This document shows, piece after piece, positions 1 to 64,000 of a stretch of 64,000 bases of DNA (the first letter of the stretch is position 1; every line of letters starts with the position of its first letter). The notes under the pieces are model-generated. The model was not told where the DNA came from, made no database searches, and worked only from the letters and a program-made list of their open reading frames with translations. The DNA is from Hysterium pulicare CBS 123377 (taxonomy: Eukaryota > Ascomycota > Dothideomycetes > Hysteriales > Hysteriaceae). A program made the translations under genes and the position numbers. Location of the stretch: assembly GCA_000467715.1 (NCBI GenBank), contig AJFK01000453.1, positions 1-64,000 on the forward strand, read 5' to 3'.

Positions 1-130
1 AAAAATAAATATATAATAAGTATTAGAGTACTTAAGCTTATAATCTATTATAAGAAATATAATAGTTAAATAACCTTAATTAATTTTAAAAGGCGGGAGC
101 CTATTTTTATATATATGCAGTAGCTATATA
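1..130. repeat. AT-rich relic, RIP-like
   Basis: This is almost pure A+T with many TA steps and no reading frame, ending abruptly near a GC-normal sequence. Such islands in Pezizomycotina are usually repeats mutated by repeat-induced point mutation. A similar stretch occurs at about 57855-57935. No family could be assigned from what remains. Confidence 0.5.
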
Positions 131-867
131 GGAGTCTTAGCTGCATAAATTGTGGCATCAGACCTTCGGTCTACACCACGCTTCAACAGGAGCGTCGACC
201 TGTGATGTACACGTATCAATTTTGGGGGAGGATGAGCTGGCGTTTATGTTGCCATGAGATGATTGTCCGCGTTCTGATTGCTTGACTACGTCATCTGAAT
301 TGTCAATGGGGCGTTTGCTTTTGGCTGGCATCTTGATCGACTGGTTGAATCGAGACAGTTCGGTTGTTTGAAGTTGGTTTTTTTGCAGGTAAGCGTTTCA
401 TTGCTGCCTTTAAGGCACCAATCTATCTTAGAAGGAGTTGGTGAATTGGCAGTCGGTGATAATGAAAGGAGTGATTAAATTCCTGACTTCATATATTCAT
501 TCTGAGAAGATCCCATGTGATTTATGGTGGTCAACTGGCTAATAGGTAGCAAAGAACAGGACTTGGTAGAAAGCTCTATGGATAGATTTTCTGACTATGG
601 TATGGAATTGATCCCTCGCATCGGGTATCGATCACTATTTCTCTTCAATTCCAAGCCCCTACCGCGCCAATGGTAGCACACTCAAGTCTTATCATCACTC
701 ACCATAATTACCATCATACCTACCGTCACTATAAGTCACACAAGATATCCGAGTCGCAGTCGTCCAGCAGCCCTAATATACTTTTTGTCCCTTTCAATTG
801 CGACATCCTCCGCTCTGAAAGATGCTGTGCATTCTCCGTCTGGATGACACGAACCCAATTCTCTTCA
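131..867. other. intergenic, no gene recognised
   Basis: Only short unconvincing reading frames are present on either strand. The last 100 bases are probably the 3' untranslated region of the minus-strand gene that stops at 868. Confidence 0.5.
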
Positions 868-2388
868 TTAGACATTTGGACCAAATAGGCTCCGCAGATG
901 AGCAGGTGGAGATCCTGCTGGAGTGTCTGATGGATTGGTGGTTTGAGTGATCTTGTTAGTAGGAGTCTGCGGCGTGGTGGAGAAAGGAGGCGCGAGAGGT
1001 TTAGATCCAAAGGAAGTTGGCCGAGTGTTGCCTTTGACTGGAGTTAATGGCTCACGGAAGCCCCCGAAGCCTGAGCCAAAGACCCCCTTAGTGGCGTTGG
1101 TAGTTGATGTTGGCTTGGATGAGAAGGGATTGGTGGCATCATGAGCATTACTGTTGCCAATTCCGGAAGAGAGACCGCTAGCAACTCCAAATGCAGGCAG
1201 CCGACCAGTATTTCCCCCGAATCCAGAAGATGTAGGAGCATTTGATATGCCGGATGTGAGTGATGGGTTTAACTTGGGCTCGTTTCCATGGGCACCAAAT
1301 CTAGCGAAGCCAGAAGGTGCTCCAAATGCTCCTAATGTGTTCGCAGGTACACCAGATGTGAGTCCAGTTGGCCTTGGAGCTCCTGGACTAGCATCAGTTG
1401 AAGGTTTAGTACCCGAGCCCAGACGACCGAAGTTGAAAGATGGCTCAAATCGATCTTTGATGTCTACGGTTTTACTTTGAGTAGCTGACACCGGGCCTGA
1501 AGGTGGGCTTCCCAAACCAAACGAAGTTTTGATACCAGTCGCGTGCGCTGCAAATGGCTTGGAGAATGTTGGTAATTTCGAGTCTGGTTTCGTCCCCCCA
1601 GAATTTGAGTTAGATTGGGATGACTGTTTGCAACTGGCCAACATCTTTTCAACATTTATGTTGGGACTGCGAGGGCATTCAGCTCCACGGTCAAATGTAT
1701 TCGGATCGTGAACTTGGGGCTCAGGCGGATCCGTAGGATTGACGTCTTCAACATGCCAAAATCGAACCAGATCAGCTAACTCCTGCTCGGATGTAACGTA
1801 ATCCTCGACTCCTGGACTTAAGGTACCCTGGCTTCTCATATTCCCGATATGCTGAGCCATTAATTCAACATAGATCGACTCGGCTTCACAAGTCTCCCAA
1901 ATCTCCTGAATGTGTTCAAGTGAAAGAGAGCTTAGAAGCATAGACTCAAGACGGTTTTCAAGAAGTTTGACTTCATCCATATCGAAGAGGTCCAGAACAA
2001 GATGGGTGTTGATGACCTCCATGACATCTTCTTCGCGAAATAGGTCGGGAACATCGCTAGCTGCGTCGATGGAAGTGATGAAGCCAACGACTCTCTTCAT
2101 TGCCTCGGAACTAATGTTTGTTCCAGCAGGGAATGCGATGACATCTTCTCGAAGGTACTGGCGCGCATGTGGAGCTCGCTTAAATAGTTTTGTAGTTGGT
2201 ACATCCCTGACGAGGAGAGTATCGTCAGGTTCCAGCACAATATCAACTTTAGCTGGAGGATCACTTTGGGACCTCGGTTTGGAGACGAAGGCTTGGTTAC
2301 CCCATTGGCCTCCGGGAGCATATTTCGAGGTAGCCAACCCACCACCGTGCATCTTGATTTGAGCTGCGTTCTTGAACTTTTGTGTCAT
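868..2388 (-). CDS. BTB-like family protein with FG-rich tail
   Basis: A single open exon of 506 codons begins at an ATG at 2388. Residues about 45-240 have the layout of the minus-strand family that fills the next 22 kb: a strand 'VDIVLEPDD', a hydrophobic core, 'FPAG', a helix ending 'VVGFITSI', then 'VLDLFDMDEVKLLENRLE'. The last ~250 residues are low-complexity Ser/Gly/Pro/Asn with many spaced FG pairs ('GAFGAPSGF', 'GVFGSGFGGF', 'SLFGPNV' at the end), as in nucleoporins. The BTB-like fold is inferred from layout, not proven. The FG tail suggests contact with nuclear pores or a phase-separating role, which is speculation. Nothing in the sequence shows a membrane segment or a catalytic site. 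Confidence 0.75.
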   Translation of the reverse strand: MTQKFKNAAQIKMHGGGLATSKYAPGGQWGNQAFVSKPRSQSDPPAKVDIVLEPDDTLLVRDVPTTKLFKRAPHARQYLREDVIAFPAGTNISSEAMKRVVGFITSIDAASDVPDLFREEDVMEVINTHLVLDLFDMDEVKLLENRLESMLLSSLSLEHIQEIWETCEAESIYVELMAQHIGNMRSQGTLSPGVEDYVTSEQELADLVRFWHVEDVNPTDPPEPQVHDPNTFDRGAECPRSPNINVEKMLASCKQSSQSNSNSGGTKPDSKLPTFSKPFAAHATGIKTSFGLGSPPSGPVSATQSKTVDIKDRFEPSFNFGRLGSGTKPSTDASPGAPRPTGLTSGVPANTLGAFGAPSGFARFGAHGNEPKLNPSLTSGISNAPTSSGFGGNTGRLPAFGVASGLSSGIGNSNAHDATNPFSSKPTSTTNATKGVFGSGFGGFREPLTPVKGNTRPTSFGSKPLAPPFSTTPQTPTNKITQTTNPSDTPAGSPPAHLRSLFGPNV

Positions 2389-3004
2389 GCTGCGAGAGGT
2401 TGGCTAGTGATAGCATCCAAAGGAATTCTTGTGAGTTGATCAAGTTGAGTAAATTGAAGCGCAGGATGGTATTTGTATAGATTCGAGAGAACAAAAGATT
2501 CGAATACTCACCGCTACAGGAAGAGCGCCTGACTGTGACGGTGCTTTGAAGTGAATTTAGTCGATGATTGGAGAATAAATCACGTGACCCTTACCTTCGG
2601 AGAAGGCCCAGGAAGCAGCACTGCATTGGCAATCATCACTGTGTAGGCACATTGACAGGGTCATAAACATTAAGACAGCATCGTTTCCTATTGGTGCCTA
2701 TTAATCGATCCGTCGCAAGGCATATAAAGAGGGACTGGGTAGTCTAGCTATATGTTGGAAATCTTGACAGTATACAGCTGAAGCTACCATATAGTACAAA
2801 TGAGCATCGTTGAGCTAAGTCGTCGATGCCATGAAAACGAGAAACATGAAACCGCAAACGCCTTCCCTATATTCTGAACGAAAGATTTGAATTTTACTGG
2901 AAGTTTCTGCAAGAGGATCGGAGGTTGGAAAAGCCCGTAGGTATGTAGCTTCAATAAGAATATGGTATAAACATAACCAATAGTGTCTATTCGAAGCAGG
3001 TTAT
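2389..3004. other. intergenic, no gene recognised
   Basis: This holds the promoter of the FG-tailed gene at its low end and the 3' flank of the ZIP transporter at its high end. No conserved element or gene is evident. Confidence 0.5.
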
Positions 3005-4495
3005 TTAAGCGAAGGCCCCGACAATTGACATACCGGCAGCTACAACGTCATTAGTAATGATGGTAATAATAGAGAAGAAACTTGGTACTCACCTCCCATC
3101 AACAAGTAGATGAACGCTTTAGTCTTGTCTTTCGAGGTCATATGCAAGTTTGCCTCTTCGGAAAGGAAGTCTTCAGCTAGCAAATCGACCAGCGCAGCGT
3201 AAAGCAGTAACCCAGATGAACTACCAAATATCAGTATCAAAGTCGCAAGCGGATAGAGTATTGTCCTCACATGGCGTTGAACGCTCCGACCATGATCAAA
3301 CCAAAGGCGCTGTTTGGATCATATGTGGATCTAGTGGCAAGTCCGATAGCCTGTCCGATGGGCGCCGTGGTGCCGAAAGCAGTAACAAGGACCCAAGGTC
3401 GAATGCTCTTCTTTGGGTAAGGGACAGCAGCAATACGAGAGCCAAGACCTAGCCCTTCAAACATCTGATGAAAGACGATGGCGGTAAGGAGGATGATGAA
3501 TCCCTCTGCCGTGATGGAAACAGTCATGCCGACGAAAACAGAGTGGAAGAGAATACCTCCCTCAATGAGAGTGATCTGCAATGACATCTTCCTCAAGACC
3601 AAGGGGTCAACGGCTTGTTGTTCGCTATCATCCTCAAAGAAAGATTTCTGGTTCGGGTCCGCAACTTCTTTCTGAGGAGCATATCCGGGAAGAGCTGGTA
3701 GGTTGCGATTGATGATAGCTATCATCTCATCTCTTTGGCGGACGTATTGCTCGTAGAATACGATGAACCATGGAGGCATCTCTGACTTTGCTTCTAGATC
3801 GTCTTCGAGATCTACTGGATACCTATGATACTGATTAACGTATGTTTGGATGTCCCGCGGAGAATTCGTACTCTTTGACCCGCACGTTCTTATCGTCTCG
3901 CATTGTGAGATCAGAGTCATAGCTGTTTCGACGTCCCATAGGATGACTGATAGCTTGGCTAATCCCTGGTGGGCCTGCATTGGGCACGAGGCCTTCGCCG
4001 GTTGCACCGCCATGGGTGTGACCGCCAGTCTTTGCGTTCAGCCACATTTCAACCACGAACAAGATAAAGAGAGATCCCATCATAATGACGCCTGGCATAG
4101 CAGTATATTTTTTGGTCAGGAGATCCGGAAGACATGGGTTTCCTAGTGACTGAAATGCCGTTGGAAGCAGCTGATCAAAATTAGCAGAGTGTTAGGGAAT
4201 GGACGGTTTATTCCTACATGTACGAATGCAGTTGCTATGAGAACTCCAGTGCCGAAGTGTTTGCAAAAGAAGAAAATCTTTGGAGGGATGTTCATCCACT
4301 TGACCTTTTTGGCAAGGACTGGGAAGCCGCATCCCCCAATACTAGCAGCGAAAACAATGACTGTTCCTTTTAGTACATTAATGAAGATGGAATGAGGATG
4401 GACCACCTACAAACAGCGGCGACATGAAGTGGAAAATCATAGTCGGAAGTATCAGCACCACTTCCACACTGGGGCTTTGCTGGTGCGTCCGCCAT
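3005..4495 (-). CDS. ZIP-family zinc/iron transporter
   Basis: The spliced protein starts MADAPAKPQCGSG at 4495 and ends SIVGAFA at 3005. About five short exons are inferred, with introns near 4411-4368, 4195-4150, 3875-3823, 3290-3265 and 3090-3040. Membrane segments include 'VIVFAASIGGCGFPVLA', 'FFFCKHFGTGVLIATAFVH', 'MPGVIMMGSLFILFVVEMW', 'ILFHSVFVGMTVSITAEGF' and 'SSSGLLLYAALVDLLAEDF'. The loop between segments 3 and 4 has the expected histidines ('GGHTHGG'). The metal-site helix reads 'LIEGGILFHSVFVG', and the next helix 'FHQMFEGLGLGSRI' carries the HQxxEG motif of ZIP proteins. This is a Zrt1/Zrt2-like plasma-membrane importer of Zn2+ or Fe2+. It is divergent from the CDF exporter at 5722. 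Confidence 0.92.
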
Positions 4496-5721
4496 TGTGA
4501 ATTGGATTGAGAGAATGTATCAGAACTTCAGTCGTCCTTGGCTTGAAACTGAGAGTTTAGTCCCTCGGGCCTGCCAACAGATCAAAAGAATGAAGTTCGT
4601 CGCCAGCGACGAAAAGACAGAAAGGACAGAAGAAACGAAAACAGCTTCTCTTCCAGAGAGTAATGAAGAGAATGAGAATTGAAGACCAAGATCTGATATC
4701 GCTTCTTGGCCGGCCTATGCATCTTTAAGGCTTCACGGCAGAAGACCGCTAGTACTTCAAAACTGATCTACATGTCTACCAAGAGTTGTACCAAGACTCT
4801 AAGTTCCTACAAAGTGGAGAAAATCTCCATACTCTTGAGTCCAGAGTGGTGGTGAAAGTGTCGAAGAAAGGCTCTGCCTCGTCTTGGTCATCTTGGCCAT
4901 CTTGGCAAATAGTGTGTGATACACTCGATGGAGACAGAAATGTTTTCAGGCGGCTCTGAGTAGCAACTCATCCAGCATGCCCTGAGTTGAACGTGTTGCA
5001 GTCGAGGCTATAGGGAAGGCCAAGAGTTGGAAATAATGTTTGCATGATTGGATAAACTGTCAGCCTTCCGATTCGGTACGTACCGACATGCATGGAAGGC
5101 TTGGCCATTCTGAAGTAATTCTCCGGAGCAGTGGCGTCTCCAATGAGGTGTGGCACGGCACTAGTCTCCTGTCTGGACTTCGTGGGGAGGGAGCTGATGC
5201 CAAGCATTACACTGACGCGGTTTCTGAATTTGCAATAGCTCTCTGGCAGTTTCGGTGACAGAGGAAAGAACACAAATGCCAATAAAACAATGCGACTCCG
5301 CCTGAAGATCATGACTCCAGGCCAAGGCGGCATCGACGGCTCCGAACAGCGATGCATTTCAACCGGAGGCTTGGCGGGGCCAATACGGAACATTTTCTGA
5401 GGTGTGATTGGAAGACTAGCGATGCGAAGGCTATATTTGCTGGCATAAACATCCACGTTGCAGATCCAAGGCGCATAAGGCTTGGCGGGCATGATGATGG
5501 TGAGGATATAGGCGAGTTCGCTACAGGGTTGAAACGTCGCCAAGAAGTTTCGAATGCGTGATGGGCAGCTAGACTCTTCAAGATCTTCCAATTGATTTCT
5601 AGGTACATCGTTAGTATCTCTTGGTACACCGGGGTCGCTCGAGCTTAATAGTATCTCATTCCTATACAGACCTTCCTTTTCCCTCCAAACCATCATCAAC
5701 CCCGTAAACTTGTCGGAAATC
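4496..5721. other. divergent intergenic region between ZIP and CDF genes
   Basis: These 1.2 kb separate the start of the minus-strand ZIP importer from the start of the plus-strand CDF exporter, so any shared metal-responsive control would lie here. I could not recognise a binding site. One uncertain reading frame on the minus strand is listed separately. Confidence 0.5.
4968..5505 (-). CDS. uncertain open reading frame, no family recognised
   Basis: A minus-strand frame stays open across about 540 bases. A plausible ATG (MPAKPYAPWICNVDVY) lies near 5505, and a hydrophobic stretch 'MIFRRSRIVLLAFVFF' follows. A good-looking donor (GTACGT) follows 'AKPSMHVG' near 5085, so the true protein, if any, may splice out rather than read to 4968. 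I found no recognisable domain. It could equally be a chance frame in the ZIP-CDF promoter region or an old gene fragment. Confidence 0.2.
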
Positions 5722-7370
5722 ATGTCTTCCGGACCACAATGTGAGCCTCAAGTTTACGTAGAACTCTTCGAAATATCACATCCCATCTCACAATATTCTA
5801 GCCCCATCCCGAACAACCGGACAGTCACCCAATCCAATTGCACCAGGAACTGCCATCGCGTCGCAGAATTCAGGCTCGAAAGAAGCTATACAACAACGAG
5901 ATGATAGCATCAACCCTCACGGCGGGGTGACCCATGTGTCTACCGGTGACACGACCGCGACCCAAGTGGAGGGTCACACTGATCCCCTCGATCTTGGGAA
6001 GCACCGTCGAGAGAATGTAACACAGAAGCAGATGAAAGCAGATTACCCAGCTGCCAAACCCCGACGAATGAAGAGCTTCTATACGAGGCAGAACGAACTC
6101 ATTGACCAATTTCTCCAAAGTGGAGATGAGGAAAGATTAGCTGCCTTGGACGACATTGAGAATGGACCTAAGGTCAAGTTTGCTGTGAATGCTTCCTTCA
6201 CGGTCAACTTCTGCTTGTTTGTCATCCAGATGTATGCAGCTGTCTCCACAGGGTCTTTGTCACTCTTTGCGACCGCTGCAGATGCCTTTATGGATTTGGT
6301 ATCCTCCGTCGTGATGCTCATAACCTCTCGTATGGCCACCAGACCCAGCGTGTACAAGTATCCCGTTGGCCGCACTCGTATTGAAACGGTCGGTATCATC
6401 ATGTTCTGTTGTCTGATGACAACAGTAGCTGTTCAGCTGATCGTGCGTTCCCATCATCTTGACTTCCGGGAAACGTGCACCGTACTGACAAATGCTAGGT
6501 CGAGTCTGGCAGGACCCTGGGTGGTGGCAAAAAAGCAGTCCAGCCTCTACAAATTCTCCCCTTGACCTTCGTTGGTGTGGCCAGTAAGTAGTCTCCGCAC
6601 ACCCCAGCCGCAAAGCATTCTAACATGTCCCAGTCTTCTGCAAGAGCAGCCTGTGCATCTACTGCTTCATCTTCAGGCGCTACCCAGCAGTGCATGTGTT
6701 CTTCCTGGATCACCGTAACGATATCGTCGTGAATGTCTTCGGTCTTGTCATGTCGATTGTCGGGGATCGATTCGTCTGGTATCTGGACCCATTGGGAGCC
6801 ATTCTCATCGGTCTTTTGATCCTTTGCTCTTGGGCGGCCAACGCGTTCGAAAACGTGTGGTTGCTGGTTGGAAAATCGGCGCCCAGAGAGTTCATCTCCA
6901 AGCTGATCTATCTCGTGGTTACGCATGATAGCCAGATTAAGAAGGTTGATACAGTAAGTGTTTCGTCGCCAGTTTGAGGTTTGCCCTGCCGGCTGTGGCT
7001 GCCGCTGATCTGCAACAAGTGCCGAGCTTATCACGCGGGGCAAAAGTACTACGTCGAGGTCGACATCGTCATGGACCAAGACTTACCTCTCAAAGTCACC
7101 CACGATGTCAGCCAAACTCTGCAAAGGAAGCTTGAAGGTGGGTTCATCTATATCTAATACTCCGCTTGGGATGATGCTAATGCAAAGCCACTGGAAGGCC
7201 TTGCCGATGTAGAGCGAGCTTATGTTCACGTCGACTACGAAGACATCCACGACATTAATGAGGAACACAAGCCAGTATACGATATCACAAGGAGGAAGCG
7301 CAGGTCCATGGCCGAGTACCTCAAGGACAAGAATCCTTTCTCGAAGAATAGCGAAGCCAGCCCTACTTGA
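5722..7370 (+). CDS. cation diffusion facilitator, manganese type
   Basis: The gene starts MSSGPQ at 5722, with an intron at 5741-5801. Further introns lie near 6441-6498, 6580-6632, 6954-7020 and 7140-7198, and it ends at 7370. Segments include 'FTVNFCLFVIQMYAAVS', 'SLFATAADAFMDLVSSVVML', 'TVGIIMFCCLMTTVAVQL', 'DIVVNVFGLVMSIVG' and 'LGAILIGLLILCSWA'. Helix 2 carries D-A-F-M-D, the DxxxD pattern of Mn-type CDFs rather than the HxxxD of zinc carriers. Helix 5 carries N-D-I-V-V-N. A cytoplasmic domain 'YHAGQKYYVEVDIVM' follows, and an 'ERAYVHVDYEDIH' stretch closes it. The likely role is proton-coupled export of Mn2+ or a related divalent metal from the cytosol to a vacuole or Golgi compartment. 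It is convergent with the minus-strand gene at 7565. Confidence 0.92.
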
Positions 7371-7564
7371 CAGGAATGAGCCATAATAAGTTTGTAGATC
7401 TGTACTATACCTTGCGACATTTTTTTTATACATGTAGCTTGATTTGTGTTCTTTAGAAAAGTTATCCAGTCTTTGCTTCATCGAGCACTATCTCTCAAGA
7501 AGATCAGCCGCATGCCGGTGTTTCATTTGTCACCCCGCTTGATTCCTACCCACTCCTCACTTGC

Positions 7565-8845
7565 TCAATCTGATTCAAAACGTTCCATAGGTTCCCTCAG
7601 AACATTTCCAGAGACCTTAGTCGAGCCTATCGGGACATGAATCACCGTTTCCGTAGAATTTACGCTTCCAACGGACTTTTGGCTCTGGTGACGGCGAAAG
7701 CGATCCGTCGCTACTGAAACTGTCCCGGAGTTTGAACGATTCCTCATTTTTGGATTCTCTGTCGGTCGACTGTTTCCGCTTTCAGGAGCCTTGGTGATAG
7801 CTCTGTCCATAGAGGCAGCGCCGCCAATTGAAGCGTGACGACTATGCCGACGACGCTGCGCCGAACCATCGCTCAGGCTTTCTGAAGCCATCTTACCAGA
7901 CCGTGACTTAGGAAGATTAGTAAGGGAATCAGTAACGTTTCGCAATGTCAGCGCCCTCGTTCTCCGAGATATGCGATCCAGGGCACTTGAGGCTGCTTCC
8001 TCCTTCTGATCCGCTTCCTCTTTCTTCTGAAACTGGTCGGTGAACTTAGAAAGTTTCATTGCAAGCCAGTCATTTTTCTCCAAGAACTTCCCAATCTCCG
8101 ACTTGTCCTCATCATTCAGCTCAGAATCGATATACGCCTTGGCGATATTTTGAACCATGGCATCGATGATCCTGTCGTCCCTGTTGTCCTCATCAAATGC
8201 ATCGCAAATGTGTCGGACATCATTCCTAAAGGTGAGATTAGCATGAACTTCGAAAAGGGGTTTTAGTACTGCCGGAATCCCCTTAATACTTTTGCTTATA
8301 GTGTTCGGATTTTCAGATACCACTTGAGTAGGTAGCGAACACGTAAGGGAAAAGTAAAAAGACTGGAAGGCTTTGTACCCGGAACTTACGTACCAATGGA
8401 TGCGTTCGAACCATAGTCGCGTCACCATGTGTAAGCGCAGCGACTCGGCTCCTCGTGAATCAAGCCCGAAGGTCTTCCAAGTCTTCAGGATCTTGGCACA
8501 GTGTTCCAATTTCTTAGGAGTGGCATTGAATTCGGCATTCGGCAGACCCGCAACCTGCATCATTCGATTGATGATGATTTGCAATCCGGTCCCGCTCGTG
8601 TCTGCAGGAAAGACCATGGAGCAATACGTGGGCGTGTCTTTACTGAAATTCGAAGTGTTAGGTACGATGTACTGACTCAGCTTCGGCGCGAAGTGCAGGA
8701 TCGTGTTGACCGGAACTCGTGATGGTAGAAAGGGGGTCATGTCGTGTTCGGGCGTCGTAGCGAGCTTGATGCGGACATAAGGGGCTGTTTTGCAGTCTTC
8801 GGGGACTGGAAGACTGGAGGGTGAGAATTGGAGTGTGTATGACAT
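7565..8845 (-). CDS. BTB-like family protein, Ser/Arg-rich tail
   Basis: The protein starts MSYTLQFSPSSLPVPED at 8845. The frame can be read through, but a GTAAGT donor after 'RIHWY' and an AAG acceptor before 'GIPAVLKPLF' mark a probable 108-base in-frame intron (about 8389-8282). The first half follows the family layout: a strand 'YVRIKLATTPE', a short core 'TILHFAPKL', then 'MVFPADTSGTGLQIIIN' in place of the FPAG/LPxxS strand. A charged helix 'DQFQKKEEADQKEEAASS' follows, and a basic Ser/Arg-rich tail ('RRRHSRHAS') suggests phosphorylation. It is among the most diverged members, and assignment rests on layout and on lying within the same-strand array. Confidence 0.7.
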   Translation of the reverse strand: MSYTLQFSPSSLPVPEDCKTAPYVRIKLATTPEHDMTPFLPSRVPVNTILHFAPKLSQYIVPNTSNFSKDTPTYCSMVFPADTSGTGLQIIINRMMQVAGLPNAEFNATPKKLEHCAKILKTWKTFGLDSRGAESLRLHMVTRLWFERIHWYVSSGYKAFQSFYFSLTCSLPTQVVSENPNTISKSIKGIPAVLKPLFEVHANLTFRNDVRHICDAFDEDNRDDRIIDAMVQNIAKAYIDSELNDEDKSEIGKFLEKNDWLAMKLSKFTDQFQKKEEADQKEEAASSALDRISRRTRALTLRNVTDSLTNLPKSRSGKMASESLSDGSAQRRRHSRHASIGGAASMDRAITKAPESGNSRPTENPKMRNRSNSGTVSVATDRFRRHQSQKSVGSVNSTETVIHVPIGSTKVSGNVLREPMERFESD

Positions 8846-8986
8846 GGTGGTCTAGGTTGCGGTGGTAGGTCTACAGGCACAAGAAAACAAGATGGAGCAT
8901 CAATTTTCATTCGGAATATGTACCTGAGCTAATACATTGGTGGTGATTCGAAGATCCGCCTCTGTTCATGCACAACTCTTCAACAT

Positions 8987-9037
8987 TCAATCCCGTCACT
9001 CAGTCAATCCCGTCACTCAGTCAATCCCGTCACTCAG
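8987..9037. repeat. three perfect 17-bp tandem repeats
   Basis: The unit TCAATCCCGTCACTCAG occurs three times without a mismatch. It lies upstream of the minus-strand gene starting at 8845 and just beyond the stop of the one ending at 9100. It is either a minisatellite or a cluster of regulator-binding sites. Confidence 0.9.
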
Positions 9038-9099
9038 TTACAATTTTCACTTTGTGAATTTCCATCCCTTCAATCAAGCTTCTAATATACGTGTGTCAT

Positions 9100-9807
9100 C
9101 TAACCCGCATGGCGAGCAGCAAAAGCTAACCGGCAACGGGAATGTGGACAATCACCCATCATCTCTGCAAATTTCTTTGACCGCGGGTCTTCACCGATTT
9201 CGAGCGTCATCACTTCATCGCCCCTGTGTAGTATGTATTTGTCCTTCTCTTCGATATTATTTTGTGGGTCAATGTAAGGTTTGTATGCCATACGCCCATC
9301 TATCCAGTGTTGGAACAAATGTAACCGGAGTTTATTGTCGATCGGTAGATCCATGACATCCGTGGAGTCGGAGGGTAGGAATTCATTCGCCGATATTGCG
9401 CGATGGAGAGACGGCAACATCGGCACTAGTATTTCCTCGACCTGCAGAATTATCGCGTTTTCGTACATGGACAGGTTATTCATGAATATGTTCCCCGTTT
9501 CTAGCGGACGGACTACATCAGCGCTGCAACTCTCTATCATCCATTTTCCGAGCTCCTCAAGAGCTGTCAAATTGTAGCCTGTTTGCTGCATGTAATACTG
9601 ATCCTCGTGGCGTCCTTCTTGTTCATCAGAAAGAACCTTGTCTCGAACCCTACCAGAGAATTGAAGCCAAAGCTTCCTGGGTAGAGCAATGTCATCTGCG
9701 CGCCCGTATAGATCGTGGAAATGGATGTTTAAAACAGGGCCATTCAACAGCTCTCTTCGTTCATTCTTAGAGAGTTTGAAGATTGATCGGTGGGTTTTGG
9801 AAGCCAT
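9100..9807 (-). CDS. BTB-like family protein, short form
   Basis: One exon of 235 codons begins at ATG 9807. The N-terminal family block reads 'KLSKNERRELLNGPVLNIHF', nearly matching 'ELSKEERRALLEGPKVRIVF' of the next gene upstream (10547-11230). The pair also share 'ALEELGKWMIESC' / 'ALKEITEWMEDIC' and 'NLSMYENAIILQVEEILV' / 'DLEMYRVGLALKAYDIIL', so they are clear paralogues. The C-terminal 80 residues are charged and end in a small Cys/His cluster ('DCPHSRCRLAFAARHAG'). There is no signal peptide or membrane segment. The function is unknown. Confidence 0.78.
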   Translation of the reverse strand: MASKTHRSIFKLSKNERRELLNGPVLNIHFHDLYGRADDIALPRKLWLQFSGRVRDKVLSDEQEGRHEDQYYMQQTGYNLTALEELGKWMIESCSADVVRPLETGNIFMNNLSMYENAIILQVEEILVPMLPSLHRAISANEFLPSDSTDVMDLPIDNKLRLHLFQHWIDGRMAYKPYIDPQNNIEEKDKYILHRGDEVMTLEIGEDPRSKKFAEMMGDCPHSRCRLAFAARHAG

Positions 9808-9887
9808 GTTGATAGGTAGATAGCAAGAATTTCAGAATAAGGAAAGTGCTGAGCCAAGAGAATGTATGTGATGAAGTTTGAGGAGTC

Positions 9888-9897
9888 TTTTATATAT
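9888..9897 (-). promoter_or_regulatory. TATA-like element
   Basis: On the minus strand this reads TATATAAAAG, about 80 bases before the ATG at 9807. Confidence 0.5.
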
Positions 9898-10260
9898 GCC
9901 GCAGCCTTGTGCTACGTTACACCTTTCCAGCATTATTCATTTCCTGAAATGACCTTCTACGTCATGAGCACTTCTAGATCATGGGCCAGTCCCCGTAATC
10001 TCTCCAACCTCGTTCCTTCACACTTTGTTTCTTATGACGGGAAGTCTGGCGCACATACATTTATCCTCAGGGCAATATAGTAAAGGGTTTTATCAGTATC
10101 CTGGTACGTGCCCTTCACAAAACCTGTGAAGAAAGCCTTACACGAAGTGGAGCAATGCTACGGCCAGTGTCCTTATCCATGGTACAGCGCATCTTAGCTG
10201 TACAAGTTCAGAAGGTGTTTATTCTATTCAATGCCTTCTAGATAACATCATAGATAGCAA
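9898..10260. other. intergenic, no gene recognised
   Basis: This is upstream flank of the 9100-9807 gene. Nothing gene-like was seen. Confidence 0.4.
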
Positions 10261-10378
10261 CTTGCCTTTACGCTTTGTACACAGTCTAAATTGGCTCTGT
10301 AGGCGGGTAGAAAGGCAGGTCGTAGGCGGAGACCCGCTCTCCGAAAAAAACGGTCATGAATTATGATACCCCTTGTGT
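10261..10378 (+). repeat. dispersed ~105-bp repeat, copy 1
   Basis: About four bases in five match, in inverted orientation, a block at 37393-37500 that lies in an intron. Shared stretches include TTGTACACAGTCTA, GTAGAAAGGCAGGT and GAATTATGA. This copy is intergenic. There are no obvious terminal inverted repeats. Confidence 0.7.
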
Positions 10379-10546
10379 TCTGTGAACATCATCATTATGA
10401 CTATCTAGCTTTACATTAGAAAAGAACCTGCCTTGCCCATGCTGGTAGAAGACCGAGCATATTGTCTAGCCACGAGCTATTCCTCAAAGTGCCTACAAGT
10501 CCCGCAAAAAAGGCATAAAGAGATAGCTCAACAAGGCCGTTACTAC

Positions 10547-11230
10547 CTACTTCGAAACTTCCGCGGAAGACTCCTCCGCCTGGTTTTCCTCTCGGCATTC
10601 ACAATGACTATCCGTTTCACATTCCCCGTAATCCTCCTCGTAATTCTCGAGTGCTTTCTGAAACCTCGGGCCCAGCTTCTCCTTATAGCGGCTCTCGAAA
10701 GCACCGGGGTGGGTTCGGCGGTAGTAGAACAGATTCGACACAGCTAAGTCAAAGATGAGATCCTCTTCGGGTAACTTCTCGATGATGGCGAGTTGCGCAA
10801 GACTCAGTCTGTCGAACTGTAGCTGAGAGGTAATAACCGCATGTGCCTGCAAAATGATGTCATAAGCCTTCAAAGCAAGACCGACACGATACATCTCTAG
10901 ATCTCTGATGAGGTTGGTAGCGATGCCAATATGGAGCCAGTAGGCATGCCGAGTCGTGCAGATATCCTCCATCCACTCAGTAATCTCCTTGAGAGCCTCG
11001 AAGGTGCAGGAGTCTTCAGGAAGGAAAAGGGTTTCGCCCTTGTCGGACTTTGTGATGTCCGTCTCCGCAACATCGGAAAATTGAAGTAGTAAAGCTTTAG
11101 AGAGCATCACTTCATGGTTGACGACGATGCCATCGGCATTTTTGAAGACGATACGGACTTTGGGACCTTCAAGAAGCGCCCTGCGCTCCTCTTTTGAAAG
11201 CTCGGTGATCGTCCTCTTTTGATCGGGCAT
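10547..11230 (-). CDS. BTB-like family protein, acidic tail
   Basis: One exon of 227 codons begins at ATG 11230. The family block 'ELSKEERRALLEGPKVRIVF' is followed by a BTB-like order: a strand pair, 'KALLLQFSDV', 'TLFLPEDSCTFEALKEITEW', then helices. The tail is acidic with a small cysteine cluster ('CETDSHCECREENQAEES'). The nearest relative in the window is the neighbour at 9100-9807, which indicates a local tandem duplication. The function is unknown. By analogy with BTB domains it may mediate protein-protein contact. Confidence 0.8.
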   Translation of the reverse strand: MPDQKRTITELSKEERRALLEGPKVRIVFKNADGIVVNHEVMLSKALLLQFSDVAETDITKSDKGETLFLPEDSCTFEALKEITEWMEDICTTRHAYWLHIGIATNLIRDLEMYRVGLALKAYDIILQAHAVITSQLQFDRLSLAQLAIIEKLPEEDLIFDLAVSNLFYYRRTHPGAFESRYKEKLGPRFQKALENYEEDYGECETDSHCECREENQAEESSAEVSK

Positions 11231-12074
11231 GTTTTGATGTTGATTGTAGTAGCAGTTTGATGAGTATGGCTGTTGATATCGAGACTTGGTAGCGAAACCG
11301 TGGTGGGAAATATATGTCGTTTATAACTGCGAGCCAGCCTTTAAGTATCTCTAGAAGCTCAGTCGCACAAGCAGTTCACTTAATCTAAATGTTTGCCATG
11401 CAAATAACCTGCTTCACACTAAAGAGAGTTACTACATCAAGCAATCGCATCCTCAAGGGCTGATGTTTACGCGCCTAATTCCTTGGCGAAGGCTGTCACC
11501 GTGCCATCATCAGCAACTGACAGAGCACTCTCGAATACCTCAAAAGAAACTGACTTCACCTCATTACAATACAAGGCTTGGTATAGTACCGGCTGTGAAT
11601 GCACAAACTTCGATCATCCTTCCAGAATCAGAGCTCCGCCATTCCTTCGTCACAGTGTCAAGGCTGGCTCGTGAAGTATGCACGGGCATCTCAAACACGC
11701 GTCATAAAGAGCATCTGTCAGTAACGCGCACGACTTTCCAAGAATACGTCAAACGGACCAAAGAACAGCAGGATCTGAAAACAAGCAACAGCGAAAAGAA
11801 TTGAGTTACAAGCCATCCTAGTCAAGGCTTCAGTATGTATCGGCAATTTCCTCGTCCAATGGCGTCATGAACAGGTTTGTGTATTATGACAGATGGGCAC
11901 ACTAAAAGTTGATAGGTCTCGCGGGCTCTTGGCAGAAATGGTTCATGCGAGGATTTCACGATGTCTACAGGCGCTCGAGTCCAGTATCCAGCTAACCCTT
12001 TCAAGGAACCCAGCCATACCGGACCATGCCTATAGCTTCGTCCGTCCACTCCGGAAAGTGCTCAATAGCGGCAT
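11231..12074. other. intergenic, no gene recognised
   Basis: This contains the promoter of the preceding gene. A short plus-strand frame near 11460-11675 ('YKAWYSTGCECTNFDHP') looks faintly coding but has no family. Confidence 0.4.
11320..11325 (-). promoter_or_regulatory. TATA box
   Basis: TATAAA on the minus strand, about 90 bases before the ATG at 11230. Confidence 0.5.
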
Positions 12075-12359
12075 TCATCCGCAGGACTGCGAAGACGTGA
12101 CCTCGGGGCCCGACAACAAATCCAGTTCGCGACTTGGAGCCGTTCCGGAGGTGTCAGAAGTCCCAGCACTCGTCCTCGCATTTCCAGATCCCTTATTATC
12201 ATCAGCCTCCTGTTTGTTGGCTCTTGGACTGGGATGGCTCCTGCAGATTTCCAGAGCCTCTGAGACCAGAAGTGAAAGCTCCATCTTCGTATGCGGCGGC
12301 GCGAAGAAACATTGGCATCTAGGCCCGCTCTCCATAGTCGAGCTTAGTGAGGAAACCAT
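12075..12359 (-). CDS. uncertain small open reading frame, duplicated unit A
   Basis: A 94-codon frame includes 'CQCFFAPPHTKMELSLLVSE'. A second frame at 12397-12651 has 'LPPHTKILGVVLVLKGMEMW' in matching context, and the DNA around both is alike (12245-12340 and 12590-12700). The duplication is real, but whether either copy is expressed is not clear. It may be debris of an old duplicated gene. No family was recognised. Confidence 0.2.
   Translation of the reverse strand: MVSSLSSTMESGPRCQCFFAPPHTKMELSLLVSEALEICRSHPSPRANKQEADDNKGSGNARTSAGTSDTSGTAPSRELDLLSGPEVTSSQSCG
12245..12340. repeat. degenerate direct repeat, copy A
   Basis: Matches 12590-12700 at roughly 70% by eye. Shared pieces are ATTTCCA near the start, ATCTTCGTATG, ATTGGCAT and GCTCT. 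Copies are about 345 bases apart. Confidence 0.55.
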
Positions 12360-12589
12360 GTTCGTGGAGTGGTGCTGAATGGATTAAGTGGTAATATCAA
12401 GTATATCTACTAATACATATTTCCAGCAGGTCCAAAACAAGATCAAAGTGGGCTCTATTCATGTGGAGCGGCCGCCACGAGATATTAGCCCTTTGGTCGG
12501 CTTTCCGGACATGAATCCGGCGAGAGAACCACGTGTACAGAGCGGCCGCGGGTGAATGGAAGGGCAGGATCAAGTATATCCAGTCATTC

Positions 12590-12700
12590 CACATTTCCAT
12601 ACCCTTTAATACCAGAACTACGCCGAGTATCTTCGTATGGGGCGGCAGCATTGAGATATTGGCATTTGGGGGCTCTTTCCGGAGCTGAGCCCAGCTTGGA
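12590..12700. repeat. degenerate direct repeat, copy B
   Basis: Partner of 12245-12340, in the same orientation. It overlaps the second small minus-strand frame (12397-12651). Confidence 0.55.
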
Positions 12701-12940
12701 AATCGCCTTTATGACAGGGATTGACAAGTATGGGGATACAAGAGAGCCAAGAAAGGTTAGATTTTAAGGATTCATTGAGATGATCTGCGAAAGAAGGTAG
12801 TTCATTAATCTGTTCACTGCGGTATCGCTTCCAGGTGCGAACTGGATCTCATGGTTTTCCCAAAGCTCAAAACAACATGCATACGTCAAGGATATCCGAA
12901 TTGTTCTGCGGAAGAAACGTATGAATGATCTATAACTAAA

Positions 12941-13096
12941 CTCCCATTAACGCCTGGCTCCAAAACAAAAGGAAAGCAAAATGAAAGCAAAATGAACATC
13001 CAAACTCCTAACACAAGGCGCAATAACAAGAAATCCATCCAAACTCCTAACGCCTGACGCTGAAACAAAACGAAATCCAAACTCCTAACGCCCAAA
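12941..13096. repeat. degenerate ~40-bp tandem repeats
   Basis: Three to four irregular units share ATCCAAACTCCTAACGC followed by an A-rich spacer, with an older unit containing CATTAACGCCTGGCTCC. It lies just past the stop of the 13107-14039 gene and probably forms part of its 3' untranslated region. Confidence 0.7.
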
Positions 13097-13106
13097 AAAG
13101 ACCCAT

Positions 13107-14039
13107 CTACAGCGTATAAAGTTCAAACTCCGAGCCAAGCCCCAGATTCTCGCACTCCTCTTCCCAAAATTGAGCATTAAATGCTCCAAAGGACAGGACC
13201 CCGTTCTCCGCCACCTCCTCCGCAACCGGCTCCTGCACAGGTTCGGCCCACCACTCCTGAGCCTCCCCACCAGCAAGCTCCTCCACTGGGAGCTGCACTG
13301 CAGGAGGGAGCTGCACCGCAGCCGGAATCTCCGCCCTCGGTGCCACTGTTTCAATGAAGTTAGCCTCGCCCACCAAATTTGATCCATGCTTCATGCTCTG
13401 CAACTCACCTTGGGCTTGACTCCAAAAAGCTCGAGCTGCTTGACCCATGTCCAAGATGAACTGGGTCTCATGATTCCCCCCTAGGACCTCAAAAACATCC
13501 CTATCCAACTTCTCATTTCCCAGCACCACCATGCTGGCAATTTGGGTGGCCAGATGCTGCACGTAGGGATCAGCCTGCCCCAGAATGTTGACGGTGGTCC
13601 CAACGGCCATCTTGACCTGGTCCCAGGCCTGGATGGCGTCGCGGGCGAAATCCCACTCTACCTCCATTGTCAAGGCCGAAAGTAGCAGTTGGGAGACTAC
13701 TTCTATCTGGAACATTCTCGCAGCCATGTACAGCTGGAGCTTGCATGTATGGCCCCCCTGGATGGGAAAAGGAACCATCTGGCCACCCGAGACCCAGTGG
13801 TAGAGCCACTCGAAGACGATCTTTGTCGGGGTCACCAAACCTCGATCGAAGCGGGGGAGGAAGTGCTTCGGGCCCGAGTAACCCGGGCGAATGCTTCTCA
13901 GCTCAGGGGAGAAGTAGCTGGCAAGGGCAATGGGGACGTCTATGATAGAGACGTCACCCCTGTCGGTGCTTGCAACCAGCTCGACATGCGGGCCGTTGAG
14001 GAGGTGGAAGAGAGAGGCGGAGTTGTCGTTAGAAGACAT
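13107..14039 (-). CDS. BTB-like family protein, Pro/Glu/Ala-rich tail
   Basis: One exon of 310 codons begins at ATG 14039. The N-terminal block is shortened to 'LFHLLNGPHVELVAS', then 'VPIALASYFSPEL', 'IVFEWLYHWVSGG' and 'KLQLYMAARMFQIEVVSQLL', matching the positions of 'VNFMIYQAARVLGLNEHI' in the gene at 16910. After about residue 210 the tail is rich in Pro, Glu, Ala and Val with near-repeats ('AVQLPPAVQLPVEEL', 'EPVQEPVAEEVAE'). It ends in an aromatic/acidic patch. The function is unknown. Confidence 0.75.
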   Translation of the reverse strand: MSSNDNSASLFHLLNGPHVELVASTDRGDVSIIDVPIALASYFSPELRSIRPGYSGPKHFLPRFDRGLVTPTKIVFEWLYHWVSGGQMVPFPIQGGHTCKLQLYMAARMFQIEVVSQLLLSALTMEVEWDFARDAIQAWDQVKMAVGTTVNILGQADPYVQHLATQIASMVVLGNEKLDRDVFEVLGGNHETQFILDMGQAARAFWSQAQGELQSMKHGSNLVGEANFIETVAPRAEIPAAVQLPPAVQLPVEELAGGEAQEWWAEPVQEPVAEEVAENGVLSFGAFNAQFWEEECENLGLGSEFELYTL

Positions 14040-14162
14040 GTTGTTGTTGTGGTTGGTGGTAGGTTAGAAAAGGGTTAAAAAAGTTAGGCTGGTTGTGATG
14101 TTGGGAGAAAGTGTGTGAGAATGTAGTAGAAAAAAAAATTGAATCTGAGTAGGCATCTTGCT

Positions 14163-14171
14163 CTTTTTATA
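14163..14171 (-). promoter_or_regulatory. TATA-like element
   Basis: TATAAAAAG on the minus strand, about 125 bases before the ATG at 14039. Confidence 0.45.
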
Positions 14172-16909
14172 TTAATTTCTTGCGTTACAGCTGGAAGACT
14201 CACAGGAGGGTCTTCCCCTTAGACGTGATCTTGGAAAGGTACCAATAGATCATTTCGACGTTTGTACCAAGTTTTGACGTAGTTCGAACGCCGGAGAGTT
14301 AAAGGGAGGAGTCCTTTTCCTGAGTCACGAATGTGAAATCACTGGAAAGATGGTCCGGATAGACCTGAAAGACTGGAAATACGGCTGCCTGAACCAGTAC
14401 CAGAAGCAGCCAACGACTTGGGGGTATCTATCATCGTGCTCAAGTCCCTTAGTGTCACGGTGCTCAACTGCTCCAAGCTCGTGCTGCTCAGTTAAGCGTA
14501 CACTCTATCTGGAGCTGCAATTTTGCCTGTTCAGAAAAAGAGATAGCATGAAAAGTGAGATACTGAGCTTTCCTCGAAGGAACAACATCTAGAATGCGTG
14601 AGTAGGGAGTTTGCTGTATGTTCCCGTCGATATGAATTTGCAAGTGTTGACCGTGGTTCAATAGTTGATTGGTACATTCGACGACCATTCGTTGGTACAC
14701 TAGCCGGCGGAGTCTGTCATTTGGCTTTACGAAGTTTGGGACATCGGGACAGTGCGTTAGCTCTACAGGGCACAGCTTGGCGTGGGTCCCTGGGAAGCTT
14801 GAGCCGACGACATGATTTAAAACATCGAATTCGAATGATGTCTGTATACTTTTGATGTCCGTCTCAGAGGAGCTCTTAGAAGAATTTTGGCTGTTTCAAA
14901 TGGATATCTATTCTATCAGTATTTCGCCTGTTAAGAAATTGACGAAAAGTGCGGTAGAGACTCAAAGTCAAAAACCGAGAGAAATTTGGTACCTGCATCA
15001 TTCAACCCCCAGTCGAGTCATCAATTCAAACGCCAATCAGGACAAGCTGGCATCACCTGCGCGCAAAGAGTTGGGAACTCTAGCCTTCACTTTCAGTGTC
15101 GACATCCAGTACCGAACAATGGCTGTGCGCGGCATACCTAGGTTTGTTAACTTCTGGGTTCGAAAATTGGAACCGCACGCCTCACCTCCCTCACTGATCA
15201 TATCTAGGCAGCAGTTTGAGCGTGTGTGGTTGGTCAACCAAGTTGCGAAGAGTATATTCTCCCGTACCGATCAAGTCTTTGGATCTGGCTCCACTTCTGA
15301 GTGACTCCTTGCAACTAGCCTGAGCCAAACTATCGGAGGCATGCTGGCAATGATGAGGGAATTGAGCAAGTTAATCTTCACCGACGCTTCGATTGAGTGG
15401 TTGGCAGCAAGACATCGAACATTCTTTTCGAATCTATGATCTAGTTTTGTGGCAAGTGGGTTGGATCAGGATCGTACCGAATATGCTTCAGAGCCGCATC
15501 AAACTTTATCCTTAGCGGCGAGAGCAAAGCCGGAAGGTCGGTGCGTCGTTATTGCCGGTGCTCGGAAGGCGCGATTGAGTCCAGTTTGCATACATTGTGA
15601 ATTCAATTAGTGATATGCTGCACTGAGCACTTGGCGGCTGCATCTCTAGAACACAATCATCTGGGGCATAGTTCTTTACGAGTTACTCTTGCTCCGCGCA
15701 GGAAAAAGTTGCCACCAGATCACGCTAAGAGATGCTGAAGATGTGCCCGGCTTGTCAGTGACATGGGGCAGCGTGATGTGTAGCCAAGAGAGCTTGATGG
15801 TCTTCTCGGAACACAGAACTGATGTCAGTAATGTTAAATTTGGTCAGAGCTGGACGTATTGGATGTTGCGAAGACTTCCGTCATGCTGCGAGTTGTTACT
15901 GTGAGTGAAGTCTTGGCATTCCGCCCCGCCCCGCCCCCGCCGTTCGCTACCCCCTGAATTCTACACTTCTTCAAATACCAGACACGAAAGATACCGGAGG
16001 GTTTTCGTTAGATTCTAATGAGTTTGTCGCAAGCCTCCCGTTTATTCTGCTGTAAAAACTCCAATGCTGTCTTTGTGATTGAAGTGTCAAGAGGCAAGAG
16101 CTGGGCCCTGGCTTCTCTACAGGACCGAAGTGGCCACAGGGAACAACATTCCCAGTGACGCACTCATTAGGAAAATGATACCGCATTCATGATAGAGACC
16201 ACATGTGCGTAGGCGGTCCTGTGAGTAGTGATAATGGCTTACGCAATGAACAATGTACGCTCGACGGCGCTCCTAGCCTTAGAGAAAGTGAGCGGCGCAG
16301 CCTGGCGCGGGCTCTGCTCAGCTGTGGCCGGGGGCACCCACCCTTCAGGCAGTCGCATCGCGCAAAGGCCGTGTGTCACTACAACCCCATGTTCTCACGA
16401 TCACCGCAAACTCTATCCTGTGGCTTCTCTCTAGAAGAAGAGTCCGTCATGTTCTATACCTCTCTCCCGATCATGAAGCCTTCTACCTTCCTCAGCAGAT
16501 GGTGCCCTGCATTTGTCGACCAGCCGGCCGCGATCGAAACCGAGGCGCCAGATGCAGACTCATTTACTTCGGTCACGTACACCTTCACAGCACCATATCT
16601 GAACGATCAACATGGAGTAGCATAGCATGGAATTGCGATTTCGTGAGACAACAAGAAACACATGGGGGCACTTCAACTTTATTCAGGATCATTTGCATTA
16701 TGTTACTTCCAGTGGAAGAACCCAGTTTAAGGATGGAAAGCTAATATCAAACCCGACAGTTAAACTCCGGACTCCAGATTATCGCAGACCCATTCAATCC
16801 ATCCCGTTAAGCAGTTTGGTATGTGGAAGGATTAAGGAGGGGATAAGGTTGTGCACAAAGAAAGCAACACCAACAACGTACAAGGCCGCGGTGGCGCCAT
16901 GGAAACGCC
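14172..16909. other. 2.7-kb gene-poor stretch
   Basis: Short frames occur on both strands (longest 150 codons at 14852-15304 plus) but none shows a recognisable domain or convincing splicing. A CCGCCCCGCCCCCGCCG tract lies near 15930. It may hold decayed sequence. Confidence 0.4.
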
Positions 16910-17797
16910 CTAACGTCCTAGCAGACCTCGAAGCATTTCCGCCGCCTCAGGAGAAGCCGAATTGATCTTGGAATCCTGCATGCCGCGAGGAGGGTTCAGA
17001 ACCTTCTTGACGGCCTCCATCGCCTTCTTCTGCTTCTTGTTCTCGTTCTTGCAGTGGACCTTCCATGCCTCGTTCTCGGCATCTTCGATAGCCTTGCGCT
17101 CGAGGCGACGATCGGTGAACTCCTTGTCTACGGCAGCCATAGCATTTGCCAGATCAAGATGGCTCGCGAGATACAGGCCGAATTCTTCAGGATCCTCGAT
17201 CTCTCGCTTATAGCGAAGCTTAGCGAATCGCTTGGCCACAGTCATGTACACAGTGTCTTCGGTCTTGACATACTTCTCGACATATTCAAGGCCCTTATAC
17301 GACAGGACGGTATTGTTGATCGAGCCGATAAGGTTGCGACGCACAAACTTGATATGCTCGTTGAGGCCAAGCACGCGAGCAGCCTGGTAGATCATGAAGT
17401 TGACTTCGAGATTATCGGTGAACGTGATTGGATAATACTTCTCGGACTTGCAAACTCGGTGCAGCCAAATAATGATGTGCTGCACGCCGGCTGCTTCCAC
17501 AGAGCCTGCTGGAAGCCGGATCTGGAGTGATTGAGGGTACAAGGCGAAGTATCCGTTGGCCTTGGAAGAGATTGCTGTGAAAGCTTCTTTTGGCACACCG
17601 TTGATGACTTGCTCAGCCGGGCCCTCGATCACGATCTGAACTTTGGGATTACCGCTTAGTTGCTTGCGCTCGTCCTGTGACAGCTCAGCGAAATTCCTGA
17701 TCTGCTGCTTGGCGGCGACCGGTTTTGGAGATGGAGTCGCCATCGCAGGAGGCGGTTGGTTGATTTTAGCTGAAGAAGTAGCTTTAATCGTGTGCAT
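16910..17797 (-). CDS. BTB-like family protein, charged tail
   Basis: The first ATG is at 17797 (MHTIKATSS); the open frame extends a little further upstream without an ATG. A Pro/Ala-rich leader precedes the family block 'ELSQDERKQLSGNPKVQIVI'. The BTB-like part includes 'LQIRLPAGSVEAAGVQHIII' and 'VNFMIYQAARVLGLNEHIKF'. The helical part contains 'VEKYVKTEDTVYMTVAKRFA', closely paralleled by 'VDRLVKIEDPVYVAIARKFA' in the gene at 18744. A Lys/Glu coiled tail ends in 'MQDSKINSASPEAAEMLRGL'. That C-terminal motif recurs in the two genes upstream of it (18744-20896 and 22419-23834). There are no catalytic or membrane features. Confidence 0.82.
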   Translation of the reverse strand: MHTIKATSSAKINQPPPAMATPSPKPVAAKQQIRNFAELSQDERKQLSGNPKVQIVIEGPAEQVINGVPKEAFTAISSKANGYFALYPQSLQIRLPAGSVEAAGVQHIIIWLHRVCKSEKYYPITFTDNLEVNFMIYQAARVLGLNEHIKFVRRNLIGSINNTVLSYKGLEYVEKYVKTEDTVYMTVAKRFAKLRYKREIEDPEEFGLYLASHLDLANAMAAVDKEFTDRRLERKAIEDAENEAWKVHCKNENKKQKKAMEAVKKVLNPPRGMQDSKINSASPEAAEMLRGLLGR

Positions 17798-18743
17798 GTT
17801 GAACGACTGATCGAACAACCTTAAGTCGAGGGAAAATTGCGTAGTTGTGGGTTACGGTTGGTATGAGGTTGTAGAGAGAAGTCAGAGAAGTGGTATAGGG
17901 CTTTGGAAGAGGGTGTTGGAGGGCTTTTTGTGCGATTCCAAAGGTCTGAATTGGAGGACTTCATTGTGAAGAGAATCTCTGTGAATTGCGGACTTGTGAA
18001 TGCACGAAGTTGGCTTGATATAAAAATCACAGCCCTCCCGTATATTAGGGGCGTGAATCTAGCCCTTCGTGCATCGTAGCTCTTCAATGATATGAGACAC
18101 GCTGTGAAAGAACGAGAAAGGCCATCTTAACGTGTAAGCGTAGAATATATACAACACGTATATCTGTCAACTGTCATGAAAAATTATACGGCGGTATCTG
18201 ATAATGACAAAGTACAAATGTCAAATTTAATAAGATAATGGTGACAACACGGCCACTTTGTATTTTACCAGTGACATGTCCTGCAAACGCTCCGTAGCGT
18301 CTAGCATTAGGAACAATGAATTTGCGTCTCAAAGGCCATAGATAACAAACAGCTGGCAAGCAAAGGCAAGCGCAGATCGGGCATCGTGAACAAAGGCCTG
18401 TTTTGCCTGGCGTAAATCAAATTGGCGAGTTGTTTCTGCGCTAAAGACAGATCGTAAAAGGCCGAAAGTTAAGATTAGGAGACAAAAGCCTTTTAGGAAG
18501 AGAACGGAAGGGTATTATTGCATATTTTCGCTTGTGTTATGTGCACATTTGTACTATGTCAAGTATAATAAAATGGGATTTGAGTAGTATGTGGCCAGCA
18601 AGAGACAGCAATCAACAATTCTGAACCACTTATCAACAATCTGTGTCCTAAAGCGCCTGAATACTATCCAGTGACCACTTGCTCGAGTAAATGAAAGAAA
18701 ACAACGTGAAAACCCCCGCTAAGAACTATTTTCCAGCACTGTT
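17798..18743. other. intergenic, no gene recognised
   Basis: This spans the promoter of the 16910-17797 gene and the 3' flank of the next. It is mildly AT-rich with no repeat or gene identified. Confidence 0.4.
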
Positions 18744-20896
18744 CTACAACCTAGCCGCTTCCTCCGCCGACATCGTAACAATCTTAGTGTCCTTAGCGCC
18801 GAGAACCGGGTTGTCAGTAGTCTTCTTGATTTCATCTACCAGCTTCTTACTGTGTTGGATCTCGAATTTTCGTTGCTCGTTCCCATTGGCGTGATAGATC
18901 TGCCATTCTTCTTCGCCTTCGGCTTGGAAGGTTGGGTGGGGAGCGGAAAATTCCACATCAGCCTGCTTCATAGCCTCCGTTAGCTTTGGATGGCAAGCCA
19001 AGAATTTGAAGAATGATTGGATGTTCTGGATCTCATTCTTGCGGCGGCGATATGCGAATTTACGGGCGATAGCGACGTAGACCGGATCCTCGATTTTGAC
19101 GAGGCGATCAACGAGCTCAAAATCCTCTTTAGCAATGTTCTGAAGGTTCCATGATGTTTTCCATGAAGCGAGGAAGTGCTGAACATAGGTGTCCATGCCG
19201 AGATAACGGGCGGCCAGGTAGACCTTAAGATCGATCTTAAAGTCGTCGCGCTTTGAGATGGCGAAATATTTGGACTTGGTGACCTGCATGAGCCACTTTG
19301 CAATATAATGAACTGCCTGTCCGTCTACGCCGCCCTTGGGAATGCGAAGTTCCGTGGCGCTTGGGTTTCCAGCAAACAGCTTCTGCGCTGTCTCAGATGC
19401 AGCCATCAACGCGGCCTTTGGAACATAGACGCGTATGCCAGGCTCGCCATCGAAGTTGATGGTGACTTCGGGACCTTTGGCTAAGGCCTGACGCTGTGTT
19501 GCGGGAAGGCCACGAAGATCTTGAATATTCTGCTTGACGACTCACTTATCCATCTTCTGCTTCGAGTTTGGTTTGGCAGTGATGTCTAGAGTGTCTAGCG
19601 GTTGAGGTGCTGAGCCAAAGCGATCAGTTGGCTTGAGAACGGGAGACGAACCCGGCGAAAGTGTTGTTGGTGTAGAGGTCGAAGAATTACCGGGAGACGA
19701 CCAGACCGATGTAGGCGGAGTTGATTCCCGAGAGGAGATGGACTCAGAAGGTCGACCATAGCTGATAAACTTGAATATGACATCATTTTCACCCGAGGCG
19801 GGTTTAGGAGAAGCTTTTGATGCCTTTTTGGCCCACGGTCCCGAAAGGGTAGTAGGCGCTTTTATGGCTGTTGGCATCTTGACGGTAGCTGCTGAAGTTT
19901 CTGATTTCCCTGGCTTAGGCAGCACTTCAGCGGGTGGTACCCTAGAAGCCTTAGAAGCCTTGGAAATGGCATTCTCGGGTTTGCTCTCGTGAGATGATGG
20001 AGCGGTGATTGTGGAAGGCGCCAACTGGGCTACCTGGCTCCATGAAGAGTTGTATTTGGCTTGCGAAACCAAGCTCACTGCCGCTTCAGCTGATTGCATA
20101 GCTTGAGCTTGCCGCCTATGGGCATTCCGGGAAAGCTTCTGAACTCGAAGTTGCGGACTAAGAACGTTAGCAATAGGGAACAAATGGCAGATATGACTCG
20201 ATAATGATACGTACTTGGCGAGCTCATCCATAGCAGCTTGTTTGGTAGGATAATGGGTGTCGATACGAGTAGTGGCAGTGATCTCGGAAGCATTTAAGGA
20301 GCTAATCGAAGTTTGATCATCTCCGAATGACACAATATCAAGCGCAGTCTTCTCGGTAACCTTCGTATCCTGGGCACCAATTGAGCCCTCGGCATTGCTA
20401 AAAGTAGCAGTTCTACTCTCTTCGGATAAAGAACTCTGCACAGTGGTATCTGCATGCTGGCAAGCTTCTTTATCATGCGGATTTAGGTTAGCGAGACGAG
20501 AAGCATTTGCCCTACCCTTACGCTTCTGCCGCTTCCGAGCAGACTTCGACAATTGGCTTCCAGTGGTACTATTTGAATTGGGTTTGGAAGATTCTCCTAT
20601 AGCCACCGTAGACTGAGGATTCATCGAAACATAGATGGAACCGACAGCCGCAATGGTAGTGGCAGCGACAGGGGGAACAGCAGTTGTAGCAACCGCACCC
20701 TTGTACAAGGCTTTAGCCTTCTTGTTCTGACGCTTCAAAGCAGATTTGGAAAGCTTGTCGGTAATGGTAGGCCTAGGGGAGTTAGTTTGTTGGGGTGTGG
20801 GCAGTCAGGGGTCAGGAGGGTGCCATACTGTACCATCTTCGAAACATTTCCTTTAGGCACAACAGTGACCCAAACGGATGTAGTAGCCTTAGACAT
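18744..20896 (-). pseudogene. BTB-like family protein, long form, with in-frame TGA
   Basis: Exon 1 (20896-20829) starts MSKATTSVW. Introns lie at 20828-20773 and 20214-20158. The first part encodes a Ser/Thr/Lys-rich region with three copies of a basic motif ('KLSKSALKRQNKKAKA', 'QLSKSARKRQKRKGRA', 'KLSRNAHRRQAQAMQ'). A TGA at 19542-19544 then interrupts the frame. The same frame continues without any shift into the family block 'LPATQRQALAKGPEVTINFD', the BTB-like domain and the C-terminal 'AKDTKIVTMSAEEAARL'. The paralogue at 22419 is continuous across this point. The gene may be freshly disrupted, expressed as two products (the second from ATG 19409), read through, or carry a sequence error. 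Confidence 0.7.
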
Positions 20897-22418
20897 TATC
20901 GAAGGAAGTGAAGAGACGGATATGAGAGATCCGAACGAAATGGTGAATCAGAAATTGAAAACGCTGAAGCTAATGCTTGGAATGTAGAGCAGGAGACTGG
21001 AAGTGGAGTTAGTCAAGTTGACAGAATGATTTTTAGGATCCGGCTAGGGCGATAGAACTTCGCCAATATTGACAGTAGGTAACCTATGCCGGCGACTGCC
21101 GCTGACGAGACTACAATGTGACGTGGACCGCCAAGCCTTCGTAGTAGTGGCTGCACAATGAAGAACGAAAGTAGGAAAAACTTACTGATTGAGACGTCTA
21201 GTGGTGAGCTCGAATGGTGTGGTGCAAGTGGTGGTGCTTCCGGTGGTCTTGGGAAGTACCTGACAGGAAGGTGCTGGTCTCCGGTGGGTCAAGCCAAGTG
21301 AATCACCCGAATTGGTGAATTGCCAAGGAAAGTCCGACCAAGAAGCGAAGAGTGTTCAGGTGCAAGAGGAAGGATAGTAGTTGAGTTACTAAATGCCAAA
21401 GCAAATGGTGCTCTCCTCAGAACCATTGGTCGCTCGTTTATCAATGGCTGAAGAGCGGTATCTGGCTAAGCGTCGTCAGAGAACTCGGGACGTGACAGCT
21501 ACTTTCCACGGTATTCCGCCGCCACGCCTGCACTTTTGTGTCGCTTGCAGGGAGCATAGCAAATTGAGCTCCCTACCCTTTGTTGGTATGTATATTCGAG
21601 TTCGTAATGAAGGTCATCTCTAACAAGTAGTCATTGATATTAATCCAGCACTGGGAGTTGGCGGTACCATTATAAAATCGTTCTGCATAATCATGTCAAA
21701 CTATATGTTGAATCAACTTAAACATGATGTATAAGGCCAATCCCGCTTCTTCTAAATAGTAGAATGTCCTATCGACATCTCCGCAAGTCCCACGCCATCG
21801 AACACCTCAGCCCAAAATAAGTTATATGATACTTCCACGATGGTTCACCGCAAGGAAGAAAAATAGTGCTGTGGATGCATCGTCCGGGTGTTTGCTTATC
21901 ATCATGTGCTATACATAGCAAACAAGTAGTCTTCAGAGAAACCATACTATCATATAGCTAGCAAACGCGTGCTGTCCATTTGATCAATAGATCATAATAC
22001 TTCAAGTTTTCGCTCACAAGCGAAAGATTTTATATAAAGCTGTCTTGGCGAAATGAATTATTGGAACTTAGAAGAACAGACTTTTATACATAGTCGTCGT
22101 TCGGATGCATTCCAGTTCGGAGATCGTATATATTCTCGTAGTCTATCAGTATATCACATCAAACTAGTATCACTTTACGAGCCGGAAACTTTTTGAAGAT
22201 TTCAATTTTCTATGAAAAGCGAAGAACTGTGGGCTATTCTGTGCAGAGGGGTTGGGGAGATCAATCTTGGTGAAGTGGAGAATTGAGCAGCCAATCCAAA
22301 CGCCAAACCTTCAGAGTTAAATCGAGAAACTATGATGTCGACACATCAAGTCGAAACTCCGAACTGTGAGAGAAAAGAGAACATCCATCGCCCCACCATC
22401 GTACTACGCCTTGCTGAC
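20897..22418. other. 1.5-kb intergenic stretch
   Basis: Upstream of the gene starting at 20896 and downstream of the stop at 22419. Short frames only. The part from 21640 to 22200 is AT-rich. Nothing recognisable was seen. Confidence 0.4.
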
Positions 22419-23834
22419 TCACTGCCAGTAGTATTCGTCATCCCAGCTGGCATGACCCTCTCGCTTCAAATCTGCCACCTTTAACAACTTCGCCTCCTCA
22501 ACCGTAAGGACTTCCACCTTACTATCCATCCCCTTTATCTTTCTAGCCTTCAAGAGCTGCTCGCGCGCCTTCCGCTCAGCGTTCTCTGCAGCCCTACGCT
22601 CAGCATTACGGCGCTGACGCTCCGCCTCTTGAACAGCCCACTTCTTCTGCTGCTCCTCGAAAATCTGACGATTACGCTCGTCAATCTGAGCTTTAACTAC
22701 GGCGCGATGATCAGCGCGACGCTGAGCGTACCATGCATCGGATTCGTTCATGAGTTGGGCGAAAATGGGATGCTGGGAGATGAAGTCGAGGAGTGAGGTA
22801 GATGCGGTAGTGTTTTTCGCCTTCTTGTACTTGAAACGAAGTTTCGAGTAGTCGAATGCGAGATCTTCGAACAGTCCATCCCACTCGGAGATGTTGTTGA
22901 GGACCGTCGCGAGTTCGGCGTAGTTGGCCGAATGGTCCTTGAAGTAATCGCGGATCTGATTGTAGATGCCGTGAGTATACGAAGAGGCAATTTCGAGAAC
23001 CTTAGCCGCGTTGTAAACATTAACTTTGTTGTGAATGTTCGTCTGGACGGTGATACGGAAGAGAGCGTAAGTGCCAACCGTCTTGCAGGTGTTGATCATC
23101 CAGTTGATTACTTGTAGTAATTCGTGCTTCTTGACTGAGTCCCGGGGAAGATGGAGCTCAGTCAAGAGGGGTTTGTCAGTGAACTCCTTTTGAGCCAACG
23201 CCGAGACCGCCATGAGCAGGCGCTTGGGTACGTTGAAGACCCAGGCATGACCACCGACATAGATAGTGGCGCGAGGACCAGTAAGAAGATTCAGGCGGTC
23301 AGCCTTGCTCATGTTGAGAAGGTTGTCCACGACTTTCTGTTCTACCGTAAGAATCTCGTTGGTCTTACGAGCGCGAGCTGGACCCTTTGGAGGCGTCGTT
23401 TTGACCAAGGGGGGAGAAGTCTCGGCCCGCTCTGATACACCAGTTACTGAAGTAGGGTTGGTATTCTTGGATTTTTTTGAAGCAGAGCTTGAACCTGTAT
23501 TCTGGGCAGAGAGGGCAGGGGTGGATGTGGAACCCGTGCCAGAAGGAGTCACAGCTTTGTCTTGCTTACGACGATGCGTGACAACAGTGAACCCGCCAGT
23601 GTCTTCGATCGAATTTGACGTCTCGGTCATAGTGGTGAGCATATCAGCTTTTGCTTTCTGATTCGCACGCTTTCGAGCGGACTTTAACATCGTGCCCTTT
23701 GCAGCGGACCTAAGACTGTTAGCATTTTCTGAAAGAAGACAGTAGTCAGGGGTGGGAACGTACTGGGTAACTTGCTTGGGACCGACAGTATTATCGGTGG
23801 TTTTGAGAACCGAGAACATGTTCGAACCAGTCAT
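22419..23834 (-). CDS. BTB-like family protein, long form
   Basis: The protein starts MTGSNMFSVLKTT at 23834. An intron (about 23772-23712; GTACGT, GCTAAC branch, TTAG) removes the segment after 'GPKQVTQ', at the same place as intron 1 of the gene at 20896. A basic motif 'MLKSARKRANQKAKADM', a Ser/Thr-rich linker and the family block 'NMSKADRLNLLTGPRATIYV' follow. The BTB-like part includes 'LTELHLPRDSVKKHELLQVI' and 'NWMINTC'. After the helical region there is a long Arg/Glu/Ala coiled tail ('QEAERQRRNAERRAAENAER') and the shared C-terminal motif 'MDSKVEVLTVEEAKLL'. It is intact. The basic stretches could bind nucleic acid or direct it to the nucleus. Confidence 0.82.
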   Translation of the reverse strand: MTGSNMFSVLKTTDNTVGPKQVTQYVPTPDYCLLSENANSLRSAAKGTMLKSARKRANQKAKADMLTTMTETSNSIEDTGGFTVVTHRRKQDKAVTPSGTGSTSTPALSAQNTGSSSASKKSKNTNPTSVTGVSERAETSPPLVKTTPPKGPARARKTNEILTVEQKVVDNLLNMSKADRLNLLTGPRATIYVGGHAWVFNVPKRLLMAVSALAQKEFTDKPLLTELHLPRDSVKKHELLQVINWMINTCKTVGTYALFRITVQTNIHNKVNVYNAAKVLEIASSYTHGIYNQIRDYFKDHSANYAELATVLNNISEWDGLFEDLAFDYSKLRFKYKKAKNTTASTSLLDFISQHPIFAQLMNESDAWYAQRRADHRAVVKAQIDERNRQIFEEQQKKWAVQEAERQRRNAERRAAENAERKAREQLLKARKIKGMDSKVEVLTVEEAKLLKVADLKREGHASWDDEYYWQ

Positions 23835-23923
23835 GGTGGTAGCCGTGGACTTGGTGTGTAAAGATAGGAGTGTCTGTGGAATGTTTATCGTGGTATCGAA
23901 AACCGTGGTCGTGTTTGAAAGTA

Positions 23924-24340
23924 GGTTGTCGAGTATGTGGGTGGAGGTTGATGAGGAGGAGAGGAAGTTTTGGAGTGAGAAAAGAGGAGGTTTATATGTG
24001 GATGAGATTCGGTGATTTGTCGAAACCGGTGATGGTGTTCTGAGAGTAGCTGATCGAGGTACTACAGAGACTCAGGGTTGCCGAATACGTAGAGAAAGTT
24101 TGATGAGGAGGAGAAGAAGTTCTTGAGCCCGAGAAAAAGAGGTTTATATGCGTTTCGGATTCGGTGATTCGCCGAAACTGGTGTGAAGGTATTTGCAAAG
24201 TAGTTGATCGAGGTGCTACTCAAAACACCTGGGGTTGTCGAGTGTGGAAAGAGAGGTTGATGGAGAGGAAAGAGCGTCTTTAGGCGGGGGAACAGGGGGT
24301 TTGTATGAGGATGGGATATAGTGAATTCAGCAGATCCCAG
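23924..24340. repeat. three ~150-bp tandem repeats in an upstream region
   Basis: Units begin at 23924, 24076 and 24233 with GGTTGYCGARTRYG and share GAGGTTGATGAGGAGGAG-like, GGTTTATATG, GATTCGGTGAT and GTTGATCGAGGTACTAC-like blocks. The third is partial. On the minus strand each carries a TATA-like CATATAAAC or CATACAAAC. The array lies 90-500 bases before the ATG at 23834, so it looks like a multiplied promoter. Confidence 0.85.
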
Positions 24341-25249
24341 ATTCACTATCTGCAGTCTCCAAAACACATAAGGCATCGTGATGCATTGTGAATCTACTTA
24401 GCATGGTGACAGAACCTCTGCATCGTGAACGACACCTCAAGGCACCCACCTCAACCAGAAAAATGCGGACCATGCACGCACCTACACTCCCGTAATTGAA
24501 AGCCCCTAATCCCCCATATATAAATAGTATAGTTTTCCAATTCAATCAATTAGGAATAGAGGACATTGATAGGGCCAGGTCACTTTCAACCTCGAGTTCG
24601 ATCCCGGTCGGAGTCTATCAATGCAGCATGATCAAAACCTGCTCCGAAAATCATAGGCTCTACTTTCCTAATAAAATAACATTCCCATCCCGGGTCTAAG
24701 TTTTCTCCTGCCGCTCTGACACAAATACAGAGGGTTGGGTTTTTGCTATTTGGGTGGGAGAGGTGAGGTCACGTGCGCATTTTTTTGAGTCTGCGAATTA
24801 GTGGCTCTGCTGGTTCTGTGGAAGAGTATGCTGGATGTATGATTTGTGGTGGGGATGAACAAGGACGGGTTTCATTGAAGGGGTTCTGCACCGGCTTCGT
24901 CGCGGCTTTCTACATGGAGACTTCTCAATGTGTATGTACTCCTCCCAAACGAAAAAAGCCCTGACGTGTGAAGACATGATGATGAAAGCGATAGTACTGA
25001 ATGTGCCTGATGCGTAAAACACGAAGACCAGAATGATGCGATCCAAAACTCGAAGCGTCGAGATACCTCCGCCTCAAAAACTCCCAAGCTTGCAAGGAAA
25101 TCAAGTACTAGACTTCCCACCCCCAATCCCATCCCCCACCAACCTCCATGGAATCCCTTTAAACTCTCCCGACCCAAAAAACACCTAATCTAGAAAACCC
25201 CCGGCGAATTTTCAAGTCTAAACTCATAACATACCTCCCTCTCCCTCCA
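24341..25249. other. intergenic, no gene recognised
   Basis: Between the triplicated upstream region and the stop of the glutamine-rich gene. A GAGTTCGATCCCGG stretch at 24594-24607 resembles a tRNA B box, but no tRNA folds around it. Confidence 0.4.
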
Positions 25250-27250
25250 TCAAAACAACCCCGCCGACGAATCATACATAGACGGATCAAACCCCATATC
25301 AAAGCTCGTAGGATCCACGTCCCCAACATCGAAGGGAGACGTAGTTTCCGGAACCGAGGCGCTGGGATCGTATATCACGCCCGTACTCTGTTGCTGGAAC
25401 TGGGAGGGATCGAAAACTTGCTGGTTCTGGAGTTGCGACGGGTCGAAGACTTGCTGCTGGGGTTGCTGTTGGAATTGCGAGGGATCGAAGACTTGTTGGT
25501 TCTGTTGTTGCTGGAACTGAGAGAGGTCGAAAGTTTGTTGTTGTCCTTGCTGTTGCTGCTGCTGGAATTGCGAGGGGTCGAAGGTTTGCTGGCCTTGCTG
25601 CTGTTGTTGGAATTGGGAGGGATCGAAACCTTGCTGCTGTTGTTGCTGCGTCGGATCCGCAGTCTGCCCTCCTGCATGTCCGCTATGATGACTATGACCG
25701 TGTCCATGAGCGCCATGTCTACCCTTTACCAAAGCTCCCAACGCTATAGCTCCAATCGCCGCAACGCCTCCTCCAGTCACAGCTGTATTCGGAGCACGCC
25801 CTGCTCCTACATTCTGCTGCTGTTGCTGTTGTGGCTGCACGAATTGCTGTTGAATAGGATACTGAATCTGCTGCTGCTGTGGTGGAAAGTATTGATTTGC
25901 CACCGGCTGGGCTTGATATTGTTGTCCCTGCGGTATCGACGAAAATGACCCTTGTCGCGGTGCTGGACTGGCGAATTGACTGTATGCCGGTGCAGGCGTC
26001 TGGGGTGTCCTAGGCGTCATTACTGGGGTTCCTGAAATGGAGCTGCGAGGGCTGGGTTGAATGCCCGTGCTTATGATACCCAGTCCGGGCTGAGGCGATT
26101 GCGGTGGCGGCATGGCTACTTGTTGGGCTTGCGGGAACGGAGATTGTTGAGGGGTAGGCGGCTGGAAGGCCTTCGGTAGGGATGGGAGCATTTTTTGGTA
26201 ATCTGTCCAGGTATGTTCGGGGAGATTGGAAAAAGCCTTGCCAGTTGTTTGAAGGAGGATGTAGGAGTGGGGATGGTTGGGGAAGAGGTAGACACCCTGT
26301 TGATTAATCAGTCATTGAACAGAGATCCTACGCTACATGTACCACAATTGGGCTTATGTTGTGAAGTCAAGATGTATAAGCAGTGGGTCGACATACCGCA
26401 ATTCCAAGGAAATTCGGCGAGTCTTCCAAGAACTTATTAATCCCAGCCAGTCCCTCGCTCTTACTTCTACTCAAATCCCAGCTTCCGCCTCCAGCAACCG
26501 TTCGCATGAAATAACTTCCATCGGCACCTAAGCTGACGAAACTCGGCGCTTCCCTTCCGTTTTCTCTCCATATAGTTTTCCATGGATCTTGAGATACTAC
26601 GCGTGAGGAGAGAGCTTTATCTAGTACAGGTGGAAGATTGGACCACGAAGCCGATGTCTTGTCGTAGGCATAGTAGGATTCGTAAGGACCGAGGGTCAGA
26701 GAGAGGGTGGGGAGGTCACGGATTATGTGTGGGTGAGAATGGTAGAGGTAGGTTGTTAGGGGGTTCGGGAGGTTGTAATGGCCTGGAGGGGGTTTTTAGG
26801 GAAATGATTGAAAACGAGATGGAGAAGAGATGTTGGAGTAGAAACGCATGAAATTGAAGAAATAGGACATATAGAAGACAACAAACAAATGAAGATGAAA
26901 GTGGAAATCTCAATCCTTACGACAATAAACCACTCCATCCGCATCCCGATAACTCACAAAATACGCCCCATTATCACCCAACGCCAACTCCAACACATCT
27001 CGAATAGGCGGCTGCTTCGTGAATAGAGTTTCTACATCCGGAGGAAGATTGCGTCTACAACATCACGCGTCAGCCTTGCCGGTCTGGGCAATCGTTCGTT
27101 CACGTAAGGAGGACCCAGAAGGGAGCCATGAGAGGAAGTGAAAGATCTGAGTGGTGAAGAACGAGTAAACAAAACGTACCTAGCCCAATGAGTCGGACTA
27201 TTAAAGAAATACGCATCATTCTTCCCCATAGTAAAAGTGATGAAAGCCAT
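25250..27250 (-). CDS. four-repeat protein with Gln-rich tail
   Basis: Starts MAFITFTMGKNDAYFF at 27250. Introns lie near 27178-27060, 26924-26760 and 26393-26295. The first ~260 residues hold about four copies of a unit with an aromatic start ('NDAYFF', 'NGAYFVSY', 'YESYYAYD', 'DGSYFMRT'), a Trp/Tyr, an 'NLP' and a closing 'LxLG' or 'SLG', suggesting a propeller- or sandwich-like fold. A Pro/Gln-rich region follows, then a short hydrophobic stretch 'GGGVAAIGAIALGALV', a His/Gly patch, and repeats of 'FDPSQFQQQ'. The tail is prion-like in composition. The protein resembles conserved hypothetical proteins of ascomycetes. The function is unknown. Confidence 0.8.
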
Positions 27251-27871
27251 GATCGCGGGTCTTGGCGCAGGATTGCGGCTGAAGCGCTAAGGAATAGTCC
27301 GGTCCTCCAAGACCGGGTATCTTACCAGAAGACAAAAAGGCCAAGAAACTGTATGACGAGCGCGAAAGAGATCTGCGACAGACGTGTACGGATTGGAAAG
27401 AAATGAAGGCGAGGAGAAGGTTGAAAATTGAAGAGGTGTCGTTGAACTCAGCCGCTCCGCTAGGAGCTGTTCCAGGCCGACGCATCGCTAACTTATTCCG
27501 TTCTCGGGCGAGGCTGAAAGCGATAGCGGATGATCCCTGGACACGTGGATGAAGCCAGTATCATGGACGAAGGTCGGATATCTGGGGCATACAAGTAGAA
27601 GAAATTCAGGTTCAATTGTACATATTGGTATCAGTATCGCTAAGGTCTGGCGAATCATTATGGCTCGCGACAATAGGCAGAAAAGCACCTGTCGTTTGCC
27701 CACAGACTTGTGAAACCCTATGCTCCCTAGCCGACTAACCCCTTGCAAATCATTGAAATCGCACCATTAGCTAATCTATTCCCTTGTACCCCGGCATATG
27801 ACGAAGGTTACAGACTTTGAGGCCTCCTCAACAGCTCAGCATACTGAAGATGGAACGAAGGAACAGAAAAC
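27251..27871. other. intergenic, no gene recognised
   Basis: Between two minus-strand genes. Only short frames. It contains the promoter of the 25250-27250 gene. Confidence 0.4.
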
Positions 27872-30335
27872 CTACCGGTTGCCGCGCCTACCAGGCAAAG
27901 CTGGAGGTGGGTCAGGATTGCCGTTTTCGGTGACACGAAGCGCAACGCGACACTCAGGGCAGAACCACTTGGTACGACGGCCTGGCTCTGATTTGAGGCC
28001 GACGCACTCGAGGTGGAACCATTCCTTTTCGCACTGGGGATGGATTAGTATGTCTAAAAGCAGAGGAGGAAGAGAGTTGGGAACTTACAGCATCGTTGTC
28101 ACAACAGACCATTGTTCCGAAACTGACGTCGCCACAGACGCAATATCGTGGCTCGTCATCCGCGATGTCTTCCACCGGCTCAACATTCTCAGAGTCAGCC
28201 TTGCCAGCTTTCTTCTGCTTGCCCTGGGTCCGCTTGGTAACGGTCACTTTGCCTTTACCATCCTCATCTGCAGTGGTCATCCCCGTTGGTGGAGGCTTCC
28301 TGCGCGAGCTAGCACGCGTAGGTACAGATGGTGTGGCCTGTGCTGAAGCGGGAAGGCTGACGTTGCTCGCACGACGAAGTTCACGGGACTTGGATGGAGC
28401 AGACGGCTCTGCGCTGGCAGCTTTGGGCGTTGGGACTTGTCCTCGAGATGATCGCGGACGAGTCGCTGGACCAGTCGGAGGAGCAGGCGCAGTCTCAGGC
28501 TCAGGTTCAGGAGCCGGAGTTGGAGACTTCTTAGGCAGTGCAGGTGGGGGTGGACTGGGAGCCTTGGGTGCCACTGACTCACGTCGAGGGCGAGAAGAAG
28601 CAGCTGTAGGTTGAGCTGGTAGCGGAACTACAGTCTGAGATTTCTTGCTTTCAGTTGGAGATGGTAAAGCTGGTGTAGCTTTGCGGCTCGGTGCTTTCGA
28701 AGGTGCTTTCGCCGTGGGAGTGGCTGGGCCCGCTGGCGCAAGTGGTACTAAGATGGTTGTTGTCTTAATATTAGACGGAGCCGTCGGCGGTGGGGCTGTT
28801 GGCGGTGGAACGGGAGTTTCGATCAAAGGAGTTGTAGGAGCTGAAGGAGCAGGCGCAATGTTTTGAGGAGGGGCTGGGGGCGCAATTTTGATGCGCTTTG
28901 GTCCCGGCTGTCTCGATGCGCCCTCCTGCGATACCGACGAAGGTGCTGGCGATTCCGCTGCCGCAGGTTCGGGAGGTGGGGGGGTTGTATCTCTCTTACG
29001 TTTCTTGGAAGACTTCGCGGGTTCTTTTCTCTTTTCTGGAAGAGGGGTGACATTGACACTATCTCGAGTGTCGTGGTTGAGGAATCTGATATTCTTCATT
29101 GAATTCGCCCCTTCCATGACCTTGCGACTAGCGTCTTCAATCTCTTGAGCATCGCGCATAGCTTGTTCGCGTAGCTGACTCTCTTTCTTCAGCTTCTTGG
29201 CCTCGTTCAACCTCATGCCTCTATTCACGAGCTGGGAGTCTTCCTTTGCCCAAGTATCCGCGCTGATTTCGCCTGGCGCAAGTGTCGCAGTCTTTTTACT
29301 TGTCGCATCAGCGCTATCCTCGTCAAGGAAGGGCTCTCCAGCAGATTCGCAGCGAGCCTTTTCCTTATCGTAACTCTCTTTGCCGCGACCCTTCTTCTGC
29401 AACTCCCGACGTATCATTGTATCACTTGGGCTCCAGATGGCGTTCTTCTTCATTTGCTTCCGAAGGACGGCCATTTCGTACTCGGTGAGGCGGAACCATG
29501 GCGCGAACCGGCTGCCGGGTTTCGCGTCTGCTGGTGGCGGGGAAAGTTTAGCTAGGGCATTGCTCGTAGAGATGCCTGCGACCTGGCTGTGAACATTGGT
29601 ACCTAAGACGCCAGGAGGCCTGACACGCGCCGGCTTCGACAATTTGATCTTTGATGACTTGGGTATCTTGATCTTTTTGGGATCCGAGATGTCGATTGTT
29701 GATCCTGTCTCGGATTCTTCCTCGGAGCTCTCCCATTCAGTCTCTCGCCTTAGCACAGGGGATTGCGATTGTGGCAGAGGCACTGTTGTCTTCCGGCCGC
29801 GATCTCTCTGACGAGCGGCGGAGCCTGTCCCTTGTTGTCCATCATCATGATCCAAACGTAAGTGTAATCGTGGTCTGTCATAGCCTCTATGCGCCGACCG
29901 GGTGGTTTGGGGTGATACGGGCGCGGGTGTAGGATCGCGAGAGGGCGGTTGAGGAAGGGCTTGGAGCTTCGACTTGATTATGGCCAGTCTGTGACAATGA
30001 CGTTTTGCGACCTCGTAGATTCGCGTCGCCTCAGCGTAGGTGGATTCTCTGCAGTAGATGGCATGTTCGAGGGCGGCCGAGATGTCTTTGCGCAGCTGTT
30101 GGGGGTCTGGTCGTTCGGAAGCCGGGAGGTGAGGGAGGTTGCCGTAGGTCTTGGTGAGCTCGTGAACGATGGAGGTGGCATCGACATAGCCCTCGTCGAG
30201 TTTGCCAATGAGGGTGAGAGAGCGCACAAGGTCTGATGGGAAGAACTCGGTATAGTCGAGGAAGTCGGTAACAGTGGTCTGGGCATCGGGATTCGAGGGT
30301 GGTTGGGGGGTCATGTCGGACACTGCACTCGCCAT
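27872..30335 (-). CDS. ING-type PHD-finger chromatin protein
   Basis: I choose ATG 30335 (MASAVSDMTPQPPSN) because the conserved part begins soon after; the frame is open further upstream. Residues about 20-125 form the ING N-terminal helical domain ('TDFLDYTEFFPSDLVRSLTL', 'IYEVAKRHCHRLAIIKSKL'). A very long Pro/Ala/Ser/Lys-rich centre follows. The PHD finger starts 'YCVCGDVSFGTMVCCDND', is split by an intron (about 28090-28037), and resumes 'CEKEWFHLECVGL' to 'WFCPEC', with all eight C4HC3 zinc ligands. ING proteins read H3K4 methylation for histone acetyltransferase or deacetylase complexes in the nucleus (NuA4, Rpd3). It is longer than yeast Yng2 because of the central linker. Confidence 0.9.
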
Positions 30336-31133
30336 GGCTGCTTCAACGGCGTCGCATCGCAGGGAGCGTTCTGTCAAAGGGAGGCCAGACGGGCGTGCCA
30401 GACAAGCCAACCACGCGTCGATAATGGTATGGAGGAGAATGGGAGGCGGATGATGGTTGCTGCGACGGTGTGATGGAGGCTGCTTCGACGGCGGGCACTG
30501 TTTCGCGCTTCCCCAAGGCTGAGGTTGCAAGCTCCATCACGTGCAAGGCCACTTGTCGCGAGATTTAAATCCCTGGCGTTCGACTCCAGCCTCACCCTGC
30601 AGCACCCACGGCTGCCCTCGAACAGAATAATGCATGTCTGTCCTCCAAGGCAGCCCAGTAGCTCTGTCTCACTGCGCAACGCCGTGTAGATGAACCCGTG
30701 TGAACCTAGCACCTATACTGACGCAGGCTTTACTTAGGACAATCAAAACTCCCCTGCACATCGCAGACATGAGTTAAACGTCCTGCTCCAGTGCCGTGAT
30801 AGCAACAACAACGGCCCATTTACTCCAAGGAGCGCAGATGAATATACGCCCCTCGGTGTGGACCGACTGACTGTATGTCGTCTTGACTTGGCGTACAGTC
30901 ACGGCTGTTGCTGCAGTCGTGCTTTCCTTCTTCAACACACCTTCCTGCCTTCAGCGTGTTGTCTCCGTGGCCTCATTTCTTGCCTGCACATTTCATTGAA
31001 CTGCCATTTGTCACGTGCAGCCTCTACAAGCCCGAAGACAGCAAACATCGTTGCTTGGTGAACCGCACACACGGGTAACTGCATAACAGCATGCTCTGAT
31101 CCAGCCTCACCTCTACTTCTTCGTCATCTCACA
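30336..31133. other. divergent promoter region
   Basis: Separates the minus-strand ING gene from the plus-strand nuclease-like gene. CACGTG-containing sequence occurs near 30539 and 31013, but no factor can be assigned. No further gene was seen. Confidence 0.5.
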
Positions 31134-33607
31134 ATGGCAACCTCTTCACGACTCGACCGCCTCAAGAAACTCGTCACCTCCGACCTCGAGGCGCTGCCTG
31201 ACCGGCCTGCCTCCGCCATTGACGACGAAGCAGAAAGCGGCGGTGTATCTCTTGTTTCTGGTGATAGCTGCTCCACCGCCGAAAAGCCTTCGTCTCCCGA
31301 GCCTACCCGGCAAGCCACTAAAGATCAAGAGACTGCATCGCCAAATGATTTAAATCCGGCACTGTCCCGCTTGTTGCTCGCAACCTCTGAGCCTCAGCAC
31401 GTTGCCAACCCAGAACGTCGATACATTCACATCCAGTCCGAAGCACAGCCTGAGCCTGAAACTAATCCAGAACGACGATTCATGCTCGTACATGGTGCCC
31501 AAAGCAGTTGGAACGACTCTCCTGCTTCCACCACGGCGATCCATAGACTGCCACCAACCAAACTGGAACGCGGCTCTCTCGCGCCTCGTGGACAAGCATT
31601 CTGCCCCGTTCTTGCCATCTCCAGATTCCCATACAAGTTTGTGAACCCAAAAGACTCACAGAGAATTGCGAGTAGGTTCTTCGACGAAGGCAAATTCTGG
31701 CTGCGTGAGTGGGATCTGTAGGTGATCCGCTATTCACGTTGTATCCAATACGCTGACTGTTGATCGCAGCTTCTACGTCTGGGGAATTGACGGTGCTAAA
31801 CCCTTGATTCTCGTTACCGAGCAGCAAGTCCAAAGCCTCCTCAACGAGATCAACCGAGAATACCGGGATATCGGCGTTAGAATCACTGCCCAACACCGCG
31901 CAGACGGCCTTGTTGCCAGATTCCCCAATCATCCGCGTTTGATACCTCGCTATCTCGGTCGAACCTCTTCCCGCTACGAATACGAGAAAATGTCGAACAG
32001 CGCTCCTGGTTTCAAGCATGTCTTTCCTGGTGAAGCGAAGGCGCCTCCACCAGATGAACGCACACTGGAGGCTTTCAAGCAGATGTATGAAGACGCTATG
32101 GAGCTGAACAAAGCTAGAAACAAAGCCAAGGCTGCAAAGAAACGGGAGGAGAGAGTCGTCAAGCAGCAGAACATGGGAAAACAGCTGAAGCGAGCTCAGC
32201 GATATCTGGGTCTAAGGCCAAAGAAGGAAGATAGTATGTTACTTAAAGGCCTGATGCTCCCATTATGCACCGAGACTAATATTACTAGTTCCCGATCCCG
32301 TCCATGATCCGAATCTGTCATGGCAAGAACTCAAACACGCTCAACAAGTACGCGACGAGAAGAAAGCCATCTATCCTATCGACCCAGAACTACCTGTTCC
32401 ACACCCATTCGATAGCTCAGTTGTGTTCATATGTGTAGACATTGAAGCCTATGAGAAGAATCACCGTCAAATCACCGAAGTCGGTATCTCAACTTTAGAC
32501 ACTCGCGACCTGGCCGACATCGCACCAGGCAAAGATGGCATCAATTGGACTTCCAAAATCCGCACCCGCCACTTCCGCATCCGCGAACACGGCCATCTGA
32601 ACAACTCCGAGTTCGTTCAAGGCTGCGCGCACAGATTCGAGCACGGCGACTCAGAATGGGTTTCTCTCTCAGATGCAACCAGTGTCATAGCATCCTGTTT
32701 CAGGCCGCACTTCCCATCGCCATTCCTTGATTCCGAACTCCCAAGTGGCTGGAATGGTTCCAAATCGGAGGAGCGCAAGATTGTTTTGCTCGGCCACGAC
32801 ACTAACAACGATATCCTCTACCTGCAACAGCTCGGGTACAACCCTCTCAACCTCGCCAACCTCGTCGAAGTCCTCGATACAGCAATCATCTACCGTGCCT
32901 GGAAACGCGAACCCAATCCTCGCTCTCTAAACGGAATTCTCTACGATTTCGATATCCCAGGCTGGAATCTACACAATGCGGGAAACGACGCCTTCTATAC
33001 CACCCAAGCCATGCTCGCTGTCTGTGTCCGCGAAGCCACAATCCGAGGTTCGAAGGAGGTAAAGCAGAAGCGCGAAGAGGAGAAAAAGAACAAGATCCTC
33101 GAAGCGACGAAGGAAGCGGCTGCGAGAGCTCAAGAAGATGCCGAGGGTTGGAGTTCTTCGGAGGAGGGAGATGATGGTGGGGCGCCGGTTCCGACTATCG
33201 TAAAGGAGAAAGTGGAAATTGCGAATGCGCCGACAAAAGCTTTTACCCCGGTCGCGAATTACCTCAATGGAAGTCCGGCTCAGCAAGGTCTTTCGCCTTT
33301 CCATAATGCTGAACGGGGTGGGAGGTCCGGTTTCGCAGATTCCCATCGCGCTCGCGGCACCTTCTTGAATGGCGCCTTCTTTAGTGGCAGTGATGCACGC
33401 GGACGCGGTCGAGGGGGACGCGGTCGTGCGGCCGAAAACTTCTCTGGCCAACGTGGTGGCTTCTTCAACGCGCGTAGTCGTGGTCGTAATAGAGGTCGAG
33501 GCCATGGCGTCAGTCATTCAGATGATGAAGGTCGTCAGGGCTATGGCCAGGCGAAGTGGAGGGTTGGAGTTGACGAAGGGGAGCAGGGGGAGTTAGTTGG
33601 TCTCTAA
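31134..33607 (+). CDS. Gfd2/YDR514C-like DEDD-fold nuclease with RGG tail
   Basis: Three exons with introns near 31719-31769 and 32234-32288. The N-terminal third is Ser/Pro-rich with two similar blocks ('NPERRYIHIQSE', 'NPERRFMLVHGA'). A conserved middle ('RFFDEGKFWLREWDL', 'FYVWGIDG') and a basic coiled stretch come next. The C-terminal domain is RNase H-fold: 'VFICVDIEAYEKNHRQITEV' supplies D and E, 'VLLGHDTNNDILYL' the third acid, and 'LHNAGNDAFYTTQAML' the last Asp with the His of the DEDDh type. A Gly/Arg-rich tail ('GRGRGGRGRAAENF') suggests RNA binding. In yeast, Gfd2 is linked to mRNA export. A 3'-5' exonuclease role is plausible since the acids are kept. Confidence 0.88.
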
Positions 33608-34114
33608 TGGTGTGGACCTGGGACTGCACGGGAGATAGGCAGAATGGATTTGATATGTGTATGACTAGGGAAGCGGGATGATGGGTTTACAGTGGATTCA
33701 CTGGACTTTTGACGGAGTCCACTCGGGTCCTCAAATATTTGGTATAGAAGCCTTGCAGGTTTCATTCGTGGGACTGCTACTGATTTAGCAGTCTTTGCTT
33801 TCGGGCTCTATGGCGGGAGTGAAGCTCCTGGCTACTGATGGGCATGTGATTCAAATAGGATGTAGGATATAGCGAATAGGACTTCATTGGCATAAACTTT
33901 TATTCAAACTTGAAAAAAACGTGTGAGCGCTTTTCGTCTACCAAAGATCATGCCAAAGAGATCATTCTCAATATTACTTTTTCTGATATCTCCAATTCTC
34001 TGAGAATATTTAAGTACCAAAGCGCGAACTTCTTCTCCGTATCCCATATCTAACCCATCACGCCGTGGAACCCAACCCCAAACCTCACAACCACCTCTGC
34101 TAACGCACTCCCAC
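33608..34114. other. convergent 3' flanks
   Basis: Between the stop of the nuclease-like gene and the stop of the transporter gene. No gene or repeat seen. Confidence 0.5.
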
Positions 34115-36345
34115 TCAACCTTTCGTCAAATTCTCAAGCTCAATCCCCTCCCCTGTCCTAAAACTACTCCTGCGCCTACTCGCACTCGCCGCGTTAGACT
34201 CCCCCCTAGACCTCACTCTCAAATTCTCCTCCTCTCTACTCCTCCCCCGTTCGATCTTCCCCATTCCTTTATTCCCATCCCTCAACCCACGCACCCCAGC
34301 CTCCCCCCTCTCCGCCTCATCACTCTCCTCAAGCACATCCTCCAACCCCTCATCTCCACCCTCCACCCCATGCACCCCACCCACCGACTCCATCGTAAAC
34401 GGACTCGCAGTCGGCGCATCCAAAACCGCCAACTCCCCCTTCTCAAACCACCTCGGCAACCCCCACGTCCTAAGCGGAACGAGCCCCAAAATCACAACCG
34501 GGAACCCGATCGCCGCAATCGTCTGCGTGATAGCGAAGGTGACCGCAAACCCGACGACTTCCAGCGCCACAAAGATCCACACCTGGCGCACGGGGATGCG
34601 GGAAAGCGGGTCCGAGCGCGGCGTAAGCGATTTGTCTTTTGCGAGGAAGAGGAGCTTGAGCGTTATGCCGTTTGATTCGAGGGCTTGGAGGCCCATGACG
34701 AAGAAGAGGCCTGCGAGCACGGCTTGTGGGATTAAGTGGAGGACGATGAGGAGCGGGCCGGTCATGGTGCCGAGGGTGAGGAGGCCTTGGGCGAGGTTTG
34801 AGACGCGTTGTTCGACTACGTGGTCGACGATTCGGTGCGTGTGGCCTTTGTTTGCTTCGCCTTCGTCGTCGGAGACGGTGCGCGTGACGCAGAGGGCTGT
34901 TGTGTGGAAGGGTGCTTGGGGGATTAGGCCGTTGGGGAAGGGGAGGCCTAGGAGACCTGCGACGCCTGTTGTGAGGCCTAGAAGGAATATGTCCCAGTGG
35001 AAACCGGCGGGTTTTCGGAGGGGGAATTCGGTGCCTTGGGCTATTAGGCTGGAGACGTTGTGGTCGAAGTAGAAGAGGATGGTTAGGAGGACGGCGAAGG
35101 GGATGGCTAGGAAGACGTCTGCTACATCTAGGTCCCAGAAATGGATGAACCATCCTCGATCGCTGGTTGGGAAGAAGGCTTTGCTAGTGGGGAGTTTCAT
35201 GAGGGTAATTGAAGACATTTTTCCGATGTGCACGAAACCAGTGAAGAAGATCACGGTTAAGGGTGTGCCGTAGTCTTCGATGAATTTCCGGATATGCCGT
35301 TGGAAGAGGCTGCTGTGGCCGATCACGCCGCAGAGGTAAGCCACCATTAGGACGAGGAGGGCGATGACAATAGAGAGGTAGGCGGATGCGTCGTTGTTGG
35401 ATGTGGTGTTCCATTGTCGCGTGAGCACTTGGATGCCTTTTTGGAGGTAGATGAAAGCGACGTAGAACCCGAAGATGTCGCAGGAGAAGCGCGTTACGTA
35501 TTTCAGACCGTTGCAGGCGTTGGTTATGGCTAGGATCCAGTGCATGGCGAGGGACCAGAGCCCGACCCAGCACATGAAGGCGAAGTAGTTGGTGCCGCGT
35601 GGTGTGATGATGTCGTAGACGGTGTAGTTGAAGACGGTGATTGGTCCTGTTCATGTTAGTTGGGTTGCGGAAAGAAAGATAGAATCGTCGTACCTGTAAC
35701 ACCCACAATGACTAAGGGCTGAGCTGCTGCAATGGAGAAAACTACTGCAGCTAGGACTGATGCCAGAAGGACTTCGTTGACACCAAAGCTCATATTGGTC
35801 TTCGCAAACATATCCAAAGAGAAAGCAAGAGCGGGAAGGATGCTGTATGTATATTAGTGTCTCGCGCGTTCGAGCAATTGATGTCCTTAAGAGAACCATG
35901 GTCTAAAAGGGGTCATTGGATCGATAACAGAGACGCCAACGGGTCACCATAGCAATGGAAAGACGGGTCGATGTAGGTGTAGTATTGTGTTCGATGAGAC
36001 ATACTTCGCAAAATACATATAAACCGTAGCCGGCACCACTCTATAATCCCAAGCATCCTTCCAATCGCTCCAGTAGAATGGAGTCCTTCTCCTCACATCA
36101 TTTATCATGCCTCGAAACAGTTGTACCTCCCACCATTTGTTACTCCACTTTGAACCTGTTGTTCGTCTCGATTGCCGAGTACCTTGACGGCCGAGGCTTT
36201 CCTCGCTGTCGGTATGGCGGTTGTTGGAGGGCAGGAAGGGAACTCGAGATCGCCATGGCTTCTTGGACTCATTTGGAGAGGCAGGGGATCGCATCGTCAT
36301 GCCGTGGTGTTGAGTGGGTACTGTCAAGGTAGCGGAGGGCGCCAT
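34115..36345 (-). CDS. SLC4-family anion/borate transporter, BOR1-like
   Basis: Starts MAPSATLTVPTQHHG at 36345. Introns lie near 36005-35848 and 35695-35647. The cytosolic leader 'LFRGMINDVRRRTPFYWSDW' precedes the membrane domain, as in fungal Bor1. Membrane segments include 'NILPALAFSLDMFAK', 'FSIAAAQPLVIVGVTGPI', 'SIVIALLVLMVAYLCGVIGH', 'IFLLGLTTGVAGLLGLPFP' and 'AVLAGLFFVMGLQALESNG'. The motif 'GLLGLPFPNGLIPQAPFHT' is a signature of the family. The C-terminal tail is charged and Ser/Arg-rich. The likely role is export of borate or bicarbonate at the plasma membrane or vacuole. Codon use is GC-rich compared with the neighbours. Confidence 0.93.
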
Positions 36346-36816
36346 TGTCGCTGTGTAGACCCGGAGGTGGGGACGGCAAATGAACGGACTACAATTGTTA
36401 AGAGGCAAATATGCTGTTAATTGGGGTCGCCATTGAAAGCAACACCATTGCGCTAGGAATTGAGTTGAGGGTGTATGGAAATTAGTGAATGTGTGGGGAG
36501 AGGTGCAGAAGTACTGATGGGAACAAAGGCGGTGTCGCCATCGCGGGGAAAGACTTTTGCGGTCCGAAGATTGTCAGATCACGTGCAACTCTATCACCAG
36601 GATTGAGCGGATCTTCGTTTGGGATGGTCGGTGAGACTTGTTATGAGAGGAAACACTTGGTCTTTAGCATCCATAAGTACGCCTCGCTATGAAATAGTTC
36701 GTGGCCTTTTCCTGCCAATGCCTGCCCTTCGCTTATCTATTATCAGTCTACCTATCTATGATGATTTGGCCTCGGAGACAGGCTTCCAAGCCGGTCCGCA
36801 TCTTGAAGCACTCACT
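36346..36816. other. intergenic, no gene recognised
   Basis: Upstream flank of the BOR1-like gene and 3' flank of the F-box-like gene. Nothing else seen. Confidence 0.5.
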
Positions 36817-37938
36817 TCAATCCGTGTCCGAGATCCCCCAATTCAGTACCTTGACAACGTACTGCATATCATGACCAGGAGGATGATGCGGAAAGGTCTG
36901 GCCGTCACCGAAGGTTGTGGGTCCAGTCCAGCTCCATTCCTTAACCGTCTCTCGTGGCATGATACGGAGTGTCTTCCCATCCGCTGTCCTAAATACGTAT
37001 AGCTGACGGTGCCTCATAACATCTTCCACCAGGCAATTCAACTCAGCCTTCTTCGCCTCGATCGTTTCCAATTCCATGATAACTTTTTCCACGGAAGCTG
37101 GCAGTATCAACCACCGCATCTCCGCACTGTCGAGTGAAAGCGCATTATTGTCCTCCCAGTAGAGCCAGTCCGTATATCGAGTCGTGAATGTGATGATTTT
37201 GGGCCGAAGATACGGTTGTCGGGAGAAGAAAGGCTGAATGTTGCTCGTCGTCAGGCCCTGAAGCACCACGTGAATACGCTGAATCGCCGCCCATTGAATT
37301 CGTAAGAGATTACGGGTCCGCGTAGTTTGGAATGGTGCGCTCGAAAAATAGTCTTCACATTCATGTCAGCTCTCATCATATCTGAGATACTACCCAAGTG
37401 GTGTCATAATTCGTCGTTTCGGAGGGTCTGCGCCCGTCACCTGCCTTTCTACCACCCTTCAGAGCCGATGTAGACTGTGTACAAGGCTTACAAACAAGAT
37501 GTCGTCCCTGAGGTTATTCGGAACGTATTACACGGAATAGATACCTTCCGGGCTTGAGTGGGGCATGGGAAGAAAGTCTTACGAACCTGGTGGTCTACGG
37601 TCTTTCTGGCTCAGAAAGAACGCTTGCTCTAGCTGCTGAAGAGGAACTGGTCGCGTCTCCAGCCAAACACGCTTGCACGTACGAAGCAAAGCGACGTCAA
37701 CGCGGCGTGGAGCTTGAAAGCCAGGCCGGGTGTAATAACTATTTCGGCGATACGGCTGGCGGAGGTCTTCGTATTCCGAGAGTGCTAAGGCGAATATCTC
37801 ATTTCGAATCTCGGGCGGGACGATACTGAAGAAAGGAGACTGGGTTTGAGGGTGACAGTCACTCAACTTCAATGATTTGAGAGCAGGGCAAGGATCGGTC
37901 GGCGGAATTTCGTAGGATGTGTATCGCTTCTTCGGCAT
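36817..37938 (-). CDS. fungal F-box-like protein
   Basis: I choose ATG 37938 (MPKKRYTSYEIPP). The first exon ends at 'FFLSQKDRRPP', and a long intron of about 215 bases leads to 'DYFSSAPFQTTRTRNLLRIQ'. The N-terminal motif 'SIVPPEIRNEIFALALSEYE' with 'LLRTCKRVWLETRPVPL' is typical of the large group of Pezizomycotina F-box-like proteins that begin with P-x-E-I-R-N. The C-terminal part holds 'FPHHPPGHDM'. The role is unknown; relatives are thought to act as adaptors in protein turnover. The intron holds one copy of a repeat also found at 10261-10378. The donor (GTTCGT) is not consensus, so the exon boundary is uncertain. Confidence 0.75.
37393..37500 (-). repeat. dispersed ~105-bp repeat, copy 2, in an intron
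   Basis: Inverted match of the block at 10261-10378. It makes up about half of the inferred intron of the F-box-like gene. Confidence 0.7.
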
Positions 37939-38344
37939 CTTTGATAAGACCGGTTGCAGCAGGGAGTTCCGCACGGTACAACCCAGCTACGCTGGCGTGG
38001 AGGGTGTTTTGAGGTGAAGGTCTTGTGGCACGGCTGGAAGGAAATGGGGCGCAGTAGCTCCATTAGGCAACAACACGTGCATCCTTCCGCTGCAGTTGCT
38101 TCGAAGGCTATGAGAAACGACAGATATGAGCTACATGCACGTCCCACATACCTTTTACTTCCACCGGAACTTCTACCAGATTTGAAAGATTTGGGCCCAT
38201 GGAGAATTCGCATGAGTGAAAACAGCCGATGCAGCCTCACCAGACGAGAATATCGACCGAGCATAAAGGAGATGGCTGGAAGAAAGAATGTATCATCTAG
38301 TCGCGGTCTATACTAGTACGGATACTTACCAAGTAGACAAATTA
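37939..38344. other. intergenic, no gene recognised
   Basis: Promoter of the F-box-like gene and 3' flank of the HET gene. No gene seen. Confidence 0.5.
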
Positions 38345-40308
38345 TCAGACAAGTATGACTCTCTCAATAGTACGGCTATTGATCGCCGCAAACAAATGTC
38401 GATACGCTTTAGGCGCTAGTCCCTTGATAGAAAAGCACCCTATCCTCCGGTGGTGCATCCCGTCCTTTTGGATGAGAAGTCCGAGAAGGTCAGTGGCCTT
38501 GTTAGTTAGGAGAGGAAGCACAACAGCCTTCGACAAGGACTCCCCTTTTATGTCGCTTCGCCAGCTCGTATGTGCGAAAGCGTCGCCGAGATCGGGGAGA
38601 CTAATCCTCTCCTCAGGCTCTTCTTCGTCAGAGGACTCGCTCTTAGAACCTCCCTCAGTTGTGGTCGTCTCTTCTCTTTTGATGACTTCCTGCTGTAATG
38701 GAAGTAGCGGCGCCCTGAACTTTATCCATGCAGCGCTCAGCGCACCGAAAGGGTCAAGTCCAGCGGGCTCGATGTGCACAGCCTCTATGACGGTTCTCGG
38801 AACATCGTAGGACAATTCGAATCCCAACCCGTCGAAGCCATTGTATACGACAGTCCCGATGATTGACGCCCAAGACCAAGACGGGGCACGCCAGCGCTGG
38901 CATCTGGTACGAGACCCAGTTGGAACCCATAGGAGCCCTTTTCTCATGTCATTGCTCCAGATTCCCGCATAATATTGTTCTCCAGAAGCGTCAGCGACAG
39001 TTTTGGCGATGCCTGAAAGAGCGGGGAAAATGTCAGACTCCAAGGTCAGGGAGCGACTTGAATATGCGCGGATGAGAGCATACCAATGATAATATGATCT
39101 GTCACTTGAAGTAGAACGTGCTTCATCAACTAAGAAACTAATATTCGATCCATACAGCTCTCGAGACCCTCCAATTTCGGTGCGGAATGTATCTTGGCAT
39201 TGCCAATCCATACATTCCGACCCAAAACCGAGGATCCTACGAGATAGGTATCTCTCCTGAAGAGCCCAAGCGCGATATTCGAGTGGCTCACGCTCAATGG
39301 GGTCGTATTCTTTGTTCTGGGTTATGAAGAACACTCGAACTTTTTCATCGAACTGAGTGATCACGTCCATTGCCAAGTAAGGGAAAGGCCGCAATTGGAG
39401 GAAACCTTCAGAATCTGACGCAGCCCTGTTCGCAGAGACAGTTAGATAGGAGTTCGCATAGATCTCTCCCATGTATGAAGATTGCGTTTGCCAATCCTCA
39501 GCGTCGTCCTGAATAATGCAGAGGCTGTCGATCCATAGATATCGCATATTTAGCATTCGTGTTACTTTGATAGCATCTTGGAATGTCGCCGGGATATCTG
39601 TAACTTTGAAGCCCCTTTTTCTTTCCTCGATAGTGGCCTGGGTGGTTGTGAAGGGCTGCGAAGTGCCCCAACAATGGCTTAGTGCAATGTACCGGTCCTT
39701 GCGTCCAGCTCCATCTTCGAGACGAACAACCTCTCCATCGGAGTCTCCTTCTCCTACGTAAATGATTCGCGTTGGTAGCAACTTTATTTCGCGGCTGCTT
39801 TGACAATCCGTGTGGCTTTCACAGTCTTTCAGCCAGGTCCGCACATTGCGGAATGATGGCTCAGAGGCTGGATCATGATGAACAACATAATGGGTAAGCA
39901 CGCTAGCTAAAGGGCTGTCTATGAGCTGATAAATGAGTTTTCTCGGTATGCGGAAGTATCATTTGAAAGCTGACCAGATTCACAGCCCAATCTATAGGAT
40001 TGGGGTCGACATGTGCGATAGAGAACGGCACTCGTAAGCCTGAATCTTGACCCTTCCGACGGCTGGTGATAATACAAATCGTCGATAAGACGCGTAAGTC
40101 CGCATGTAATAGGTGGCCAATCATATTGAAACCAATTTTGATCGAATTCGGAGAGCTTCAGGCAATACGCTGGGGCATCTACTGGTTGCGGTGCTAACTC
40201 GTCCGACTCCCATGGCAGAGATTGACATAGAGGGCAGATCTTCTTTGTGGAGCTATGGTTGGCTGCGTACTCTTCAGCGAGCTCTATACTGGAGCGTGGG
40301 GATGCCAT
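38345..40308 (-). CDS. HET-domain (heterokaryon incompatibility) protein
   Basis: Starts MASPRSSIELAEEY at 40308. Two small introns are inferred near 40090-40040 and 39985-39930. An N-terminal 'KKICPLCQSLPW' Cys pair is followed by 'VLTHYVVHHDP', 'WLKDCESHTDC' and the HET domain: 'YIALSHCWGTSQPFTTTQ', 'IPATFQDAIKVTRMLNMRYL', 'WIDSLCIIQDDAEDWQ', 'MGEIYANSYLTVSANRA' and 'EYRAWALQERYLSRRILGFG'. All the usual HET motifs are present, so it looks functional. HET domains trigger cell death on fusion with a genetically different hypha. It is divergent from an F-box gene at 40571 with only 262 bases between the starts. Confidence 0.93.
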
Positions 40309-40570
40309 GCGGCATGAGGGCTGTAGCAAATGGTGAGGTGGACGGAGCAGGATATTGAGAGATGCGAGACGAAGCTGTGGATGGGTCGCCGCCTAGCCTA
40401 ACACGGAATGGTGCTTCTTCGGACGATCAACGAGCCGAGTCTTACTTCACCCACTATATCAAACAGGCTGCCACTATGATGCCTCCAGATACACATTTGA
40501 GACCGGTACTCACTACAAACACTCGGATGAACGCTATCTCAGACTCTTCCAGACTTTCCCATTACACGCC

Positions 40571-42630
40571 ATGGACGATCAGGCTGAAGATCCCTATCAC
40601 ATGTCGACTGTTCGCAAAACCACGTCAACATCCGAGGAGCAACCTAGAGGTCTACTTACATCGTTACCCAGCGAGTTACTGCAGCAAATTGCTAATTATC
40701 TTATCCCACAAGATCTGGTGAGCTACGTTGCGTTCACTCTGACTCATCCAGTAACACTATACGCTCTGGGTAGAGGTTCCTGGAGCCTTTTGAATAGCTC
40801 ACCAAACAGCACTCATCGGCTTCATCTCCTACATTTGCTTGCACGGGACGAGAAAAATTTGATTGTGTGTGAAGAATGTCAGATCCTTCACCATGTCTAC
40901 CGTTTGTTGCGGAGATGCTCCCCTGGATGTTTCAATGAAGGTACAAGTCACGAGCGAAATTTCCAACCAGAGAGGTTACTCTCAGATGCGGCTTCGCTTT
41001 GTTCAAGTGGCCGTGATTTCTGCGACTCGACTTATGGAATTTCTCTCCACCAAATTCGACTCGCAGTGGCGCGGCAGGCTCTTGGTAAACGTTACGGAAT
41101 CTGCCACACCTTGCTCAAGAGTCACGGAAAGAAAGTCTACGATGTCGCTTGCTCCGAGCCTACTCAAGATATTCCAGCCATGAGTATCTCGGAATTACTA
41201 ACTCCATACGAACTTGGTGCGTACGATTTCGATCAGTACCCTCGAAATGAAGCTCAGCGCCACATCGGGAACAAATCTCTCATGAGGGTCGTAACACCGC
41301 CCGAGAAGGACCTCCGAGCGAGAGCGCGACAGCTTCGATCCATTTTATCAGATGTGCATGTTACTATTCAAGGAGAACCTTGGAGAATCGAGTTTCCCAT
41401 GACGTTGGCTCTACTCCTCCCGCGGTCTAAACCATTCCGTATTCGCAAGAAGATTACAGAACCAAAGCATAAGGAACCTACCGCAAGTTGTCAAAAGCAG
41501 TTCGACGATGCTACCGCTGGGCCACCGTTATTGGAGGAATTTACGCATGATATTGAGTCAAGCACAGGAAATGTCAATCTCTGGGACGGGTATTATGCCG
41601 ACTTAACCAACCCACCGAACTCCTGGCTGATTGAACACCCTCCTGGCCCCAATCCTGTACGCGTGTATTACTCGTATGAAGCACCAGACGGCAAGAGACC
41701 TTGGTATGATAATAAAGTTGTACTAAAAGTAATGAAGTTTTGGTGCCACCAGATTACCGAGAGGGCGGAGTAAGTTTACGAGTTCTACAATGCCACCATT
41801 ACTATACTAATGTAGCTATTAGGCATGCAATTGACCGCCTCAAGGAAAAGTTGAGCTACTGGAAAACCCGGAAGTTACTGAGAGAACTAAACAGCGCGGC
41901 AGGGGAGGATGAGTCAATGAGTGACTATGATGATTCCAATGAGGAGTCGGACTTGGAAAACGATATTGACTCGACTGTTCCCGATGAGGAAGGTGTTGAG
42001 GGGTCGAATACACGCAAAGAAAATTGGCCTGGCAGAAGTCTTGCCAGTCGGCTTCGAAAAACGACAGTTATATCAGCGCTGCCTGAGATGCCAAAGCATG
42101 GTTCAACGTCTCGCGTCCTACTCGAGTACACAATGGTTCCAAGATCGGTAAATAGCTGCTTGATACTCGCCGCTACATATACCTTTACACTGCCAAAGCA
42201 ACCGGCGTCTCAAGCGATTGACCTCTGCAGATGCTTACGGGAACTCAATTTTAGGATATGTCCTCACATTACCACTTCAACCACGCGCTTATCCTTCGAA
42301 ACGATTCCAAGCCTTTGGTCGGATAAAGTCGTCTTCTCGCATTACATGTCTGGTTTCTCTTATGACAACGAGTGCCGATACTGCTACACGGAGATCCAAG
42401 TTTCGGCTCGGCTCAATGCGCTCACATGTAATCGTATTGAACAAATCACAATTAAAGCATGGCATGATCTCGGAGATGGCCAATCGGTTGAAGATCCGCG
42501 ATGGAAAGCCTTGGAAGTTGGGGAGACGCAAAACGAAGACGCAGCTCTTGAAGAGGTGACTTTTCCGAAAGGTTCAATTTCACGGGCCTGGTTTGGATTC
42601 GACAATTTCCTCTCGGATATCGCACTTTGA
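40571..42630 (+). CDS. F-box protein
   Basis: ATG at 40571. Residues about 28-65 form an F-box ('LLTSLPSELLQQIANYLIPQ'). A Cys-bearing segment follows ('LIVCEECQILHHVYRLLRRC'). The first long frame stops soon after 41760, but a GTAAGT...TTAG intron (about 41772-41821) joins it to a second frame running to 42630. That part holds an acidic stretch ('EESDLENDIDSTVPDEE') and 'SDKVVFSHYMSGFSYDNE' with more cysteines. The C-terminal part resembles the substrate-recognition ends of ascomycete F-box proteins. The intron may also be retained, giving a shorter protein. The likely role is as an SCF ubiquitin-ligase adaptor with an unknown target. Confidence 0.8.
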
Positions 42631-42756
42631 GATGGAGAGGAGAAATTCAGGTATGAATGGACTTTGGACGATACGTCTTCCGCTTCTGAAATGAATTGCA
42701 AGCTTACAACTCCCTCAACAGTTTTGCCTCATCGTCCAAACATATTCGACCATCTA

Positions 42757-43353
42757 TCAACGACGCTCTGGCTTATGGACGGTCCCGTTGAAAGCGAAAA
42801 GCACCTCGTCGTTTGGCATTTTCGCTTCAACAAAGAACTTGACGTCGCTCTCCCAAAACCCTCTGAGAATGAAGTCTCCCATCATCTCTTGAATCCCAAC
42901 GCCCAATGGTCTACAAAGCTCCCTTTGTCCCCTAACCACGATGAAGGGACACTCGGTGAACTTGCCTCTCCACCAAAAGACCGGATGATTCAAATTATCT
43001 GGCTCCAGTTCCTCCCAAACTTCTAGAGTTGCATCCTCCAGTCCCTCGGCTTCGGCCATGTCACCATGGAGCAGAAAGAAATTTCGTTTATCCCTAATAT
43101 CACGTCAGCTTGTCCTCCATTCAGTAAGGACCTCCGGATCTCCGTACCATAGCGGAGGGTCTGGAACGAGGTCCAAGTTGGATATCTGAAAGAGCTGATC
43201 CTCCTTTTTGGGACCGTAGAAGTAGGCTGGGTTGTCTCCCGGTACCTTACTACTGCCGTTCTCTATCGATGTCATGACTAGTTGGCGATCCGTTGTAGCA
43301 AGGACCGAGGCGTGTGTGAAGATACGAAAAAGAATAGCGAATAACATTATCAT
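42757..43353 (-). CDS. small secreted ML-like (lipid-binding) protein
   Basis: Two exons joined by a clean 58-base intron (about 43151-43094; GTACGG, GCTGAC branch, TTAG). The protein starts MIMLFAILFRIFTHASVLA, a good signal peptide. The mature part has 'QISNLDLVPDPPLW', then 'FFLLHGDMAEAEGL' and a single Cys pair region ('TECPFIVVRGQRELCRP'). The P-x-P-P step after a hydrophobic strand and the later C-P are as in ML (MD-2-related lipid recognition) proteins and fungal phosphatidylglycerol/phosphatidylinositol transfer proteins. Family assignment is tentative. It could act as a secreted lipid binder or effector. It is tail-to-tail with the F-box gene. Confidence 0.6.
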
Positions 43354-44058
43354 GATTTTTCGAAGAAAACTATCAATGGGACTTGTAAGGCTTGTGCGGA
43401 TAAGCTGGCGAGTACTCTTGACTTTGTGGTGAAGAGGTCACGTGATGATCAGAGCAGAGGTTTGGAGCAGCCGACAATCTAAACCGGAAGGGAGAATTGG
43501 TTTACCGGAGAATTAATGCTCGTGGCAATGACTTCATATAAACCGCTGTTGCCTTGTCCAAAATTAGATTTTCGATCTGCTGCATGCGGCACAGTTGATG
43601 AAGCGCAGCCGGCCCCTGGACTGCTTGCACCGCCAGCTTTGCTGCGACATGATGAAACTACTACGTTCACTACGCCGCTATTATGTGCCTTGTGTCATCA
43701 TGTGTCTTGATGAATGTATTCGCAAATCGGTTGATGGGGTTTCTGATCATGGCAAGTAGTGGACTTAGTGGCTCTTCAAGGCTCTTGATTGAGGTGGATT
43801 TGGAAGCTGGAGTACTTATTACCAGGCAATTACTGTTTCATTCTTTATCCCTAGGCTATTTCTCGATGTCCCCCATTCGCGAATCAGCATTCCAAGCGCG
43901 ATAGAAAGTCCGATTATTAATTTGAATGGAAGAGTTTAGGGAAGAAAGCGAGAAACAAAAATGCAAAGAAAATAAGAAAATAAGAGCCCTTACTTGGACC
44001 CCTTCTGAGTTCAAAATGCCACAAAATTAATGCACATCCATGCTCGAGCTCTTGACCA
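43354..44058. other. intergenic, no gene recognised
   Basis: Promoter of the ML-like gene and 3' flank of the AAA gene. Short frames only. Confidence 0.5.
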
Positions 44059-47000
44059 TTAGTTAAATGCCTCAGGGTTGTCTTCAAAATATGCCGACTT
44101 GCGAGAACCTCCAAATTGATGTGGGCTTGGGCTTTCATCTCGCCTAGATTGCGGTCCAGTATAGTATGGTTTGGGCTGATTTGGTGCTGTTTGAGGGTAC
44201 CGTCTAGACTGCTGATCTTGGTGTATTGACGTCCGGCGGGATCTGTATGTCATGTTTTGATCAGAATTCTGGGAGGATAAGCCGAACTCCATAGGGCTGT
44301 CGTATGGATGGGAATTCTGGTACGGGGCGCGATAAGCATCGGAGGATGCCAGACCAGTCCGCCTATCATGTAAGAGACTTCCTTGCTCATCGTTTCTCGA
44401 GTCTGGTGTATATGGCATTGGACTCTCGTAGTTGCGTTGATCGCGATATCCTCGACTGCGTGGTTCAAGCGGCGTTTCAAAATTGATTCTCCCATCGGAA
44501 CTTGACGGCGCTGGAGTAAAAGGATCCACCAAGTTCCTCGTTCCTAAGTCTTTAATGCCAAGGCTCTTCGTAGCTTTGAGGTTGTCGGCGCGTTCGCCAT
44601 GGAAAAGTGCTCTGGCTGCATCATTTCGGCCTCTGGCCTCCTTCATATAGAAATCAAACTCATCAGTGACCTTCGCCACGACTTTGAAGTGGGTATCGTC
44701 CAGAATTGGCTTTGGACATTCGGCATTTGGGATTTCGCCTCTTTCGCGACGCGCTATTCGCCGAGCATACTCAGCATGCATAGCATTGTAAGCCAATGAC
44801 GACGCTATTTGAAAGGCATTTCGTATTTGCCGGCCGTTCCAGGGTATACCATTGTCAGCTATCGTATCATCGAATAGTCTAGTGGCGAAGCTCAGGATAC
44901 GGTCTTCGACGATGTGGAGTGGGGGCTCCTCCGCGATCTGACTGCGGGCTTTTGCAACTTCCTTCATTCGGGTGATGTTGACCTTGAATATTTCCACGGC
45001 TTGTGTTGTTCCGAGAGACGGATAGTACAAACTAATATGTATCCGGGATTTGAAAGCTTCGTCCAATGTTCCCACTCGGTTAGTTGTAAGAAAGAGAATT
45101 CCACTATAGTACTCAAGGACCCGTAAAAAGACTAGAGATGAATTAGTTGTGTTGAATCGATAAAGATGAATGGAGCAGTATTTGCGAACCTGACACTAGA
45201 GCATTTCGATTCAAGTCAAGATTGGATCTCGAAGAGAGAAACACATCAGCTTCATCGAGTAATAAGACACAGTCCCAGAGATGAGCCAGTCGAAATACAT
45301 TCATAAGATGCTTTTCAACCTCAGTTGGGGTGAGTCCGAGATCGCCACACGTGATGACGAAAAGCGGTTTCTGGTTCTCTAAGGCAACAGCCTCAGCAGT
45401 CGCAGTCTTCCCTACTCCAGGTACTCCATGGAGAAGTATGACCAGGCCCCGGCCTTTCCCTTGAATGAGGTCTTGGCTCAAACCTTCCGTATCAACTCTA
45501 GAAAGCAATGGGGTCCCGTTGGCCTGGTTGTCATCATGCCTCTTAACTTCTAGGTCATTTGGCTGGGTACTAGAAGGCGTCTGGGCTTGGGCTTTTGCAG
45601 ACCGAGCCGAGATTTTTCGTTCGAGGTCCTTTTTCATGAAGTGAGAGGACACAAGCCCCCTGACGATATCTTTGTAATCTGTGAGAATTTTGAGTCGCCC
45701 AAAAACGTTATGTTGTTGAGGTATTTGCTGTACAAACCGCACATCAAGTGGGGCAAATTTTCGGTCTCGAAGAATGTAAGCGAAAAGCCGTCTCGGTAGG
45801 AGAACGAGGTCTGAGTCCAGTATTTCAATAGTCGTTTTTTCTTTTGTGGAGTAAGAGTACTCTTTGAAAGACTTGATTAGTTGATCGTTATCGAAGTAAT
45901 CTCTTCTCTGCTCCATTGTAACTGAGTCATCCGACTGTACGTGTTCCTCCGTAGATTCATCTGTATTCCAATTGATGATTTCATATTCGTCTTCTTTCAT
46001 GGTCCAACCATCGCTCGTATCGCCGTAGACTGGATCATGGAACTGAGGCTTCCAAGTTTGGTAGGCCTGGAACGTCTCCGCAAAATCAACGATGACATGG
46101 CTCTCAACATATTCTGGGTATTTGATCTTAGAACCATAGTCAGTGCCTTCCATGACTGGTTCGCCAGTGGGCGTGGACGCAGCTGTCCAACCATCATATG
46201 ACAAGTGCCTCTTTTCGATACATTGCTTGAATTTTGCGCCTTCGTGTTTGAGGGTATTGAGAAGATCCGGATTTTCCATGTATCTGATTGGGTAGCAAGG
46301 GAGTTCTCTAACGTCTTTCTCGCCTTCGTACCGTCGGATCTTAAACAAGTGTTTAACGGGACCGTACGAGTTACCGTCAAAATCGATGTAATAGCAGAAG
46401 ACTCGGAAGAAGTTTTCCACGTTATTTTCATCATTCACTTCTCGATCAAACACATTAGCCCGTGGTTTTCTTCGCTGATCAAAAGACGGGTAACCCTGAT
46501 AATCTTCCGGTGGGTTGAGACAGTATACTCTCCAGACTAAGGTGGATTGGGAGAGACTCGAGTCTAGCGCATGCAAAAGCAGCTGTTAGCAATATCCAAC
46601 TCCGTCTTGCGATATGGCTCTGGTTTAGATGACTGACCTTTGTTTCTAGCATTTCCATGTCGGGGACGCACATCAGATGTTCGACTTGCATATACTAGTT
46701 CGCCCGTTCTGAACAGGAGCCAAAGATCTTCGAATCTAATCTTGGTACGAGACACTCCATCAAACATACTGTAGAGTGGCATGATTTGCTCTTCTACAAA
46801 GTTGACGTAGCATCTCACTGCTTTGACGGCTTCCAGGTCATACATGGCAGGGTTTTGTGCAACCTCATTCTCAAACTCATCATCATCTTGAACACTCACC
46901 TCACCATCTTCGGGTTTCTTATGGGATTCTGTGACTTCAGCCGACATTGCCTGAACTTCATCCTTCTTATCGAGTTGTAGTCCATGAGGAGACCCCTCTT

Positions 47001-47820
47001 TTTCATAGTGCTTAGCTTCGATGATCTGTAGGATATCCTTCATTTTCGGTTGGAAGTAGATCAACGCCCTAAAAGGCCTGAAGAAAGTCTGCGGGAAGGA
47101 TGTAGATAGACTCTCTCCTACCGCTTTGGCAAGATGGAAAATAATGGCTGGGGATTGGACGCGAACGCGTTGAATCCAAGTATTTTCGACAGTGCCACTA
47201 ATAGATGGTTTGGGTATCGCAGGCCTCTGCTCTTTCGCACTCTTCCCTTTAGCACGTCTCCTTCTCATCATGTTAACTTGTCGTACTTCGTGGAGCAGGC
47301 TGGCTCCAGCCACAAGCACGTCGATCACAAAGCGCCCATCCTCATCGGAGTAGCGATTCTTGAATTGATCAAAACTGACTTTTCTGACCTCCGGAATCAT
47401 TGGTTTCTCAGGCTTGGAGTCTTCTGCGTGATCGGATTTAGTGTCTCCTTCTTTTGCATTATCCTCGGCGTCCGAGTTTGGAAGGGGTAGCGAGGGTACA
47501 GTTAAAGAAAGATCGTTCGATTCTGCCAACTGAGGATCTAAAGCATCGGGTTCCGAGTTCTTTGTAACATGACTGGGCTCAGACGCCTTGGGATGGCCGG
47601 TCTCCAGAGCGGTCGCATCTTCAGTCTGAAGGCTGCCCTGGGGGTCTGGCGAGGCTGGCTTAAGTTCGGTATGGGCCGGTTCTAACTCCAAACAAGTGAC
47701 GGATGGTTTCAACGATTCATTTTTGGTATCAGATGTTTCGCTTTCCGGAGGAGCCAAGGTGACCTGGATTGCTTAGCTCTGGATACCACATGAGATAAGA
47801 ACACTTACGGCCTCTGCCAT
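44059..47820 (-). CDS. DUF7025-AAA+ ATPase
   Basis: The first exon is only 'MAEA' (47820-47809), spliced to 'VTLAPPESETSDTKN'. Further introns lie near 46660-46571 and 45180-45096. A long acidic Ser/Glu/Pro leader precedes 'VSFDQFKNRYSDEDGRFVID' and a DUF7025-type domain (around 'IRFEDLWLLFRTGELVYAS'). The AAA+ domain has Walker A 'GVPGVGKT', Walker B 'CVLLLDEADVFL', sensor 'ILFLTTNRVGTLDEAFKSRI' with an arginine-finger candidate, and the AAA lid ('WNGRQIRNAFQIASSLAYNA'). The C-terminal tail is Ser/Tyr/Arg-rich. The ATPase is expected to be active as a remodelling or unfolding motor. Such proteins are common and variable in Pezizomycotina and have no settled role. Confidence 0.93.
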
Positions 47821-48794
47821 GATCAGAACAGGACTCCACCTAGTTACTGGTTCTGTTAGGAAGAGTTGATATGAGAATGTATGATGCTAGCAAAATATTT
47901 GTGTAGAGAAATGAGCGATACGAGGGTCTTTAGGGCTCGATGGTGCTAACTAATTTGCTCGCCGCATAAGTCAGGACTCCTTGAGTATGAGGGAAGGAGC
48001 TGTGATCAATCGTCTGATAGGTCCTACATGTGTTTTCGGAAATTGATTCGTATGCGGGCGTACTTTACGGATGCTCTCTTCTGCTGCCGGTGAACCCGAG
48101 TACCCTGCACGGGAAGTCCGGCGTCAACCCATCACCTTCTAGCATTCTAACATTCTCAAATCTATGCATGTTGACTGCATCTTAGCTTACATAGCAAATT
48201 GCAATTGGATAGCCTTGTCGTCTCGTAAACTGCAGATGCAGGGTACATTCGATTTGGTGTCGATAGGCTATTCGGAACCTCCGCAATTGTCAGATGGAAG
48301 GAGGCAAGGCAGGAAAGTGCAACTAATTGGTTGGATAGGACTCGGGATCGGCAAGGCAATGAGGCTGAAAACCGGAAACGGGAGTTGTTTGCTGTCAGCT
48401 CGATTAATCAGTCCAATGAGCATAGTCCGACAAGCATTGACTCTGCAGCCTTCTCTACGTGCATCTGTCTAGGCTAGGCGAGACGCCAGTTGTATCAGCC
48501 AATACTGCGTATGTCCGCCAGCCCCAACGTATGCTTATGAATGAGATGCATACGTCAGCTTCGTAATGGCGTTCAAGCTGAAGATAGGAATGCAGCCTTG
48601 AAGATAACCTTCCCATTCAGAGTGACTAAATTTTATTCGCATCCTGGCCGATATGATACGGGCGGTCACTGGTCAATCTGCTTTATGTGAGAGATATTCA
48701 TTGACATTCGCGCTGAAGTGGGCGACAATCCTTAGGCTCCAAAGTCCATCTATTTGCTGTTTTCCCGATTTTTTTCCAGATCGAAAACGAGTCC
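47821..48794. other. divergent intergenic region
   Basis: Between the AAA gene and the DUF7708 gene, which start away from each other. No gene or repeat recognised. Confidence 0.5.
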
Positions 48795-51114
48795 TATGGC
48801 GGACATCGAAGCAAGAAGTGACGCAGAGTCAAGAAATGCCGTGGTCAGCTTTATCGGGAAAAAGGCCTCTGATGGCGACATACCTGCTCTCCAAGTACGG
48901 TCACGCTACAATCACATCACCGGCGAGTTCGAGCTTCCTGACGACCCCGGGCAATTATCACAATCTGAGAACAATACTTCCGAAAGGCCTCTTAATCAAG
49001 AAGATTTGAAACAGGCCCTTCTCAAATACAAAGAGTTAAACATAACTTCCCATCTCGAAGTTGACATAGAAAATTGTTCCTGGGAGAATGTTTTCACTCA
49101 AATGGGCAGTGCGCGAGACAAACACGAAGAAGAAGCGAATCACCTCAAGGGCTTTCTTCGTAAATTGTGGAGGAAAGCGGGAGAAAGATCCGACGATGCC
49201 ATGCCCCTTCTGGACCTGATTCCGGACGAGTACGGACTTGGGACTGTAAGAGCTGGCCTGGCTCTCTTCTTCGCTGTGAGACCCGCCATCTACGTTCGCA
49301 AAATGTTTTCCTAACCCTTTTGCGCATACAGTATGCAAAAAAATCCGTGGATAACGCCAACAAGATTTTGGCGGCCTTTGAAGACATACCGCTAATAATT
49401 ATAAGAGCACAATCTATGCGAAAGAATTTCCCCAAAAACATAGATCTGAAACACCACTGTGACGTCTTGTATCAAACGCTTTTGAAGTCGATGAGCGATT
49501 TGATAGGAGCCTTATTGCACAAAACCGAGGGTAATCCGAATTTCTCTTCCGTCGAATGCACTGGGGTATCGGCTTGAAGATTAAGGTACTGATTCTGACT
49601 TTGATACAGAGAAGAAACTACCCTCCTTCCTTTCAAAAAGGCCTTCGCAAGCGGCCACTGCGACGATAGATGCGATATTGAAAAAAGTGAAGGGAGAAGG
49701 CGATTCGCTTAAGAGGTTGACGGAGAACCTTTGGGAGGAATTGCTTGTCAAACAAGGTGACGGGATCGAGGACCTACGAACTCAAGGCAATAAGATTTTC
49801 CGCGTGGTTGCGAAGAGTGATGTTAAGATTCAATCCCTCATCAAGAAGGCCGATAGGAATCATCGAACCGCCTTGAAAAGTGCCGCTGAAGTTGCAAATA
49901 TTGGCGGGAGAACAAGGGAAATTCAGTTCACCGGAAACGATACGTACGAAGTCGCCAAGGATGTCAAACTTGGGGTCACGGAGGTTGGCAGGAGACTGGG
50001 TGGCGTAGAACGTGGTGTTGAGGCCATGCAAGTCTTGCCAAAAATGCTTGAGACATATGCGCTGGCAGAGAAGGCAACGTTTGCAGCTGCTATCGAAGCG
50101 GCCAACTCGCATAGTATCGGGGCCTTGAATGCTTTAATCCCATTTCTACAAGATGCTCTCAAAGAAATGGAAGGTCAGTTTCCGAGGAGAGTATGGGATT
50201 AGCAGACGTTTAGTAACAATTCTGCAGTGGCCCATGTCAACCAACTGGCCAAAGAAGACCAAGAACGATCCTTGATGTTTGAGGAGCTTCTGCTCAAGGC
50301 TCTTAGCATACCCACCGGGCATCCTGCGGATGATTTTGTCTTCCTTTTGAGGGAAGCAGGGGAGTTCGACACTGTATCGCTGGGTCAAGCATACAGCCTC
50401 CTACGAATGGACCAATTCCGAACATGGCTTCGCTCCCAAAGGCCGGAATTCTTAATCGTCAATGGTGGAATAGAACCTTTGGGGGCCTCTAGGATATCTG
50501 CAATGTCGTGTGTCTCTGCCTCACTCATTGCGGGTATACAGAAAGTGCAGAAGGGCGCAGTGTCCCTCTATTTTTTCTGCGCTCTTCATACGTCCGTGAA
50601 GCTGGTTGGACCTGGCGGCCTTGTGCGAAGTCTAGTGTGGCAGATTCTAATAGAGCTCACCAGTCGACACATTCTCAGCCTCGAATTCATCCATTCACGC
50701 TCTCTACGTTACGCTATCGAACAACGCGATATCCGAGCAATGTGCCAAACATTTCGACAGCTTATTGCGCAACTTCCCTGGGATACTCCTGTCTACTGTA
50801 TTCTGGATGATATTTCATGGTTTCAGCAGCCTGAGTGGCAGAAAGACGTCGACTACGTTGTAGAGGAGCTTCGAAAGCTTGCCCAGGACGACAAACTGCG
50901 TCCAACCTTTAAAGTTCTGGTGACTAGCGCGTATAGGGCTAACACTATTAACTGGAAGATTACCGAAGAGCAGTGTGTTTCCATTCGACCAGAATTTTCT
51001 GACAACGATATCATATCTGAAAGATTTATAGTCGAAGAAATCCGGCAGCTTCATAACGCTGGAGAGCGGCGACAAGATAGTGATACTGAGGACGTACCGG
51101 AGGATTATTTGTGA
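48795..51114 (+). CDS. DUF7708 protein with P-loop-less STAND-like region
   Basis: ATG at 48795 (MADIEARSDAESRN). Introns lie near 49275-49331, 49531-49610 and 50175-50228. Residues about 100-230 match the DUF7708 layout ('LLDLIPDEYGLGTVRAGLAL', then 'HCDVLYQTLLKSMSDLIGAL'). A coiled region follows, then an NTPase-like part. Where a P-loop is expected there is 'FLIVNGGIEPLGASRISAMS', lacking G-K-S/T. Next come 'VSLYFFCALHTSVKLVGPGG', 'VRSLVWQILIEL' and a Walker B-like 'TPVYCILDDISWF'. DUF7708 is common as an N-terminal domain of fungal NLR-like (STAND) proteins. Here no repeat sensor domain follows, and ATP binding is doubtful. It lies next to the HeLo gene, so a regulator of cell death is a fair guess. 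Confidence 0.82.
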
Positions 51115-51184
51115 AAATAGGCTGCCGTAAAAATTTCTGGTCGATTTCCAATATATGTGCATCTTCTTCTATGTGCAGGAAAAT

Positions 51185-52848
51185 TAAACAGATAAACCGG
51201 TCAATTGAAGTAGAATCTGCCATGTCAGTCACACCCTTATAGAACAAGAAGGACATCCTACCTTTTCTATATATCTCACCCAATCAAGATATCGTCTTCG
51301 TCCTTAAACTCCTGCTCATCACTAAAGTCCGGATTTGTCTTGTCGAGACAGGTCAAACAAGAAATCACGATAGCCGTGTACTTGTCTCCCATATGCCTCG
51401 GCAAGTCTTTCTTTGCGAGTGTAACCAAGGCATCTTTGAAAACAAAAGCTTTTGCGACTTGATCCCCCTCTTGGATCTTAGTGATTGGTAGAAGCTGGGA
51501 GGGTGCGGCATCACCACCCTCCGCGTCATACGTGACGAATGATTGCCACAAGCCCACTTCCAGCATGCACACGCCCAGACTATAGATGTTGTGTTACATC
51601 ACGTACTCATCTTCAGGCCTTAGTCCTTGACGATGCGGATGGCGATATAATGCTTTCTCCCAAGCGTCGTCTCCAGCGCGAAATGTTCGTCCGTCTGCGG
51701 GGCGGAACTTCTCGAAGCCTAGTAGGAACAAGGAGGAGAGAGGGAATTCGTCGCTGTCGAACACAACAGCCGTGTCTGGCCATACGCTCTTGTGCACGAT
51801 CCGTATGTGTGTATGTAACTCACCAATTGCGCTAGCTGCTGGGCAATGTGGAAGCGGACACTGAGGGGGGTGTCCGGATTAGTTGAGATAAGAATGTTCC
51901 CCAAGCTTTGAGGATTCCGCAACCCGGGCGGGATGTAAAAGATGAAGTCATAGGAAATGATTTTACGGGATCCGTTGTAGACTCGGACGACACCTCGACA
52001 CTGCAGCAGACCAAGGGCTACAGGATCTGTTCCCGCGAGCTTTCGGGCTAGGTCCGGAACATCCTTTTCGAGGATTTTTCCGTTTACCTCAGGAAGGTAT
52101 GCAACGGAGTCCAGGATGTAACTGCTTGTCGTTTGATCTCTGCATGACCATAGCTGTGCAATAAGGAATCTCTCTTCTCTGTGCAGATGCAAGACCTCCC
52201 TCTGGAAGAAAGATCGAAGTCCGGGTTGAGTTCTCAGGCTTCAGCAAATTTCGCACATTCTTTGCCGTAGCAATAGAGCCACCTATCGTTTTCGCGTCAT
52301 CGTCTTCTCCCTTTCGCAGCTCCTCATCGATCACAGGATTCAAAATCTTCATCACCGGAAACCAAGACAGATCGAACATCTTCTGCCAATTCTGCAGCTC
52401 CTCGATTGCTTTATCCAAACTTTCCTCGACCCACACATCTTTGAACCTTTTGACCTCATCACCCGGTTTGCTAGAGCCGTCGCCGTTTGCCTTTTTCTTT
52501 TTCAACACCCGCTGGGCTTGGACGATCGCTTCCTCCACCTTCGCGCGCAGATTTTGTAGAATCCGGCCTTGTAGGATCTGGAGCTCTTGGTCGAGGGTCT
52601 TCCAAATAGGTTTTAGGAGTTCGATTTGCTGGCGGGTCCGCGCCCAGTTAACCTCGATGCAGAGGACGCGGTCATGTAGCTCACTTTCGGCGGCTCTGAA
52701 GGAGGCATAGGCGTCGATGAGGATTTTGCCGTATCTAAGGTGTGGGAGGCTCTGTTAGTGGGAGGGGAAGAGTAGATGGATTGGTCTTGTCGTACTTGAT
52801 AACCAGGTCAGCAGTGCCAAGAGCGGCCAGCGCGAGCTCGACCGACAT
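51185..52848 (-). pseudogene. broken HeLo-pseudokinase gene
   Basis: Starts MSVELALAALGTADLVIK at 52848, typical of HeLo/prion-inhibition domain proteins, followed by helices ('LHDRVLCIEVNWARTRQQIE', 'KAIEELQNWQKMFDLSWF'). The second half is a kinase-like domain lacking the catalytic motifs ('LVSYIHTYG', 'SSLFLLGFEKFRPADGRTFR', 'YSLGVCMLEVGLW'). HeLo domains are membrane-damaging cell-death modules in fungal allorecognition, and the pseudokinase part probably senses or regulates. The reading frame looks broken in about three places in the second half, so I treat it as a fossil; the first half is intact. It starts 160 bases from the divergent kinase gene. Confidence 0.75.
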
Positions 52849-53008
52849 GTTCTCAGGCTCAAATTCAACCTCAACATGAAACTCAACCTCAGAAACTCCT
52901 CAACAGTCTCCAGTCTGCGTTACGCGTCGTTCCTTGGTCAGGGAAAGATCGACACTAGGTCGACTTGGGCACAAAAACGACTTGTGTGGCACAAGATTGC
53001 GTTGCTAA

Positions 53009-54564
53009 GTGATCGGGGACCTGATCAGAGACTCAAAGTTAAAGTTGACATTCCGTAACAGTTACGCAAAACACGTGATCGATATATCCGGTCCAAATGT
53101 GCGTCAAAGGAAAGTTAGGCAAGAGCAGCGTTGGCGGAGAGTGAAGTGCCTTGGAGAAGGATCGTATGGGACGGTTTGGCTGGAGAATTTATTAGCTGGT
53201 CAGAGTCAAATCAACGAACGAGCGGTCAAGGTGATCAGAAAACGGTTCCATAAGTCAGAACCAATTGACTATAGCCGGGAGTTGGAGGCTCTTGCGAAGT
53301 TTTCCCACCGGAATGTGAGCCAAACTTCAGCCTAGTTCTGTCCTGGACATACCTACTAACCAGATCTTCGTACAATTCGTGTTTCATTGAATCGTTCGGT
53401 TGGTTTGAAGACGAAAACTCCGTGTTCATCGCAATGGAGTATTTTCCGCTTGGTGATCTGCAGGACTATGTGACCACGACTCTGTCGGAGGTAGAAGTTC
53501 AGCAGATATCTTATCAGGTACTCGAGGGGCTGAGCTTTATGCACGGAAATGGATTTGCACATCGCGACTTGAAAACATCAGTAAACAATTTCATACAACA
53601 CCTTGTCTTTGAAAGGAATGCATCTAAGCGGGCTTGGAACATTTTAGTGAGGTCTTCTAGCCCAGACTGGTGGGTAAAGATTGGAGACTTTGCTATCAGC
53701 AAGCGAGCCGAAGAAGGCATGACCGCACTCCGGACTATCAGTGGCACGCCATGGTTCATCGCTCCGGAGGTACTCGTCCAAAATGGACTATTAGACTCCG
53801 AGGGTCTTGAGAATATCCGTGAATACACGGTTACACTGGATATATGGTCTCTAGGAGAAATCATTTTCCGCGCACTTACCCAAAAACCACCTTTTCTAAG
53901 GAATTTGGCGGCATACATCAGAGATACCGTGCAATTTTCCTTCAGTGAGCTCCGCGTTCAAAATGTCTCTGATGATGGCTGCGAGTTCATCGCCAGAGTG
54001 ATTAAACCGAAACCAAAAGATCGACCAACCGCCTCGGAAGCGTTGAGCCATCGATGGATTGCATCCCAGAAACCGGCTTCGCCGCGGTCGTCGGAAGAGC
54101 TACAAAGGTACACAAGTGGTTTAACTTTCTATTCCACTGAAGCTAACTCCTGTATATCCGAGCCCGAGTCTATTGAAATGGCCAACGATGCTAGCTCGAG
54201 TTCATTGACCGTTGATGATGGTGTCGCTATTCTGGAGCCATCAGCTGTTTGGAGCACCGTCGGACAGCCCTCACCCTGCTCTATGAATCCTGGACTTGGA
54301 GATTTTTATGCGAGTCCTCCGACATCTACTAAGGATGATCTCGACTGGCATCGGTTACCTCGATTGGGCAATGCCGTTCCAGTACACCTTCGGCAATATA
54401 GCAGAATTGAAGATAATACGCCCACGCGGTTAAAAACCAAAGCCGTGAAGAAGAAAACTAGTGATGGGAGAATTCGTACTCGGAATGAGCTCTCTGAATC
54501 ATTGACCTATACCATAGTAATCCCGCACTCCTCGCATATTGTCAGACTTCAAGGGAAAAGGTGA
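53009..54564 (+). CDS. serine/threonine protein kinase, N-terminus unclear
   Basis: The frame opens at 53009 without an ATG; the first exon is not evident. The domain has a glycine loop 'LGEGSYGTVWLE', the lysine in 'ERAVKVIRKRF', 'IAMEYFPLGDLQDYV', catalytic 'GFAHRDLK', then 'VKIGDFAISKR' where the usual DFG is DFA, 'GTPWFIAPEVL' and 'LDIWSLGEIIFRALTQKPPF'. An intron at about 53318-53370 does not restore a common frame by itself, so a shift, an unseen splice or a base error lies near it. A second in-frame intron (about 53581-53628) is likely after HRDLK. Sequences before the domain ('RDSKLKLTFRNSY', 'VRQEQRWRRVKCLGEG') match a HeLo-associated fungal kinase group. It may be inactive or decaying. 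Confidence 0.65.
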
Positions 54565-55975
54565 TCATCTACCCCCACGTTCAACACCGCACCAGAAGCA
54601 CGATTGGCCAGCTTAAAATCCACCATGGGGCATTGAGGCTTCATCCCAGTAGTGCTTAATGGAACGGCATAGGAATCTGGTTCATGATGAAAAGATACCG
54701 TGCAGGGCTTTTCCAACAAGTTGTTTAGTCCCGTCCGGATCTTCGAGCCCTTCCACTGCGCCGTATCATGTCCGCGCTCGTACTTTGTCTCGGTATTGAA
54801 AACATCGAGATGAGGCTTGCCAGGTTTGTATTCATCGATATGTAGCTTTCTAAATTCCAGTTCTTCTAACTGCGGCATTTTGAGCAACGTTTCGAACAAG
54901 AGAGTCCAAAATCGGAATCCCGCAGAGCAGTCATCAATGGAAACGTTGAACATAGGAGTTTTGAACACTTCAGCAAGTTTCGGTAAGTGTTTCTTAACTC
55001 CAAAAACGCGAATACGTTTTAGATTTCCGAATGGACCGATTGGATAGTACACGCCTCTGGTCGGTGTAATATAACTAAACTGGAACATGGCCTCAGGATG
55101 GAAATGATCAAGCAACAGCTCTTCACAGCCACACGATTCCAGTGCGGTCAAGGTTCTGTACGTAAATGAGTCGTCGGCCTCCAAGATCATTACGATATTG
55201 AGGTTCTCCAAATGGCGTGTCAGATGGCCAAGATCAAGCTCGCGCACGGTTTGCCAAGTTGCAAGGATAGGATCCTGTCCGTCTTTCCGAAAGTTCCTAA
55301 TGCCTTGGGGCGAGTAACTTCCGCCTTCAAGTTTTAATTTTGGCGTCCAAGACCCAGTCTTCGAAGTACCTTTTCGATGGTGCGGCAGACATAGGGTTTA
55401 TACGCAATTATGAGAGAAGGATCACATTGATACCTTGCTGGTATGTCAGGGCTGAAGCTGATATTGACCCGACGAAAGATTTCGTTTACTCCCCAGCTTG
55501 GAGCACATGTTGGAATGCCCTCCCAACTGCGCCGCCGCCAGTCGGGCTGTCCGCGAAAGTCGATCCATATGGACGTCAGGTTCGGAAACCCGGAAATTGC
55601 TTTGGCGAGCATATCCACGTCGGTTCCGGATTCCTTCATTTGCTCATACTCCCTAAGCAAGTTCCTCAGATTGGTCATATTCTGTAGGCTCTTTCCAGAA
55701 AATGCTTGGGTTGAATGATAAGGGTTGAATATAACTTCGGAGCCCACAAATAAGTTCTTGACGTGTCGGGCGTAATCTGGAACTTCGGAGATGCGAACGA
55801 CATGTCGTAGGCTCAGCGGATGTAGCATGACCCGGACGGTCTCGAAACATTGGTGAAAGGCAAATTTCGAGACTTTCCTTGTGACGCGGCGGAGGGAAAG
55901 TTTATCAGTGAGATTGTCGAGATAGTTGAACACTTTATCGACGAGCTCAGTTGGTAAATCGTGGAAAGTTGGCAT
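54549..55975 (-). pseudogene. F-box protein with a frame break
   Basis: ATG at 55975 (MPTFHDLPTELVDKVFNYL) begins an F-box. The frame runs to 55334 ('KVLRRLGLGRQN'), and the homologous continuation lies one frame over, from about 55360 down through 55247 to 54549 ('GIRNFRKDG', 'TVRELDLGHL', 'VFGVKKHLPKLAEVF', 'TAQWKGSKIRTGLNNLLE'). The paralogue at 56363-57754 is unbroken through the same place and has no intron there, so a one-base shift or a sequence error is likely. It overlaps the 3' end of the kinase frame by 16 bases, tail to tail. Confidence 0.7.
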
Positions 55976-56362
55976 CTTTACCAGAGCGTATTTCGTGATG
56001 AGTAACGACTGGTTGCGGAAGAATATTTTTTCTCATGTACCTTGACTCTGGCTTCGTCCATACGTTTGTCGGTGAATGAATCCACATTCAGAAATCACCC
56101 TGGTAAAAATACTCAGGTGAATAATGTTCCGAACTTCTAAGAACTCCCAGTACTTCATGCAACCTTTCTTCACCTGTCACTTCTCTATTATGAAAGCATC
56201 ATCTTGTCCATTTATTTGCTCTGCAATTCACTAAACTTCATACCTTTACCTGTTACTTATAAACTCTTTACCAATTAGGTTGACTCTTAATCCGCTACAA
56301 CAACTCCACTACACAAAGGCCGTCGCTCCCAAAAGAACTGGTTGTATCACCACTCACGAAGA
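55976..56362. other. divergent promoter between F-box paralogues
   Basis: Nearly 390 bases shared by the two head-to-head F-box genes. It is AT-rich; no motif was assigned. Confidence 0.5.
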
Positions 56363-57754
56363 ATGCCTCAGCTCAATCATTTGCCAACTGAGATCATCGA
56401 CCAGATATTTTGCAACCTCGAGAATGTACCTGACAAAATGTCTCTTCGACTAGTTTGCAGAAAGATTACAAGCTTCACATTCAGAAAAGAGTGCTTCAAG
56501 AAAGTCAACATCATGCTACATCCAATCAGCTTGGATCATCTTGTCGAGATAGGAGGCACTCCTGAATTGGCGGAGCATGTCAAACATATCGTCATTGGAG
56601 CGGAGTTCATCTTTAATCCCCACGATGGCATGCCAATTCTTACCGAGCAAGATATGGAAAGCGCAACAAAAGCCCACGCAACCTTGAGCAGAAACCTTGA
56701 GTTGCGCCAACTTCTCAACGCACAAACAACCGCAGAGGCATCACATTCCGATGAAAAAACACTCATCCAGATTATACCGTGTTTCCCAAACATGGAGACC
56801 ATCGCCTTGGATGACAACACCTACCATGAGGGTGGCACAGATACTGAAGATTCGATAAGCTGGGGTATAGGTCAGATCAAGAAGCGAACAGGCGTTGACT
56901 TCAGCTCGAAGTCTGTTTATCTATCTGCGCCAACGATGGACAAACAGGGGGCTGCAATTGTCCGTGGTAGACATCCACTCAAAGTGGTCTCGAATGTCCT
57001 TCAAGCGCTGAAATTGGCTCGTCATCAACTGAGTATAGAAGTTGACCCTCCATACTTAGATTGGCATAGCGAAGAAGGTCTAGCCACCTGGGACCTCATG
57101 AGCACAGCAGACAAGAATGACCCACTCTCCACCCTCTCAGGCATAAAGCTTCAAATGCGCGTAAACGAGACACGATCGAAGAATTTGAAACTTTTCGACC
57201 AAGAGAACACCGTGGACATTGAAAGCCTATTCATCAACCGCTGTAGAAGATTTGATTTATTCGAAACTCTGTTTGTCGATGGTCGGCCCAGCTTGGTATT
57301 TCAAAATCTTCGGAGGCTTGACCTTCGGGATACTTGCGTTTACGAGCACGGCTTAAAGTTGTTCCTTGTCATCGCGCTACATCACCCCTTATCCCTAGGG
57401 CTAGGTGCCATTTCAATTGATAACTGTAGCACTTCCTTTCTTGGTGGTGTGGGGGATTTGTCTTGGCTATCGATATTCATGACACTCGATCGGTTACCAC
57501 GCCTCACGGAGTTACGCTTAAATCGTCTTCATAGCGCAATCTACGCGCGACATCATACAGATGTGTATACCGCACCTGATGGATGGCATTGCTCAGCGAA
57601 TTGGAAAGGATCTCAAGTCACAGAAGGGGTCAAAGTTTTGGTAGAGCAATACAGGACTGTTTCATATGAGACTGAGACAGATAACCGCTTGCTATTGGGC
57701 CCAGTGGTAGATCTCAGTCTGGCAAATAACGTTGTAGCTCAAGAGCATATGTAG
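56363..57754 (+). CDS. F-box protein, intact paralogue
   Basis: ATG at 56363 (MPQLNHLPTEIIDQIFCNLE); the frame extends slightly upstream without ATG. A single exon. The F-box 'KMSLRLVCRKITSFTFRK' is followed by 'VNIMLHPISLDHLVEIGGTP' and 'HVKHIVIGAEFIFNPHDG', which match 'VRVMLHPLSLRHVVRISEVP' and 'HVKNLFVGSEVIFNPYHS' of the head-to-head partner. The C-terminal half has leucine-rich-like strands ('LRRLDLRDTCVYEHGLKLFL', 'LTELRLNRLHSAIY') and the shared 'ANWKGSQVTEGVKVLVEQYR'. The likely role is as an SCF adaptor with variable substrate. Confidence 0.85.
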   Translation: MPQLNHLPTEIIDQIFCNLENVPDKMSLRLVCRKITSFTFRKECFKKVNIMLHPISLDHLVEIGGTPELAEHVKHIVIGAEFIFNPHDGMPILTEQDMESATKAHATLSRNLELRQLLNAQTTAEASHSDEKTLIQIIPCFPNMETIALDDNTYHEGGTDTEDSISWGIGQIKKRTGVDFSSKSVYLSAPTMDKQGAAIVRGRHPLKVVSNVLQALKLARHQLSIEVDPPYLDWHSEEGLATWDLMSTADKNDPLSTLSGIKLQMRVNETRSKNLKLFDQENTVDIESLFINRCRRFDLFETLFVDGRPSLVFQNLRRLDLRDTCVYEHGLKLFLVIALHHPLSLGLGAISIDNCSTSFLGGVGDLSWLSIFMTLDRLPRLTELRLNRLHSAIYARHHTDVYTAPDGWHCSANWKGSQVTEGVKVLVEQYRTVSYETETDNRLLLGPVVDLSLANNVVAQEHM

Positions 57755-58342
57755 TAGCAGAATAGAATACATCCTCTCAAAGGCATAAACTAGCCTTCGT
57801 GCGCTTCAGTAATTGGCGGTGGTCTCAAGCAACTTATCCCATCCCTTCAAATATCACCTGCTTTATATTAGTATACTATAGAAAAGAGTTAATTAATACC
57901 TTTAATAGCCAATTAATTAAATTCTATTTTACCACTCTCTAGCCTTAAAGAAAGGACCCCTAAAGGCTTTCCAGGCCACCGCGAGGGCGACCAAAAGCCA
58001 CATCTTGAAGCGTAGTGATGTCAATAATTGCTCTTGGTGGAAGTCTAGTTAGTGATGTTGTAGAAAAGGGCAAGGGTCTCTTGTAATTTAGAAGAAGAGG
58101 ATGAGAGAAAGTAATACTAAGCGAACAGATGTACGCCGGACTGAAGTGGTAAAATGTATATCCGAAGTCAATGTCCAGGCTCGGTGAACGATAATAAATA
58201 GGGGAGCAACCACTATACAGGAATATCATTGCAGCTCTCCATAACGAACGCTTAGCTCAAACTCTCAATTGCCGGACTAGAAGAAAACTAGTCAAGATGT
58301 ATAAGAGAAATCAGGCTTTGGGCAAGGAACTTAATATTAAAA
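57755..58342. other. intergenic with AT-rich relic
   Basis: Bases about 57855-57935 are almost all A+T with TTAATTAA palindromes, like the start of the window, and look RIP-scarred. No gene recognised. Confidence 0.45.
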
Positions 58343-58502
58343 TGTAGAATGTTGATTCTATCAAAGGGTCGGCCGGTCGGCCAACTTATATAGCTAGCTA
58401 GCTAGTTACATAACTAATATAAATAATACTAATATAACTACCTTTAATATAATAGTAATTGCTCTTTAACACATAGATTCTATTTCCGCTCTACATTCTA
58501 CA
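58343..58502. mobile_element. MITE-like element
   Basis: A 160-bp AT-rich block bounded by perfect 10-bp inverted repeats: TGTAGAATGT at 58343-58352 and ACATTCTACA at 58493-58502. Beyond these the ends stay weakly alike. It contains GGTCGGCCGGTCGGCC and a run of TAGCTAGCTAGC. No clear target duplication was seen and there is no coding capacity. Confidence 0.5.
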
Positions 58503-58536
58503 ATTCCGTATCTAGTCGCGAGAGGTCGAAGCAGCA

Positions 58537-59637
58537 ATGGTGAATCTCCAACCGTCCCAGCCCACAATGCGGCTCTCAAATCCCTAGCTCCAGGTCTCGT
58601 CGCCGTGTTCGGTGAGTTCAACCTGCTCCAACATTCCACTCTATACCATGCCCCCGCCAGAAACTGCGAAGCAGATTGCGCACCGCGAAGATACTCTTCT
58701 CCACCCTATCTCCTCTCCCAGAAACCTCCCATCTCGCTAACGTCCCCAGTCGGCGGCACCTCCGGCATCTCCCTGTCCACAGCCCTCGCCCTCGCCCACC
58801 ACACCCCGTCCCCCAAAATCTACCTCATCGGCCGCAGCCAGGCCGCCGCCTCCACCGCCATCACATCCCTGAGAACCCAAAACCCGTCCGCCCAGGCTGT
58901 CTTTCTTCAAACTGACATATCGCTTCTCAAGAACGTCGACAGCGTGTGCGCCGCCATCGCAGCCAAAGAGAAAAAGCTAGACCTGCTATTCATGACACCC
59001 GGATACATGACGCTGAATGGCCGAGACGAGACGGCCGAAGGATTGGACCGTAAATTCGTGCTGCATTATTATGCCCGCATGCGATTTGTCGATAACTTGC
59101 TGCCCCCCTTAACCGCAGCCGCACAAGAAGACTCCTCCATCCCCACCACTGCTAAAGCACAGCTTCGGCCTCGCCAAATGCGGCGCACATGCCAGCCTGA
59201 TGGGTGATTTTTATCTCGAGGCCATGGCGCAGCGACACCCGCAGACCTCTTTCATCCACGCGTACCCGTCGGGTGTGGCTACTGGTCTGATGCGCGAATT
59301 GCCGGTTGGACGCGTGCTGGCGACTGTGCTGAAGACGCTGTTGAGGCCATTTATGGTGCCTATTCAAGAGAGTGGGGAGAGACATTTGTTTGCGGGGACG
59401 AGTGGGAGGTTTGCCGCGAAAGATGAGACGAAGGGGGAGGGAATGGACGGGGATGTCGCTGTTGGCAATGATGGGACGAAGGGGTGTGGTTGCTATTGGG
59501 TGAACTGGGATGGGGAGGTGTTTTCGGCGAACAAGAAATTGGATAAGACGAGGGCGGAGGGCGCGGTGGAGAAGGTGGTGTGGCATACTGAGGAGGTGTT
59601 TAAGCCGGTGTGCGAGGAGGGTGAGACGTACTCGTGA
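58537..59637 (+). pseudogene. short-chain dehydrogenase/reductase, decayed
   Basis: An ATG at 58537 (MVNLQPSQ) lies one frame off the expected 'HNAALKSLAPGLVAVF', which splices (about 58614-58751) to 'VGGTSGISLSTALALAHHT', the NAD(P)-binding glycine motif. The frame continues 'PSPKIYLIGRSQAAASTA', 'AVFLQTDISLLKNVDSV' and 'KLDLLFMTPGYMTLNGRDET'. After 'FVDNLLPPLTAAAQEDSS' the core segment expected to carry the beta-5 strand and catalytic Ser is missing, and the frame changes. The end resumes with 'KHSFGLAKCGAHASLMGDFY', 'TSFIHAYPSGVATGLMREL' and a family-typical C-terminus. It has a 5' frame shift and an internal deletion, so it is probably non-functional. Confidence 0.75.
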
Positions 59638-61962
59638 AACGGCATCGCGGGATAGAGGCTCAGCTTGTCGAGAGGGAGAAGAAGTAGACGTGTGACGGGG
59701 ACCAATTGGAGACCCTTAGATCTCTTCATCTACCGTTTCTTTTCTGAAACAGAATTCCAAGACCAGTGTAATTTCCCTTCACATGCTCCCAGTCTAGACC
59801 ACCCAAAATCAAAGAACCAAGACCAATGAGAACTCAACGCAAAATCAAAGAAACAGCGTTATATCATTTAATGAAACGAACCATAAACGAGAGTTTTGAA
59901 AGTAATCACCATCCTTGTAGGTTCACATTATCAGACTGTTAGTCTTTGGCTTTTCTGACCGCATGCGAAAGCCATACGTGTATGCTCATGAGAGGTTAGG
60001 CTGATTGAATGTTTCCAAGGATTTTCTATGCTAAGCTTGAAGTGAGCATTGAATCCAACAATACCGCGAACTCCGTGGCCGGAAAAATAGACTGGTCAGT
60101 CTTTTATAGTTTGGGCCCGATTTCAGGACCTCTCCATGATACTTAGGGCGACTTCTGGCAATGCCGACCAAGCTGGCCGACGGCACAGGTCACGCAGCAT
60201 TCGTCTTTAATGGTCTAAGGGCGAGGCGACATCTAAACCGTGTGCAATGTTCTCTTTCAGTTGTACGATTAGTAGAGCGCAGACCAATTAGGGCAAAGAC
60301 TTTCATTACAAAGCTCGCGCGATGGCTTGAAATATTATTAGTAAATTAGCTGCTGCCTCTGCGATAGTACGAAGCCGCCAGAACTAGGTGCTGCCAGAAG
60401 TTGATAGACTTCGTGGGGTGTGCGAAAACTTAGTGTGAAAAAGTAAGGAAAGAAAGCGGCATAACACAATTGAACTTCGTTCCTCAAGGCTCTTTTACGA
60501 CAAACCGCTCGCACCTCCATCCCTCGGGGAAAATGAGGCAGTCTTAGATTTTAGAAGCCACGACAGATTTGTTAAGGAACACGCCTCCATTTTCAGAGCG
60601 CGCATCCCTCCTCTTGAGTATATATCAAGTCGGCTTCCACGCATTCGGCCCGAGAAACCATAGCATACGTTAACGGAGATGTCATGTACACACACATCAA
60701 AGCCGACAGGTTCCCATCTAGCGGCGACCAAGGGCATGTCTCTGTGCCGAACCCGATCAGGTATTTCAACAGCATTATCGGCAAGTTGAACCTCCAATTC
60801 CGGTCAAGTATCAAGGATCTAAACGAGCAGTAAAGGGCGGCGAAGACGGCAAATATAAGATGATGGGGTCAGCTGGGTGTGATAGTAAGTGAGGCGGTGT
60901 CGACGATGCGCGCGAGGCAGTGGATTTGCTAGGCTCGTCAGTCAGAAAGTCTCTAGGATACTAAGGCGGAACTTGTCTTATTCCCGCAGTTTATGGCGCT
61001 CTGAAGATATTCCGGGTGCTTGACGAGATATTTAGCTAGGCGCTCTGGGGAGACATTGCTGAAGTCGTTCATGTTAGGGTCGCTGGGAATGATAATGCCG
61101 AAGAGTGAGTGCCGCTTCACAAGCATCTAGCTAGCCACGATTAGTGCCGAGAGGAGGTGATTGTATATCTAGAAGATGTCGGCAATCGGGGAGCTTGGTT
61201 CCTGTCGCGTAAAGTAACCAGGTGCGCGGAGCTTCTTTAGTGTGAGGCCGTACCTCTCCTTATGGGCCTGCTCTTCTGTGTTGAAAAGAGGTGGGCTGAT
61301 TGTAATAATGTTGTCAAATGTTTTCAGCGTTTTAGAAGCACTGAAGGTCCGATTGAGTTCTGCTTCATTAGCCAACTGTAGGGTTAGCTATACATATCCA
61401 TTTTGAGGGTTGGACAAGGCGTGCAATGACGCCGTGTTGCTGCGCCTGGGGACGCGAGCTGAGTACTCATGCAATGAAGAGTCTCTGTGCTGGAATGAAT
61501 ACTTGGGATAACAGCTTAAGAGCAAAAGCTCGTAGAACACGACACAATTTGCGGTTGCGACGTGGCTCCTGGAGTCTACAGCTGAGACGACGAGGATGAA
61601 GGCGTCATGTGTGAGTTGAGATGAAATCTCGCGTACTTTGCGACACCGGCACCAACGCCCCTCTATAGATCCCTCAAAAGAGAGACTTATCTGTAGTTAT
61701 ATATGTAAAAGCTCCTTTATCGTCTCATTTACTTGAAAATCGGCCTACGGATGACGAACATCTAATCACCATCGCCTAGAAGAGAGTATGGCAGCGTAAG
61801 TACAGTTGACCGTGCCCCAGATGGGCTGATTTCAATTCCACTTCAATGTTGCAACATCGAACATCCAAGATTACTAGCTGAACTATAGCTCAGACGAAGC
61901 AAACCTCTTGCCCTAGATCGTTGAAAACGACAGATCTTATTCAAGCATCATCCAGACTGGTC
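59638..61962. other. gene-poor stretch with coding scraps
   Basis: No whole gene. Two pieces look once-coding: plus strand about 60660-60833 ('AYVNGDVMYTHIKADRFPSS', ending 'SIKDLNEQ') and minus strand about 61375-60960 ('TLKTFDNIITISPPLFNTEE', 'YGLTLKKLRAPGYFTRQEP', 'SLFGIIIPSDPNMNDFSNVS'). Their families were not recognised. Confidence 0.4.
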
Positions 61963-62674
61963 TTAGCTACCGACAGCAACGCTGTAGGCAGGAATGTTTC
62001 CGGATACTACCGCGCCAGCTCCAGTAGTGCAACCATACCCGATACTCGCTCCTGGGAGAATGGTCACTCGTGCGCCGACCCAACAAGAGTCGGTAAGCCG
62101 TTCGGCGACATCTGTGGAGGAATTTAATGCAGAAAGTGAACGTCTGGCCCGATCAACACGTTACTCCTAATCGTTACGAAGGCGCTATCATCAATTGCCA
62201 GACTACTCAATCAGATATCTCAAATCAAATTTGACACCTTTCTCGGTACGTACCCGACATTAGCGAAGAGGTTCTTGCCAATAGAGGTATTACAGCCATA
62301 AACCACCGCGAATGGGCTTTCGACTGTTTGCGAGCCGTCAAACGCCCCAAGCAAGGATGTCAGGATAGCTCTCCCTTGTTCTAGGACTATCTCGCCGTCC
62401 TCTTCCTTTGTGGCAGTCACATCGTGGAATTGTCTACAGCGTTTTGCGGCCCTCGCTCGGCCGATTACCCAACTCTTTCGAAGTCCACGACTGGTATCCA
62501 TCAAGTGTCAGTGTCGCACCGAAGAAACTTGCATTTCAACAAATCTTCCCTTATGCTAGATGTCATCTTCTCATATTCTTCGCACCACGGCACGTTCTTG
62601 GTGCCATTTGCCCTCTGGATCGCTTCGTTATCTTTCACTTTGCTCCATGTTTGATGCTGTGGTGTCTGCGCCAT
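61963..62674 (-). pseudogene. maltose O-acetyltransferase-like pseudogene
   Basis: ATG at 62674 begins MAQTPQHQTWSKVKDNEAI, then 'NGTKNVPWCEEYEKM', the start of the maltose-acetyltransferase (MAC) domain. The frame stops and the protein resumes in another frame at 'RARAAKRCRQFHDVTATK', 'AILTSLLGAFDGSQTVESPF', 'VVYGCNTSIGKNLFANVG'. After a GTACGT intron come 'LAIDDSAFVTIRSNVLIGPD' and, in another frame, hexapeptide repeats 'CWVGARVTILPGASIGYGCT' and 'TGAGAVVSGNIPAYSVAVGS' to a stop. The catalytic loop region after 'VHFLH' is shortened. Family members acetylate sugars with acetyl-CoA. With at least two frame changes this copy is dead. Confidence 0.75.
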
Positions 62675-63572
62675 GATTTCGGTATTGACAATTGTCGTTC
62701 AAGATGGAACCAGACATCGAACTCGCTCTCTATATGTCGTATTTGAAGAGGAGGCATGCTTACAAGGCTGAAAAGCCCAAGTCGGCCACCGCAATCTGCA
62801 ACCAATGAACTGTGCCTCTGGCTTGCCTACGTTACGCAGGAGGCAAATGCATATAGCTCTATTCAGTGGGTCATCCGATCACCCACATGCAAAAGGCGCA
62901 TAGGGTATTTGTCGCTCTTTGACTTGATATAGATAGCCGTGCGTTTCAAACATGTACGTTCCTGTCCGGTAAAAAGGGGGCTTATTGAGGATGAGTTTGG
63001 AGGACGTAGCGGCCCGTGAAAGCGCAACATGGTGGCTATGCCCAACCCATTAGGACGGTATCTTTACGGGCACGGCATGAAAAGGGCCTCAGCTGAGAGG
63101 AGCATATCCTACGAGCTCCCGTCCACGAGGTTGTCAGGCTCAAATTGTATCTGCTACTTGGCATCTGGTATCTCCGTAAAACTTCTCTCAGATTTTGGTC
63201 GCCGCTAACCTTTAAAAGCCGCAGAACGGTCTTTTCTCCAGCGGAAGAGAAGTTACATCCCCGAATCGAAGCTCGGCGCCTGTTCACAATGAGGGCGGCT
63301 AATGCTAGTGTAATGTATGAACTCTTGTCAAAATAACGCATACTCACCTGGAACAGTTGTTTGCCTACTTTAGTATAGTCGTTCACGTAGCAGTAGCCCA
63401 AGCGCGCCAGCTTTTAGAAGACTGTATCTTCCTGATTTGTGTTCTCCACGAATGCGTTTCGCAGGGCTCAGCCTTGCGACATGCTCTCAGCATTGCAAGC
63501 TTCCTGCTGTATTCATGTCTTCGGTACCACCTTCATCCTAAGCTTGCTTCAAACTTTCTAAGATGCTCTAGG
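62675..63572. other. intergenic, no gene recognised
   Basis: Short frames only. From about 63320 the plus-strand frame used by the next gene is already open, but without an ATG until 63573. Confidence 0.4.
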
Positions 63573-64000
63573 ATGATGGTCCTTCGGTCCGCCTTGATAT
63601 TTGTAGTAGCCCACCAAGGCTCAGGAACACCTAGCATTGCCGAGCTCATTTGGCTCAATGTGTTGCAGAATCTTCCGTATCGCTTACTTTCCTGGGGCTG
63701 CTGCCTCGCACGACTTCTCGCGACACCTGCGAATCACACCCCTACTTCAGGCCACTCTTCCATTTCTGAGGCAAAATACCCCAAAAGAGTTGTCATAATC
63801 CCATGGCGCAGAGAAACTGCCAGCGTTATTCTTGCCTCACTTAATTCGGATTATCCAAGGAAGCAAATCGCCGTATTCATCTCGTTCGATGGAATGCAAA
63901 ATCTCGCAATATTTCAGCACTTAACCGAGAACGTTCGAGCAAAAACCTTCGTGGGGCCAGCATGCCGTTGCGCGGAGGCGGAAATAGAAGGGCTGAAGAT
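63573..64000 (+). CDS. possible family 2 glycosyltransferase, partial
   Basis: The frame is open to the window end. From ATG 63573 it reads 'MMVLRSALIFVVAHQGSG', then 'YPKRVVIIPWRRETASVILA', 'SLNSDYPRKQIAVFISFDG' and 'AIFQHLTENVRAKTFVG'. The strand-turn pattern 'VVIIPxRRE' with 'LxSxxYPxxxI' and 'SFDG' is like the nucleotide-sugar site of processive GT2 enzymes (hyaluronan or Cps1-type synthases). The expected N-terminal membrane segments would lie upstream, perhaps in other exons. Since its neighbourhood is decayed, this may be a fragment. The catalytic D,D and QxxRW motifs would lie beyond the window. Confidence 0.45.
   Translation, partial: MMVLRSALIFVVAHQGSGTPSIAELIWLNVLQNLPYRLLSWGCCLARLLATPANHTPTSGHSSISEAKYPKRVVIIPWRRETASVILASLNSDYPRKQIAVFISFDGMQNLAIFQHLTENVRAKTFVGPACRCAEAEIEGLK

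Follow-up and report, generated by a model that had tools for sequence, protein, structure and literature searches.

Results and Discussion

Gene content of the locus

The window, by which we mean the whole 64,000-nucleotide stretch that was analyzed (C347:1-64000), belongs to a genome of 37.2 Mb in 596 contigs. A preliminary description of this DNA had claimed eight minus-strand genes sharing one layout, and all of the open reading frames were found as described, between 871 and 23834 and with one domain in common. In the list below, "BTB" denotes the predicted fold discussed in a later section.

871-2388, minus: g1, diverged BTB plus helical domain (residues ~45-215), then an FG-rich tail
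871-1668, minus: FG-rich tail of g1, 266 aa
7568-8845, minus: g2, diverged BTB plus helical domain with a Ser/Arg-rich tail, 370 aa without the predicted intron
8226-8393, minus: predicted 168-nt intron of g2 with GT...AG ends; an introner-like repeat present at dispersed sites
9103-9807, minus: g3, diverged BTB protein, 235 aa
10550-11230, minus: g4, diverged BTB protein, 227 aa, acidic tail
13110-14039, minus: g5, most diverged member, Pro/Glu-rich tail
16913-17797, minus: g6, diverged BTB plus helical region, long charged helix, and conserved C-terminal motif
18747-19541, minus: BTB part of g7, 265 aa, layout as in g6
19542-19544, minus: in-frame TGA of g7, separating the upstream part from the BTB part
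19545-20896, minus: upstream part of g7, a Lys/Ser-rich extension with two KSAxKR motifs
22422-23834, minus: g8, N-terminal extension, BTB plus helical domain, charged helix, and conserved C-terminal motif

The start of g7 is our own reading, an ATG at 20896 followed by a short first intron; with this start, the intergenic gaps range from about 260 to 5180 bases. The largest gap, between g1 and g2, contains a ZIP zinc transporter and a cation-efflux gene, so the array proper comprises g2-g8, with g1 as an outlier. Further along the window lie genes for a HET domain protein (38348-39958, minus), an NPHP3_N protein (50203-51111, plus), a protein kinase (53275-54561, plus), and an F-box-like protein (56291-57751, plus).

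Common descent and family size

Pairwise BLASTP among the eight proteins linked five of them, with E values of 1e-40 for g6-g7, 1e-14 for g6-g8, 7e-14 for g7-g8, 9e-11 for g3-g4, 5e-9 for g4-g8, and 6e-7 for g4-g6, while g1, g2, and g5 gave no significant match to any of the others. A 16-member family profile from which these three had been left out aligned with each of them by hhalign (P of 2.4e-9 for g1, 1.8e-10 for intron-free g2, and 8e-7 for g5), and none of 60 residue shuffles of each protein reached the real score. When 775 ORFs were searched with the family profile using hmmsearch, g2 (1.4e-12) and g1 (7.2e-12) were significant and g5 fell short (0.12). The proposal of a single homologous family is thus borne out, for five genes by BLASTP and for g1, g2, and g5 by a profile made without them; judged by their sequences, g1-g8 share common descent.

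Whole-genome searches with single members revealed more loci on contigs C4, C181, C182, and C44. Queries with g1 or g5 retrieved only themselves, and, apart from itself, unspliced g2 retrieved nothing but copies of its intron; a paralogue at C182:1976-2665, used as the query against the whole genome, picked out g1 at E 3.4e-4. Our count is at least 22 loci, spread over five contigs: C347 holds eight, C181 six, C4 four, and C182 and C44 two each. The pieces of one broken locus are taken as one, and the look-alikes of C181:26825-27973 described below are left out. This number is a lower bound because the genome search scores the best candidates only. Identity between paralogues is roughly 20-45% in the matched stretches, and the family carries a conserved N-terminal block resembling LSxxERxxLLxGP.

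A predicted BTB fold with a following helical part

The predicted model of g6 (pLDDT 84.2) gave BTB and BTB-BACK proteins as its structural matches, and the weaker g5 model (pLDDT 66.6) also matched BTB structures. The g6 model contains strands at 23-28, 34-40, and 63-66 and helices at 41-47, 49-57, 73-88, 101-113, and 117-133, in the strand-strand-helix-helix-strand-helix-helix-helix order of the BTB core, which among the models is found in g6 and weakly in g5. Its helices after the BTB part align with the BTB-BACK structures of SPOP and A55 up to about model residue 205. At the profile level, the family aligned with the canonical BTB genes of its own genome across 147 columns. By hhalign, a 12-member profile scored against known BTB domains at P 3.2e-5, above all 100 column shuffles, and the 16-member profile scored at P 3.1e-6, a value without a shuffle control. 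Compared singly with canonical BTBs, g1, g2, and g5 scored within the range of shuffles, so the BTB link of these three runs via the family profile. The earlier guess of a BTB-like fold agrees with the g6 and g5 model matches and with the profile alignment, and we conclude that the family has a predicted BTB fold followed by a helical, BACK/3-box-like part.

Pfam does not recognize the family

No BTB match was returned by Pfam at E ≤ 1 for nine window pieces, spliced g2, or 12 paralogues, and none of the family proteins searched reached the PF00651 gathering cut-off. For the eight genes, Pfam gave scattered sub-threshold names, nothing BTB, and none of the 60 PF00651 matches of the genome lies on the five family contigs. 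When the PDB was searched by sequence with a five-member profile, the sole match was a ribosomal protein, at E 2. At E 1e-3, neither of two profile searches against 5.8 billion proteins detected a relative among the candidates, which numbered 7045 in one search and were the best 7996 by shared words in the other; distant orthologues may be missed, since the protein search requires shared 5-residue words. As a positive control, a bicarbonate-type transporter from the same window (34118-35650) gave 2583 matches, and the named ones among the 120 listed were fungi. Its top listed matches were from Lojkania enalia (78%), Zopfia rhizophila (77%), and Lindgomyces ingoldianus (80% over 91%), the first and last of which are Pleosporales by taxonomy look-up, which points to a Pleosporales-like Dothideomycete as the probable source of the DNA. 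The control confirms that the database includes fungi, yet the transporter is a far more conserved gene than the BTB family. The negative result, at the level of sequence, speaks against the existence of close orthologues among sequenced Pleosporales and not against distant ones. Among the titles listed in a literature search, none describes the family. The suggestion of a possibly undescribed family is upheld insofar as Pfam does not recognize it and no relative was found among the 5.8 billion proteins.

A shared tail follows descent

In a tree of 20 members, in which support falls below 50 at four deep nodes, g6 pairs with g7 (split support 98) and g3 with g4 (94), but g8 joins two C4 genes (93) instead of its window neighbours. 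Some of the duplication was accordingly local, and some predates the separation of the C347 and C4 arrays. Terminal branches span 0.5 to 2.6 substitutions per site.

A C-terminal motif, D-S/T/F-K-V/I and then an E/N-E/A-A/V block, occurs in six of the 13 tails compared (g6, g7, g8, and three C4 genes); this pattern was written after the tails had been inspected. It follows a charged helical stretch in g6, g7, and g8. All six motif-bearing members, plus one motif-less C4 gene, fall on the same side of a split supported at 83, which indicates that the tail goes with descent rather than exchange. The g6-g7 BLASTP alignment extends into the C-terminus, and a profile of the C4 tails alone matches the g8 tail at E 1.3e-7 and does not find those of g6 and g7. 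The tails had been described as unrelated, which does not hold for g6, g7, and g8, whose tail is shared with C4 paralogues. Of a proposed history of repeated duplication with tail exchange, partly local duplication is retained through the g3-g4 and g6-g7 pairs, and exchange finds no support, as this tail follows the tree.

An N-terminal KSAxKR motif is common to g8 and the upstream part of g7. In g8 (23337-23357 and 22494-22514, minus) and in C4:34611-35831, an EVLxVEE-like motif occurs twice, just ahead of the BTB block and again at the C-terminus. In one of 25 comparisons, that of the C4 N-side with the g8 C-side, none of 500 shuffles reached the score; two self-comparisons gave p of 0.001 and 0.0135, and the other 22 gave p ≥ 0.066. 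The tail of g1 holds 10 FG dipeptides in 266 aa, against a shuffle mean of 2.4 and a maximum of 9 in 5000 shuffles, and Pfam assigns g1 to no family whatsoever. A tail of nuclear-pore type would be an unusual partner for a BTB domain.

Broken copies and an introner-like repeat

Long open frames are retained at 18 of the 22 loci. In g7, the TGA at 19542-19544 sits between a 420-aa upstream open frame (19545-20804) and the BTB part. The upstream part contains a predicted intron at 20158-20214 (57 nt). Splicing out the TGA was considered and rejected: from the GTGAGT at 19545, no AG within the next ~140 nt preserves the frame. Elsewhere, C4:33463-32526 is split across two frames, C181:35909-35268 has stops inside, and C181:34157-33594 is open from mid-domain only. 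These copies may be pseudogenes, assembly errors, genes with unrecognized introns, or recoded genes. For one further member, C181:26825-27973 (L058:1825-2973), 12 partial look-alikes (36-83% identity) are scattered over C213, C15, C296, C194, C85, C508, and C309, eight of them with stops. They may be decayed copies, or a repeat that carried the gene along.

The predicted intron of g2 has at least 41 genomic matches including itself, the other copies being 70-81% identical. Alignment begins at nucleotide 1 for 36 of the 41, and most end at nucleotide 157 of 168. Of 15 copies checked, 13 start GTACGTAA and carry YAG near the end; open frames flanking the copies have medians of 67 and 99 codons against a background of 45 and 46.5, a moderate excess. 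The RNA fold is not unusual (z -0.36). The intron looks like a member of an introner-like element family, and such elements have been reported earlier from some Dothideomycetes (PMC4457414). Copies of the repeat are also carried by two further family loci on C181 (L044, 5598-5427 and 727-553), the latter copy being weak and without a YAG acceptor at the expected place. The repeat apparently occupies other gene positions there, which suggests separate insertions.

The CUL3-binding motif is mostly missing

KLHL3 is reported to bind CUL3 via a φ-x-E motif, in which the E85A substitution severely disrupted binding (PMC3616122). Fungi are described as having three cullin genes, species-specific duplicates aside, in a paper that also lists Cul3-BTB complexes for S. 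pombe (PMC2785787). By best PDB match, the genome studied here has a Cul1 and a Cul3, the latter on C534, with further cullin matches on C253 and C366.

Across 18 of the 22 loci, φ-x-E was absent or displaced in 17 of the 18 members tested; g1, the sole positive, is doubtful given its unusually short segment. The pattern is present at another distance in g4, g8, and two C181 genes. Under a fixed rule, 15 of 22 canonical BTBs of the same genome have φ-x-E at the expected distance, and a C583 gene that would be the sixteenth has it outside the distance window. Four of the seven that fail belong to the C368 array, which has seven BTBs. The helix-to-strand segment, whose ends were chosen by hand from alignments, is usually shorter in the family (median 20 versus 23 residues in canonical BTBs). 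Fisher's exact test of family versus canonical φ-x-E gave p 6e-5, a value that treats related genes as independent and serves only as a guide. The missing motif weakens the earlier suggestion of adaptors, as far as CUL3 is meant, and would make dimerizing scaffolds likelier than CUL3 substrate receptors. Our best reading of the sequences is that these are BTBs that left CUL3 behind.

Competing explanations

On balance, we favor the view that the eight genes form an ancient array, in a Pleosporales-like Dothideomycete, from a diverged BTB subfamily whose products act as dimerizing scaffolds rather than as CUL3 receptors. Going by the fold, the BTB part would mediate homo- or heterodimerization, and the lineage-specific tails would be the working end, such as the long charged helix of g6-g8 or the FG-rich tail of g1. 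In a more speculative extension, to which we assign little weight, a lineage-restricted BTB subfamily shed CUL3 binding and became heterodimerizing scaffolds in which every paralogue combines its tail (FG-rich, coiled, or acidic) with a neighbour's, and the array would encode a combinatorial assembly kit confined to this lineage of fungi. The genes could instead encode ordinary CUL3 substrate adaptors, in which the BTB and helical parts bind CUL3 and the variable tails bring substrates for ubiquitylation. The structures most similar to the g6 model include SPOP, KEAP1, KBTBD2, and A55, which are linked with CUL3 in structure titles or are known CUL3 binders. The helical part after the BTB in that model and the Cul3-like gene in the genome also fit such adaptors, but the scarcity of the motif whose disruption impaired KLHL3 binding and tails in which Pfam finds no known substrate-binding domain make them unlikely, though the strongest of the alternatives.

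Diversifying selection on a recognition or allorecognition family, with the array supplying a varied set of binding surfaces, would fit the tandem arrangement, the high divergence between paralogues, the broken copies, and the HET and NPHP3_N-type genes further along the window. We regard it as improbable: the divergence is old, with no recent copies in the tree, and a literature search on BTB with heterokaryon incompatibility and allorecognition gave no papers. Less probable still is a decaying orphan family in which paralogues of little function drift toward loss. The TGA of g7, the three damaged loci on C4 and C181, and the largely stop-bearing look-alikes of one C181 member speak for decay, yet most loci keep long open frames despite low pairwise identity, and the fold-defining layout persists, which suggests selection.

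In this genome, BTB arrays that bear the CUL3 motif coexist with diverged ones from which it is mostly missing. Part of the BTB repertoire of a fungus can, as here, escape PF00651. BTB clusters occur elsewhere in the genome; the array goes beyond an ordinary cluster in being unseen by Pfam and mostly devoid of the CUL3 motif. The top 30 expanded orthogroups listed for psychrophilic Dothideomycetes include a BTB one (PMC11412873), and the family offers a way to ask whether BTB expansions in fungi supply ubiquitin adaptors or scaffolds.

Comparison with known systems

Unlike plant NPR1, with its BTB-BACK-ankyrin architecture, none of the eight has ankyrin repeats by Pfam. In its predicted BTB plus BACK-like arrangement, the g6 model resembles the CUL3 adaptors SPOP, KEAP1, and KLHL3, from which the family differs in having no MATH or Kelch domain by Pfam and in the absent or displaced φ-x-E. 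Closest are the canonical fungal BTB/POZ proteins (PF00651), which form arrays in the same genome on C343, C344, C368, C107, and C204. The diverged family resembles them in predicted fold, in the order of strands and helices, in the helical part that follows, and in its tandem arrays, whereas it is set apart by escaping PF00651, by mostly lacking φ-x-E, and by its conserved N-terminal block.
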